A DNA stretch of 64,000 nucleotides. Source: Rhynchonema sp. JSB1_4 (Eukaryota; Nematoda; Chromadorea; Monhysterida; Xyalidae). The stretch lies in contig JASAMV010006866.1 of the NCBI GenBank assembly GCA_030248065.1, positions 29,045 to 93,044 on the forward strand, written 5' to 3'. Both the position numbers and the translations under genes were made by a program. Below the pieces are notes generated by a model, which worked only from the letters and a program-made list of their open reading frames with translations, made no database searches and was not told the origin of the DNA. Below, piece by piece: positions 1-64,000 of this stretch (positions within the stretch are counted from its first letter, which is position 1; the number at the start of each line of letters is the position of its first letter).

Positions 1-259
1 TGAATTGTGAGACGTACGAATATTTATCAAACTTGATCACGACTATATATTCAATCAAGAACACGGCAAGATTTACCACCACGGCGCCACTGACTACGAC
101 CATCGTAAAAAATTGTTTTCATGCATGCAACTAAGAAACATCTTTTCGCTGGTCCATTCAGTAAATCTATCCATAGAAATACTGGTCAAATCCTATGCGC
201 TCCAATTTCGTCATTGCAAGGCAAAATAATTTTAAGAAAAAACTACAAACAAGCTTAAA

Positions 260-490
260 TTAAAGACCAACCAGGCTGGCATTGAGATTAGCCCAATCAC
301 CAAACTGCGTTGAGTCCATGTTACAACTGTGTCGGTCACTGCTGCACGACAAAAACTGCATCAATTGAGCATTTAACTGTCGGTCACTGGTGTACAACTT
401 GAGATGACGCAAAGCACTCGCGAAGCCCGATGAAACAGCCAACCACTCAACTGACAGTACCACGCACAGGATAAAGTCCTGTATGTACAT
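260..490 (-). CDS. possible small secreted peptide
   Basis: This is a single-exon 76-residue frame. It opens with a hydrophobic stretch (about residues 5-25, FILCVVLSVEWLAVSSGFAS) that looks like a signal peptide, with a plausible cleavage site after an Ala-x-Ala type sequence. The remaining ~50 residues are polar with two cysteines (SCSSDRHSC) and no recognised domain. No splice evidence or homology supports it. It lies downstream of, and on the same strand as, the membrane-protein gene at 794-1745, with which it shares no visible similarity. It may be a genuine secreted peptide or a chance frame; I cannot tell from sequence alone. Confidence 0.3.
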   Translation of the reverse strand: MYIQDFILCVVLSVEWLAVSSGFASALRHLKLYTSDRQLNAQLMQFLSCSSDRHSCNMDSTQFGDWANLNASLVGL

Positions 491-793
491 GATGCGAAAA
501 TTTGTGGTTTATTCTGACAACTCATTTTTTTGCCAACTGTGAAACATCAGCATGCTCGGAATGCGCGTTGGGAAAACCATAACTGCGCCTTGGGAAAAGC
601 ATACACAGGTGACAGTTCTATGGTTAGCACCGTTCTGTTTCTGTTTTTGGAACCATCTGGTGCATCCACACTGACGATGTCCCAGTGCACCTCACTTGCG
701 AAAACGCGCAAACAAATTGCTGAAAAGTGATTTTGTGCAATCAGTGTTGCAGTTTTGAAACGCATGGGGATGGTTGCCTGCTGATGCTTCGCT

Positions 794-1745
794 CTACAAA
801 CAAACCCAATGTGCCCATCGCTGATTTGAATGATAGGTTCCATATCTGAGCAAATAGAACGCCACGGCGGCGACGGAGAATAGCAGGGTGACAATAATGA
901 GTGCCGTCAATATACCAGCGTTGGTGATGAAGTTCATGTGAAAGAACGAATCGTCGTAATGCTCCTGGCCGCATTTGTCCGCCACCCGATAGCTGACCAG
1001 ACTGAAATTCATCTATCTTTTCCTCACACTCTCACGTTTTCAGTCTGCAAGTGTAGCGTGCAACGCTAAAATCTTGTCCAAGGTGATTTAAGCCCAGGCT
1101 GAGGCCTAGCTTGACCTTCAGTCCCATTGAGCCGTTCAGCGTAGTGTAAATCCCAGTAGTCCTGTAAAATGAAGACGTCTGACACGAGTCTGAATAGCTT
1201 GGGTGTACTACCGTCACAGGGCCTAACTTCAGATCTAGGAACAGTCTTCCAGCCACCTAGAGCACTGTCTGCAATCCTAGGTATTTTCCAGGAAGGACTA
1301 TAAATGACACAGCCTTTGGTTGAACTTCTAAACATCACAAACATTGGAAACAGGGAATCACCTGAATGGATACTGCACGCAGACTTTCTGTTCGACCATT
1401 GTTACGGCTTCTTCGGATGACGTTTCATCTTCAGAATTGGAACTGGACTCGGTGGACTCACTGTCGGAACGGGAACCGGAACTGGATCCAATCGCAACGG
1501 ACCGAGCGCGACGTTCGTGCTCATCGCTAATCGTGTCACATTCGATTCTCACGTAGCCGCATTGTCGTGACGTCACCACCAAGAAAAACGTGCACGCCGT
1601 CAGAATCTTGAAGAAATTTTTATATTTAGTTGAGAAAGATTATTCTGTCGATCCGACCAGGGCTCACCGCGGCAAGCAATCGCAGCCAGCAGTATTTGTC
1701 CTTCAGCAATCCCAGATCCAACTTCCTCGTCAGCGTCAATGACAT
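794..1745 (-). CDS. single-pass membrane protein with Ser/Glu-rich ectodomain
   Basis: Four exons read in order 1745-1668, 1606-1362, 1161-1036 and 1001-794 and join in one frame (phases 0, 2, 2) to give about 218 residues. The first junction creates a hydrophobic segment (LRLLAAILTACTFFLVV) that acts as signal peptide or anchor. It is followed by a low-complexity Ser/Glu/Asp stretch encoded by exon 2, then a region with four cysteines. Exon 4 encodes a strong transmembrane helix (ILTALIIVTLLFSVAAVAFY) and a cytoplasmic tail of about 20 residues ending at a TAG. The expected layout is a secreted or lumenal cysteine-containing domain tethered by one helix. I recognise no family. Intron 1 is only 61 bp. 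Whether exon 4 really ends at this stop or splices onward is uncertain. Confidence 0.6.
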
Positions 1746-4561
1746 GGTGTTACTATGGGGAGCTGCTGTTCTTGTAAGTATGTGTTGATTTTCGGCTGGT
1801 TCAACTTGCACAGTGTCCAGTATTTTTAGCTGGGCGTGTCATGAAAACAACATGCGCTATTTGGAAAGAAGTGTGGGAAAAGTGCCAGTGCAGCGCACAG
1901 TAAAGTCGCGTTTCTTTACAAAAATGGGCATGTCTCACGCAAAGTACACAGCGACGCCAATCAAAAACTGTAATGCACATGCAGATGGTGTATTGTAACT
2001 GTACGGTCATGATGTATGGTCTTGGAAGTTCAACCAAAACTGGTTTTCAATGCACTGTGTGCAGCTTGTCGGAGCCAACACGGCATTCCTAAGTGACATA
2101 TAAAATATGCATCACTTGAGTTATTGCGCTTTTCCAAAGTTACAGGGCTCAAGCTCGATGACCGGACGCGGTTGTTCTACCAGGTTGTGGACGCTGTGGA
2201 AAAAGTGGTGATATTCAGCAAAATGACCTTATTCTTCAACTCGTAGTCAAGGATACAAAGGTTTTACACATTAGTCTCTGCCACAAAAAAAAGTGAGAAA
2301 GCTATTATGTACTTGAGAACAAACAGATAAAGCAGGTCCCACATGGCAAGTCTGAATAAATAAAACTTGAAAACTCATTGCAGCAAATCAAGCAATCCAT
2401 AAAAGTAAAACAAACGACCGACACAGAAACACATGACCGACACATCGTTTTCCTGAAATTTCAAGTGCGGTAGCTTGAAAAATTTTTTTAAAATAAACGT
2501 GTGGAGTTAGTGGGTCAAACTTGGAAATTCAAAATAAAATGCACATTATCGTGGTGGACATTCTACAACTGTTTCGAAAATGGTGGACGGAGATGGTGCG
2601 GAGATACAAGCGTGGATAATGCTGGACAAAGATGGTGGACATTCGACAACTTTTACGAATGGTCGACGGAGATGGAGCCTCAAGAGTTTATACCCAGTCC
2701 ACACCGTGGCCATGTAGGCCAACTGTCTTCAAGTTTTGAGAATGGTGGACGGAGATACAAGTTTCGAGAATGGGCGATCGGTCATCGGGATGGAGATGAA
2801 CCCGGTTTATCGTCGGAAATATTTTGTAGTTTCGGGTCCACTAATGTCAAGTTTTGGTGGAAACGGATCAGTCGCTTAGCAGGGACTGTCTTTATTTGTG
2901 TTTTTTACGAATTTACCAAATATTTATGCCTCTCTAGTTTCAGTGGTTCCAGTCTGCAACCCCATCCAAACACAATGGTGATCACACGATATCGATTGAT
3001 TGGCAAGTGGTCGGCGAAATGGGCGATCGGTCATCGGGATCGGCAATTGTCACTATGTTGAGTGTTTTGACATACGTACCTATGTCCCATCCATTGTTCA
3101 TGCCCGCTCGTGCGCGTGTAGTGCGAAAAAAGTGTAGTTTTGGAATCACGGCAACGCCGGTACTTTCCTCTGCTACTTTTTTCGCTCACGCCGGCATTCG
3201 CGCTTGTTTCTCGCGCTGTGTCGTCTCATGCATATTGTGTCCTCCGTTTCCTTGTATTATTGCTCCAATCTGTTTTATCCTATATCTTGTTTTGTGACAT
3301 TTTTGTTTGTTTGCAGGAAAACCGTGAGTTGGCTTCACAGTTTGTTCATATCTTGTGCGAGTACTTACTTCTTTCTCCACATTTTCAGTCCGATCCCGAT
3401 CCAGCAAGGCCACACGAGTTTGTCGTCAGAACAAAACACGACGTTTCTGGTGAGAGTTTTTTACTTAAAGTTTCTACTTGATGATATGTTGAACAACACT
3501 TGAACAGTGACTCGTCCCTTCAGGACTTTGTCTATGTCCAATGAAGTTATGAAATGAACTCCTTGAAATTGTCTTAATTGGGTCCTGCTGATACTTCTGA
3601 AGTACCACTGGCCATTCTTTTGTCCTGATATTCACAGTACTGTTGTTTCCATTAGCTTGCGCTTACCTAGGCCTTTGTAATAAAACATATATATAATAAA
3701 TATAAATATAATAGAACATAAAATAAATTGCGGTAACTGTTGTGTTGTTGGTTTCCAAATCCTTTGTAAAAGTAAAAAACCAATGAGCCAAAAACGTTAC
3801 AACAAACGATATTGTACAACAGGGCAAGCACAGTTGTAAAATAGAATGACAACGCAGTAGTGTCAGTTAAATTCTGGTTCACTTTTCAGCTCCATAGTTG
3901 CTGCATGGTGTAATCATAAATTTGAGACTACACACATACTGTATGTGCGTAAACTGCATTGGACAGAGATTTGTGTTTCAGAGGGGTAAAAAACTTGCGG
4001 ATTTCTGGTTTTGTCGCTATCATCGCTTCAGAATATAAAATAACGATATCGAACTTTTATGCAATTTCATCAGAGTGCATATCCTTGTTTTATGCCCTAA
4101 GGGCACATTTCTTTCTTGTGTATATATAATATTCCCGTTTTCGTCACGTTTCAACATCGTATTTTCGCGCTGTTTTGTGTCTTCTAGTAGTTGACTCTCT
4201 CGAGATTATGTCCGCTAATTTATCACTGTGGTGCGCTATTTCAAGTTCGAACTCTCAGAGCTGAACGAAAATCAATTCCTTCGTTTTTTTAAACAAACGT
4301 AGGCAGGTGCAGTGTCTTCGATGACAAAGTTACTCAACACAAATGCAGGCTATGTAACACATTAAGCGAGATTTTTCTCTCGGCTGGAGCACAGCACAGT
4401 GATAATAACCGCAAATGCACTGGGTTTTTGGAGATCAGACCAGTTGGAACAAGCAGGATTATACCTTGTAGGTAATTCTCTGTATAAGAAGATTTTGAAA
4501 TGCAATTTTTTATATCCTATAGTGTCAACGTGACGTCCTTGTGTCAACGGATGCTGCCACA
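1746..4561. other. no supported gene
   Basis: I see no splice-consistent coding exons here. The stretch from 2501 to 3060 contains loose, imperfect repetition of words such as GGTGGACGGAGAT and GGGCGATCGGTCATCGGGA (near 2772 and 3020), which produces an open frame without domain character. The remainder is AT-rich and non-repetitive by eye. Confidence 0.4.
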
Positions 4562-5154
4562 TCACTCAAAGATCTTGAAGAACACATCGTTATCAGATCT
4601 TCGCTTTCCGCCCAACCAGACGGGTTGCCAGATTTTCCAGCGACTGTCGGCCCGTTTGACGCCCCACGAGGGAACCAGGCGGCCCACAAAGTGACGACCA
4701 AATGCATTCTGGCGACCCGCATTGAATGGCTGATAGACCAAAGCTGCCATGGAGTTGTGTTGGGGACGTGGTTGGTGGCTGATCGCTGCAATCGATGTCA
4801 GCATTATAGGCTTGATGATCGGATGGCACCGAATCGGGTTTACCTTGGTCACGTGAACTTTCCGGGTGCCACCAATTTTGGTCATCAGAAAGGATGCGTC
4901 TATACATGTGATAATTGCTCTGCTTTGTGCTGGTCATAATAAATTATACAGTGGCACATCGCCTTGAATTAATGTGTGTCCACCGATTTCCCAGGTTGAT
5001 TTCGACCCAGAGCGCGTGAAATAAAATAAACAACTTTTGAAAACGAGCAAAACTTACGCGATGAAAGTGCAACACAGTTGAAGCACGCATTGAGCATCAC
5101 AACGACCACCCAACACGATGCGATTCCTTGCGTTATTCTGATTTGTGAGATCAT
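4562..5154 (-). CDS. secreted basic peptide precursor
   Basis: Two exons (5154-5058 and 4929-4562) join through a strong GTAAGT donor in phase 1 and give about 154 residues. Exon 1 encodes a signal peptide with a hydrophobic core (ASCWVVVVMLNACFNCVALS). Exon 2 is one uninterrupted frame for a basic, cysteine-poor product. Near the C terminus there are candidate prohormone-convertase sites: a Lys-Arg after PSWGV, then ADSRWKIWQPVWLGGKRR followed by an acidic tail SDNDVFFKIFE. The W-x6-W spacing ahead of a Gly-Gly-Lys-Arg-Arg site recalls W(X)6W-amide type neuropeptides, although a Leu-Gly separates the last Trp from the processing site. A neuropeptide or small secreted peptide precursor is therefore an inference, not a family assignment. 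An alternative model removes a 60-bp intron inside exon 2 (donor near 4843) and starts at 4937, which would lose the signal peptide; I prefer the longer one. Confidence 0.5.
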
Positions 5155-6203
5155 GACTTTTGTTCTACGTTTTAGAGCTGTCCCACAACTTGATTTTTTT
5201 TCCTGCACCGAGTTGTTCTGCAATTGAAGCTGATGTCTTATTTCTCACTCTGAGGAAAGTTTGAGTTATCTATGGCAGTTCCGCCTCTTCAAAATGAAGC
5301 ATCCTATAAATGACACAAGAGCGCTAAAACGCCCTCACCTGTTTTTGGGTCATTGTGGGAGAGAGAGCGTTTTCTTTGTGCTCAATGTAAAAAAACATGG
5401 ACACCTCGTTATGAAGCAGACAGAAAATGTTCAAGAATGCCGACTTAATGCTTTTGCACCAGATGCCTTTGTCATGTAGTCCCTATTGGAACCTTATTCT
5501 GGAATAATCTGGAAACTGCGCACAAGCTTTCGTTGGTCACAGCATACTAGGGAAGAAACCTAAAGCGGAACCTACACCTACAGAATAGAATACATACGTT
5601 AGTACCCATCCACCGTAAACGATTCATGTGAAAGATGCGCACCTAAAGTTTCGCATGAGAAATATAAAAATGTAGGGCGGAACCGAGTTGGTATAGTGCC
5701 ACAAGAACGAACAACCACCGGGAACGCGCATTTGTGTTACTCGATTTCTGGCTGGATTTCTGGGGACTGAGATTGAAACTGGTTTCATTGGACTGTCCTC
5801 CCACTCTAAATCACTTTTCATCTTGGTTGAAATTGAACATTGTTCTGCTTGCGTTTATGCATCACACGGGTGTCTATGGTCACGCAACACCGCCTGAAGC
5901 TGGTGTCATCGTTTTATACCAAAAGTATATGTAGTTCTATTAAAGCGCAGGTGGCAAAGTTACATGTGTAGGTAGTTGAAATGGGCGGTATCCACCGTAT
6001 GTACATCGAAAATTGAATGATAGTTTTCAGCCTCTGGTATACGTCTGTATGTAAGCGTTAAACATTGTTAGGGCTTTTTTAACAGTATACGTAGCTTTAC
6101 AACGCCCCAGTGTTCCAGAGATAATAATGTTCGTTGGTCATGGAATCTGCCACCTCACGCATGTATTATGAAGTTTGCATGATAGGTTTTCTAATTTTGT
6201 ACG

Positions 6204-6556
6204 TATAGTCCAACCACGAGCTCATGAGACGCTTTTTGAAGTTGACTTGTGCAGATCCAATGATGTTCCGGTTCCACATGTTTCGAGAATAAAAGAAAGA
6301 GAAACGCACGTATTTGGTGAAAACACGCTCTCCACCCTGGTGCGTAAATTCCCTTTGGCTTCCAAAACGTTTGTGTGTTGAACTACGTTGCTGTTCGTGT
6401 AAGCACGCAACAAATTGAGAACAGCCGGCTGGAACTTGCCATAATCTCTCTCGGGCCAATCTGTTTCTTTTGTTTTCGAAACACAACCGGAGCATTTTTG
6501 ATCATGACCAAGCAAGCTTGAAAAAAGTCGTCTCATGAGCTCGTGGTTGGACTATA
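6204..6556. mobile_element. TIR element, TAGTCCAACCACGAGC family (full copy)
   Basis: The ends are inverted repeats of about 28 bp (TAGTCCAACCACGAGCTCAT and its complement) flanked on both sides by TA, as expected for a Tc1/mariner-type target duplication. The ~349-bp interior has no transposase frame, so this is a non-autonomous (MITE-like) copy. Partial copies occur at about 35350-35440 (left end) and 62724-62878 (right end). Confidence 0.7.
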
Positions 6557-7084
6557 CACGTGCGCGCATATACATACATATAGGTAATGAGTGGTTGTGG
6601 GCGTGATGCAGTCAGAGTTGGGCAAAAAACTTTTTTTCAAAAATTCGTCTTTTTAAAAACGTTTTTTAAATACAAGCTTTTTCCAAAACGCCCAAATGCC
6701 AAAAGTCTCCACAACATTTGAAAAGGTTCGTTTTCGGAAGAAATAATGGCTAAACAGAGTAATCCTGTGTGTTATAAAAGGCAAAATAAACGTATTTCAG
6801 CCCTTTTCTAGCGAGTTGCCAACATTTCGATTTGGCCCACATCATCTGACCAAATTTGGCAGGGGTCGCAAACCTATGAAAGTCAAGCTCCGTATATCGA
6901 CGTATCTCGACAAAGTAAAAACTGCGGTCAAACAAGTTTTTGACAAAGATTGGACAAAAAAAATCGATTTTTCTTGAAAGTCAGAGTACTGTTCCTTGAA
7001 AAAATCCAGGAAAATCAAGGAAATTCAGGATTTTAAAGTAAAAACGCCGTCGTTTTTTTGCCCAACCCGGCCAGGATGCAGTAG

Positions 7085-7374
7085 TACAGGTTATTTTAAA
7101 AATCACTGACCCCCATTGAAAGTATATCTAAACTGGCTGGGTATTCTGTTCACCGCGTGCTCTAAGTCACGTGGTCGAGTCTATTCAGTTCCATGCGCTT
7201 TTTAGGCCCAAACTTGACTGGACTTTATTTCTTGAACCCAAGTGTTCGGACCAAAAAACTAACCTCATATTTGGATTCCCCGTGTCCGCTAACCCCGGTA
7301 GCTAACGTTCAGTCAAGATGGACACTGATTAGATACACTTTCAATTGGGGCAGTGACTTTTGAGATACCCTGTA
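7085..7374. mobile_element. mariner-like MITE
   Basis: The left end (CAGGTTATTTTAAAAATCAC) and right end (complement CAGGGTATCTCAAAAGTCAC) form imperfect ~45-bp terminal inverted repeats flanked by TA. The CAGGGTATCTCAAAAGT type of terminus is typical of mariner elements. The element is about 286 bp with no coding capacity. Confidence 0.7.
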
Positions 7375-9743
7375 CGCGGCCTTTGATTGGACAGCACAAA
7401 CTGAATTCTGACACACGAAACTGTGACAAAAAGTAAGAACATTCAGCAGCACTAGGGCTCCATGATAGACCTAATCTGTAACATCAATAACCCTATATTG
7501 CTGGGTAGGTGGTGCCTGTTTCCCGCAGCGATTGCTGCGTCCCATTTGACCAACCCTTCTCAAAAGTGCGGAAGGCTGGCTTGACCCACCACGATGTTCT
7601 TCATGTTAGTCCGTCTCCGTCCGTTTGGGGTTGATCCCATACCATGCCGCCTACTAGACCGGACACACGATAAACGCGGTATGGTTGGGGGTGGGGCAAA
7701 GTGCCTCTGAGCGCTGCGCCCTGGGTCCTGTACCACCGTCTCTTTTGCCACCATCGGCCTTCAATGACCTCTGGTATTGTACACCTATAGTTCGAGTCAT
7801 CTACATATGCTGTATGTATTATACAGTATGCGTACGGCACCATTTGCATGCGCTTTCAACGAAGCCAAAAATGCTTTTCGACCATAAAACACTGCAATAT
7901 TTCAATTGTGTAGCACCATGAAAATACAGACGTATTTCTTATTCAGTCTTGCAAACATTCTACAAGTTTGCAAAAAAACCTTAGCAAGAAAAGTGCTTCT
8001 GGGTTGAAACACTGCCATTCTACGATTACTGACTGTTTCTGCTCAGTTAGAGGTGTCATTTGGGAAATGAAGACGGCAAACAGCAATAAATTACGATGAA
8101 TTCCCACATTGTCAACTTGATTGGTATGGTTCTCATGAAAATGCATCTGGTGTGCCATGCACTGCCCCACGCACGAATACCGAGATTCTACCTGATGTTT
8201 GCGGCTCAATTGGGGACGCACAGCACCGTAATGACGAAAAGCAAAGACCCGACTTACCATGCATGGTTTTCAAAATGAGTCATACCTATGCCTGTACTCT
8301 CTCTTTAGAGATAAGCAATCGAATGTTTGGGGCTGAGCTTGTTTCGCTCACTTATACGTAAAGCGCAAGCAATGTTTTTTCCGCATGATTCCCCAATTGT
8401 TGTCAAGGAAGCATTAATGAAGAAGTATACGGGCAACTGTTAAAATTAGATCCGTCATTAGGCTGTCAAAGTGAATGGAATGAGCTGATGAGTGGGCGCA
8501 TGCATTTGCTGGGCTTTACGTCGGATGGCCAAGCAGGACTCGGTAACGGTAGCTGCACAAAAACAAAGAACCACTTTCATGCACAAAAGAGGTACGCACA
8601 TCAAGCTTTTGCGATCGGATCGGACCTATAGTGCCTAGTTCAAATCACCTGACGGGTGGGTGACAAATAATTTGTACCAGCGTAGAAATTGTTTCGGTGC
8701 TGAATCATATTCATACCTAGATTGGAAACATTTACAGTATGTTGGCCGACATTAGAGCCATCAGCAAATATGACATACATAAAGTGATCAAAGCAAATCC
8801 GATCCGATGTCATTCAGCAATCATCAAGTTTGCTGTTTATGCGTGTGCATTGTGCAGTGATTGGATCAAGATCTACTACAGCAGATAGGCACAGGTTTAA
8901 AGTCACTTCATTGCTTCAGCGATTTTCACTTTCACAAATAGTGATTGACTTCATTGCATTCCAATACGCAAATCTCTCGAAAACAATGCTAAAAAAATTA
9001 CAATTGACTGTTGATTGGTCTTTTGGTTTGTTGAAACAGTTTCGGTCATCGTCCTCACAATGAGCGCACATTTCTTTGCAGTGCCAACATCGATCCCTTT
9101 CGTTAAATGGCGGATGATAAATACCAGTGACTGAAAAAAACTGCTTTTACGGTCACGTGTAGCGCATGTGGCAAAACTGACTGACAAAACTCGCACACGC
9201 ACCAACCTCCTCTGTACGCATTCAGGAACCATGGAACTTTGACGAAAAGTAGAAGAATCCAGCGACTAGGTGAATACATTTGTGCGGCATTGTTTGGTTT
9301 GGACCAGAGTAACAGCTGCTGCCAGGAACTACATATGCACCTATTTCATGTTACTTGCAGCGAACTACCAGAATGAAAATGATACCCACACGTGAACAAG
9401 GGATTTTTTGATCAATAATGTGAACGGAGCAAGATGACGGAATATTTTACCCGTTGCACCATTCATGCAACCTTGGGAAATTATGTACCTCGCTGTTGTG
9501 ATCTTCAGACAAAGGAATTCTGGACAACGAACAGCCTATTGAAACGACTACAAGGTGGCTATGCAACAAACAGTTTTCATCTGAGAGAAGTACATGCATC
9601 ACTGCAGAAGAAATGTTACATTTTGCTGAACTTTTTATCCGCATGGACACTTTTCGCACTGACAGAAACATATGAGTGACTAATTCAACGATTGGGGCGA
9701 TCAAACGATCCAAAACAAACAATATAAACTTAAAAACAATTAT

Positions 9744-12167
9744 TTAGCCCAGATTGGCGTTAAACTTTGCGCAAAGCTCATCCGTGGGCTTCTCCGGTGG
9801 TTTTTCACCCTGTGCGAGAAAATCACTAGGATCGGGAAACTTTACCAGTTTGTGACCACTGTTTGGATCAACACACCAAAGTGCTTGGTCTATGTTTTGC
9901 AACCGTTTCCATTTCTGACCTGGAATTGATCCGAGAATAAACACAAGAAAACGTTAAAATCGTCCGCACTTGAAGTTGGAGTTGTAGTTGTCCACATCAT
10001 GTGGACCATTTGTCTGCGTGGACAAATTTTTGGTCGATATCAAATTTGGTGATCGGATCGGTCACCTTGTCACATCACATGAATTAGGTCGGATCTGACC
10101 ACTGATGTGATCTCATCTGTTTTGCTCACCAACAGAGGCAGTCATGCGATTTGCTTTATATTATACACCCCCTGCTTGTAACAGCACCCAGCTGGTCATG
10201 TGTTTGTATGCTGTGTGTGTGCCACCCACAGTGTGCGTCATGGACACGACATGGCCAGCTGGGTGTGACATCGGAGAAATACAGGTGTACCACATAAAAA
10301 CAGTCTTTCGGCCGCCTGTGCAACTTTGTTGTTTGTGGACAAGACAGTGATCCGATCAGATCACATCACGTGATGCGACTACCTAGTAGTCAGATCACAT
10401 CACTGTGACTGCCTAGTAACATCCAATCCCATTGATGTTATGTGACTACCTAGTCATATCCGATCCGATCACATCCGATCACCAAATTTGATATCGACCG
10501 TTGTTTTGATCGCACAGTATCTGGTGACAGGGTTGGAGGTTTATTTTCACCTGCCTAAAAACCTAAGGTCCCTTCTGCGCTACTCAAAATTACTGTTCCC
10601 ACTCTGTTGAAAGATAGGTATAACCCGAAAAATAAAGTTGGCCCATACGGACGAATATCGTCCACATGTGGACACGTGTTCGTCCTCCTTGTCCCTGCAC
10701 GTACCTCCAGGCTCACATCTCGGAATGACCACTGGTGACGAGACTCTTCCGTAGGCACGATCCAAAAATCGGGCACTATTCTTTGTCTGCATTTGTGCCT
10801 TGGAACAGGCTGGCCATTGCAGTTTTGGCGGCTCTGTACCAACACGAAATGTCAATTTCTACGTTAAGTCGCACATGAGTTAATAGAGGCGGTCCGACCA
10901 GATCACCAGCCAAAGTTTCAAACATGTCAATTTACATGTTTTTCAGTCGATATTATCAACAAATATAAGTCAATTTCGATTATTCAAAAGTCAGCAGATC
11001 AACGGTTGATCATCAACCACAAACCGTTACAATCGAATTGCAAGGGTGTACCACTGGATTGATCGGGTGTCGTATTATCACCTGTATCGGCATTGGCACA
11101 AAAACACACGTCGGTGTTGGCCGGACATTGAAAGGTCAAGTAGAGCGTCGCTGAAATCGAGCCTTTTTTACCTTGGACCTTTTTTGCTTTTTTGTTGCCC
11201 ATCAGATTCACGAAAAAGCTTGTAGTTTCTGTGCCCTAGAGATTATTTGCGACGAAGTTTTATGACCGACTCTACGCAACCAGCCCTCAACCGAAAGGTG
11301 TTTATGGATTTCAGATAATATAATGTCGAATGGGCACATACGATCGGCGGGATCGCAGCGAAGCACCGGCGGCTTGGCAAATGGATTGCACCTCGCGGCT
11401 CGTTCCTCAAAACAGTATCGCTTGAACAGCTTTTTGCCGCGCTGTAGCTCGGGGACATCTGATGGAAAACAAATCAGGACGTTCTTATAAGGTGGTTTTG
11501 AAATTCCTACACATATATGTACAAGAAATCAAATGAACTGGGTAAAGCTGCGAATTGACAGCGTTCATAAGATTCTGGCGATGTTGTTCGGGCCACTGTT
11601 GTTGGAGCAGGTGTTGTTGTAGTTGTTGTTGTGCTTGTTGTTGTTGTTCTTGGCGTGGTGGTCACCGGGTTTGGAGCGGTTATAACGATGATATTTTTGC
11701 CGCAATCCTCTGTCGGAATGCATTTCATATATCGTCGCGAAAAGCCGGGCTTGCAGAAACACGGTGAGTTTGTCTGATCATGTCCCATGCACACGGATTC
11801 ACATGTTTGGTTGAGTGACGGGAAACAGTCTTGTTTCAGAAACTCGTTCTTCCCGCGACATGTTAAGGGGGAAACTGTATAAGAATAATAATTATAATCA
11901 ATAAATCGATTAATCAGTCAATCACACAAACAATCAATTAGTGCAGACATAATTGTAGACAAAACTCACGCGGAATGCCAGTGACGTCACATGCTATTCG
12001 AAGCAGTAGAATCGATGTGATCGATCGCCCAGCGATCTGCAATCAACATTAATAAATTGTTCATGTGAATATTTTATTCACATAAGTTTGACAACTTTTT
12101 TGACTTTGGTTTAATTTTTATGAAAGTTTGAATATCGACAATAACTTACCAATAGCAGTGCTGCCAT
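9744..12167 (-). CDS. secreted TIL-domain plus thyroglobulin type-1 protein
   Basis: Seven exons (12167-12150, 12036-11970, 11874-11539, 11458-11292, 11235-11025, 10833-10705, 9919-9744) join with matching phases into about 367 residues. A hydrophobic leader (ITSILLLRIACDVTG region) is followed by a TIL-type cysteine pattern beginning CRGKNEF and ending CFCKPGFSRRYMKCIPTEDC, as in trypsin-inhibitor-like domains. A Thr-rich linker comes next, encoded by a GTT-rich stretch near 11600-11660 on the plus strand. After this lies a Kunitz-like or degenerate segment (RYCFEERAARCNPF), then a thyroglobulin type-1-like core (VCFCANADTG). The last two exons form a second such domain containing ALWCVDPNSGHKL. 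Thyroglobulin type-1 and TIL domains often inhibit cysteine and serine proteases respectively, so an extracellular protease-inhibitor role is likely. The link between exons 5 and 6 rests on phase alone; exon 5 can also read to a stop at 10999. Confidence 0.6.
10032..10499. mobile_element. inverted-repeat element in an intron
   Basis: The ends are ~30-bp inverted repeats (GGTCGATATCAAATTTGGTG and its complement). The interior is full of GATCACATC and TAGTAG words arranged as smaller palindromes. It lies wholly within the last intron of the TIL/thyroglobulin gene. No clear target duplication was seen, so the class is unknown. Confidence 0.55.
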
Positions 12168-12848
12168 TCTCAAAATTCAGACCTGCACTGCAACCGATAA
12201 AATCGGACTTTAAATTTATACAAACGCTCAAACCTCGAGAAATACTGTATTGTAGCAGTAGCAAAGGATTTTCCCATCGCTTTGCTAAGAATTGAATAAA
12301 CAAGATCTTTTACGCTCAATATTGGTCGGAAATCAGCGTGATTGTCTGAAACTACTAATGCAAAATGAAGGTTTGATAAGCACGCTGTGCAGTTATAATT
12401 GTTCTATTTTTCCCGCCTCCCATGCGCATTTATGGCAACGTACAGTATCAAGCAAGCAACGTCGTGTGTGTGTGTGTGTGGATGAAAGCTGTCGGCAAAA
12501 TCAAGCTTAGGTTATACTGTACATGCACACTGTAAGCATGGAACTTCGGGATCGCGCGCCACGACTTGAGCTCTGTATCAGAAATTGCAGCTTGTTGAAG
12601 TCAAATGCAGAAGAAATGAAGAAAGAAATGAAAAGAAGAGAAAAGAAATGAAGAAACGAAGAAAATAATCAGCGCACAACAAACGAGGCGACGCGACTTC
12701 AAGCCATCAGAACCAATCCGCATGACAGCACAACGCACGAACCTACAGTATTTCATCCGACGTTTCCGTTTTGAGAAAATGCTCTTTATTTTGCTACCGA
12801 ACGACCCTTGGTGATTTACCGATTCTCCACTTGGTGTCCCGTATCACC
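12168..12848. other. intergenic between divergent genes
   Basis: This short spacer separates the start of the minus-strand TIL gene from the start of the plus-strand gene at 12849, so it should hold both promoters. It contains a (GT)n run near 12465-12480 and a purine-rich AAGAAATG-type tract at about 12605-12665. No clear TATA box was found for either gene. Confidence 0.35.
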
Positions 12849-13661
12849 ATGTCATCTCTGCTGACCCAAGTTGTCTATCAGGTTCTCACGGTTGTGCTGC
12901 TGTTGTTTGGATGCGGTTTTGCCACCGAAGACTCTTCGTCGCCGTTGTGCGCCCAAAGTAGCGATCTGATGCAAGAGAGCCAAGAACACTATGATATCTG
13001 GTCTGTAGTCCTTTAAAATTTTCGATCACAGAAACATCACATCCTGTGATATGTCTAACATCCTGCAGTCCGGTGCCAGTGTTGTCTCTCGCAGTCACCA
13101 CAGTGGCCATTGCTGTGGCCGTTGTGGCCATCTGGAATGCGCACGTGCGGAAGGAGGAAAATGAATTGTGGCAGTTAGTCGTGGCATTTTTTGTTGTCAT
13201 CTTCAATTGAACGTTCACATCAAAAGGTGAAAAAAGATCAGCTCAGTGTTTTCTTTTCTGTGTTTTTGGGGCACGCTCGGCCATTTGGCGCATCCACACT
13301 GACCATCTGCTTTGTGCCGCCCGTTGCGCAAAGCACTTGACCAAACAACTCGAGTTGGTGCAAAACCTGATCTGAAGTTTGCAACAGTTTTATATTTTGA
13401 TATTAGGCGCGAAATACGAGGTCTGCGGATCAAACGATTGCGGAAGAAGATCGACCGTGTGGAATATCAGATGCGCATGATGCAAGGTCGAATCCAACAT
13501 GAGCGGGCTGATCGGTGAGGACACCAATTTTTTATTTATAATTAGGAAAGGTTAAAATTGCTATCTTGTTTACCAAATTATTGTTTTGCAGTCATGTGGC
13601 TGCGAAAGGAAGCTCTGCTCAGAAGTACGCCGAAGTGCATTTCCACACCGTGGGATTATGA
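12849..13661 (+). CDS. small single-pass membrane protein with basic helical tail
   Basis: Four exons (12849-13000, 13069-13167, 13407-13514, 13592-13661) give about 142 residues. A signal peptide (QVVYQVLTVVLLLFGCGFA) precedes a short acidic ectodomain, then a transmembrane helix (VPVLSLAVTTVAIAVAVVAI). The cytoplasmic side is highly basic and probably helical (REIRGLRIKRLRKKIDRVEY). I chose the weak donor at 13168 because it alone keeps exon 2 in frame with exon 3. The start at 12849 is preferred over an upstream in-frame Met at 12771 because the leader then begins directly. The TGA stop lies immediately beside the TA-flanked MITE that begins at 13664, so the element inserted right behind the coding sequence. 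The family is unknown. Confidence 0.55.
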
Positions 13662-13663
13662 TA

Positions 13664-13932
13664 TTGGTCGCACAATGAATGACTAAATCAGAATTCATCT
13701 ACCCTGATCTTCAGGGTCAACCTTAACCACTAAGCTACTTGTATTTTTGACAAAAGATTTTCAGCTAAAAATAATCTAGCAGATCAACCACGTTGCCGCA
13801 GGTCTGAAACATTCTCTTTGCTACATACTTTGTGTGCGATCACGCAACGCAACGTCATTGCCCCGTCACTTTCCCTCTTCACGATTCAGGAAAAAAATTT
13901 GACCAATACTTATATAGTCATTGTGCCACCAA
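13664..13932. mobile_element. MITE, TTGGTCGCACAATGA family, copy A
   Basis: Terminal inverted repeats TTGGTCGCACAATGA are flanked by TA. The interior matches copy C (15164-15437) in reverse orientation over most of its length. It is non-coding, about 269 bp, and abuts the stop codon of the gene ending at 13661. Confidence 0.75.
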
Positions 13933-14288
13933 TACAAGATGATTTTGTAAAAATATAAAAAACAGGATTGAATTTTGCTTCTTAATGTTTTTCTGAGCTC
14001 TCTGTACTCCTGAATGGCTAATTTATTGGTATGGTGCTACTCACAGTGATGACGACCCTTGAACAGTGTAACACCCATCTTGCACGTTGGTCAAAATTAG
14101 TGAAGCCAGTAAAAATACACGCCTTGCCACGTGGCCTGCCAATGCTGTGACTTGACTGACCATCATTTTGGCGGCTGATGATCAACGCTCGTTCTACAAA
14201 AAGCGCCAAGGAGCGAGGTTTTGTTGTAACCAGTGTGGTAACTATTTCTATCACCGTAATTGTCTCACCTGATGCAACTGTGCTTCTA

Positions 14289-14690
14289 TTGGTAGCACAA
14301 TGACTATATGAGAATCCATCCCCATATATTTCCTACATCGGCAAGGAAAGTTTCTGGCGATTTTTTCAAATTGAATCAGGTTTTGACAAGGAGTTATTTT
14401 CTCTTTCTTTTCCCGCTTTATTTATCGGGAGTGATCAACGTGTGTGTGCTGTAATCGATTTCACACATAAAGCATGTAACACGTGGCTACAGTAACCCGA
14501 GCCCGAACCATTTCGGTTGCGTAGAATTCAGGGTGAAACTTCTGCACACGTGTGTTTCTCATTCTTCTCACTGATAAGCATGCAAAGTTCTTGTCAAAAC
14601 CTGGTCATATTTGAAAAAATGCGAAATATCCGCCTTTTCAATGCAGGAAAATTAGGGGGATGGATTCTCATATAGTCATTGTGCGACCAA
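14289..14690. mobile_element. MITE, same TIR family, copy B
   Basis: The ends are longer inverted repeats (TTGGTAGCACAATGACTATA against its complement) flanked by TA. The interior differs from copies A and C, so it is a distinct subfamily mobilised by the same termini. It is about 402 bp and non-coding. Confidence 0.7.
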
Positions 14691-15163
14691 TATCACTAAT
14701 TTTCTGCATGGTTTTATGCGTCATTGAGAGCAACAAAAACAAATCAACGCTCGTCGTCAACGCTGCCGTCGTTATTCATATTTCATCTCGCTCATTTAGG
14801 GCTAATTTGATCTTGACGACCGAGCGTTGACAACTTATGTATGTACAAGTTTGCAGGCTAAACAATTAGCCAACTTGATTCCCAAATAAAAATTCGTTTG
14901 TCAGCTCGATATAAATAGCAGAACAGTCGTGAAATAAACAACACAAAATTCGCTCCAATAACACTTTTCGTCTCTCGAAAATTAACCAAAACAGTTTCCG
15001 GTTCTCATTTTGTCACCAGCCAGGGAGCGTGTCTTCATGGAGATTGGGATCATAGCAAATGCTGTATTCACAGGTGTCCATTGTCGGTACCACTGTGCCA
15101 GCTTAAATATAGAATATTCTTTCGGGTTTTATTAAAATTGAAAGCAATCCATACACCTTAGTA

Positions 15164-15437
15164 TTGGTCGCACAATGACTTTATAAGAATTGGTCAACTT
15201 TTTTTCCTGATTCGTAAAGAGGGAAAGTGACGGGGCAATGACGTTGCGTTGCGTGATCGCACACAAAGCATGTAGTAAAGAGAATGTTTCAGACCTGCGG
15301 CAACGTGGTTGATCTGCTACACTATTTTTAGCTGAAAATATTTTGTGAAAATCACAAATAGCACAGTGTTTAAGAGTGACTTAACTTGAAAATCAGGATG
15401 GATTTGATGAATTCTTATATGGTCATTGTGCGACCAA
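15164..15437. mobile_element. MITE, same TIR family, copy C
   Basis: TTGGTCGCACAATGAC termini are flanked by TA. The interior is the reverse complement of copy A with small indels. It sits 18 bp beyond the 3' end of the cysteine-rich gene at 15456. A ~50-bp remnant of the same family lies near 46264-46320. Confidence 0.75.
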
Positions 15438-15455
15438 TACCAAGCATGGTCTTAA

Positions 15456-16976
15456 TTAACCCTCATGTAGTGTACAGATGTTGAGGTCACAGCACGGGTC
15501 GCAGAAGTAACCGGTCACTTTGGTCATGCATGCTCCGGGGAATTCCACAGTTTCGCAGTCGAGTACTGTGGTCATGTCTGTTCCATAGGGAAAACAATCC
15601 TCACTCACACTGCATGGTGTCATCTGCTCCGCTGATAACGTGTGAAGAAATTGTTTTGTTAAGGTTTGATCACGATTAACATTGCAACAAATGAGCTTTT
15701 TTAAATGAGACACACTCACTCTGCACCAAATTTTGCACGCAAACCCAGTTCGGATCCAGATAACAGCCATAGCCGTTCGCTTCGTCACATTCAAAGTGCG
15801 TCGTCTGGTATTCGTACGGGTTATTTAAGTAAGGCTGGTCAGTCCCGGAGCACTGCTGGCCAGCAGCGAGCTTGTCTGAACAAAAAAACTTTGTGCAAAA
15901 CTTTATGTTTCGATGAAAATAATTTGCGTCAAACCAACTTTTGCTGCACAAATGCATTACGCAGTAGTCGATGCACTCGTACGGGCCTTCGCACCACTCG
16001 ACAGGCTCAGACACTGAAAGTATGTCATTGTCATTTAAACGGTCGTTTATTCACTGAAAGAGAAAGTAATGGGGAGTTAGTGCAAAAATGCAAACCCTCA
16101 CTAAACGACAAAAAAAACAAAATAAATCAACGATTATACTTCCGAGACATCCGTGACCAGTGCTGTTGCACCTTTCGCTCACACACTCGCTGTCAACTGA
16201 GCAAGGCTGGCCCTTGCTCTTCAGATTCGTGTTGCTGGGTGGTGTGGTTGTGTACTGCTCCTTTCGACCCCAAGCGTAACCTACAAACAAATGCTGCGCA
16301 AGAAAATCAGAACAATTTATTTGGAATTAACGGTGCTCAGGATTGTGGTAGTGTAAGGCCGCTCTCTGACAAAAGCAAAAAGCAAAAAGCAAAAAGTTCA
16401 CAACACACTTTTTGCTTTTTGCTTTTTGCTTTTGTCAGAGAGCAAAAGCAAAAAGTTGACTTTTTGCTTTTTGCTTTTTGCTTTTTTGCTCTCTGACAAA
16501 AGCAGCGCGCACAAGCAGCAAACATTAGCGTGTTCCAGACCTGTGTAATTTTTGATTTTCGGGTTTGTGCAGCCTGGTTTTGGGTGTAAAAAGTCATGAT
16601 GACTTTTTGCTTTTTTTCAAGTTTTTGCTTTTTGCTTTTGCTCTCTGACGAAAGCAAAAAGCAAAAAGCAAAAAGTCAACTTTTTGCTTTTGCTCTCTGA
16701 CAAAAGCAAAAAGCAAAAAGCGAAAAGTGTGTGGTAAACTTTTTGCTTTTTGCTTTTGTCAGAGAGCGGCCTAAACGACTGAACAATTCGTTATTCCTGA
16801 CCAGCAGAGGCAATGCCAACGCAACCGAGCAACACAAGAATCGATTTCAAGATGATTTTTCTTTTATGTTGTTCTCCGAGTTGAATTTGAAATGACCAGA
16901 ATTGAGTCTGAAATGTCGAACCAATGTATTGATCATTTTGCGAACTGAAGATATCCGAAATTTTCCGTTTCTTCAC
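15456..16976 (-). CDS. secreted cysteine-rich protein (EB-module-like)
   Basis: Five exons (ending 16802, then 16280-16158, 16013-15939, 15875-15720, 15631-15456) all join in phase 1. Exon 1 encodes a hydrophobic leader (KSILVLLGCVGIASAG). The first Met in frame is at 16976, which would place the leader about 40 residues in, so the true start may be elsewhere. The mature part has a Thr-rich stretch and then spaced cysteine clusters such as GQPCSVDSECVSERC, WCEGPYECIDYC and FCDPCCDLNIC. The CxxDxxC pattern resembles invertebrate EB-type modules, but I do not assign a family. A 64-bp intron with a TTTTTTTGTTCAG acceptor is inferred inside what otherwise reads as one long exon. Intron 1 carries the Harbinger-like MITE at 16357-16771. 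Confidence 0.55.
16357..16771. mobile_element. PIF/Harbinger-like MITE with AAAAAGC repeats, copy 1
   Basis: The 415-bp element starts GGCCGCTCTCTGACAAAAGC and ends with its complement, and is flanked by a perfect 3-bp duplication TAA. Its interior is built from many AAAAAGC/GCTTTTT heptamers in both orientations, making multiple nested palindromes. GGCC-type termini with a 3-bp TNA target duplication fit the PIF/Harbinger superfamily. Confidence 0.75.
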
Positions 16977-18509
16977 ACGGATGTGGGCACCATCTGGATT
17001 AAAAACAAACTAATTCGGGTATCTTCAAATTGGTTCTGAAACCAAAATCAAAGCAGCCAACAGTTCAAGTAAGAGCTTACTACGACAATCGGAAGGGAGT
17101 TCATATCACAGCCAACTTGATATGTATAAGAGTCAAAGTTTTTCTAAAGTGCGAGATTCACAAACACGGCTTTACCTGCTGTCTTTTTCGTTGATTTGTT
17201 GGGATTTGCTAAGAACTGTTGAATTGGTTTTTATCAATACTGTCCACCACACACTAATGTTGTTGTAGACTGCCCTGTAACACATTTTAGACAATACGTT
17301 GCCACAAGGGCACTATGGTGGCGACGTGCAGACCTCAATTTAATTAAGATACTTTTTGGAATCAAATAAAGCCATCTGTTTCACATGCTTCCAAGGGATG
17401 CCGTTGCTTAATCACATCAGCAAACTATTTTTTTGGCGTCGAAAATTTGACAACAGCTGTTGTGACAAACAAATTCCCAAAGTAATTCTGGAAGATTTGG
17501 AACCGAGATACAAACATCTGGAACTGACGACCACCAGTACTGAACACGGAAGGGCTTCTCCGGCTCTGGCTTGGTTGGGTTTGTGAGTAAGTGGGTTAGG
17601 CGTCACACTGAGGTATTGACCCTGGCCTATAGGAAACTAACACGATCTCCTTCAGAAAGATGAGTAGCGAAAGCGCAGCAGCAACCCAATCGTTTCTGAT
17701 CGTGTCCGCCTGCACCGACACACACATTACACTCCATGGAACAAGTACAGATGAGATTTGCACGGTGTCAGTATTTGGCAGCACTTTAAAGGGGATCATT
17801 TTATTGAAAAAAGTATGGCAAGCCAGACAACAGAAAACTCATCATGCCTGATGACGTCCATGGGCCAATGCCTTCTTGATCTCTTGAGTACATTTTTGCG
17901 TTCGTAGTCGATCCTCCGCTCCGCAAAGCCAGAGAATTTTATCTCAAGCCAAGAGAAAATTTCCGAAAAAAAATTCCCGTATTGTCGGAAATAGAACCCG
18001 GGGGGTCTATTTTTTCACTGGGGTCATTTTGGGGGGGGTTCAATTTATGGGGGGGTCAATTATTGGGGGGTTATATTTTTCATTTGGCCCCCCGACGAAA
18101 AAAATCATTGTTAATAATGCCCCTAAAAATGGCTTGTTTTCGGTATTTTCAAACTTTAACAGCGGCAATTATGCTTAAAAAGCTGTATTCTGTTGCGTAC
18201 GCAAGCTTAAACAACGTTTGAGACAACAACACAGCCCTACCATACCACTAATCTGTGGTACGGTGAAGGTTGGGGTGGGGTTCTATTAATGGGGGGGGGT
18301 CAATTAATGGGGGGTTCTATTTTTGATTTCGAGCCATTTAGGGGGGTTCAATTAATGGGGGGTCAATTAATGCGGGGGTTCTATTTCCGACAATACGGTA
18401 GGTTCGCGTTTGTTTTCAGAATTATGGAAGCCTGAATGACAGGCAGAAGCCAGGTTTGTTGTTTTCAGACATTTTATTTTGTTCATTTTTTCAGAGTCTG
18501 ATTTTGACG
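16977..18509. other. spacer upstream of the gene array
   Basis: No gene could be supported. A short plus-strand frame at 17660-17851 (beginning MSSESAAATQSFL) is coding-like in composition but unsupported. The right part is occupied by the G-rich inverted-repeat element at 17977-18398. A splice-acceptor-like tract ending TTTTTTCAG at 18494 lies 15 bp before the first start codon of the array. Confidence 0.35.
17977..18398. mobile_element. G-run inverted-repeat element 1
   Basis: The ends are inverted repeats (CCGTATTGTCGGAAATAGAA and its complement). Inside are repeated units made of a run of 5-10 G followed by TCAATTA or TCTATT. There is no coding capacity. The long G runs on one strand could form quadruplexes. 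Confidence 0.6.
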
Positions 18510-21500
18510 ATGCCGCCAATTTCGACAACGGCTGACGCCGGCGGTGGAGTGCCGGGCATCAGTGTCGATTTGGCCGATGAAGAAACCGTGCACGTTTATG
18601 AAGAATGTGAATTCTGCGCGGGTCTTTTCCCGCTGCCGACGCTCGACTCACATATTCAGCTGGGACATGCGTTTGAGTGGAAGTCAGTCGTTTTTCTGAA
18701 ATTTATGTTTTTGTGGCCAGTGTGGCGGTGGCAGGCAAATGGCTGCAAGCAGAGATTAGGACCGGGCCGGCCCGGCACGGAAATTTGGAGGTTCGGGCCG
18801 GGCCTTTCAGATTCGGGTCAGTGAATTACCGTAAAAACCTAAATAGAAGGGGGGGCTCTATTAACTCACTGACCCCATTTTGGGGGGGCTCTATTACGGG
18901 GGGGGGCTCTATTCCGGGGGGGCCTCTATTAATTCACTGACCCGAACCTGAAAAATTGTTCTCAGAAATACCCCCCAAAACCCCTAAAAAGGGGTTTGAA
19001 AGGATGTTTTTTCGCTTGTAATCGCATTTATTCGTGCCTATTAGTCAATAGGAGGCGTATTATGTGCTCTGAACGAACAACAAACGTGCATAAATGTACC
19101 TGTACACCACTATCAAGCCTTAATACACTACAGTATAGGGGATGTTACTTAGGGGGGGGGCTCTCTTCCGGGGGGGCCTCTAGTAATTCACTGACCCCTT
19201 TTTGGGGGGGCTGTATTACGGGGGGGGGCTCTATTCCGGGGGGGGCTGTATGTAGGTTTTTACGGTAATAGAGCCCCCGGAATAGAGCCCCCGCATCCGC
19301 AATAGAGCCCCCCAGCCCCCCCCCCCCCCCCCAAATGGGGTCAGTGAATTAATAGAGTCCCCTTCCATTTAGGTTTTTACGGTATGCACATTTTTTGTGG
19401 GACCCAAACCCAAATGGACCCTTTTTATGGAGATGTCAAAATACCCTTTTTTGAAGAATTTTTTCCAAAAAGAGGCAAAAATCGGTCAAATTTTCTACCT
19501 CAAAAAGTGACTTTCCTGAATTTGGGTCTTCCCCCCCTTCCCCCCCAGGGAGGTACACTAACCGCACGGAAAAAAGGGGTGGGATGGGTACACTAACCGC
19601 CGCGCCGGACCAGGAACTACACTGGGCTGTCATAGGATTTCACAGTTCCTCCACCAAAAGTCTTAGGGTTTCCCAAAAGGCGGCCGGGATGATCGGCCCG
19701 AAAAGACCCGACATCATCGAATTGCAAGTTTTTCGATTTTAGTGAAAAGCTGGCTCGAGTACAAAAAAATAATCGCCACAAAACGGGCCAAAAAGCGCGT
19801 AAAACAAGTGTTTTCGACCGACTTCAACACTCTTCAAGAACACCCTCGTCACTTTGAACAAATGTTGCGCTGAAATTGTTATATTTTTCGAAATTACGTT
19901 CTTAAGTACTGAAAAAATATTTGAAAAAAACTGTTTTTTTCCGCGAAAATAAAAAACGGTTCTTTATGACAGCATAGCACTGGAAAAAACGTTTTTTTTT
20001 CAGGAAAAACCTTTTTTCCAGCTGCAACTATAGTGTTGCGTGGCACAACTTCCGAGATTTTGGACTGAATTCTTGCTCGACGTTTGGCTTTCGGGTGTGG
20101 GTCGGTTGTCATTTCGTGGCAGGGATGCTCTTGTTGTTATGCTGCCGCCAGGAATTGCGCGCTGACCTTGTCTAGATGAACCAAGTTGGGGGGTGGAGGG
20201 GGAAGTAGGGTGGGTACTGTACCATACTAGTTTTTCGCTTGCGAATTTTAATGTGGTAAGCATAGTAGTGGCTGGGGGGGGGGGTTGGGGGGGTTACCCC
20301 CCTCTCAGTACTTACCTACCACAAAACCCGAGGGGGGGTTGAGTACTTACCTCTCACAACTCCAAATCATACCTCTCACAAACAATTTTATACCTTTTTG
20401 AGGCAAAAATCGGTGTTTTTTGACCTTATTTTCCCAAAAATCGCGCGCTCCGCGCGCAAACCCACCCATAATACCTATTTTTAGGCGATTTTCGGCGAAA
20501 ATTTTGAAAAAGTACTATTTTTACCTCAATTTTTGGCCAAAATTGTATCACAAAAACGGTGTTTTTTCGCCTTTTTGGGTGACCAAAATCATACCTCTCA
20601 CGCTTCCGGTCCCAACCCCGCATCATACTTACCTCCCACACATGGGCCTGCCACTACCTGCCTGGTAAGCTCGCGCAGCACGCAATTTTTTGCACTTAGG
20701 GTTGGGTGCGAATTTTTATGTCCGACACAGGTCCAAGTACAAGGCCGGCCCCGATTCCTATTGCCACCTTTGCAGCGGCAACAACCGTCTGCTGAATGTG
20801 CACCGTCGCGTGTTCGCCGTCACCCCACTCGAGAGCAGCGTGATCTTCAAACGAGCCTCGGATTTCGACCCGCGTCGATTGGCGAAACGCGTTGAGCAGC
20901 AGGAAACGATCACGATCAAGACTGAGATTCAAGAAGCTGATGAGTTGATCAATAACGGAGCTTCGGGCGATGGCGATCAGCCAAGTACCAGCAGTGCGGA
21001 TGTGGAAGTACAGGAATGGAAATACTGCGCTGATTCGACCACCCCGCCACCGTCCAGCAGAAAACGACAGCGCAGATCTGGTTGGTCGACCTTGTTTAAT
21101 GTCAGCTACATTTATGGTCTCGGTGTCAGCGATTTCACTTGAATTGGGATGGTATTTTGAATGGTGGGATTATTCAAGACCACAAATTGCTCGTTTGAAA
21201 ATGCAAGGATGCAACACATGTATTGTCAATTGCCATTCATTGCCCAATGCTTGTGGTTTTTCAAATAATGACTGACTATTATCAATACAATCAGGCCAGC
21301 GCAAGCAACATCTGCTGTCTGCTTCTAGCAACAACAACGTCGTCACCCGGCGATCCGAACAGCGCCAATTGGCGTCGACGATTCAAGACTAAGAAGAAGC
21401 AACTGGATCGATTACGAGCTGAACGACGATTGCAGGATGAGGATGAGATGCGAATACCGCGATTGAAACATTCGGTCAAGGCCGACCCCGATGTGACTAC

Positions 21501-24500
21501 GAATGGGCCGTTCTTGTCTCCGGATGATTTCTATAAACGATTGAGTTTCATGGAGGATCTGGCTCCTGGACGGTTGGTTAATATGCTGATGGTAGATTTT
21601 TCATATTTTTGTTTGGTTTGCTAAGCTGTTGCAACTGCGGAATTGTTTATTGACTAGGGTTAGAGGTCGGACGGAAACCCGACACCTGACACCCTTCATC
21701 TGGAGGCACACGACACTTACACTCTTTTTGGCACCCGACCCCACCTTTCTTACTCGTTCATTGACCGACACACTTCGGTATATATCGAAACATTCAGGCC
21801 GCTCTCTGACAAAAGCAAAAAGTTTACAACACACTTTTTGATTTTTGCTTTTGTCAGAGAGCAAAAGCAAAAAGTTGTGAAGCGCGCACAAGCAGCAAAC
21901 ACTAGCGTGTCCCAGACCTGTGTAATTTTTGATTTTCGTTGTGCAGCCTGGTTTGGACATAAAAAGTCATGATGACTTTTTGCCTTTTTTCAAGTTTTTG
22001 CTTTTGCCTGTGACAAAAGCAAAAAGTGTGTAGTAAACTTTTTGCTTTTGTCAGAGAGCGGCCTCACAGTTCAAAAATGCATCGTGACCAAGCAAGTGCA
22101 AGAGACAAGATCAGATGCGACGATCAGAGTCTCAGTGTCAAAAATTGCTATGAAGAGAAGACCTACAATTGCTAAAAAATATTACAGAGTGATCGAAGCC
22201 GATGAATGTGAGGTGAGTTCAACAGGCAACATCACCTGGCTGCCCATGGATGATTTCAACATCAAGATTGCACTCCACTACGTGTCCGCTTGTGGAGATC
22301 GACCGTATCTCATGTCAAAACAGGTTGGTTGATTCTGCTTATGGATGTTTCGGGCAACTCACTGCTGTTACATTATTGTAACGTACCAGTGGAGTGCAGT
22401 GGGGCTAACTTCTTTTCGGAGGTCAATTGGCCAGTGGTGTTTGCACCGACGAGGCCTGGCACCTCGGCCGTATGTGAAAACAGGCCGAAACGGGCAAAAC
22501 TCGCTGCTGTCACATTATTATTACTTGTCAAACGTAGTGATCAGTTCCGCCCGAAGTTAGCAGCGTAAGTAAATCTCGAACTATCATTGCTGCAATTTGT
22601 CGCGTGAGGTAGGCAAGATCGCCGCGCTTGATGTAGTAAACACATTATCGACTGCTAAATAATAAACTTCTTTCACCCTTCAAAAATGTTCAGGTTCCAA
22701 CTCGCATTCCCACTGATCGTTCCAAAGCATTTATATTCCACACCAAAGAGGCCAAGGAGAGATATCCGGATCTCGAGTTGGCTGCGTGCAGTTTTGCTGA
22801 CTTGGAAGAAGATCCCGGTGGGAATTCTTTCTCGCATTCATTATTTTTTTTTATCACTGCGCTCCAAAACATTGGCATTAACACTGTATCGTGAAAATGT
22901 TTGTCTGTTTTCAGGGCCGCTCACTCCTCTCGGTTTTCGTCAATACATTTGTCGACTGAATATTGATGGCGATTGGGAAACGCATTCATTCGCTCTTGAG
23001 GCCGTCGATAACTTGAAACGAAGTGGATTTACGCACGTGGTTTGTGTTGTTTTGGAACTACGTCGCCGCTTGAGAGCCTTGATTGTTTTCTTACACACTC
23101 AAACACAATAATAGCAATTTATCTACTTGCAGGCATATCTGCGTTATTGGACTTTGAACTCGTGTCCCGATCTGGTGAAATTTCGTGTTGGGTTCTGTGA
23201 TGTGGATACGCTGGTGAAATTCCGAGTTAGCTCAGCATCAGCAACTTGAAGCTTATTGATTCTTATGAACTTAGTTCCTTCAATTTGAAATTCTTTTAGT
23301 CCTCAAACCCGAAGAAGAAATTCGACAACTACGACCTAGATATGGTGCACTATTGCTGGGTTGGTCAGCCGCGACGCTTCACTATTTTCGAGAAAGCACC
23401 CAAAATCAACGGATTGCTGGCGACACCGACCAAGCTGCCCGATCAGTATCACACGCACACGAATGCGGTCATAAAACGACAGACGGAGGAACTGAGAGCA
23501 CTGAGGGAACGGTGAGTGTTTTGATTTTGTGACGGTTCCTCCAGAAAAAAACGCTCTGAATGCAAGATAATGTAGTGCTGAAAGTTTGGGGACAATGTTG
23601 CTCAAAGGCAGTCGGGAATGCAAACGCTGAGAATTTGATGACAATTTTTCGACATTATGATACGAAATACAAAATAACTTGGCAAATTGTATTGTTTTCT
23701 AGTGTCGTGCAAGGTCATCCGGGTTTGCGAAGTTCGGAGCTGCGCCGAGTTGATATCAGCATGAACGGACCATTCGCACCGTTCGAGATCTTTTCGCAAC
23801 GAATGCTCAATAATCGTCATGCCATGCCGACCGAGTTGGTCTTTCTTTTGACGTCCTCAGTTTTAACTGGTAGATTGAAATGCGATCTTGCTATCGCGTA
23901 ATTTCCGGTCACTAAAGTTCGTTTAGAGTCAACAATGCACAACATGGTTGTGTTGGTAATCAGATGGCTAGCGGTATATTAGGCATCAAAGTAGCAGTTG
24001 TACAGCACATTCTCTCCTTAGTCAACCTCCGTTTGGTGAATTTCTTCGTGTAATGAAGAATAGGTTCCCAATCTACAGTCTGCCGTTTACTTCTAGTTTC
24101 GAGCGTGTCGTGAATACTTATTCTTGGACTCCCGCCTTGTCATTCACAGCAGGTGGGATCCGATCGATTCACTGAAATGAGAGTAGACTGTGTGTCGGTG
24201 TCAGTGTTACGCTACACCTCAAGTTTCAGGCTTCTTGCGCCGAGCGATTGCAAACCCGACAAAAACGAGGTCACCTGGTTGCCGCTGGAATTTCTGAACG
24301 CCAGAATCGCCGCTCAATATTTACTATCAGCCAAAGACCATCCCTATTTGGTGTCGAAGAAGATTCCTCGAAATCTGCCGAACGACCGATCGAAAGGCTT
24401 CATTTTCGACCTGTGCCGAGCGCGACAGACCGATCCGAGGGTGAATTGGGATATGGAAACGAACGTGGACTTTTGCGAACAACACGGCAACGTCGGCGTC

Positions 24501-25620
24501 GGTTGGTCAGAGTTTTTACATTTTGTAATTTTATGTTTATCTTTTATTTTATTTTCTCTCCGAGATACTTTTCATTGAGATTATCAAAAAATAAAACACC
24601 ATGTTCGCAAAGCTCTCATCTCTTCACTTTTCCATTTTATCGTGTGTGCTTCCAGCAAACAATGAACTTCCAGTTTGCAGCTTGTTATTTTGTGATAAAT
24701 CATGGGATTGCGTTTGGGCACTTGCGTATCATTAAACCGAACAGCGTGTGCGTTGTTTTCAGAAGGTTCGCACAAGATCCGTAATCAGGCACTGCAAATC
24801 CGCGTTGATTATCAATTGCACGCGTGTTATATGGATGTGGATGGCAAGGTGCAGACGCGAAAGTATGAGTACAACATCAGACGTAAAGCCAAGCAACAGC
24901 ACTGGATTGAGAAAAGCACGCATATTGTTAGTGGTCTTGGGTTTGTTTTCTTTATTTTTGCACTTTTTATCAACACCAAATATCTTTGTAGATGCGACTA
25001 TCCTATTCGTACATGCGAGCATGCCCGGATTTGGTTAAATACCGTTGTTGCATCACAACCAAGGAATCGTATTTACAACAAGAAGTGGGTTTCTTCTCCG
25101 TTTTGTTTTTGTCATACACATGCTTCGTGACAAAAAATTCAAACTAATCTTTATTCAGAACTGTCGCAAACTGACCGGAATGTACTACTCCGGCGCCAAG
25201 CACACAACGAAGTTCGATATGGTACTGATCTACTATTTCTGGATATGGAATCCACGCCCTTTCCGTCTCGTAGGGTATAAGGTTAGTTACTTTTGAATTG
25301 TTCTGTAATGATGTTACAAGTTTTGTTTTGCATAAAATTAACATTGCAGCTCGTTTGTGAAAACAGGTCGAAACGGGCAACATGAGCAGGCTGTACAATT
25401 CACATTACAGGTGACACCAACATCAGAATGGGACAAAGGCCCGCTGCAGCGATCGAAGAAGAAGCAGCGAAACTCGCTGCCTTCGCCGGGCTCGGACTCG
25501 ACTGACGCTGGGCAGGAACCTGCAGATCAGTATATGCAACCTGGCGCAGACTATGACGCGACCATGGAGGATGAATCGTTATTGGGTGTATTGGCTGCTA
25601 ATGACTTGCCGTCCGCATAA
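18510..25620 (+). CDS. array gene 1: zinc-finger double-cassette protein
   Basis: Exons 18510-18682, 20731-21080, 21329-21572, 22188-22323, 22694-22817, 22915-23036, 23133-23225, 23300-23511, 23703-23834, 24230-24501, 24763-24926, 24992-25084, 25159-25281 and 25411-25620 join without a phase error into about 815 residues. Residues ~31-55 hold a C-x2-C-x11-H-x4-H finger (CEFCAGLFPLPTLDSHIQLG). A linker with a nuclear-localisation-like RKRQRR follows. Two cassettes follow (from exons 3 and 9), with landmarks NGPF, ITWLP or VTWLP, PYLxS, CPDLVK and a tyrosine/tryptophan-rich motif ending PRRFTI or PRPFRL. The last exon gives an acidic tail (DATMEDESLLG). Intron 1 (2 kb) is packed with G-run, hAT-like and LINE remnants; the Harbinger-like MITE 21797-22063 sits in intron 3. 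In cassette 2 two exons (WLP and DRSK parts) are fused. I know no family with this cassette. Confidence 0.8.
18829..19382. mobile_element. G-run inverted-repeat element 2 (composite)
   Basis: The ends CCGTAAAAACCTAAATAGAA and the complementary right end are flanked by TA. Inside are repeats of GGGGGGG-CTCTATTA type and, near 19250-19266, an extra internal copy of the terminal sequence, so two elements appear joined or nested. It lies in intron 1 of array gene 1. Confidence 0.6.
20031..20180 (-). mobile_element. LINE fragment (same element as 28297-29169)
   Basis: About 150 bp match an internal part of the LINE at 28297-29169, including the region encoding FLAAAQLREHPCHD. The reading frame is interrupted. 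It lies in intron 1 of array gene 1. Confidence 0.6.
20265..20660. mobile_element. hAT-like G-run element, degenerate copy
   Basis: The left side reads TAGTGGCTG followed by long G runs and a TTACCCCCCTC segment; the right side ends GCCTGCCACTAC. The interior has the short TACCTCTCACA-type repeats seen in this family's relatives. No target duplication is preserved. It lies immediately upstream of exon 2 of array gene 1. Confidence 0.4.
21797..22063. mobile_element. PIF/Harbinger-like MITE with AAAAAGC repeats, copy 2
   Basis: This has the same GGCCGCTCTCTGACAAAAGC termini as the copy at 16357-16771, here flanked by a perfect TCA duplication. It is 267 bp, shorter than copy 1 because fewer AAAAAGC heptamers are present. 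It lies in intron 3 of array gene 1. Confidence 0.75.
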
Positions 25621-26033
25621 ATTTTGTATATTTTTTGCAAAAAAACATACATTCTTGAAAAAATTGACAAGTTTGCAAAATATGAATCTTGTGCACATAG
25701 AATGTTTTCGTACTGTATCCTGTTATGTTCTTCTTCTGTGGGTTGGCTGTGTGGTGCAAAGTTGTTCACATTTCATTAGGTTACTATTCTTGTCTTGATC
25801 CATAGGCAAATGTTCTCTTGTACTATTGTGATTTTTTTGGTCGTGGTATGTGTGCAAGTTTTGTGATTTCTTTTTCTTCATTTTTGATAAAAATTCTGTC
25901 TATTCGCAGCTATGTACATTTTCATAACGAAATGGTTACCGTATGGCTTCCTGGACGCCTATTTATGAGCGTCGTACTTTCTCCCATAGCGAATGATAAA
26001 AATGGCTACATTGATTAATTTTTCATCCCAAGA

Positions 26034-29000
26034 ATGTCTCGTCCCCTGCTTCCTTCCGGTTCTGGTACTGGTACGCCAGTGAAAGTCTTCGAAGAATGCC
26101 AATTCTGCACTGGTTTATTTCCGCTGATAACACTTGACGCACACATTCGATTGGGTCATGAAGCTGAGTGGGAGTGAGTTTGGCAATTTGGTTGTTGATT
26201 GAGTTGGTTTGAATCGCTCGGCTTTGAGTGAATTCGTAAGCGCGGGCAGTCTTGCTGGTCTGTCAATAGTAACGTCGATTTTTGCCGTTCATTGAAATTA
26301 CGACATGCTATTGCTCAGGAAGTTGTGAAATTACACGCTGCTATTTGAGCATGGCACAATACCTGTTTCTATGTTTTATACACATCTATGCATATAAGTA
26401 TTTCTGTACGTTATATTTATGCCCAATCTTTATATTCATATTCCAGAAGCAACAATCGTCTACTGAGCCCGATTCGTCACGTATTCGCCGTCAAGCCCCT
26501 GGACAGCCGTTCGATCTTCAAGAATCCACTTGAATTTGACCCATTACGTTTGGCACGAAAATGTCGGGCACTGGCCCCTGCAAAGAACGGGGATAAAACA
26601 ACACCGAATGTCATAAAGAAGGAACCTTGTGTCACCCCGGGAGATGCCACTCCATCTTCTTCCCATAATCGAAAGGAGGCCACGAGCATTCGGGCTATCG
26701 AAAAAACCGAACCCTCTCCCTGTACGGACAAGGTGATTGTGCGCATGTCACCGGTGCCCGACTCCGACCATGACGCCGATCCTGCTGAACCCGACTCAGA
26801 TCACGACTCGGATGCCAGTTATATGGACGAATCGAGGAAGAGAAAACGAAAGAAAAGGGAGGACGACAAGATGGAACCACCGGTGCAAGACAAGGAGCCC
26901 TGGAGGGAAGAGATACCGGACGGAGACGAGCACCCGCAGCCATACGTCGGCCAGAGACCAGGATTCGAACGGTTGATGTCTGAGATTTCAGCTGACATCA
27001 GTTGCAATGGACCTTTCGCATCGACGGAGAAATTCATCAGACGAATGCATGAGATGAAGGATGCGAAATTTGTCAGGTTGGAATGTTTATTTGAACATTT
27101 CTTGTCTAAACGTTTCAGGTTGATGTGTTGATCGCTAAAACGATTACTGTTTTCCCTCTTTGGGGCGCACAGGCACAGCCAAGGCCGAAACATACCAAAA
27201 AAATTTGAAAAGTAAAAAGCAGAATCGATGAACGTTTCGAAGTGTGTATGCGCCCTTTTTAGTCACATGATCGGGGCTGGCCATTTTCTCGCAGTGAAGA
27301 ACATCTACTATTCTGACATGTACAACGTCGAATAGGGCATAAGGGACCAAACTGTAGGTCGTTGTGTTTTCACTGTATGCTGGAGCTGGAGCAAGATCAC
27401 CGTAAAAGGAACCGATTGAACAATTTCTTTCCAAATTCAGAGTTCTACAACCGCTACAATGCGAGACCACATCAACGGGTGTTACGTGGCTGCCCCTGGC
27501 CAACATGAATGTCTATATAGCACTCAGTTACATGTCTGAGTCGAGAAATCATCCGTACCTTCTGAGCAGCAAAATGCCCGCTCGTGTGCCCACCGACAGG
27601 TCAAAGGCGTATCTTTTTGATGTGGATGCAATTAGACAACAAAAGCCCCAGGCGCGCATTGATCTGAGAGGGGATAACAAGGATTGCGGTAGGTGTTAGG
27701 GATTGGGATGTTGTTAGTGAGACTGGCGGCAACTTGAACTTAGGTATTGGCCCGGTTTTGCTTTGAGCACTTTTCATTAGTACACAACCGGCATGAAAGG
27801 CTTCATTAATATACATAAGTATGGATCGGATTTGGCTGTGGGTGTGTGCTACCTCCAACCGCGTGGGTGTGGGTTTGTGTTGCACTATAGTTGCAATTTT
27901 TCCGGAAAAATATGTTTACTGAAAAAAACCGTTTTTTTTCGATATTTTTTCGAGCCAAATTTGGGCACCGGTTCAAATGGTGTATATTTGACACATCATG
28001 CGCTAGAAATGGTGTATGAAAAGGAATCCTGTTCAGCAAGTGCGAGTAAAAGGGCTGGAAAACACTTGAAAAAGTATGTTTCTGCAGTAAAACTGGGTTG
28101 TTTCCCATAATTTTGACACTTTTTCAGAAAAGTTCAAAACCCGCCGTGCAATTGTTCCGGAAAAATATATTTCACTGAAAAAAACGGTTTTTTTTCGTTT
28201 TTTTTCAGGAAAAAAAACCGTTTTTTACCTGCAACTATATGTGGCACTGACAACTGTGATTGATTGATTGTTTGCCAACGTTCGGTTGTCGTGGTCTCAT
28301 TGTTGACTGAAGATGTCCGACAGATCTTCTGCGCATTTGATCGGGTTACGCCACAGATCGTTTAGGCTCGTGGATACGGGTCGGCTCTTGCAACGAAACA
28401 GATGTTCGACCGTGTCAGGCTCGGTGCAGCATCGAGGGCACACGTTTGGTATGTTTGGGTCGATGCGATTGCGATATGAGTTCAGCATGCGGCAGTGCCC
28501 ACTGCGTAATTGCGCCAGGGTGCATCTTGTACGCCGATCCAGCGACTCTTCTTCTGGGTTGATGTCGGGTGGTTTGGTGCCCAGGACCCGATTGACGCTG
28601 AGTGCCGCCTTGTCCTGGGAGACGAAGTCTGTGTGGATCGCTTTCAGCGTTTTGCCGTAGTCGTACTTCTTCTTCGTCATTATGGTGTTGCATTGTACAA
28701 CTTCCGCGAATTTGGACTGAAAAGTAGGTCGACGTTTGGCTTTCGTGTGAGGGTCAGATGTCGTATCGTGGCAGGGATGTTCACGAAGTTGCGCTGCCGC
28801 CAGGAATTGCGCGCTGACCATGTCGAGATGGCGGTTGACAGTCAGCTGCTTGCACTCTTGGTGAAGGTGGTCTGTATTTGACATCAGATGACAGCCGGAA
28901 ATGACCCTCAACGCGGCATTTTGGGCTGGCTGGATGCGGTCAATGCCCTTCTTGTTCGCGGTTGGTTTCCATACCGGCGCAGCGTAGTTTATTATAGACT

Positions 29001-32000
29001 TGCTGATGGCATTGAAGGTGACATTGAGGGTCTCCTTGCTTTGTCCCCAGCTAGTGCCTGCCAGCGCCTTTAGGATTGTGCCAGCGCCTTTACTGACAAC
29101 TGTGCGGGGGTGTGGGTTTTTCTGCGTGGGTGACCAAGGCCCACACAGTGACAACAAAATCTTGTCCATCCTTGATTTTTTTCATCGCAAATTGACACTT
29201 TTGTTTAAACATAAAATTCCCAGAAATAATTTGCTCTAAGGATCAACAGCAAAGCCTATATGGACCTCGTGCAAACGTTCGCGCGAGATTTAAAGATGTG
29301 GGTCTGGGTTGTTCGGCAACTGCGTGGTGTGGGTGTGTGCGTTTTCAAAGCCGTGTGGGAGTTGGTGTGAGTGTGTGGGACCTCCTAAATTCCGATCCCT
29401 TCCTTACTCTTCGTCAATTTGTTTTGTCGCCGTAGCGAAGCATTTCACCATTTCTTCAGTGACTCGCAGGTCCCACGGCAAACATGTTTCAACGCGTGTA
29501 TTTCTGTAAGCAAAAGGAAAACGGAGGATGGATGGCCGTCTATGACTGGGCGGTGAAAACGGACAAACGATATCCGGAAATGAAAGAGAAATTCACGCAT
29601 CTGGTTCATATTTTTTTCGCATTTCTGCTTGGTACTTGACTTAGTTTTTACAGTATCAAACTTGGTGATCGGTCTTGTTCGGTCTATTTATTATTACGAC
29701 TAATGCTACTTGGTCATTAACCTCGACCAGTGTTGGCAGTTTTTTATTATCCGGATGCGCTGGTAGAAGTGAAAATTAGCGTCTTCGGGCCACTTATTTA
29801 GTCATGAATTATTTTCACCCGTTTCATTGATTGCATAATTAATGTAATGTATTGACAGCTTACATGTGCCCTCACAGCGCAAGAGTACTTGTTTCTTGGT
29901 GCGTTGAAATTCAGCGCTTCTTCACTCTTCTCCTTTTACAGGCTTACATGCGACGCGTGCGCGTCAACTCATGTCCGGATATGGTAAAAACTCGCGTTCT
30001 CATCACATCATATGACAAATACTTGAAACACAAGGTGCGTTTCTTTGGTTTTTTCTTAAATTTTTTTTCAGCTGTCGGCCGTTATCTGTAATTATCAGCA
30101 CCCGCAAAATTAACGCATGTAGTGAGCGTCAGGAAACACTTTCATTATCCGTTTCATAAAACCCAGCGCAAAAACATCAAGCCTTTCAAATGCCAGCTGA
30201 CTGCAATCATTTTATGCTTGGTCAGAACCATTACTTTCTTGTGCTGCCTATTTTCTTGAAAGCTGATGAACAAAGAATCTCGCTAGAGTCCGGGAGGCCG
30301 TCAGACGATCAAAACAAGTTGCTTTCATTCACTGTCTAATTGAATATTAATATCAATCCAAAATTATTTTCAGGACAATCCCAAAACGGCTCGCAAGCAG
30401 TATACCGAGTACGATTTCGAAGTGGTCTATTATTGTTGGGTTGCCAATCCGCGACCATTCAAAATCATTGAGGGCGCCAAACAGTCATGTGGCAGAATGA
30501 CGCTAAATCCGGAATTGTTAAAATCAGACGAGGAATCTGATCAAGAAGCTGATGGAACATTAGGTGCGCCTCCGAAAAAGAAACGACCAAAGGGAGGCCC
30601 GTATCGGAAAATTGCGGACAAGGAAGCCATGCGACGGCTGAGAGAGAGGTTGGTGTGGTTTTCAAGTTGCTTGGTTGCTCAATTTGTATTTTATATTACT
30701 TTTAAACCGGACCAACAACATGTGTTGTCTGACCCGGAGATGGTCCGGACCGGCCTTGCTTTCGTCTCGACTGTGCTTGATTTACTGATGACCTCAATTC
30801 CGAGTTCAAGTTCTACTTTCGTTAGAGTTCAGCAGTTGTAGTGGGAATACTTTGTTCCTTTGTTGTTGCTCAGGTTTCAGTTGCTATAGTTTTTAGTAAT
30901 TGTCTTCCTTCTTTCTGAAAACATTTCTGCTCAAAAGCCGGACAGCCAGTAAAAATTGGAAAACTGGACAAAATTAGTTGACATTGTTCAGATGTAGAAA
31001 TTGCTTATAAGTCGCAAGTACATGAAATAAACAGTGCCAAACTGTAGGATTGTGCTTGGTCATCCAACGTTGGTCAGCAAAGACACTCATCGAATCGACA
31101 ACAGCGGTAATGGACCGTATCTGGACTTCGATACGTTCGCTGATCGGGTGTTGGCGGCGAGAAAGGCCCAACCGACAAGGTTCATTGATTTCCTTTTAGG
31201 TGTTTTTTCCTTTTTTGTTTTTTCCTTTTTCTTGACAAAGAATTATGGTATGTCTTTGAGCAACGGTGTCGCAAATGAATTTGCGTCGAAATCCCAAGTC
31301 GGCCCAAAAGATCCGTGTTTCAAAAGGTTGATTGGGATGCGTTAGCTGTTCGTCTGTTCTGAGCAAATAACCTTACCTGGTGATTGCCCAACATTGCTAA
31401 GCTCAAAACTGTAACTGACAGTAAATCTCGAAACGTTAAAACTCGGAAAAGGTCGCGTTACCACTGACTGGATTTGATTTGGTCACTAAGTTTGACGTTT
31501 GATGAGTACCAACTATAAACTGTACCATGCCCATGTTTTAACAATATTTCATTCAATCAAGCCCCAATTTGCAGTCTGGCACCGGCCAATCAATGCGTGA
31601 ATATCAAGGGCACCACATGGATTCCACTCGATCTGTGCAACAACGTGATTGCAATGCAGTATTTGACCAGTGTAAAAGATCGGCCGTACTTGTTGAGCTC
31701 GAAACTACCCAAAGAAGCGCCAGCCAATAAATCCAGTTGTTTTATTTTCGATCTAAACGCCGCGCGACGCAAAGATCCGAAGACCAACTGGGAACATGAA
31801 GCGGCAAATGAACGTTGTGGTTGGTTTTGGTGGGATATTTCTAATGATTTCATTAATTTCTCTGGCTTATGAAAGTTGCCTTTTGGGAAGAGTTACGTTC
31901 GAGATCGTAAGGTGCGCCAACCGCGCGAAAAATTCGAATGGTCATAAAATGGCTGTATCTGACGCGCGAAGTGCGCGATTTTTTGGCTTTTGAGGTGTGC

Positions 32001-33190
32001 CAGAGTAAAGTGCTGCTTTTTGGGCCATGAAATAAGCTTTTTTCTTGAAAGTACGCCAGTGATTGCTGCAGGTGTGGTGACAGATCTGCGCAATGAGTAC
32101 AAACTGTGTCGACAGCAGCCTGATGGCAAATGGCATTTCACACAAGTCACCGCGCGGGAGATGGCCGAAATGGATGGTGATGATGTGGATCTTAGTGGCG
32201 CTTTTGTGGTTGGTCGCAATGTTTCATGCTGACATGATCGGCGACCGGCAGTTTTGGTCTTCAATAGACAATGCTCACTTTAACTAAATTAGAAAATTAA
32301 CTGCGGATTGGGACGAAAATTTGCTCACTCTCAAAGGGCGCAACGGTAATGACATGTTTCGTTTCGATGAAATGAAATGTAATGAAATGAATAATGCAAG
32401 AACATTGCAACCAGTGTTTTCTTTGTTGCAGCTTCGTGCCAATCAAAATTATTGTCGTTCTTGTCCCGATCTATTGGTGTCGCGGTACGCGGTTGTCAGT
32501 CTCAAACTGTTCATCGAGCAAAGCGTGAGTTTCCTTTGTCTGTTAGTCACATCGTTATGGGCGAGGTTTTATCTCCGCTGAATTGAAGTTGACCCTTAGA
32601 AACATGATCTAATCGTTCTTGCAAACCATAATCGCAGAAACATCGCCTGGAAGCGGGTGAGATGGAATTGGGCAAACATTCGCGCAAGAATCCGATGCGG
32701 TTCGACTACGCAATGACGCATTACTTCTGGGTCGGTCCGCCACGACGGTTTACGATCATCAAACCGGTGCGAAAGTTCAAAAAACCACAAGGTCAATTTG
32801 GTTGGGGTGGGGAAATATTTTGTCACAAGTGGTTAAATTCGAGGATGTTGTTGTAGTTCAGTTTTGTCGATTGATCTGGAGAACAAAAGTTCAGGTTAAA
32901 AAAGAAAATAATGTATTGGTGTTATAGCGTTGGTCGAGACTAGTGGCAGGCATTTGAACAGATCAAATAACGGAAGGCAAAAATGTGCCGTCAAATGATT
33001 TTCAGGCGTGGCTGCGTACTGGCTCAAAGTTCGTCGGCGGAGGGAAGGTCTACCGAGCTCGGATGATGAATCAGAAGCAGAAGAAGCGAACGACAGTGGG
33101 GATAACGGCAAAACATTGGATATGGTTGGGAATGGATACGATGCAACCTACGAGGATGAAGAGTTGATTGGGGAATTTGAAGGACTTTGA
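26034..33190 (+). CDS. array gene 2: zinc-finger double-cassette protein
   Basis: Twelve exons (26034-26173, 26447-27076, 27441-27688, 29470-29603, 29942-30034, 30374-30648, 31048-31179, 31575-31819, 32072-32208, 32432-32524, 32638-32791, 33006-33190) join in frame into about 821 residues. The finger is CQFCTGLFPLITLDAHIRLG with the second His next. Exon 2 fuses the linker exon and the cassette-start exon that are separate in genes 1, 3, 4 and 5; it encodes a long acidic, Ser-rich linker with a basic patch (RKRKKRE). In both cassettes the WLP/IPL and DRSK/NKSS parts share one exon. Cassette landmarks include VTWLPLANMN, VPTDRSKAYLFD, SCPDMVK and VVYYCWVANPRPF. The tail is acidic (YDATYEDEELIGEFEGL). 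The 1.8-kb third intron contains the LINE at 28297-29169 and a MITE. Function unknown. Confidence 0.8.
27885..28246. mobile_element. TATAGTTGCA inverted-repeat element
   Basis: The left end TATAGTTGCAATTTTTCCGG and the right end (complement TATAGTTGCAGGT) bound ~360 bp rich in AAAAAACGGTTTTTTTTC words, which also form internal hairpins. A related right end lies at about 19940-20030, again directly beside a LINE fragment. No coding capacity. Confidence 0.5.
28297..29169 (-). mobile_element. 5'-truncated non-LTR retrotransposon (Jockey-like LINE)
   Basis: An open frame of 290 residues matches the C-terminal third of a LINE reverse-transcriptase ORF. It includes the post-polymerase region with KSIINYAAPVWKP, NAALRVISG and HLDMVSAQFLAAAQLREHPC. 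It ends with a CCHC-like region CPRCCTEPDTVEHLFRC and a short tail. Those landmarks are typical of Jockey-clade elements. The polymerase catalytic motifs and the endonuclease are absent, so the copy is 5'-truncated and dead, though the remaining frame is intact and therefore young. It is antisense inside the third intron of array gene 2. Confidence 0.8.
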
Positions 33191-33510
33191 CTCGCCGATT
33201 GCTTGTTGCATTTGGCCAATCACTCACACAACGTGTATGATTTTGAATTTCCAAGCTGTTTTTATTGTGATCAGTCTTTCATGTTATACTTTGTTTATTG
33301 TTGTGTTGTGTTTGTGGACGTTTGGTCATTTTTTCGACAAGTCATTTGGATAAACTGAAATGCTTGGTCAAACCATTCTTTGTGTGATTCGACGAATTTG
33401 GTCGCGTATAACCCACCCGGCAGTATTTTGCCCGGGTATCTGACAGAAACTCGTTTATTTCATTTCTACAGCTGATAATTTCACTGATTGAAGCACTAAC
33501 TAAACCAGTT

Positions 33511-36500
33511 ATGCTGTCGGCATCGGGCCGCTTCGAACGCTTGAGCGAAGAGGCTCGGGCCAATTCAGATAACATTCTGATCGACCCAGATAAAATCCAA
33601 GTTTTCGAAGAATGCGAGTTTTGCACCGGTTTGTTCCCGATGGATATGCTGGAACGACACATCAAACTTGCGCATGAGCATGAACTGACGTGCGTTTGGC
33701 TTAATTCGTTTTTTTTGTTTCAGGATCAGAATTTCGTTGCCATTAATTACATGTCACAACGAGTTATTGAATCAAACAATTCAACCATCCTTGATCATGA
33801 TAAACCTTTTTTTATATTTATTCATCAAGCTTTTTTTATTATTCGCAGTTTTGTTTCCGGCTGCGACGTTTTGAGAGAAATATCGACGGTGGAAAAGGTA
33901 ATTATCCAACCTGTTTAGCGACCACTGCAAACATCGTGCATTTCTTGTTTTCATATTTCAGTCTGGTCTCTGGCCAACTAGCTGCCGTCCGTAATCTATA
34001 CGCCGTGTCAAGAATCGACGCTAAGAAAATGTTCCCCGACATAGACTTTGATCCGGATCGCTTGATGCGGAAAACGACCAAAGTCTGCACGTGTCTATTT
34101 AAAGGCCGGTTGCACCTTCGAACAGCTTACTCCATCATTTATTATCACTCATTTTGTGAATCCATTCTAACCAGGGTTTGATTTGTGCTAACACTTAAAA
34201 ACACGAAGCCAAATTTTGCAGGTTAATGTAGGTTTACGCTGGTAATTTGGTTTCTGTAGACTGGGCCCTGCCGGACTACCACGCAGTCATTATAAGGGTA
34301 TAAGGGTGATCAATACGAAGTGAGCGGCAGTTTGAGGGGCCAAAACACTAGCGTTTGGAAGGAAATGATTTGCTGTACAGATGGTTATACTATAAATCAC
34401 TATCCCCTCTGCCTTGCGCTAACCGTGACTATCTTTCAGACGACCCCACAGTGCGTGGTCAAAGCACGTCAGCAATCAGCGTGATGAACATAGATGAGGG
34501 TAGTGATATTGACCTCAGTGACATCGACTACAGTCCCAGGAAGAAACCACCGAAGAAGAAACCGAAAACAACGAAGAAGAGGTTTCGTTTGTTTCGTTAT
34601 TTTGTCCACATTCTATGACCTCGTATAAGTTAATAACCATTGTGATCGGTAGGGTTCGGTTTCGCGTTGGCCACTTGGCTTTGTATTTATTAACGGTAGT
34701 TCACGGCGCTCTGCACTGGTGCCGATCAGTGGTGTCATTGAGAAATCGAAAATATCCCATACCCAGCCCAAATTTGGGCAAATGTCCCATACATAGTCCC
34801 AACAATCAAACATTCCCATGCCCCGGGGGTTGCCCCAAAAATCGAAAAATTCCCCATATCCAAGGGGGTTTCTGAGAAAGTAACCCCACAAATGTTCTGA
34901 AAGTGCTAAAAATAGGTCTAAAAGTGTTTGAAACCGTGTTTCCTTGCATAAACAAGCGATTTTTGACATTTTCAAGCAAAAGTGGTCACTTTTGGTGCTT
35001 CACGAGATGAAAAAGCCATTTCTAAGGGGGTGTTTGTTCCAAAAATGAAAACTTCCCATTCCCCATACCAGGTACACCACTGATGCCTATGCCAATAGTT
35101 TATTTTCCTTGCAGAATCAAGAAAAAACTGACCGAAGCGGTCGTCCCGGGCATGTCTCGTCCGATCAATAAGTCGCAATTCTGGGATCATCGTGAAGTGA
35201 TCATGAGGGAAATAGGACCCGCCAGCATCGAACAGTTCTGCACACAGCAGTTCTTTGAGGCTCGATTCATGGAAAATGCTGACGCGCTCTTTCGTGGGTG
35301 AGTGCGTGTGGCTGTTCGCGTGCTGTGGTGAATTTTTTATTCTTAGCTGTATAGTCCAACCACGAGCTCATGAGACGATTTTTTTTTGAAGTTATCTTGT
35401 GCAGATCCAATAATGTTCCCGTTCTTATGAAAGTTTTATTCAAGTGGGTCAAGTTCAGAGCTCGACTCGTGAGGTTATGGCAGGTGATAAGCCATGGCTG
35501 TGGATGATTGTAATTCAGCTCATGGTTATGTATCTGAAAATTTGCCAGCCAGACCAAGTTTCATGTGGTACCTATTCAAATAACCCAGTATTGATAAGAA
35601 TCTCAATACCAAATTTGGTGCCCAAATAGCCACAAACACACCACCCTGACTGGCTGGAAGATAACCACCAGTTCTCTGGCACAGCGTGTTGTCCGAGTCA
35701 GACTGCAAAGTGGACGAGTCCGGTGTTACGTGGTTGCCACTTGAGTTTGTCAATCACAACATCGCATTCCCGTTCCTGATGGCTGCCAAGGACAAACAAC
35801 CGTATCTCATGTCGAAACTGTTTCCGAAACAGGTTCGTTTTTGAATTTGGAGTTGGTCTTGTTTTGCAAATGTCAAATAAATTTAAATTTCTGTGCTTTG
35901 CATCTTGTGTGCTTGTACTACACCTGAGCCTTTATCTTTATCAGTTACTATGGTATGAAGAATATTCACTACGTACAACGATAATTTGGACGTTAACATC
36001 AGAGGGACCAAACTAGTGCTCAAAATGCTCTGTTTTTCAGAAAGGTTATTGGTGCCAAATTTGGTTGAAGCTAGTGATGTGATCGTTAATAAACTCATGG
36101 ATGGGCGGTATTACGTTGCAATTCAGTGATTGCAAGACATTTTTCTTAGCTTGCATTCATGAAACTAACGAAACATTCTATTTCTCAATAAATGCCGGTG
36201 AATCTTTCACCGTTGCAGGTGCCATCCGATTGTTCCAGCGCTGTGATTCTCGACATATCCGATATGGCGTTCACAAAAATGAATATGAGACTGGCGCTCG
36301 AAGATCATTTTGGTTGGTTGGTGTTTCATTCTTTTGCAATTCTTTCACTCTGTCTGCGGTTTAGCCTTTTTTCGTGACATGATTGGGAGTTGGGATCCAG
36401 TGGTGTCGTTGGGGGGGGGGTTCGGGGGGGGTTACCCCCCTGGTATGGGGTATGGGAAATCGGCCGGGGGTATGGGGTATGGGAAATGTTTCACTTTTGG

Positions 36501-39500
36501 AACAAGCACCCCTAAGAAATGACTTTTTGACCCCGAGAAGTACCAAAATTGGCCATTTTTCGTCCAAAAATGTCCAAAATCGCTTACTACCGCAAGAAAA
36601 CTGTTTTAAGCACTTTTTAGACCAATTTTGGCACTTTTAGAAGCTTTTTGGGGTCATTTTTTTCAAAACCCCCCACCCTCGGGTATGGGAAATTTTTGAG
36701 TTTTTGGAAAACCACCCCCCCCTGGTATGGGAAATTTTTGATTTTTGGGGGTATGTATGGGAAATTTCCCGAAAATTGGGCTGGGTATGGGAAAATTTCG
36801 ATTTCTCAACGACACCACTGTTGGGATCCATTGCAAAAATGTTCGCTTCGTGGAATCGCAGGTACGAAGTCCACGGGAATGTGGTAACCAAACTAACACT
36901 ATCGTTCGGAGGGTTTCACCACAGAATGACTATGCAGAGTGCGACCACTGTAATGCTAAATCCAGCCACATATTTCAGGCCCAGCAACATTTGTCCACAA
37001 ACACAAGCCCACACAATGGTCGAAATGTCCTCACACAGGCGAGTGGAAATCGTCCCACTCAAGTGCGGCCAATATTCGTGCTGGTACTATACATGCGAAC
37101 ACGGAATGGGTGGTGGGTTGCGGCGGAAGCTTTTGTGGAATATTCTTATTTTGGTTTTTGCTTTATTTCAATGTTTTCCGTCTTACGACCCAAACTCGAG
37201 CAACTCAAGTCAAGAGACCAGGTTGCGTGGTTGAGGGAGGGGGTTACGCTCTGGTATGGGGTATGGGGAATTTTTCACTTTTGGAACAAGCACCCCTGAG
37301 AAATGACTTTTTGACCCCCACAAATGACCATTTTCCGCCTTAAAATGTCAAAAATCGCTCGCTGCCACAGGAAAACCCTGTTTTAAGCACCTTTAAGCCA
37401 ATTTTTTGGCATTTTTAGATGATTTTTTGGGTTTTTTCAGACCCCCCCCGGCCTCGGGTATGGGAAACTGTTGAATTTATGGAGAAGCCCCCCTGGTATG
37501 GGAAATTTTTGATTTTTGGAAGTATGTATGGAAATTGCCCGGAAATTGGGCTGGATATGGGAAAGTTTAGATTTCTCTTTCGACGCCACTGAACCCAAGT
37601 GCAATTTGAAGGTGACCACTACTACCAAGAGTTGGCAAAGGCATGCTTTTTTCAAACCGACCGACAGGGAAAAAATACACCGAAAGAAACACCACCCACT
37701 TTCACTTAATCTTCTTATTTATGTATTATTGAGTGGGTGTCGACGCTATAAACTAACTAACCGACAGGGAAAAATACAGGAGCAAAATAGAATTTATCAA
37801 GAAAAAATAATTGTACTTGTGCTATATGTTGCAGCTTCGTCACATCTATGAATGCTCGAGCAATTGTCCCGATCTGCTCAGGTTGCAGTTCTACCTGGCC
37901 AGTCGCGAGAAGATTTTGGAACGAAAAGTGTGTGTTGCATCCTTCGAGAGATTCGTATGAAAAATTCTTGTTTCAAAACGAAAACAAACTGCAGAGAATC
38001 GAAGACCCGATCAAATTCGACGCTGTCATGATCTTCTATTTCTGGCTGGACAACCCCCGACCGATGCTGACAAGGGCGCCGAGATTCCGGGCCGTTAAAT
38101 CACCGGAACAGAATGCAACACCGAAAACGTTGGCAACAGTTTGAGTTGTGGTCAAATAATTTGCGGGCGCTAGGTGACGTGTGTGATAAAGTATTGTGAA
38201 TCCGCCGGTACCTTCACGAACGGATGTCCTCTTGCATCCAAGATCAGTGGTCGAACGGGAGTGGTTTTTAATCCAGGGATCAGGACTGATTGAGTTTTGA
38301 AAATGACGGGAGCGGGATCCCGTTCGATCACTGTCCAAGACAATGATGAACAAGTTTTCCAATGAATTAATCCGATTGTGTATTCGCGTTGCAGCAGACA
38401 ACCAGTGAAAGCAGTGCCCGAGCGTGAGACCAACCCGGACAGTGACGCGGTGTGTGGCTACTATCACAAATACGAATCGCTTCGTGGCTTCGATCTGGCA
38501 GCTCGCGATAAGGTGCTCAGCGAACCGGAAATCGCTGTCAATGGGCCATTCATGTTGACGGAAGAGTTCGGCAAGAAAATGAGTGAAGTCGGACTGGCAA
38601 AGTTTGAACAGTGAGTGAGCAGTATTTTTTTTTAATTTTTTGAACGTTTGGGCTTTGTGTGCAGGAAAAAGGTCGACTGTATTGGTTTTCAGTAAATGCA
38701 CGCTCAGAATAACTTTGAATGATAAAACATTTTCTAGAGTTAAAATCGTTTTTACGTTTATCCGCTTCGCACTTCCATTATTGGGTGTTATTCGATAACT
38801 GAATGCTGCAGGAAGCGTGTACTGATGTCGGTTCCCGCTTTCACCGAAATAAGTGACACACACGCATTCGCACTCTTCAAAATTTATGTATCTTTTCATG
38901 TTTGAAACCCTTTCAGCATGTTGCCCGAATCGTCGTGCGAAAAGGATGCGGACGGTATCACCTGGTTCCCACTCGATGCCGTTAACCCGATGATTGCATT
39001 CCAATACATGCTTGCCGCCAGGGATAAACATCCATATTTGATGTCCAACAAAATACCTGTCAATGTTGGTGGTTTTTTTGTTTCTGGTGTAGGTTGTGAT
39101 CAATGTCAAACAGAATAAATCTCTTTGTAAAATTTCTGGAGTTTTGGAGCTGTGTCAAGCTTGGTTATCAGAGCGGATCTGGCTCGTCATGTTGTGGTTT
39201 GGACTTGCTTTTTGTATGGCTGATATTTGGAGAATTTGTTAATGCCATTAATTTCGACCTGATCTAGAAATTTGCGTCCATTCGCATTAGTGACATCGGT
39301 AAACAAGAGAGAGTATATTACGTGAGTCAGACTCAAATTGCACATTCCAAAAAGTGACGTTGAAAAACAGATCCATCCTGTTCTGACCGAATCACACGGG
39401 TTAGTTTCTCCAGTCCTGTTGTTTACAGTAACCAAATCTGCATATTTGAGATCCCACTTCGGTCCGAGGCCGTTATCGTTGATCTCAGGAATCACCCGAT

Positions 39501-41724
39501 TGACCCGAAAGCCCGATACCGAACCAATTACCATCAGTCGAAAGGACCGTACGATTTGTGTGAAAATATGAATACTGGTGCGTTCGAATGGGCGATGTTT
39601 CTCTTTATTTTCATTTGAGACACTACAGTCCCCTCTCCCGCTTTGTGGTGTCACATCCACGCCCCGTATGAGTCTTTACGATTACGAGTCACGAAAAGTG
39701 CCGACTCTCAATAGTGTCACTGTGAAGAGAGCTGCCTGCAATTTGTGATCATCCCTTTTTCACAGGACCGACGGTCGTGACGGGCAAGGCGAGCATTTGG
39801 CTGTGGTCCCGTCATCCACGTCAGTCGCTGCTGTGGATTCACAGAAAGGCCGAGACCGGACTCAATTGTAGATCGTTGAGGGAGGGTGTTGAGTATTTGG
39901 TGCGTTTTTGTCCGTGTTTTAGTTAGATTAAGGTTAGCCGTTGTTGCCTGAGTTGTCAAGGCTATAATCCGTTTGGTCAAGTGCTACGAGTTCACAAAGC
40001 CGAACTTTGTCTTAGCTGTTTTTCGCTTGGGTACTAATTTCAATTCTAGAATAATTGTTTTTGAGGAAGCAGTTTTATGCAAGGCAAAGTGAATACATTG
40101 ACTAAATTAAAACAAGATTGTGTGCAGCTTTATAGGTACTTGCAGATTCATCCTGGTTGCCTGTTTAGGAAGTGCTTGATCAGACCCACGGTGGGCCTGG
40201 AGTTCGTCAGTACAAACTGGTCGGCTAACACCATCAAATTTCCGTTTTCAGACGCGTCACCAAGCGGACGTTGTGTGCTCATGTCCGGATTTGATTCGAT
40301 TCCAATTCTATCTGATGACACGCGAACGATGCGAACAACGAACCGTACGTTTCGCATTTGACCATTGTGAAGTTGGGTGATATTTTCGAAACGGTGTAAA
40401 GGTCAGTTGGGTGTAAAGGTCGGTGGAAAGCTCGGTCGACAGCTGAGTGTGATAGACCTCGGTGTAAATTTGAAACATTCCACGTTAATAACAGGCAATG
40501 TTTCACGTTTACACCGAGCTACGCCGACCGAGCTTTCGACCGAACTTTACGCCGACCTTTACACCCAACTGACCTTTACACCGTTTCGAAAATTCCACCC
40601 GTTGTGTCGAAACAGTATGTCTTCTGTGCGTATGCCCAGGGAATTTACGTACTATATGTACAACACCTGACCGATTTGAGGTCATTGTAAAACATTTTGC
40701 ACAACATCGATCTTGGTGAATGGTCCAGTTCGGTCTTGTTTTGGTAGCGCCACGTCGATGACACTGATTTCGAACAACGTAAAAGTTGTGTATTTGCTGT
40801 CCAGTCTTTTCGTGCTGGTCGACAATGGCAGCAATTATTGAAGTGTTCTCAGTGAAGTGCTACAAATGGTTACGCGACCAACAATACCTTACACCGAAGT
40901 TCGATGACGGCCAAAATGTTTTATACTGGTCGCAAATCAGACAGATCAATCGCTTGTTCTTGTGACGTAAAGGCAAACTACGCCAACACGAGCCCGATTT
41001 CGGAGTTGGTGCACTTGCAAAACGCAAAGAAAGAGAAATCCTCATGCGCCATGTTGTATTCCACAACGTGTAACGTTTCCCAAATCAGCAGCCACGTGTG
41101 AATGTTTCACTAATCTACCAGCTCCGAAATCGGGCTCGTGTTGGCGTGGTTTGCCTTTAAATCTTCATCGACGTTTTGAAACAGTTTCGCAATAATAATA
41201 GCACAATTTCTGCAGAATCGCGACGATCCGGTGCATTACGATTCGATGATGATCTGGTTCTGTTGGCTGCAGAATCCGCGGCAATTCAAATTGTTGCGTT
41301 CTGCTGCTTTGAATGCGAGATCGAAGGCGTATTCCGAATACAATGCGAAAGATCAGGCCGCCAGACGCAGGTGCGTGTTTGTTATCAGTCGTTTTGGGCT
41401 CATTATTGCACCTAAGGTTTTTGACGGCTTGCGTACAAACCGAAATAATTCTTCTTGCAAAGTGCTCCTGAAATTCTGGCGCATGTAAGTGCAAAATGGC
41501 ACCTGTAAAATTTTTGAAATGAAAACTCCTGATTCAGGTGGAAGAAAAGAAGAAGGGATGCACTCTACCAAGCTGATATGGAAGACGAGACATATTTCGA
41601 TGAAAGCTGGGTTGATGAAACATCGATGTCGATTGAGACTATTGATGATAACAATGTTGACCAGCCTGGGCCTGGAACAACCAATGGGGCGGCGATTGAG
41701 GAAATTAAGTTGGAGGCCGAGTGA
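33511..41724 (+). CDS. array gene 3: zinc-finger double-cassette protein, partly unresolved
   Basis: Supported exons: 33511-33689, 33962 to about 34090, 34440-34581, 35115-35297, 35685-35832, 36219-36312, 36979-37109, 37835-37927, 37995-38128, 38395-38610, 38917-39064, 39766-39899, 40252-40344, 41216-41370, 41538-41724. The finger is CEFCTGLFPMDMLERHIKLA followed by His. The linker is acidic then basic (SPRKKPPKKKPKTTKKR). Cassette motifs include VTWLPLEFVN, ITWFPLDAVNP, HPYLMSNK, NCPDLLR, SCPDLIR, FYFWLDNPRP and the acidic tail MEDETYFDESWVDE. Two points are unresolved: the donor of exon 2, and the exon that should encode the VPTDRSK-like part of cassette 2 between 39065 and 39765, where no phase-compatible exon was found. 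The gene may lack that exon, use an unusual site, or be decaying. Its introns carry four hAT-like or TIR elements. Confidence 0.7.
34727..35082. mobile_element. hAT-like CAGTGGTGTC element, copy b
   Basis: The left end CAGTGGTGTCATTGAGAAAT and right end GGTACACCACTG are terminal inverted repeats. Flanking 8-mers GTGCCGAT and ATGCCTAT agree at 6 of 8 positions, consistent with a decayed 8-bp duplication. The interior carries TCCCATACC-type repeats. It lies in an intron of array gene 3. Confidence 0.6.
35350..35440. mobile_element. left-end fragment of TAGTCCAACCACGAGC element
   Basis: The first ~90 bp of the element seen complete at 6204-6556 are recognisable (TATAGTCCAACCACGAGCTC and onward); the rest is missing. 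It lies just after an exon of array gene 3. Confidence 0.55.
36398..36820. mobile_element. hAT-like CAGTGGTGTC element, copy a (intact ends)
   Basis: The 423-bp element begins CAGTGGTGTCGTTG and ends CAACGACACCACTG, with perfect flanking 8-bp duplications TTGGGATC at 36390-36397 and 36821-36828. An 8-bp target duplication with CAGTG-type ends is diagnostic of hAT elements. The interior has G runs and many GGTATGGGAAAT repeats, and no transposase. It lies in an intron of array gene 3. Confidence 0.85.
37219..37591. mobile_element. hAT-like element, copy c
   Basis: The right end is a clear CGACGCCACTG terminus. The interior (TGGTATGGGGTATGGGGAAT, long G and C runs) is closely similar to copy a. 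The left end near 37219 is degenerate and no target duplication was found. Confidence 0.5.
40375..40600. mobile_element. GGGTG inverted-repeat element, copy 1
   Basis: The 226-bp element starts GGGTGATATTTTCGAAACGG and ends CCGTTTCGAAAATTCCACCC, flanked by a perfect 3-bp duplication GTT. Inside are nested inverted words CGGTGTAAAGGTC and GACCTTTACACCG, so nearly the whole element folds on itself. It begins 30 bp after an exon of array gene 3. Confidence 0.75.
40970..41157. mobile_element. AAGGCAAACTACGCC MITE, copy 1
   Basis: Terminal inverted repeats of about 38 bp (AAGGCAAACTACGCCAACAC and its complement) are flanked by TA. The 188-bp element ends about 60 bp before an exon of array gene 3. 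Relatives lie at 48796-48978 and 62535-62719. Confidence 0.7.
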
Positions 41725-42359
41725 TGTGATTCTATTTACAGTCTGCCCTCTGTATAGTGACACGATCGGGACTCCGTATTTTCGGTCGCCTAGAAGAATA
41801 TTCGCTCAAGTTGTGGATGGGATATTAGCGGACACTAAACTGTCGGCCACTACATAGAGTGCTTCGTTATGAAGGGGGCGGTAAACACGTTATATGTGTT
41901 TGTGTTATGACAGGTGCCACACTTGTTGATTGGTTATCAAGTTTGATACCCTGTTATTTTATGTTGCTTTTTTTAAGTTCGCATGTGTCGCTTGCTTAAT
42001 ATTTATCAGATCGCCCGTCAATGGCTTACTGTACATAAAATTATCAGGCATGCTTCTATGTTGTTCACAAGAATTATTCGCTTTCGTGACTATTGTTTTA
42101 CGTATATAGATGTTGATTTGTATTCTCAGACTTTTTCATGGTGTACGGTGGCTTGTTTAATTTCTGTCGTTCAAAGCTGAAAATGTGCAAAACAGTACTA
42201 GTATGTGACATAAAAATGTTCGTTTCTCAAAATTAGTTTGATGTTTCGTGTCATTCGCGACCCCGGGTGCAGAAATCCGCCCCCACTGCTTGGGTGAGGG
42301 CATATCTTCAAAAAAGGAACAAAAAAGATAGTAAAAATCCCACACAATCTCTTGCGCAG

Positions 42360-45300
42360 ATGCCATCCAGCACCATGTTGGCCGCAAATCGGCGTTTTGC
42401 CGAAATGAAGAATAAATTGTCCGAAACCGAGATCGATTATTCATCAGTGCAGATATTCGAGGAATGCGAGTTCTGCACGGGATTGTACGTGATTGAGTGC
42501 TTGGAACGGCACATACGACTGGCGCATGAACATGAATTGAAGTTGGTCTTTTTGTGGTTTTGTTTTTTATGAAGTTTAAAGCGGGGGTCCAGGCAGTGGG
42601 GTCACTGCGCCAAACTTGTTCAACCTTTCACAGGTTCTAGTCGACATTAATCAAAATACAATCTCATTTACAGAACTTTGATTGAAGCAGTATCCACCGA
42701 GAACAGCGTCGTCAAAGGTACCAACTCGGGTACAAAATAAATTTCGGATCAGCTGCCCAAAAATGACATTTGTTGCGTGTGAAGATGGTCACCTAGTCTC
42801 TTTTTATTCGCTGGGTTACGGTTGTTTCAGAACTGCACTGGGTAGAAAAATGTTTCACACGTGCCAACTCACCATCACTTGACAACAACAGTTGGGGAAC
42901 AAAACGCTTGATGACCACGCTGGTTTGCGCTGTGCTGTGCTACCGTAACCCGGCGAATAAAAAGAGATTGGTGACCTATATTCACACGTTATGAATGTCG
43001 TTTTTGGGCAGCTGGTCCGGAATATGTTATACTCCTGTGTTGGTGCGTTTGACGACATCGTTCTCGGTCGATACTGAGGCTACCGATTTCATATAAACTG
43101 CATTATATTCACATGAATTGCGACAAACGGATCTGAAGTTTTCAGCAAGTTTGGTAACCGGACCTTACTGCCTTGACCCCCGCTTTAAGATTTTAGGAAG
43201 GCAAAGGGTCACTCATTCACCTCGTGTATGATGTGGTTGGGGGAACCATTTTCGTATGTTGACAGAAGGCTGCGATAGACTGCTGTTTCAAAATGACGTG
43301 GTATTGTCTGTTCCCACCGAAGATATTTCCGATGATAGCATGTGAGAAAAAGCACAAAAATGTCTCTGTTGTCTGTTTGCAGACTGGTCAACGGCAAATT
43401 AACACCCATCCGTCATCTGTACGCCGTCTCCAAGCTAAACGTGGCACAACTGTTTCCCGATCTCGATCTATCGCCAGAACGCTTGTTTCACGCCAAAGAT
43501 TCCAACAAAACGTTGCCCCCATTCAAAGACCGAGCTCCGTTGATTCCTGAAATCGGTGAAAATGCACAGGCCATCAAGCTGGAGCACATTGACCTCGATG
43601 AATCTAGCGGTTTGAAACATATTTATCGAGTTCTTTAGTATTTGTGATGGAAAAAAACATATTTTATACTTGATTTAGGCGTCATATCTGGCATTGTCAT
43701 GGAAACAGAGGACAGTGACGAAAGTGATGTCGACTTCCCGCCGAAAAAACGACGCACAAGGTTAGAAACACTATTTTTGAAGTTCTTTTTCCCTGTTTTG
43801 GTCGTTGATTGTGCTTCCTGGAGCGTTTTGCGGAATTGTTTGAGGTAGTTTGAATTGTTTAATGTTTTTATGCGCACTAGATGGGACCCGTGCCTACGGC
43901 CCGGCTACAGTGCCGCGCCCGTGCCGTGCCACCCCCCCCCCCACCGAATACCCGTTAGCATACCCAAAGCTACCCGTGAAAATTGAACCGTGCTCCCGAG
44001 GGAGGGGCCACACACACACATACATACATCTTCCTGTTTTGGTAGTATAGATAGATAAACTCATTGACTTGCTGTGGATTGTCATTTCATGGATTAGCGG
44101 TTAGCTAAATGAAACCTAAAACATTGCAGATCAACACGTAGCCCAGCGAGCACCGCAGTTGACAAGTCGAAAGACACCGACGGCAACGAACCGCCGTTTT
44201 CGGTCACTTCCTCGTCTAAAAAGAACAAAAATAAAGCGCCACCGCCAAAGGGCAAGGACAAATACTGGGAGCAGCGACGTGCATTGCTCACTGAGCCCAG
44301 AGTGGGTGACAATGGACCGTTTATGTCGCAGGAGAGATTCGAGGACAAACTCTCGGCATTGTATGAAGCTGGAGTGAGCGAGTGAGTTATTGTGGATTGA
44401 TAAGTTATTGCTTGGATCGAGTCTCTTGGCAGTCATGTTCTCAACATTCTTCGTGATTTTTTTCTAAGAATTCGACAGACGTAAAACCTTGGCCCCCAAA
44501 CGTTGCATCGTTTTCACTTCATGCAAGTGTTCAAGAGCTTGCTGTACCCGCAGCCATCCAGCTGGAAACAAAATACTTGATGTTTCACGCAAGAATGACC
44601 ACCGTGAACGTTCGTCACCATATAATTCTGCGCTAATTGGCATTACCTGTCTGAACGAATAATAGTTCAAGTTAAAACAACACATAAACATCTGCTCGGA
44701 ATATTCTGAATGGTCTTTCAGAATTCTGCCCGAATCAGGCTGTGAGAAACAAGACGACGTCACCTGGTTGCCGCTTGATGTTGTCAACCCGTCAATTGCC
44801 ATGAATTACATGTTGACCGCCACAACCAGTCCGCAACACTCGTATTTGATATCAAACAGCATGCCTACACAGGTTGTTTTGGGCCTTCTGGCATTATTGT
44901 TTGATTTGTTTAATTCGTGCCGCATGGAACACAAGGAAGGTCCTGGCATCAGCGTGCTCAAACTACCAGGGCAGTCATTCTCACGTGAAACGAGCAAGTT
45001 TTTGCTCGGCAAGAGTTCGTAGACTTGACGATTTAGTCCAATCTAATGTTATTCCCAGGTGCCCACGGATCGGTCGAAAGCTGTGATTGTTGATGTTTCA
45101 CACGAACCTATCGCGCATATCCGTGCTGGTATCCTGCACATTCCTGATAACATAGGTGAATGATTCTTGCTTGTTCTGGATTTTTTCAGTGTTGGAGGAA
45201 GCGGGTTTTTGTTGTTGAGTCCCAAGTGGTATTCAATACCTGCGCATTCGCAGATGGGGGTTCTAAAATGCTTCAAAACTCACCATGCACTTAAAATGGC

Positions 45301-48018
45301 AATAAAATCCATACGATGCCCTGATACACCACTCGATTGTAAAGGATCGCGCCTCATACTTCACTTTGGGTGAAAAAATTAAGAATTGCAATTGAAGGCC
45401 CGACCACGATATTCCAAAAGTCTCGACCATACAAATGGAGCAAAGATGCAGAAACGGGTGCTTGGATCAGCGCCAGATCGGATTATGGTATCGTTCAGAG
45501 CGTGCTGAAGCCCGATACGGAGTACATGGTTGCGAGTTTTCTCTCTTTATGTTTTATATTTCTGAAATCAAATTTTACGTAAATTTGCAGACTCGAAATT
45601 ACTACGAGGTGGCCCGCAACTGCCCGGATCTTTTGAGATTCCAATACTATTTGGTGAAACGCGACAAAGTCGAGCAGAGACAGGTCTGGGATAGAAACTA
45701 TTTAGCAAACTGAAAGAGGTTTTAAGAACTCTGTTGAAAAATTTCAGTGTCAAGAAGATCCATTATTCTATGATGCCCTGATGGTGTTCTACTACTGGCT
45801 TGAGCGCCCGAGACCCCTGGCTTCCCTGTTACCATTACCGAGCAACAGCAAGACCAGACGACCACTTAGAGTGCCTGATGGAAGCACTCCCAGCAGTCCT
45901 GCTATGAGGTAATGTTTCATGCGCTTTATTATTCACCGAGGTTGGTGCAAAAACATGGAGTTCGGATCGACTCTGCCTCATTCCTGATTCCACTTTATGC
46001 TAAAAAGGGTCTTTCAGCCGCCTAAAATACGAACCGCCCTCTGGTCCCGTGACCAAACGAACCGGAATGAATCGTGAAATGAAGAACCGAGACCAACATT
46101 GGGAGCGACGAAGAGCGTTGATTGAGAACGAGGAGGAAATAGCTGAAAACGGCCCGTTCGCGTCGCAGGAACAGTTTGAAGAACGCATGCAACTCATGTA
46201 CAACACGAAATTTGAGGGGTGCGTTGTGAGCTGCACCTGCACTTGTTCTGAAGTCGCACAGTGGCTTATAAGAATTGGTCAAATATTTTCCTGTATCGTG
46301 AAGGGGGAAATGATGTCCTTGATGCTAAAAGCACACGTTTGCAACTCAGGATTAAACCTAACTTAACATCTTTACACTGATCCAGTTTTATTTGACATCA
46401 TGGTTTTTTTTATCAGCACACAACTAAGTTCGAAAATGAAGCCTCCTTGTATGATCTACAGAATTCTGAGCATTTCAGAAAGTAGTCAGACAAATTTAAT
46501 GCAACGAAGATGATTTCGAAGTCTGTGATCGCAGTTGGTTTCCAGGATCCTGAGCATCCTGATGCAGTCCGAGTGTAACACGGACGATGACAATACAATG
46601 TGGATCCCATTGGATGCAGTCAATCCAACGATCGCTATGAATTACATGATCGCTGCCAGGGATACTCATCCGTATTTGCTGTCGAAGAAGTTCCCCAAGC
46701 AGGTACAATGGGGCTGCTGGTCTCGAACTGGTTTTCGACAACTGATTTCGGACTTGGACATGAAAATTTTTCTTGAGTTTTCAGATTCCACTTTCGTCCA
46801 ACGCTGTGATCGTCGACGTGAAGGCGTTCGACGTTGAGCTCAAGCAGAGATCCGCTAACTTTCAATTGGGTGATAATTGTGGTGCGTGGTTTTTTAGTTA
46901 TCTGTTTCATTTTTGGCTTTCCTGTCGTGTATTTTGAGCAAGCAAAACACAATAAACAGCGTGAAGAACTTTTTTTGCCATGTTACTTTTGTTTGGGAAA
47001 CATTTTTTTGCCAATCGGGCATTTACAAGCAGTCAGGTTTTAATTTCCACAATTTTCGACAAAAAAACAATATTAAACGCACAGGCCCAACGCAACCACT
47101 TTGCAAATCTCGCGCCGCGATTTGGTGGCGCAGCGAGAGTGGTGAATGGCTGAACACCAGATCTGAGTACGGAATTGTGGCACACGCACTGCGAGATGAC
47201 ACTGAGTTTATGGTGGGTCGTTTGTTTGTTGTTGCAAATGACGGTTCTAAAAAAAGTTTCCACCTTGTGTTCCAGACCCGTCACGTTTGCGAGGTTGTGT
47301 GCTCGTGTCCGGATCTGATTCGATTTCAATTCTATCTGATCAGCCGAGATCGGGTGCTGGAGCGAACGGTTTGGTGAAATTTCGGTTCTTTTTTATTTTT
47401 TCAGTTTGTTAAAAATTGAATTTGTCTATTACATAATAGATATCTTTTTAACAGCGCCCCGATTCACCGTTTCGCTACGAGACCGTGCTGATCTACTACT
47501 GCTGGCTACAAACCCCACGTCCGTTTGCATTAATGCGGACGAGAGCAGCAAAGATTGTGAAACGACAGCTGAATGCAGAGATTAAGGTGCGCAAGACATT
47601 GAGATGTTGTTGCATGAATGTATTAGTTAGTGATTGACAGCAAAAAAGTTTTATCGACTTTATGTTGATATTGGTTTCAAATCGTTGGCAGAAAACATTA
47701 AGGCTGAACGGTTCGTTATTGGCTCGCAACACAATACTTTGGATTTCATATAAATGTCAATACATTTTGGATTGCATGATTTGCAAGTTCAGCTAAGATT
47801 AATTATTTTTCCAAATTGTGCCAAAACAAAAATTACTATTAACTCCCATTCAGGCGAAACGTGCTGCGAAACGAGGTCAGTCACTGAAGTCCGATCCCGG
47901 TTACCAGGCATATCTGGAAGACGAGGTGTTGTACGAAGTAATGAACACTTACAATGATGGCTTGTTTGACCTGAGGATAGCACCACAGCAGGAATCGGAG
48001 ACGATTAAAGTCGACTAG
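42360..48018 (+). CDS. array gene 4: zinc-finger double-cassette protein
   Basis: Sixteen exons: 42360-42541, 43383-43609, 43679-43760, 44130-44381, 44722-44872, 45059-45155, 45398-45528, 45591-45683, 45748-45908, 46018-46218, 46555-46702, 46785-46881, 47085-47212, 47276-47368, 47455-47586, 47854-48018. They join in frame into about 779 residues. It shows the fullest exon structure of the family, with every cassette part on its own exon, so it is the best reference. The finger is CEFCTGLYVIECLERHIRLA followed by His. The linker is DSDESDVDFPPKKRRTR. Cassette motifs are VTWLPLDVVNP, VPTDRSKAVIVD, WSKDAETGAW, NCPDLLR, YYWLERPRP, then MWIPLDAVNP, IWWRSESGEW, SCPDLIR, YYCWLQTPRPF. The tail is acidic (YLEDEVLYEV). 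The exon at 46555 could instead start at 46546, adding three residues. A TTAA-flanked element fills intron 1 and a small Helitron an early linker intron. Confidence 0.8.
42580..43184. mobile_element. TTAA-flanked foldback element
   Basis: The ends AGCGGGGGTC and GACCCCCGCT are flanked by TTAA on both sides. Much of the interior is a long imperfect palindrome: the sequence around 42715-42830 recurs in complement around 42940-43060. TTAA duplication fits piggyBac or Kolobok-type transposition of a non-autonomous element. It lies in intron 1 of array gene 4. Confidence 0.65.
43877..44051 (-). mobile_element. non-autonomous Helitron, short deletion copy
   Basis: Read on the minus strand the element starts TCTATACTACCAAAACAGGA and ends with the ACGGG/CCCAT palindrome followed by CTAG, and it sits between A and T with no target duplication, as Helitrons do. 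At 175 bp it keeps only the two ends of the ~830-bp copies at 50188 and 54615. It lies in an intron of array gene 4. Confidence 0.75.
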
Positions 48019-48307
48019 AGTTTAGATATCGTTTGTAAATATATGTACATATTATAAAGGTTTCCTGATACTAACCTGTTTTATGTTGTGCTTTTAGCTT
48101 GTTGGTGCACAAACTTTGATGTACATATACGACTGCATACTGTATGTATGATAAAACCCACGATATTATTTCCTTGGTCTCTGGTGCCGAATTCTATATT
48201 CTATGTGGTTGCATGCTTGCTCCTGCTGCCTTTTTTGGCTAGCTATCTCTCGCTGCTCAATTTGAATTTCAAAAGTATTTAATATGTTTTTCACAAAAGG
48301 GTAAAAC

Positions 48308-51300
48308 ATGAATTTCCCCCAACTGGACGAGGAGGTTAACGTTTACAGCGAGTGCGAATTTTGCACCGGCCTGTTTCCATGCGAAGCGATTGAAGTCCAT
48401 GTGAAAGTCGGGCATGAAACTGAAACTCGGTTGGTTGATGATTTTTATTGTCTCCTAATATTCTACGAAACGAGCATGCTTGTTATTTCAGGGATTTCAA
48501 AAATGCCAAACTACACCCAATACGCCGTCTGTTCGCAGTCACCGAACTAACGGACAAGCCCCAATTTGATGGCAGTATTGTCAAGAGGGAGCAACGTACA
48601 CATCTTGGATCCACGACCGAAAGAGCAAAAGGGAAAACCGGATCGGATTCCGAAAATCAGCGTCCCGATATGGTGACGCCGGGAACATCGGGCCTGAACC
48701 ATGATCATCAACGTGGACAACGGTTGACCAATGGTGTACATGAACCATCAGGTCAGTTTTTGTTTTCTTTTTTTGTTCGTGAAGAGAGTAATGTAAAGGC
48801 AAACTACGCCAACACGAGCCCTATTTCGGAAGTGGTGTGCTTGCAAAAACGAATAGAAAAAGAAAATCCTCATGCGCCACGTATTCTACAACGTGTAAGA
48901 TTTCCCAAATCAGCAGCCACGTATGAATGTTTCACTAATCTGCCCACTCCGAAATCGGGCTCGTGTTGGCGTAGTGTTACTACAACAGCAGTGAGTTTTG
49001 CGCGTTTCGGCCTGTTTTCCCCAGTCAAACTAGTGAAAAATATTTGAAAACACTCGACTTATTTATCCGTTTTGTGAAGTAGTTTCGTTAGTTTATTGGT
49101 TGGTGGCAGGCACTCGCTGGAAGATCATTTTTCCACAAATGTGTTTTTATCAATCAAGTGAAATATTTTCACATGAACAACAGTGAACGAGACGGTATTG
49201 ACCAGCCATTTTCGGCCTGCATGAAAAATCTGTACTTTGTAATATGGTCATTACCATTAGTTGGCTGCGGAAAAATTGGGCAGCAAGGTACCATTCAAAA
49301 CTTTTCACTTTATCGATGGTCTCACAAAAAAGAGGGTACACTGTACTTCCAGTCACCACGAGACGATCGGCACGTCAAAGTGCAAGACGAGTGAAACCGA
49401 ACTGGTATCACGATGCGGCCAGTGGATCAGAGTCCGATAGCGCAGATGTGTTGGAATCGGTATTGGCTGCTGCGACCGCGGAACAAAGTGACTCGTCAAC
49501 TTCAGTCCCACCGACTAAGACCAGGAGGAAATCTGGCAAGAAAAAGAAGAACAGCGCTGCTGCTAAATGGAAAACGAAGAAGGCCAAAGGTAATGACTTT
49601 TTGTTTGATACGATTTGATTTTCTTCTATCCATCAGTGTACGTAAAATGCACACATTCACGTTGTAGTGATATGATCGGAGTTCGTCATTTTCGGTCCCT
49701 TTTTTGAATATATTCACCATACTTGTAACCTGATAATTAGGATAGTAACGGCAGATTGAAAACCAAAATGTAGCTCAAAACGTTTCCAGTGAGCGTCATG
49801 AAGAACGTAAACTGCACTTTGAAAATTCAGGCAATTGCAAAGCAGATGTTTCACTGGCTGATGACAGTGAGGTTGGCGCTAGTGCACTGGCTTATGCGCG
49901 AATTACGGATGCGGACAGACGAGCTGAAGCGACAAGGTTGGGATACGATAATCAAGTGAATGGACCGTTTGTGTCGTTGGACGTTGTGCGTGAACGATTG
50001 GATGAAATGAAAGATTCAACAGATATTTGGTGGGTTGTTGTACACTAACTTTTTTTATTTTTAGTGTGTGGTTTTATTAGAGCATGCCAGTGGCGTCGTG
50101 GGGTAGCCCCCTGCCATGGACTGTGGGAAATTTTCGATTACCCAACTTCCCGGCTGCCTCTAATGTGACTCTTTTTGTAGTGTTGTACTAGACGGGACCC
50201 GTGCCTACGGCCCGGCTACAGCGCCGCGCCCGTGCCGTGCCTGGCCTGAGAAGGACGGAAGAAAAAAAGAGGAGAGGAGGTCAAGAAGTTGAAAATAATC
50301 TCAGTTCATTGAAATCAAATCAGTGAGAAAATGAAAAGCGAAATGGATGGAAAGGAAAAACGATGGAAGCAAAAAGAGGGTTAAAAGAAGAATAGGAGTA
50401 AAGGAAAGAAAAGAGTGAAGCGTGGTGGAAAAGAAACGGAAGATAACAAAGGGGAAACGGAGTTAAAAATAGGAGGGGAGAGTGGAAAATGGGCTTGAGA
50501 AAGGTGGGAGGGAAGGGAAAGAGGAGGGGAGGTCAAGAAGGGGGGAAAGGGAATTGGAAAAAAGAAGGAAAGAGAAGAGAAAAGGGAAGGAAGGGGGAAA
50601 CGGAGTTAAAAATAGGAGGGGGAGAGTGGAAAATGGGCTTGAGAAAGGTGGGAGGGAAGGGAAAGAGAGGAGACTGGCCTGAGAAAGACGGAAGAAAAAA
50701 GAGGAGGGGAGGTCAAGAAGGGGGAAAAGGGGAATTGGAAAAAAGAAGGAAAGAGAAGAGAAAAGGGAAGGAAGGGGAAGGGAAAGAAAAAGGGAGGGAA
50801 GGAAAGGAAAGAGAGGAGAGTGAAAATTGGAAAAAGAAGGAAAGAGAAGAGAAAAGGGAAGGAAGGGGAAAGGAAAGAAAAAAGGAGGGAGGGAAGGGAA
50901 AGAGAGGAGAGTGAAAAGAGAGGGAGGGGGCCACAGACAGACAGACATACATACATACATACATACATACATACATACATACATACATACATACATACAT
51001 ACATACGCCTTCCTGTTTTAGTAGTATAGATGTTGATTATCCTTTAGTGACCGAAGGTGTTAGGTCCCCTGGCACTGTGTGAAGGGAGTTGGCGATAGTG
51101 CTTATATCATCATCAGATCACAACATATTTTTTTGAAAAAGCTCGAGAATAATTTGCAGCCTGCCATCCTCATCTGATTGCAAACCCAGCGTTTCCGGTG
51201 TCCGCTGGTTGCCTCTACCCCTGATCAATGACAATGTTGCCAACACGTGCCTTCTCACTGCTAGGGGATCACCATATTTATTGTCGGACGGTCCATGCCT

Positions 51301-54300
51301 GGATGTACCAACCGATCGGTCAAAGGGCTATATTGTGGATTTGGGAAGATCTCGATCGAAGAAAGGAGATATCGATGAAGATGTGGATGCGGACAATGGT
51401 GGTTGGTTGCTTTGCCTTGAATGTGGGTTCCACCTCCAAACGAGGACCAGTCCCTTGCCTTACCATTCAGGTATATGGGAGCAACTGGCATCGAGATATA
51501 TAAATGTGGATGCAACACGCAATCAGTTATTCGGGTCGCGAATTACGGACGTTTCGGATGCCAAAGCGAATTCAAATGCGACTCACGTGGTGAGTTTTGT
51601 TCTACTTTTGTCGCTAGTGGAATTTCCTGAACGTTTGGCATTGAGAATGAGATCAATCCTGCACATTTATGCGATAAAGATGAATTCTATGAAATGCTTT
51701 GTCATGTCCAGGTATTGGGTCTGAAGTTTTCATGTGTATCAGGGTCCTCACCTAAACCACGAAAAGAATTTATAAAATTCCGAAACAAACGCATCGATTG
51801 CAGTAACAGTCTGCTTCCGGCCAAAAAACGTCAATGCTTTGGTTTGGTCATGGTTCGACCGTTGTATTCGCACAAAATAGGTCATACCGCAGGAGTGGTG
51901 TGAAAAAACGTGACAGATCCCGCCCTTTGAAATACTGTTATATGTTTGCTGTCGTCCCAAAAAATAGTGGCGATACGATCATCGGAATAATGCAATTCTG
52001 TCAAAAATGTGATATAATCATGATCTGTTCATTTCAGCTGCGCACTCTTGTGTCCGTCAACGTTTCATGTCCGGATCTGCGCAAATATCGATATTTCATG
52101 ATCTCGCGTGACGACTTTCTCTCACAACGAACAGCTCACAATCCAAAATTGCCCCTTTCACATGAATGCCCAATTCGATACGATTTGGTGTTGGTCTATT
52201 ATCTGTGGTTCGGTCCTCCGCGCTCTTTCCAACTTCTGCAAAATGGAGCTATCGAGTTTCTCAGAGGCAAACGACGTTACAGGAGAGCTATACGGTCGGT
52301 ATTTGCCAGTATTTTGTTTTTCTTTGCCAATTGATAGCATCGTTCCAACGCTTCCCTGAAACTAAAAATCATATAAATGAACCAGTTGAAACATTTTGTA
52401 ATCCACTCATGACGTGATCAGTGCACTATGGCTTACATGGGACATAACAACAAATTCGATCCACTCCTATCCATTAGTTTCGACGATGATCTGGCCTGTC
52501 TGTAAAACTGGCTCGGGCTTCCCAAAAAACCGTACAACTCAAACTTCGCCAGCCGTTTGCAGCCCCTCACAACCGAACGGATTTGCATCGAGCAGCAATG
52601 GCAGTCAGTCAGTGCCGGGTGCCGATCGACGTTTCTACGTGTCGGAATTCCCTGATTCTGAAAGGCGGCAGTTGGCCAGAGAACTCGGCTTTGATAATAG
52701 CATCAATGGACCATTTGCCACAGTGGATCAGGTGAATCAACGGCTGAAGGAGGCAAAAATGGCCGTGCCAAATGGGTTGGTGTGTGGTGTGGGCGAAATG
52801 AGGGAGGTTTTTTTGGTGCTGGGCTCACTTGTGGCAACCTGGTGCATTCGCACTGATGGTGACCTGATGCACATCGGCTTGTGATAACAAGACAAAACTG
52901 GCTAAACTGATTGCATCAATGTACATCCGCGAAACATCGGGTGTGTGTCAGTGTATGTGATGGCGCTGTTTTTGGTCAGTTTGTTCCCAAAGCGTTGCCT
53001 GATTCTTAAACCGCGCGCAATATACAGCACAGTACAGCTGGTAATCAGGTCCAGGTCGAAATATAATGCCAATCACAACACAACTCTTCACCCGCTTTCC
53101 CTCTATCAGTCAGGCAACGAAATTTGAGAGTAATTGTTCGAAAACCAAGTGCATTGTCGGCAGATGGCTCTACTCGGCCGATTTTTCACGCCATAATGTC
53201 GATATTGAACGTACAAGTGGTTTGCGACAAAACATTATTCTGTTTCATCTTCATCCACTTCTTACAGTGTTCTCCAACCACATCAATGCGAGCCATCAGA
53301 TACACTGGTCACCTGGCTGCCCCTGCCCTGTATCAACTCCGAGATCGCAGCGCAATACTTCCTTGCTGTGCCCACACACTCGTACTTGATGTCACCCGCT
53401 GAGGAAATTACTGCCGGTTCGGTTGAAGTTTCATGGTTGTTGTTTTGGTTTGTTTCTTATTTGTATTGAACCACGCAGTAATGCGATTACTCAGCTGTCT
53501 ATTTTGACGATACACGCAACGCACGAATTATTTTCTATTTGCTGTACCTATTTTACAGGCAAAGTGCCAACGGACGGCTCAAAAGGCTTCATGTTCGATC
53601 TGGCCCGTGCGCGCAACAAACAGCCGAGCATACATTGGGAGATGGAGATTGCCAGGGATGACGGAGGTCAGTGTTTGCTACATTTTGTTGTGCTGGTGAA
53701 TTTTTCAAAAGGTGTTACCTGATTGGCAAAGCGCATTAGATGACGCATATGTTCTTGACTACAGCTGTTACGTGATGGGCAGCGTAGCTGACCCTATTTT
53801 TCAACATCGATAGCTTAGCCCAGCCCTTGGATCAGGCAGTGCGTATTCGCGTTTTTTGCGCCATTTTTTAGGATTTTTTTCTGCTCAGCTAATCCGTTAC
53901 AATCCAAAATAAATCGCGTAGTGTTCCCAGTAAAACGTCAATTCCAAAACATTCATCCAGGTCGCTGGTACAAATGTCAGAAAAAAAGCTTCGATGTCTA
54001 TCAATTAGCTGATGGCTCGGTGCAAATTTCCAACATTCAAGATCATGTCAGAGACGTGTGTGGACCGACCTATGTGGTGAGTGCGTTTTTCGTTGTTTTA
54101 TTCCACGTTTTTATCAGCTTGCTGATTTTTCTGACATGAAATGCCATTCTGAAATGGTGTCTGATACCGACCATGCAAAACATTGCTTTCGTTCTGGCTG
54201 GACAACCTTATGGCCCGTTCCCAAGCAAATTCTCAAATTCCCAAGTTCTCGAAAGCGTAACGCACGTTGATCATGAAAACTTCCAGCTGGCTGACCTCAG

Positions 54301-57300
54301 TTTGTTGCGAACAACAACGTTCTTCAACCCACGCAAGTTTTTGGGAGTACTAGGACATTCACGCGACGAGGTGGAGAGCGTGCGACCTATCAAATATACT
54401 GTTGTGGACCCCCCTCCGCCTCGGTGGCGGTGGCGATTTTGAGAATTTGGGCCTATTTCGATCAGTTGAAGAACAACTTCTTGCAGTGGCGGATCCAGCT
54501 TTTGGCCAAGGGAGGGGCCAAATCCAAAAAGTCATTTTTATCTAGTGCTTGTTCCTTTTTTGAAAAGTCATTTTTATCCAGTGCTTGTTTAGAATTCCTC
54601 GTTTTTACACCAAATCTATACTACTAAAACAGGAAGGCGTATGTATGTGTATGTATGTATGTATGTATGTATGTATGTATGTATGTATGTCTGTCTGTGG
54701 CCCCCTCCCTCTCTTTTCACTCTCCTCTCTTTCCCTTCCCTCCCTCCTTTTTTCTTTCCTTTCCCCTTCCTTCCCTTTTCTCTTCTCTTTCCTTCTTTTT
54801 CCAATTTTCACTCTCCTCTCTTTCCCTTCCTTCCCTCCCTTTTTTTTTCCCTTCCCCTTCCTTCCCTTTTCTCTTCTCTTTCCTTCTTTTTTCCAATTCC
54901 CCTTTTCCCCCTTCTTGACCTCCCCTCCTCTTTTTTCTTCCGTCCTTCTCAGGCCAGTCTCCTCTCTTTCCCTTCCCTCCCACCTTTCTCAAGCCCATTT
55001 TCCACTCTCCCCCTCCTATTTTTAACTCCGTTTCCCCCTTCCTTCCCTTTTCTCTTCTCTTTCCTTCTTTTTTCCAATTCCCTTTTCCCCCTTCTTGACC
55101 TCCCCTCCTCTTTCCCTTCCCTCCCACCTTTCTCAAGCCCATTTTCCACTCTCCCCTCCTATTTTTAACTCCGTTTCCCCTTTGTTATCTTCCGTTTCTT
55201 TTCCACCACGCTTCACTCTTTTCTTTCCTTTACTCCTCTTCTTCTTTTAGCCCTCTTTTTCCTTCCATCGTTTTTCCTTTCCATCCATTTCGCTTTTCAT
55301 TTTCTCACTGATTTGATTTCAATGAACTGAGATTATTTTCAACTTCTTGACCTCCCCTCCTCTTTTTTTCTTCCGTCCTTCTCAGGCCAGGCACGGCACG
55401 GGCGCGGCGCTGTAGCCGGGCCGTAGGCACGGGTCCCGTCTAGTATTATGCAAAATGTGACAAGGAAAGTTTGGCACTTTTAACGCGCGCTGATTTTTGG
55501 ACCTTTAACGTTTTTTGGCCAACCCTGCATACAAATAATTGCGCATTGCGTTCCAGCTTCGTATGGCGTATCTGCTCAACATCGCGTGTCCCGACCTGCG
55601 CAAGTACTACTATTTCTGGACCACCCGCGAGTCCTATTGGACGCGACGTGCACAAACACGCGCCAATCAAGAGATCAAATATGATCTGGCATTCATCTAC
55701 TATTTCTGGGTCGGCACGCCACGACCGTTTCAACTGTTGTCTGCCGGAGCGTTCGATTTCTTTTTCGAACAACGAAGTTTCAGTGAGGGTTTTGTGAGGT
55801 GAGGTCACATTCGGCACTTTTACTGCTTGATCGCGTATTTAATTCTGCCCGTGGTCGTGTCATTGGACGTGTAATAGGAATAATCCTGATGGCTGGTTTG
55901 TCAGATGTGCGAAGCATTCTAGTTCAAATTACTAAGCGCTGGAAATCTTTTTGCGTTTAACTTAATGTGAGCACCACCCTGGAAACAGATGCTTTTAACA
56001 TTCATTGTATTTGGTTGTTGTCAAAAAGATTGAAGAAATACATATTGCCGAAATATTATAATTGTGAGAAACAAACCAGCAAAATGTGGCATATCGGACA
56101 CAAAAGAGGACAAGGGGTGATATTTTCGAAACGGTGTAACGGTCAGTTGGGTGTAAAGGTCGGTGGAAAGCTCGGTCGACAGCTCAGTGTGATAGACCTC
56201 GGTGTAAACTTGAAACATTCCACGTTAATAACAGGCAATATTTCACGTTTACACCGAGCTACGCCGACCGAGCTTTCGACCGAACTTTACACCGACCTTT
56301 ACGCCCAACTGACCTTTACACCATTTCGAAAATTCCACCCAAGGACAAAATGTTGTCGTTTGATTTTGCATCCAAGTATTGCTTCAATTATGAAACAGAA
56401 ACAGTAGTCAGCCAGTTGTGCACTGGCCGTCGTGAACCACACGTGTTACACATTCGGGCGTGACAAATGATACAGCTGGCTGAGGTTTCATGGATGAGCG
56501 TGTTATTTGGGATACGGATAAAACAGCGGGTACTGAAGGCAGCTATCTTTGTCATTAGGCTTGAGCCTTAGGCTTGGGCTTGTGGTTAGGCTCAGGTTAG
56601 GCTTAGGCCTCAACTACCGTCAGCGAATATCTACTCCAGTGGCTGCTGTCTTTCGAAAACCACTGTTTTGGCCCCCGCTGTTTTGTCCGTGACACTATTA
56701 TTTATGTGAAAGTGCTGTGATGCCAAGTCGAAATGAACGTCATGAACGCTGCCTTTCATTCAGAAAGCGCAAACGTCACAGCGGCCCGCTTATTCGAATG
56801 CCTCAACAACTTCGAATTCATATTCGTGAACGCTTGAAGGGCAAATCAACGAGTGAAGTCACACAGGAATTAATGGTGGACCAGGATGCAAGGGAGAAAT
56901 ACCATTTGGAGAGATTCACTGAATCGCAGATTAATGGAATGGTTGGTGTACACAGTCTCTCCTCATCATAATGACATTAGCGGGACTCGTGGCATGCAAT
57001 CCCGTGCTCTCTTAAATGAATGAAGGAATTATTGTTTTCAATCCAATTTTAATATATGTACATTCATTATGTATTTCCAGGTCCGCGTCTGCGCCGAGTA
57101 CACCACTGAAACGTACCAAAAACGTCAGAAAGAGAAGCGACAAGCAGCCGCCATCAAGGATGTGCATGCGATGACGTCACCTGTGGTTGATCGGTTGGTT
57201 GTGCTCTCTCTTCATGCATTTCATTTTGGTGCCCGGTTGTCAAGCTTAGTCACATATTGGATTGAATATTCAATATCTACCTTGGTTTAGCGTCACTTTT

Positions 57301-57645
57301 TTATCGGATTGTCGTACGCTCACCAAATTTTCACAGCAGCTTAGTAACTTCAGTGATCAGCCAGCTAGATCAGTACCGTTTTTTTATAAAAATGGTCTAA
57401 AACGGTTTTTAGCGTTATTAAGCTACTCTGAAAATTTGGTGCGCCTAAGACAAGGAGTGAGCTCATTCTGACATGGCTACGCGACCTGTGGTACCTTAGA
57501 GCCCAAATCTTTGTTATTTTTCAGCGCCACAACACGAGACGACGAATGGTTAGCGTCTTCGTCTTACAACCCTGGGCTCGAAGATGAAGCCTTTTTCACT
57601 GAACCGCCAAACCCGATCACGCCCAATGCCAGACGCAAAAAGTGA
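48308..57645 (+). CDS. array gene 5: zinc-finger double-cassette protein
   Basis: Fifteen exons: 48308-48429, 48492-48751, 49353-49589, 49831-50029, 51160-51401, 51471-51589, 52038-52294, 52563-52775, 53268-53416, 53559-53666, 53922-54076, 55557-55798, 56764-56941, 57081-57193, 57525-57645. All phases agree; about 904 residues, the longest member. The finger is CEFCTGLFPCEAIEVHVKVG followed by His. The basic linker reads TRRKSGKKKKNSAAAKWKTK. Unlike genes 1-4, the CPDL and YYFW parts are fused into one exon in both cassettes (52038-52294 and 55557-55798). The C-terminal part gains two extra exons that encode a charged helical segment (RERLKGKSTSEVTQELMVDQ) before the usual acidic tail (YNPGLEDEAFFTE). 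Two near-identical Helitrons in opposite orientation lie in its introns. Cassette divergence is greatest here, especially in the tryptophan-bearing part. Confidence 0.75.
48796..48978. mobile_element. AAGGCAAACTACGCC MITE, copy 2
   Basis: The left end is intact and preceded by TA; the interior matches copy 1 (40970-41157). The right end keeps GGGCTCGTGTTGGCGTAGT but has lost the final bases. It lies in an intron of array gene 5. Confidence 0.65.
50089..50165. mobile_element. hAT-like element remnant
   Basis: A short piece begins CAGTGGCGTCGTGGGG and continues with the CTGTGGGAAATTTTCGATTA word shared by the hAT-like family. No right terminus was found. Confidence 0.4.
50188..51030 (-). mobile_element. 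non-autonomous Helitron, long copy 1
   Basis: On the minus strand it starts TCTATACTACTAAAACAGGA and ends with the palindrome ACGGGTCCCGT followed by CTAG, inserted between A and T. The 843-bp interior is an (ATGT)n microsatellite (about 50944-51006) and a long purine-rich tract on the plus strand. It has no Rep/helicase frame; the long open frames across it are low-complexity. It lies in an intron of array gene 5. Confidence 0.85.
50944..51006. repeat. (ACAT)n microsatellite inside Helitron
   Basis: About fifteen perfect tetranucleotide repeats near the 5' end of the minus-strand Helitron. The corresponding array in the copy at 54615 is shorter. Confidence 0.9.
54484..54614. mobile_element. 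possible hAT/TIR element end
   Basis: The word CAGTGGCGGATCCAGC is a common terminus of hAT-like elements and is followed by an internally repetitive sequence (TCATTTTTATC-AGTGCTTGTT twice). No matching right end is visible because the Helitron at 54615 follows directly. Confidence 0.3.
54615..55443 (+). mobile_element. non-autonomous Helitron, long copy 2
   Basis: It starts TCTATACTACTAAAACAGGA and ends ACGGGTCCCGT-CTAG between A and T. It is nearly identical to the copy at 50188-51030 but in the opposite orientation, with differences mainly in the microsatellite and in small indels of the pyrimidine tract. It ends ~110 bp before exon 55557-55798 of array gene 5. Confidence 0.85.
56115..56340. 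mobile_element. GGGTG inverted-repeat element, copy 2
   Basis: It is the same length (226 bp) and nearly the same sequence as the copy at 40375-40600, flanked here by a perfect AAG duplication. It lies in an intron of array gene 5. Confidence 0.75.
56555..56608. repeat. cluster of TTAGGC hexamers
   Basis: Five TTAGGC words occur within 54 bp, separated by related words (TTGAGCC, TTGGGCTTG, TCAGG). TTAGGC is the telomere repeat of many nematodes, so this could be a decayed interstitial telomeric patch or a simple-sequence coincidence. Confidence 0.4.
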
Positions 57646-58492
57646 TTGTGCCCATGCCCACTTGAATCTCTGTTTACTTTTATGCAATAATCACAACGAG
57701 AGTCATTTTTTGATGTTGTGTATTTTACTGTTTTGTTCACGTATAGGAGTTGATTTGATTATTGGCATTCGCTTTTTGAGTTGCCTAATTTACAACGTGT
57801 ATCGTTTTCCTTGTTTTTGTTGACGATCGCGATCTTCCCAACTTTAACGAGTTGCCTGTTTTGAATCAGTTTTTTGTTTCCAATGTTTTTTATCAATCGA
57901 TTCTGATGTTCTATGCATTTTACATACTTTTCTTTATCTTATTTTTATATTTTTCACGTTAGTTTTCCTTTTTTGCCACTTATTTTCAAAAAATGGACTC
58001 AATTGTACATATTTTCTTCGTTTCAAATTATAAGATTTTATAAACTTGTTGCCACTAGCAGCAATAAAAATCCAGAAGTTTCCTTTCTTCAGTTTCAATT
58101 GAAAGTAGTTGCGAAAAACGCTTTTGCAAAAAAACAGTGCGTAATAAGTGTATTTTCAAAACTTTGGAGAGTGTAAATATAAGCACTCGCCATACTACTT
58201 TGATTATTTAAAAGTGTTCTACCAGATACAGTGAAAGTGCCGAATGACAGACGTTATCCAACAGGACTTGTGTTCCATTGGGGTTCACCATGCAAGTACA
58301 GTCATAGTAATCGAGCATTATGCACTTTATTCGCGTGTTGAGTTCGCAAACAGCCAAACATTGAAATTACCTTTCGCAACTTGCTGTATCGCATGATCAC
58401 CTTGATACCGTGCCAAACGGGTTGATTAGCAAAATGTAGGAATTGTTTGTAACGTTTTCGGGGTCATGTGGGTCAATATGACCGACACAATC
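57646..58492. other. AT-rich spacer with a decayed exon copy
   Basis: This separates the convergent 3' ends of array gene 5 and the minus-strand gene at 58493. At about 58250-58420 (minus strand) lies a degenerate copy of the terminal exon 58663-58493: words such as GTGATCATGCGATACAGCAA and the CGATTACTATGACTGT region align with it, but frameshifts and stops break the frame. Confidence 0.5.
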
Positions 58493-61400
58493 TTATCCGA
58501 TGGGACTGGGTGGTTCTTCCCCGTAGTTCACCATGCGAACACAATTGTAGTAGTCGATTTCAATGACTTTGTTTGCGTACTTTCTTTGCACCCCGCGTCC
58601 GAACATCCAAACGTTGAAGTCACCATAGTAGCACTTTCGTAACTTGTTGTTTCGCATGATAACCTGTTGATGGACAAGTTCTGTCAAAGCCGTCAATATC
58701 AAACACGGTCATCGGTTAAACGTGACTTACCCGGACCAACCTGCCGCTGGCCGACGCGAGATAATCTAGTCCCCACCCCAACAATGCACGTACCCATTTA
58801 ACACACCACGCATCTGCCCTTGCACCCCTTGGTCGCAGTTCCAATTCCATTTTCTGGACATCAAACAGGGCCCATCTGAAGTCGAGGTTCCAATCAATAC
58901 GACCGCGTTCGTACAAATCCGCCCCCGGACTGTGTTTCATGCCCGGCTCAATCACCGTGCGCTGGAAACCGTGAGTGTTGTAGCTTGCGACCAAGACAGA
59001 ACAGCGGATTAGGGTGATCACTTTGGACCTTTAATTTTGGTCAAAACTTCGGCATATAAGAAAAACGCCCATGTTCAGGTGGCCGATGACTGTTGAGAGT
59101 AGCATTTATGGCTGTTTTGTCAGTGACACGTTCATTATACCGAAGGTTGGTATTTTGAATGTGACTCGCTATTCCGCACCGGGCAGCTTAAAATTCTTGA
59201 GATCGATATTTGACGATTCCAGTTTTGCAGCGAGTTTTGCCCACCACAAGTGAAATACCTACAACTGCGTCTGCACTAAAATTGGCAATCTGTTGACAGC
59301 CTGGGACCAAGATATCGTTCAAAACTGTTCACAATTAGGCAAACTTACAAACAGAATGTCGGATTCGAGGGCCAAACGCACATAGTCATCTGTCCCACTG
59401 TACCAGGCCGAACACGTTTTTACGTATGACGTCCACTCGTACCTAGCTGCAAATCGAAAATAAATTCTGCTCAACTGCGAGATTAAACTCCGGGTTATTA
59501 AACTTGAAGTTTTTGCTTCTGCCACATGCCTGGGTGTGGAACATACTGGCACACGACCCCAGTAACCAAAAGTATAAATGTCGAAGCTTTGAGCAACATC
59601 TTGACCTTATTTGTCAATGGCTAAAAGCTCATATTGCTGCGCGAAACTCTAGCTTAATTTACAAGCACTTTATGAAACGCAACCGAATGCCACGTAATGC
59701 AACTTGTTTGCGATGTGGGTAGGCGGTGGCCACTTGCATTTGCGTGTAGCATAATGTACAGTAGCATGTGAATCTGGTTATACACAGGTTTTAAAAGCGC
59801 CCGTTAGATATGTGTACAATATCCATAGAGGTGCATTTTCGTTCACTTTTTAATCCTACGAAATTTGAGGTGGGACTATTGGGTGGAATTTTCGAAAATT
59901 CGACCCGTTACTTGGTCCCGCGGACACACACGGCACTGTTTTTCCGACAAAGTCAGTGTGCTTGAAAAGCATCCCCAGAGGGATGGGCTGACTGAACATT
60001 GAAAGCAGCAGAATGATGACGACTTGTTTGTGGCAGAATTAGATTATGAATTAATTATGCTGGAAATTAGTTTACACTGACCACGGGTTGTGATTATGCA
60101 GGAAGTATCACTCTGATGTGCTTGCCAGTTAACGACTTTCACCCCGTTAGCATTTATAATTTAGACTAAGAATTCAATTAATCTGAACTTTACAGTAGTT
60201 GAGGTGATGACTGCTAAATGACGTTATTATGAAAGATTTGCAATTTTATCATTCTGGTTGGATATGTGGATAGTGTTTTTCAAGATTCAGCAGACAAACA
60301 AAGATAATTTATGGCCAGTTTTTTTAAGGCAGAAGTCGTTCACGGGTTGAAACGCCAATTCGGAAGCCAGCTGAACAGAGCGACCTATTGGCCCACGCTG
60401 CACCCTTGCTGCTCCGGTCTCTGTTACGTTTGCCACTCGTCACTGAAGAGAACAAAAAAGTCAGATCCGATCAAAGCAGATCCGATTCCCAAATTTTATA
60501 CCGGCCAGTGTTTTGTGTATGTATGACGGTCGGTGTCAAAGTTGGTGATCGCTCCTGCTTTGTGTTAATTTCGACCACTGTCGGTCGTAAACCAGTGTCT
60601 GCCGAAATACCATCGTGATGTTTTGGGACATTATGTATTGTACAATGTGAATGAATGTACAGTAATACTCTTTTTAATTATATTTATCGGCCTTGCATTG
60701 TAGTACTTGCTTAATTAATTTTAGTGATACTATGGGTAATGCCCAGGAAACCATTAAGAAGTCTGAATTTTGAATGAATTGATTAATTGTTGCCCGGTGT
60801 TTGAATAAAAACTATGCCAGTTTTCTGTTTTCGTTCAGTCTGCAATCATGTGGGTGGTTTACGTGTCTGATTTCTACCATTTCCAATTGTTGACACCAGC
60901 TCTAAAGCTGTTTCATGTGATAAAATTGCTTAAAGTGCATCCGAACTAAGGTAGAGACCAAGATTCATGTTTCCTTTATTGAACACATTTGCAGGTTATC
61001 AATAATTTCGATTTTCATATATTTGATCAACAGATCCAGAAATATGGACTGAGGCTTGAACAACTGATGAGGTTCACGAAACGGTGCATAGGTACACATT
61101 TCAACAAGATTTGTACAAAACTTTATACAAGCGAATTACGAGTGGATAAACGGATGTTTCAAGGATCAACTATGGGCTTATTGCGAGGTCGTCTCTCGTC
61201 ACTGAAATAAAGTATTGAATGCATGGTGATGTTTCATCAACATGAGTTACGCAGCATGCCTTTGCTTAGCTACTTTGATGTTGATTTAACAGACATGCAG
61301 GGCGCCCGGTCATCGTCAGTGAGATATGCACCACATGGCCACGTGACCACAGAAACCCCGGCGAGCAGGTCTTATGCTCGCATAAATCATCGCTGCTTGT

Positions 61401-62490
61401 GAAAAAGGAAACAGATCTGGAAACCAAATTAAAAGTAATATTGAAAATATTCATTACCTCATATCGCCACAATCATCATAACCATCCATATGATAGGATT
61501 TGAGAATGCATTTGCCGCTGTCACACATGAATTGCATCGAATTGCACCCGGTTTGAGGGACGGCAATGTCTTAAACGGCAGAAGGCTACTGTATCTCAAA
61601 AGTACTGTATTTGGTTGATGTTTCACACGTATCTGATTTGATCGGATATCTGCTGATCGCGTTACTCTTTCATATGAGGATGTGTTGAGGCTCGAACGAT
61701 ACAAGAGTACAAGCCGTTTATTGTCAATGTATTTGGGAACGATGGCCGGATGACCCCAAAAACTCACCCATATTCCAAATGGTGACCGGTACATTGCCCC
61801 AGATCATACGCAACATGAATCCCTGTGAATCGAACCCGATCGGCCCAACGTAGCACATCCAACGACCGCCGAATGTTTCAGTGAACTTCATTTTTGACCG
61901 ATGGCACAGCTCCGACCAGGTACTGCCAATAAAATAGTCAGATTTTAGAATGATTTATTGATTGAAAAATAACAGAATGAGGATTGGACCAGATCTCCCT
62001 TGGACACGTGACATAATGTATCTCGAGCTTCACTGGCTGCAGAAAATTCGACCGACATACAGCATGTAAAAGTTGCTTCTCAGCTGCCTGAGCATGTCAT
62101 ATGGTAGTTGTAATCGGGACACGCCAGGAAATCTTGAAATCTTGAATTGTTTTGAACGTCGTTACGAGCGACCCTGGCTTTGGTCCAATTCACTCACCAA
62201 GATTGATCCCACGATAACATCTCAAAATTCAGCTTTGGTTGAAGCCCTCAAACGACGGCCACAATCGCAATAAGCCCAACTCAAAGCCTAACATTTGAGA
62301 ACACTAAAAATAAAGGTATTGCATTTAACCTTGAAACAGCCATGAGCGGTCTGAATATGTCCTCGGCCCTTTGTGCCTGATCAACAGGGAAAGTGTTGTG
62401 CGTCACATGGAAACTGGCGTATTGATTGGGACGCATTTTGGCCGCCATTTGGAGACGAGCACGGATCAGGTCTCGGTCCCTGTCTCCCCA
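58493..62490 (-). CDS. LC8-like + LDLa + possible PLAT-like protein (5' end not found)
   Basis: Exons 62490-62330, 61922-61768, 61569-61458, 61395 to about 61290, 59446-59349, 58961-58794 and 58663-58493 join with compatible phases. The first two resemble the C-terminal half of dynein light chain LC8, with KFTETFGGRWMCYVG then a GNVPVTIW strand. The next two form an LDL-receptor class A domain (CNSMQFMCDSGKCI, then DGYDDCGDMSSDDLC). The last three encode a region with YVKTCSAWYSGTDDYVRLAL and DAWCVKWV, tentatively PLAT/LH2-like, ending CYYGDFNVWMFGRGVQRKY to a TAA stop. LDLa domains imply an extracellular protein, which is at odds with a cytoplasmic LC8 role, so the first segment may be only fold-related. 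No start exon or signal peptide was found. The donor of the fourth exon is uncertain, so the model could combine two genes across the 1.8-kb intron. Confidence 0.5.
59881..59906. repeat. 26-bp miniature of GGGTG element ends
   Basis: The sequence reads GGGTGGAATTTTCGAAAATT then CGACCC, i.e. the two ends of the 226-bp GGGTG elements fused through their shared TTCGAA core with no interior. Confidence 0.5.
60995..61091 (+). other. possible orphan exon
   Basis: A ~97-bp open segment lies between a good acceptor (CACATTTGCAG) and a donor (G|GTACAC). It encodes a plausible helical sequence (QQIQKYGLRLEQLMRFTKRC). It is antisense to the large intron of the gene at 58493-62490 and no partner exon was found. 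Confidence 0.2.
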
Positions 62491-62534
62491 CTGAAAATAA
62501 ATAGTCTGACAATTTTTAATTAATTTTTATTGCT

Positions 62535-62719
62535 ACAACTGGTCACGAGCCCGGTTTCGGAGGTGGCAGTTGGCAGATCAGTGAAAGATTCATACGTGGC
62601 TGATTTGGGAAATGTTACACGTTACAGAATACAACGTGGTGCATGAGGATTTTCTCTTTCTATTCGTTTTGCAAGCACACCACCTCCGAAATCGGGCTCG
62701 TGTTGGCGTAGTTTGCCTT
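62535..62719. mobile_element. AAGGCAAACTACGCC MITE, copy 3 (reversed)
   Basis: The right end GGCGTAGTTTGCCTT followed by TA is intact; the left end is degraded. The interior words (AACGTG, TTTGGGAAATGTTACAC, CATGAGGATTTTC) match copies 1 and 2 in reverse orientation. Confidence 0.6.
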
Positions 62720-62723
62720 TACC

Positions 62724-62878
62724 CACGCAACAAATTGAGGTCAGTCAGCTGGAAGTTGTCATCATGTCTCTCAGCCCAATCTCTTACTTTTGTTTGCGAA
62801 AACCCGTGTAACCGCGTTTTTGAATCTGGCCAAGCAAGCTTTAAAAAAAGTCGTCTCATGAGCTGGTGCTTGGACTAT
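62724..62878. mobile_element. right-end fragment of TAGTCCAACCACGAGC element
   Basis: About 155 bp match the right half of the element at 6204-6556 (ACGCAACAAATTGAG through GTCGTCTCATGAGCT to TTGGACTATA). It directly abuts the MITE ending at 62719. Confidence 0.6.
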
Positions 62879-62911
62879 ATGTGATCCTCCAAGCCACACC
62901 ACCAAACATAT

Positions 62912-62972
62912 GGACACGGCAGGGGTTGAACCTGCGTCTTCCGGCTGTTCTAACCAACTGAACTACGCGTCC
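62912..62972 (-). repeat. tRNA-like sequence lacking most of its anticodon arm, copy 1
   Basis: Read on the minus strand, a 7-bp acceptor stem (GGACGCG with CGTGTCC, one G-U), a 4-bp D stem (GTTC/GAAC) and a 5-bp T stem (GCAGG/CCTGC) with loop TTCAACC all pair. Only 11 bases (AGCCGGAAGAC) separate D and T arms, so no anticodon stem-loop can form. A-box (TAGTTCAGTTGG) and B-box (GGTTCAACCCC) promoter elements are intact, as in tRNA-derived SINE heads. Confidence 0.65.
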
Positions 62973-63371
62973 GTCTGGCTGGCGTGCTTGAGCGTGCTCT
63001 TATACCTATGCAGCACCAAACGACTGCACGAACAAGGTATAACGTGTAACGCACACTAGCGCGTATACACACACAGCCTCAGTCAGTGTAACACACACTA
63101 CTTCACGGGCTGTAGCACAGGCCACGATCACACCACCTCCCCTTTTACGAAAGGTTCGGCCTCGAACCGACACTCTCTGTGAACCAGCGCAACGTGGCCC
63201 ACAAGGAACTACGCACAAATGTACGCAAATCAACTTGTATCACGTCCACACGTAGCGCCACCTCCCCCTCTCAGAAGGTCTGACCCCAGACCGGCTCCTT
63301 GGCCGCAACTGCGGGTTGGTTCACTTGTCGGGCTCACCATTTGTGATCCTCAAAGCCACACCAAACATTAT

Positions 63372-63432
63372 GGACACGGCAGGGGTTGAACCTGCGTCTT
63401 CCGGCTGTTCTAACCAACTGAACTACGCGTCC
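63372..63432 (-). repeat. tRNA-like sequence lacking most of its anticodon arm, copy 2
   Basis: It is identical in the paired regions to the copy at 62912-62972 and has the same 11-base D-to-T spacing. The shared deletion shows the shortened form is the repeat consensus, not an isolated mutation. Confidence 0.65.
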
Positions 63433-63606
63433 GTCTGACAGGTGGGCTTGAAGGATCTCACATACCTATGCAGCACCAAACGACTGCACGAACAAGGTAT
63501 GCTCACTGACTCCATAACGTGTAACGCACACTGCGTATACACACACAGCCTCAGTCAGTGTAACACACACTACTTCACGGGCTGTAGCACAGGCCACGAT
63601 CACACC

Positions 63607-64000
63607 ATACTTATTTTGTGCCACAAAAGCAACAAATGACTAACCCACAACCCGTGCAAACAGGCGAGCAGCGTGGAGTCTGTCGATAGCTTACGACATG
63701 CTCAATGACTGTACAGTATACGGTATGGGGTATCCTATATTATACATGCAGCGGTTGTTGGGATGTCTGGGAACTGTATGAGTCCATCACAACACCATTT
63801 CAAACTGAAATATAAGCGCCGCAGGCAATTTTTTGAGAATCATGAGCAATAAAACACATGAACACATGCCTTTTTACCTTAAAAAAGTCAGAAAATAACG
63901 AAAAAAGTGAAAAAATATTAAAAAAGTGGACTTACTTTTTAAAATTTTAAAATAAAAAAGTGGCCAACTTTTTTTTTCCAAAAAAATTTTTACTTTTTTT
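63607..64000. other. AT-rich window end
   Basis: No gene is visible. The last ~120 bp consist of repeated AAAAAAGTNNAC/GTCCACTTTTT-like words and homopolymer runs, possibly the end of another inverted-repeat element cut by the window edge. Confidence 0.35.

What the first reader, a model, noticed from the sequence alone, without database searches (positions are those of the whole stretch)
18510..57645. Five tandem paralogues of an unrecognised finger-plus-double-cassette protein family
Seen: five head-to-tail plus-strand genes, each with one C-x2-C-x11-H-x4-H finger exon, a basic linker, two copies of a 270-300-residue cassette and an acidic tail. Cassette landmarks in order are NGPF, T-W-L/I/F-P-L, PYLxS, VPTDRSK-like, a W-containing strand, CPDL, and YYxWxxxPRPF. 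About 70 exons join with consistent phases. I know no described domain with this motif series. Inference: a lineage-specific nuclear family under recent expansion.
Basis: partly seen in the sequence, partly recalled or inferred. Interest (0 to 1): 0.92.

Follow-up and report, generated by a model that had tools for sequence, protein, structure and literature searches.

The report
Worm finger genes with unknown domain
A nematode genome carries head-to-tail arrays of genes that share a zinc finger and mostly an acidic tail; the five here fill the middle with two copies of an unrecognised protein domain, while sister arrays fill it with zinc modules that look DNA-binding, which suggests, without proof, that the unknown domain binds DNA or chromatin too.

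Summary
The window has five head-to-tail genes, each with one C-x2-C-x11-H-x4-H finger, a linker, two homologous cassettes of about 220 residues and an acidic tail. The finger regex hits five times in six frames and the tail motif five times, alternating; 20 shuffles gave neither. Cassette introns share positions and phases. Four close paralogue pairs give dN/dS 0.20-0.42. The organism is a nematode. The family is larger: 76 finger hits on 26 contigs, one strand on all 13 contigs with several. The five are old (25-37% identity, dS saturated), so 'recent expansion' is not supported. The cassette reached no Pfam cut-off and had no relative in the protein, viral or phage searches; fold comparison of two fragments was inconclusive. 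New point: four sampled sister arrays share the finger, three also the tail, but carry other middles: a C-C-H-x-H module resembling FAR1/FLYWCH, or an RYYR-CCHC-like module, all below Pfam cut-offs. The double cassette thus fills the slot of a DNA-binding-type module. Best guess: nuclear DNA/chromatin-binding regulators, roughly a worm analogue of KRAB-ZFP or ZAD-ZNF arrays. Function is inferred, not shown.

The parts
18510..25617 (+). Gene A: finger, FAVT motif, linker, two cassettes, acidic tail
   Evidence: Spliced alignment; finger; tail
18606..18668 (+). Finger of gene A (CEFC...H....H)
   Evidence: C, C, H and H invariant in 20 of 20 fingers aligned
21484..23398 (+). Cassette A1 (exon span)
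23746..25269 (+). Cassette A2 (exon span); its exon 24231-24500 was folded
25552..25587 (+). Acidic tail motif of gene A (YDATMEDESLLG)
26079..33172 (+). Gene B
26097..26159 (+). Finger of gene B
26988..30478 (+). Cassette B1 (exon span)
31091..32757 (+). Cassette B2 (exon span)
33137..33172 (+). Acidic tail motif of gene B (YDATYEDEELIG)
33583..41721 (+). Gene C (linker exons uncertain; end is the end of the open frame that holds the tail)
33613..33675 (+). Finger of gene C
35200..38078 (+). Cassette C1, with a degenerate NGPF block
38522..41293 (+). Cassette C2 (exon span)
41566..41604 (+). Acidic tail motif of gene C (YQADMEDETYFDE)
42435..47937 (+). Gene D
42465..42527 (+). Finger of gene D
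44293..45837 (+). Cassette D1 (exon span)
46130..47532 (+). Cassette D2 (exon span)
47902..47937 (+). Acidic tail motif of gene D (YQAYLEDEVLYE)
48326..57642 (+). Gene E (exons between 55800 and 57500 uncertain; end is the end of the open frame that holds the tail)
48353..48415 (+). Finger of gene E
49941..52247 (+). Cassette E1 (exon span); its exon 52038-52247 was folded
52678..55736 (+). Cassette E2 (exon span)
57565..57597 (+). Acidic tail motif of gene E (YNPGLEDEAFF)

Best explanation
These are five genes of a large, tandemly arrayed nematode gene superfamily. Shown from sequence: a constant N-terminal CCHH finger, mostly followed by an R-x-F-A-V-T-like motif; a basic/acidic linker; an exchangeable middle; and, in the cassette arrays and three of four sampled sister loci, a constant acidic tail. 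In this window the middle is two copies of an undescribed domain of about 220 residues. Inferred: the proteins work in the nucleus; the middle binds DNA or chromatin, as the FAR1/FLYWCH-like middle of the sister arrays probably does; and the finger and acidic tail contact shared partners, so that each gene is a regulator whose target is set by its middle. Inferred and least certain: the arrays serve a fast-turnover task such as silencing repeats, as KRAB-ZFP and ZAD-ZNF arrays do.
For: Shared ends: a finger query finds 76 finger rows on 26 contigs, and the tail motif lies on the gene strand in 12 of 12 hits in six other cassette contigs and 8 of 8 hits in three sister loci. Different middles: an invariant C-C-H-x-H in 8 of 8 sister modules aligned. 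Of seven such module peptides scanned, three match WRKY-GCM1-type Pfam families, all below cut-off: FAR1 1.7e-4 in one, FLYWCH 0.15 in one, FLYWCH 0.14 with AFT 0.045 in one. RYYR-CCHC 7.7e-6, 26.2 bits against a cut-off of 27, in the C921 gene. Cassettes are real coding units: shared intron positions (34, 29 and 24 of 38 cassettes), dN/dS 0.20-0.42 in the four of 171 pairs above 45% identity, W, P, P, C, D and W invariant in 38 of 38. Basic runs in linkers: 43 against 3.4 expected. One strand in 13 of 13 contigs with two or more fingers.
Against: No localisation, binding or expression data exist. Cassette profiles do not match the sister modules (hhalign probability 0.1-0.2), so a like function rests only on the like position. 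7 of 19 genes show no basic run in the stretch tested. Four of the seven sister modules scanned matched no WRKY-GCM1-type family, and unrelated families scored about as well as FLYWCH (Sec23_BS 0.0044, DUF7039 0.052). The finger scores best, weakly, to XAF1_C (E 0.00057), which would also fit a protein-binding finger. No tail motif was found in the RYYR-type locus L032, and the tail exon of gene A does not align with the L031 C-terminus beyond chance (1516 of 2000 shuffles reach it). Fold comparison of the two fragments was inconclusive.
Confidence: 0.5

Rival explanations
1. The arrays are a domesticated or decaying DNA transposon: the finger and cassettes are leftovers of a transposase, multiplied by transposition rather than by tandem duplication.
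For: The sister middles resemble FAR1/FLYWCH, which are linked to Mutator-type transposases (FLYWCH origin from PMC10027918 passages). Fingers sit on many contigs.
Against: MULE DDE and above-cut-off FLYWCH were found only on C2915 and C5047, on none of the 26 finger contigs. All 13 contigs with two or more fingers are one-stranded. Genes have many introns at shared positions and the close pairs show purifying selection.
Confidence: 0.15
2. The finger is a ubiquitin- or protein-binding finger and the proteins are adaptor or immune-type proteins; the cassettes bind proteins or peptides, not DNA.
For: XAF1_C is the most frequent Pfam family for the finger (10 of 20 members; best E 0.00057). A single finger per gene is unusual for a DNA-reading C2H2 protein, and large fast-turnover arrays are also typical of immune genes (both recalled).
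Against: XAF1_C scored under its cut-off wherever bits were shown (13.5-17.1 against 25.8). Basic nuclear-type runs and DNA-binding-type sister middles point to the nucleus.
Confidence: 0.2
3. A selfish toxin-antidote type family, in which the paralogues spread by harming non-carriers.
For: Arrayed, without known relatives; such systems are known in other nematodes (recalled).
Against: Each unit in the window is one gene with the same ends. I did not search for a recurring partner gene, and nothing tested here supports the idea directly.
Confidence: 0.05
4. The models are partly false: unrelated exons were joined, or some of the five are pseudogenes.
For: Gene C needs many small linker exons and has only a degenerate NGPF block in cassette 1. 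Gene E has 0.8-kb inverted repeats inside its introns and uncertain exons before its tail. 102 of 224 introns modelled inside cassettes are not at shared positions. No RNA-seq was at hand.
Against: Exactly five fingers and five tails alternate, the same order of blocks recurs in 14 genes modelled on other contigs (one of them, C1194, without its finger in the piece fetched), and shared intron phases support the joins.
Confidence: 0.1

Closest known systems
FLYWCH / FAR1 (WRKY-GCM1-type) proteins, transposase-derived transcription factors
   Same: Sister arrays with the same finger and tail carry a C-C-H-x-H module; three of seven scanned score weakly to FAR1, FLYWCH or AFT.
   Different: The cassettes of the window lack these ligands and do not align with that module; no MULE DDE match on finger contigs.
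RYYR-CCHC domain (PF23674)
   Same: A spliced gene of the C921 sister array scores E 7.7e-6, just under the cut-off.
   Different: No match of the cassettes to it; no paper found under that name.
ZAD-ZNF and KRAB-ZFP arrays
   Same: A constant N-terminal module with a variable DNA-binding part, clustered, lineage-specific (PMC7655104 abstract; PMC4592553 and PMC7289599 seen in the listing only; domain order recalled).
   Different: One finger match per gene instead of a finger array; no KRAB or ZAD match in Pfam for six proteins; target binding unknown.
XIAP-associated factor 1 C-terminal domain (PF18608)
   Same: Best weak Pfam match of the finger (E 0.00057).
   Different: Below cut-off wherever bits were shown; other XAF1 features were not looked for.

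Membership tests
Classical C2H2 zinc finger | C-x2-4-C-x12-H-x3-5-H spacing (spacing recalled) | tested here: inconclusive
   Found C-x2-C-x11-H-x4-H, ligands invariant in 20 of 20; one of 20 members matches zf-C2H2_4 at 0.052 and one zf-C2HC_2 at 0.0039
XAF1_C (PF18608) | Score above Pfam gathering cut-off of 25.8 bits | tested here: inconclusive
   13.5-17.1 bits where shown; the best E of 0.00057 came without bits
WRKY-GCM1-type (FLYWCH/FAR1), for the cassettes | C-C-H-x-H metal ligands | tested here: not met
   Only one Cys is invariant in 38 cassettes and no HxH pair stands among the conserved Cys/His columns; profile comparison probability 0.1-0.2
WRKY-GCM1-type (FLYWCH/FAR1), for the sister arrays | C-C-H-x-H metal ligands | tested here: met
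   Invariant in 8 of 8 modules aligned; a ninth, incomplete one was left out
WRKY-GCM1-type (FLYWCH/FAR1), for the sister arrays | Pfam score above the curated cut-off | tested here: not met
   FAR1 22.7 against 28.1; FLYWCH 12.7-12.8 against 23.6; AFT 14.5 against 21.6; four of seven modules matched none of them
MULE transposon | DDE transposase domain in or beside the copies | tested here: not met
   Two genome-wide matches, C2915 and C5047, neither a finger contig
KRAB-ZFP / ZAD-ZNF | KRAB or ZAD domain and an array of C2H2 fingers | tested here: not met
   One finger match per gene; no such Pfam match in 6 proteins
Nuclear regulator (function) | Nuclear localisation and nucleic acid binding | not testable with these tools
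   Only basic runs and position of the middle module
Any known fold, for the cassette | Structural match of the predicted model | tested here: inconclusive

The most novel reading that the evidence does not exclude
The double cassette is a new class of DNA- or chromatin-binding domain that has taken the place of a transposase-derived zinc domain inside a module-swapping nuclear gene superfamily. In this lineage these arrays would do the work of KRAB-ZFPs in vertebrates or ZAD-ZNFs in insects.
Probability: 0.3. Interest if true: 0.85.

Novelty: new variant of a known kind. Interest (0 to 1): 0.62.

Why it matters
If the reading is right, a nematode lineage built its own arrayed family of nuclear regulators by holding the ends constant and swapping the middle, and one of the middles is a domain with no recognised relative. 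That would give a new domain family to solve and a further independent case, beside KRAB-ZFPs and ZAD-ZNFs, for asking what drives clustered regulator families. Even without the functional reading, 76 finger matches on 26 contigs of one genome belong to an architecture that no library searched here names.

Tried and rejected
Recent expansion of the five: rejected, dS saturated in all 10 window pairs. Homology of cassettes with the FAR1-like or RYYR-like middles: not found (only 4 sequences for each of those modules). Homology of a helical piece of gene E (about 56.7-57.0 kb) with the helical module of the sister arrays: looked likely by eye, but of 8 comparisons the best were reached by 28 and 33 of 1000 shuffles and the others by 135-924, so I dropped it. 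The joined C-terminal pieces of E and two L031 genes align better than shuffles (7 and 3 of 2000), driven by the tail; the same test failed for E against L032 (1654 of 2000) and for the gene A tail against L031 (1516 of 2000) (pieces chosen after looking). A zinc site in the cassette: cysteine and histidine columns do not co-occur beyond chance except one pair at p 0.043 of six tests. Pfam HCV_NS1 at 0.00062 on gene A, residues 333-431, which lie in cassette A1 (19 bits, cut-off 27; one of six members), and MGDG_synth, RCDG1, Get5_C, PP_kinase_C: below cut-off and on single members, taken as chance. Sec23_BS 0.0044 (18 against 33.5), Tox-REase-7 0.16 (12.7 against 25), DUF7039 0.052 and NICE-3 0.095 on sister modules, U3_assoc_6 0.0091 on an L031 C-terminus, DUF5730 0.014 (15.8 against 25) on the gene E piece at 56.7-57.2 kb: likewise. 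PDB matches of the sister profile: the best is a designed protein at 0.0073, over another part. Homologues elsewhere: none in three protein searches (in one search only the 8000 candidates with most shared words were scored), one viral scan with a single peptide pattern from the TWLPL exon (34 stretches matched the pattern, none confirmed), phages with one exon frame and PHROGs (one member at 0.03). How well nematode proteins are represented in the protein collection is unknown, so absence elsewhere is weak evidence. The canonical SL1 leader is absent with one mismatch allowed, so I could not place the nematode further; the 18S search did not complete.
Full report
What was checked. The window is G000:C4218:29045-93044 of a 204-Mb assembly in 5747 contigs. 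It is a nematode: Col_cuticle_N, the nematode cuticle-collagen domain (its restriction to nematodes is recalled), gives 57 matches, and TTAGGC arrays occur 393 times on one strand and 305 on the other, against 0 for the reversed pattern. The 14 control genomes gave none, but those named are prokaryotes, so they say little. The canonical SL1 leader was not found with one mismatch allowed, so the order within Nematoda stays open.

The genes are there. A finger regex C..C.{11}H.{4}H hits exactly five times in the six frames of the window, all on the + strand, and never in 20 shuffled windows. I wrote a small GT-AG spliced aligner, seeded it with exons of gene A, and iterated on a profile of the five genes. 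It returned five genes in the same order of blocks: finger, R-x-F-A-V-T-like motif, linker, cassette, cassette, tail. The tail motif Y.[AP].{1,2}EDE hits exactly five times, at 25552, 33137, 41566, 47902 and 57565, alternating with the fingers, and in none of 20 shuffles. The motif was written after seeing window and sister tails, so the window count is partly circular. Its 12 of 12 gene-strand hits on six other cassette contigs are a fairer test, although three of those tails had been in view in the models.

The cassettes are homologous coding units. I extracted 38 cassettes from 19 genes: five from the window and 14 of 21 modelled regions elsewhere; seven poor or partial regions were dropped. 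Cassette-1 and cassette-2 profiles align over 212 columns with probability 100 and E 1.8e-72. Introns recur at the same column and phase: column 29 phase 2 in 34 of 38, column 155 phase 0 in 29, column 186 phase 0 in 24, column 112 phase 1 in 15; 122 of 224 introns inside cassettes lie at positions shared by three or more. The remaining 102 are scattered, probably in part because the aligner adds small false exons. Six positions are invariant in 38 of 38: W45, P47, P79, C165, D167 and W207. Median pairwise identity is 30%. The tree is mixed: in A, B, the C5202 genes and C844 the 13 second cassettes group together (support 63) and 12 of 13 first cassettes do (70), but in E (100), C1194 (98) and C2491 (74) the two cassettes of one gene are sisters, and the four of C and D form one group (99). 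So cassettes were duplicated or homogenised more than once.

Age and constraint. All 10 pairs of window genes have 25-37% identity and saturated dS, so this is not a recent expansion. The four pairs above 45% identity, of 171 pairs among 19 genes, all lie within C5202 and have dN/dS 0.42, 0.20, 0.22 and 0.33, with dS 0.9-1.8, as expected for genes kept by selection; with dS that high the ratios are rough.

The family is large. A finger plus FAVT query finds 84 places at E 1e-3 or better; 76 cover the finger, on 26 contigs; on 13 of 13 contigs with two or more fingers all lie on one strand. Some contigs may be allelic copies, so 76 is not a gene count, though the tool states that counts of large families are lower bounds. 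A cassette exon query finds 55 places.

The middle is exchangeable. I sampled four 10-kb pieces of arrays on contigs without a cassette match. All four have the same finger; the RRxFA[VC]T motif was seen in three of them (L031, L032, L034). On C3398, C1861 and C3705 the middle is a module with C-C-H-x-H invariant in 8 of 8 aligned modules, some joined by eye across exons; one incomplete module was left out. Of seven modules scanned, one scores FAR1 1.7e-4, one FLYWCH 0.15 and one FLYWCH 0.14 with AFT 0.045, all below Pfam's cut-offs, and four match none of these. Other single-module scores of the same strength (Sec23_BS 0.0044, DUF7039 0.052) show that these E-values alone prove little, so the ligand pattern and the agreement of three related families carry the argument. 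That these three families belong to one WRKY-GCM1-type group is recalled. On C921 a spliced gene scores RYYR-CCHC 7.7e-6, 26.2 bits against 27. The tail motif is present in the first three loci (8 hits, all on the gene strand) and absent from the C921 piece. MULE transposase and above-cut-off FLYWCH occur only on C2915 and C5047, not on finger contigs, so the arrays are not Mutator elements as such.

What the cassette is not known to be. No Pfam family reaches its cut-off for six full proteins; the strongest match, HCV_NS1 at 0.00062 on cassette A1 of one member, is below its cut-off and taken as chance. NCBIfam gives none at E 0.1 or better and PHROGs only one weak match (0.03). The best PDB sequence match is E 2. 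No candidate passed in three searches of 5.8 billion proteins, which scored 8000 (a capped list), 681 and 21. A viral-contig scan with one pattern and a phage search with one exon gave none. Profile comparison with the sister middles fails. Two AlphaFold pieces had best mean pLDDT 80 and 78 but disagreeing models; their fold comparison was inconclusive.

How it most likely works. Shown: constant ends and exchangeable middles. Linkers carry basic runs, 43 against 3.4 expected, in 12 of 19 genes, which suggests nuclear import; 7 of 19 have none in the stretch tested, and in two genes (C, C5202_5) that stretch runs into cassette 1. The sister middles look like DNA-binding domains of the FLYWCH/FAR1 kind, which other animals have recruited from transposases into transcription factors, with species-specific expansions (PMC10027918, passages). 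From equal position I infer that the double cassette also binds DNA or chromatin, and that the finger and acidic tail meet common partners. Large clusters that evolve in this way recall ZAD-ZNF genes (PMC7655104, abstract) and KRAB-ZFPs (search listing). The main rival is a protein-binding family: the finger's best weak match is XAF1_C, and a single finger is little for reading DNA.

Novelty. I found no description. Paper searches for nematode lineage-specific families with zinc finger and novel domain (10 of 42 papers listed), RYYR-CCHC (none), FLYWCH with MULE or nematode (12 of 1547 listed) and FLYWCH with FAR1 and expansion (8 of 11 listed) showed none in their listings; most subscription papers are not held. 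I file it as a new variant of a known kind, an arrayed finger-family with an unrecognised middle domain, and leave open that the domain itself is new.

Noticed in passing
L031 (C3398:6000-15999), L033 (C1861:3000-12999), L034 (C3705:46000-55999): Sister arrays: same finger and tail, but a C-C-H-x-H module (FAR1/FLYWCH-like) and a helical-looking module (Q-F-E-x-Y-...-H-H-E-K-L-L-R-x-R-P-x-F) in the middle.
   Followed up: partly
L032 (C921:1800-11799): Sister array with an RYYR-CCHC-like middle (Pfam E 7.7e-6 on a spliced gene); no tail motif seen in this piece.
   Followed up: partly
50186-50983 and 54648-55445: A 798-nt inverted repeat, 99% complementary, with both arms inside introns of gene E; contains purine-rich and ACAT repeats.
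   Followed up: partly
28300-29181 (-) and 19897-20136 (-): An ORF of 294 aa in an intron of gene B that looks by eye like the end of a non-LTR reverse transcriptase, with a second fragment in gene A (55% identity over 49 residues); no Pfam match at 0.01.
   Followed up: partly
40371-40667 and 55961-56404: Two copies of an unknown repeat, about 95% identical over 75 residues as translated, in gene C and near the end of gene E.
   Followed up: no
40856-41192, 48442-49058, 62524-62881: A repeat present three times, the third copy in opposite orientation.
   Followed up: no
11510-11917 (-): Cysteine-rich reading frame resembling a trypsin-inhibitor-like (TIL) domain, E 0.044, below cut-off.
   Followed up: no
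G000:C5315:40670-40954: Two exon matches of 88-89% identity to the last cassette exons of a C5202 gene, probably a younger duplicate (part of that query was altered by me).
   Followed up: no
whole genome G000: Nematode with TTAGGC arrays but no canonical SL1 spliced leader found.
   Followed up: partly
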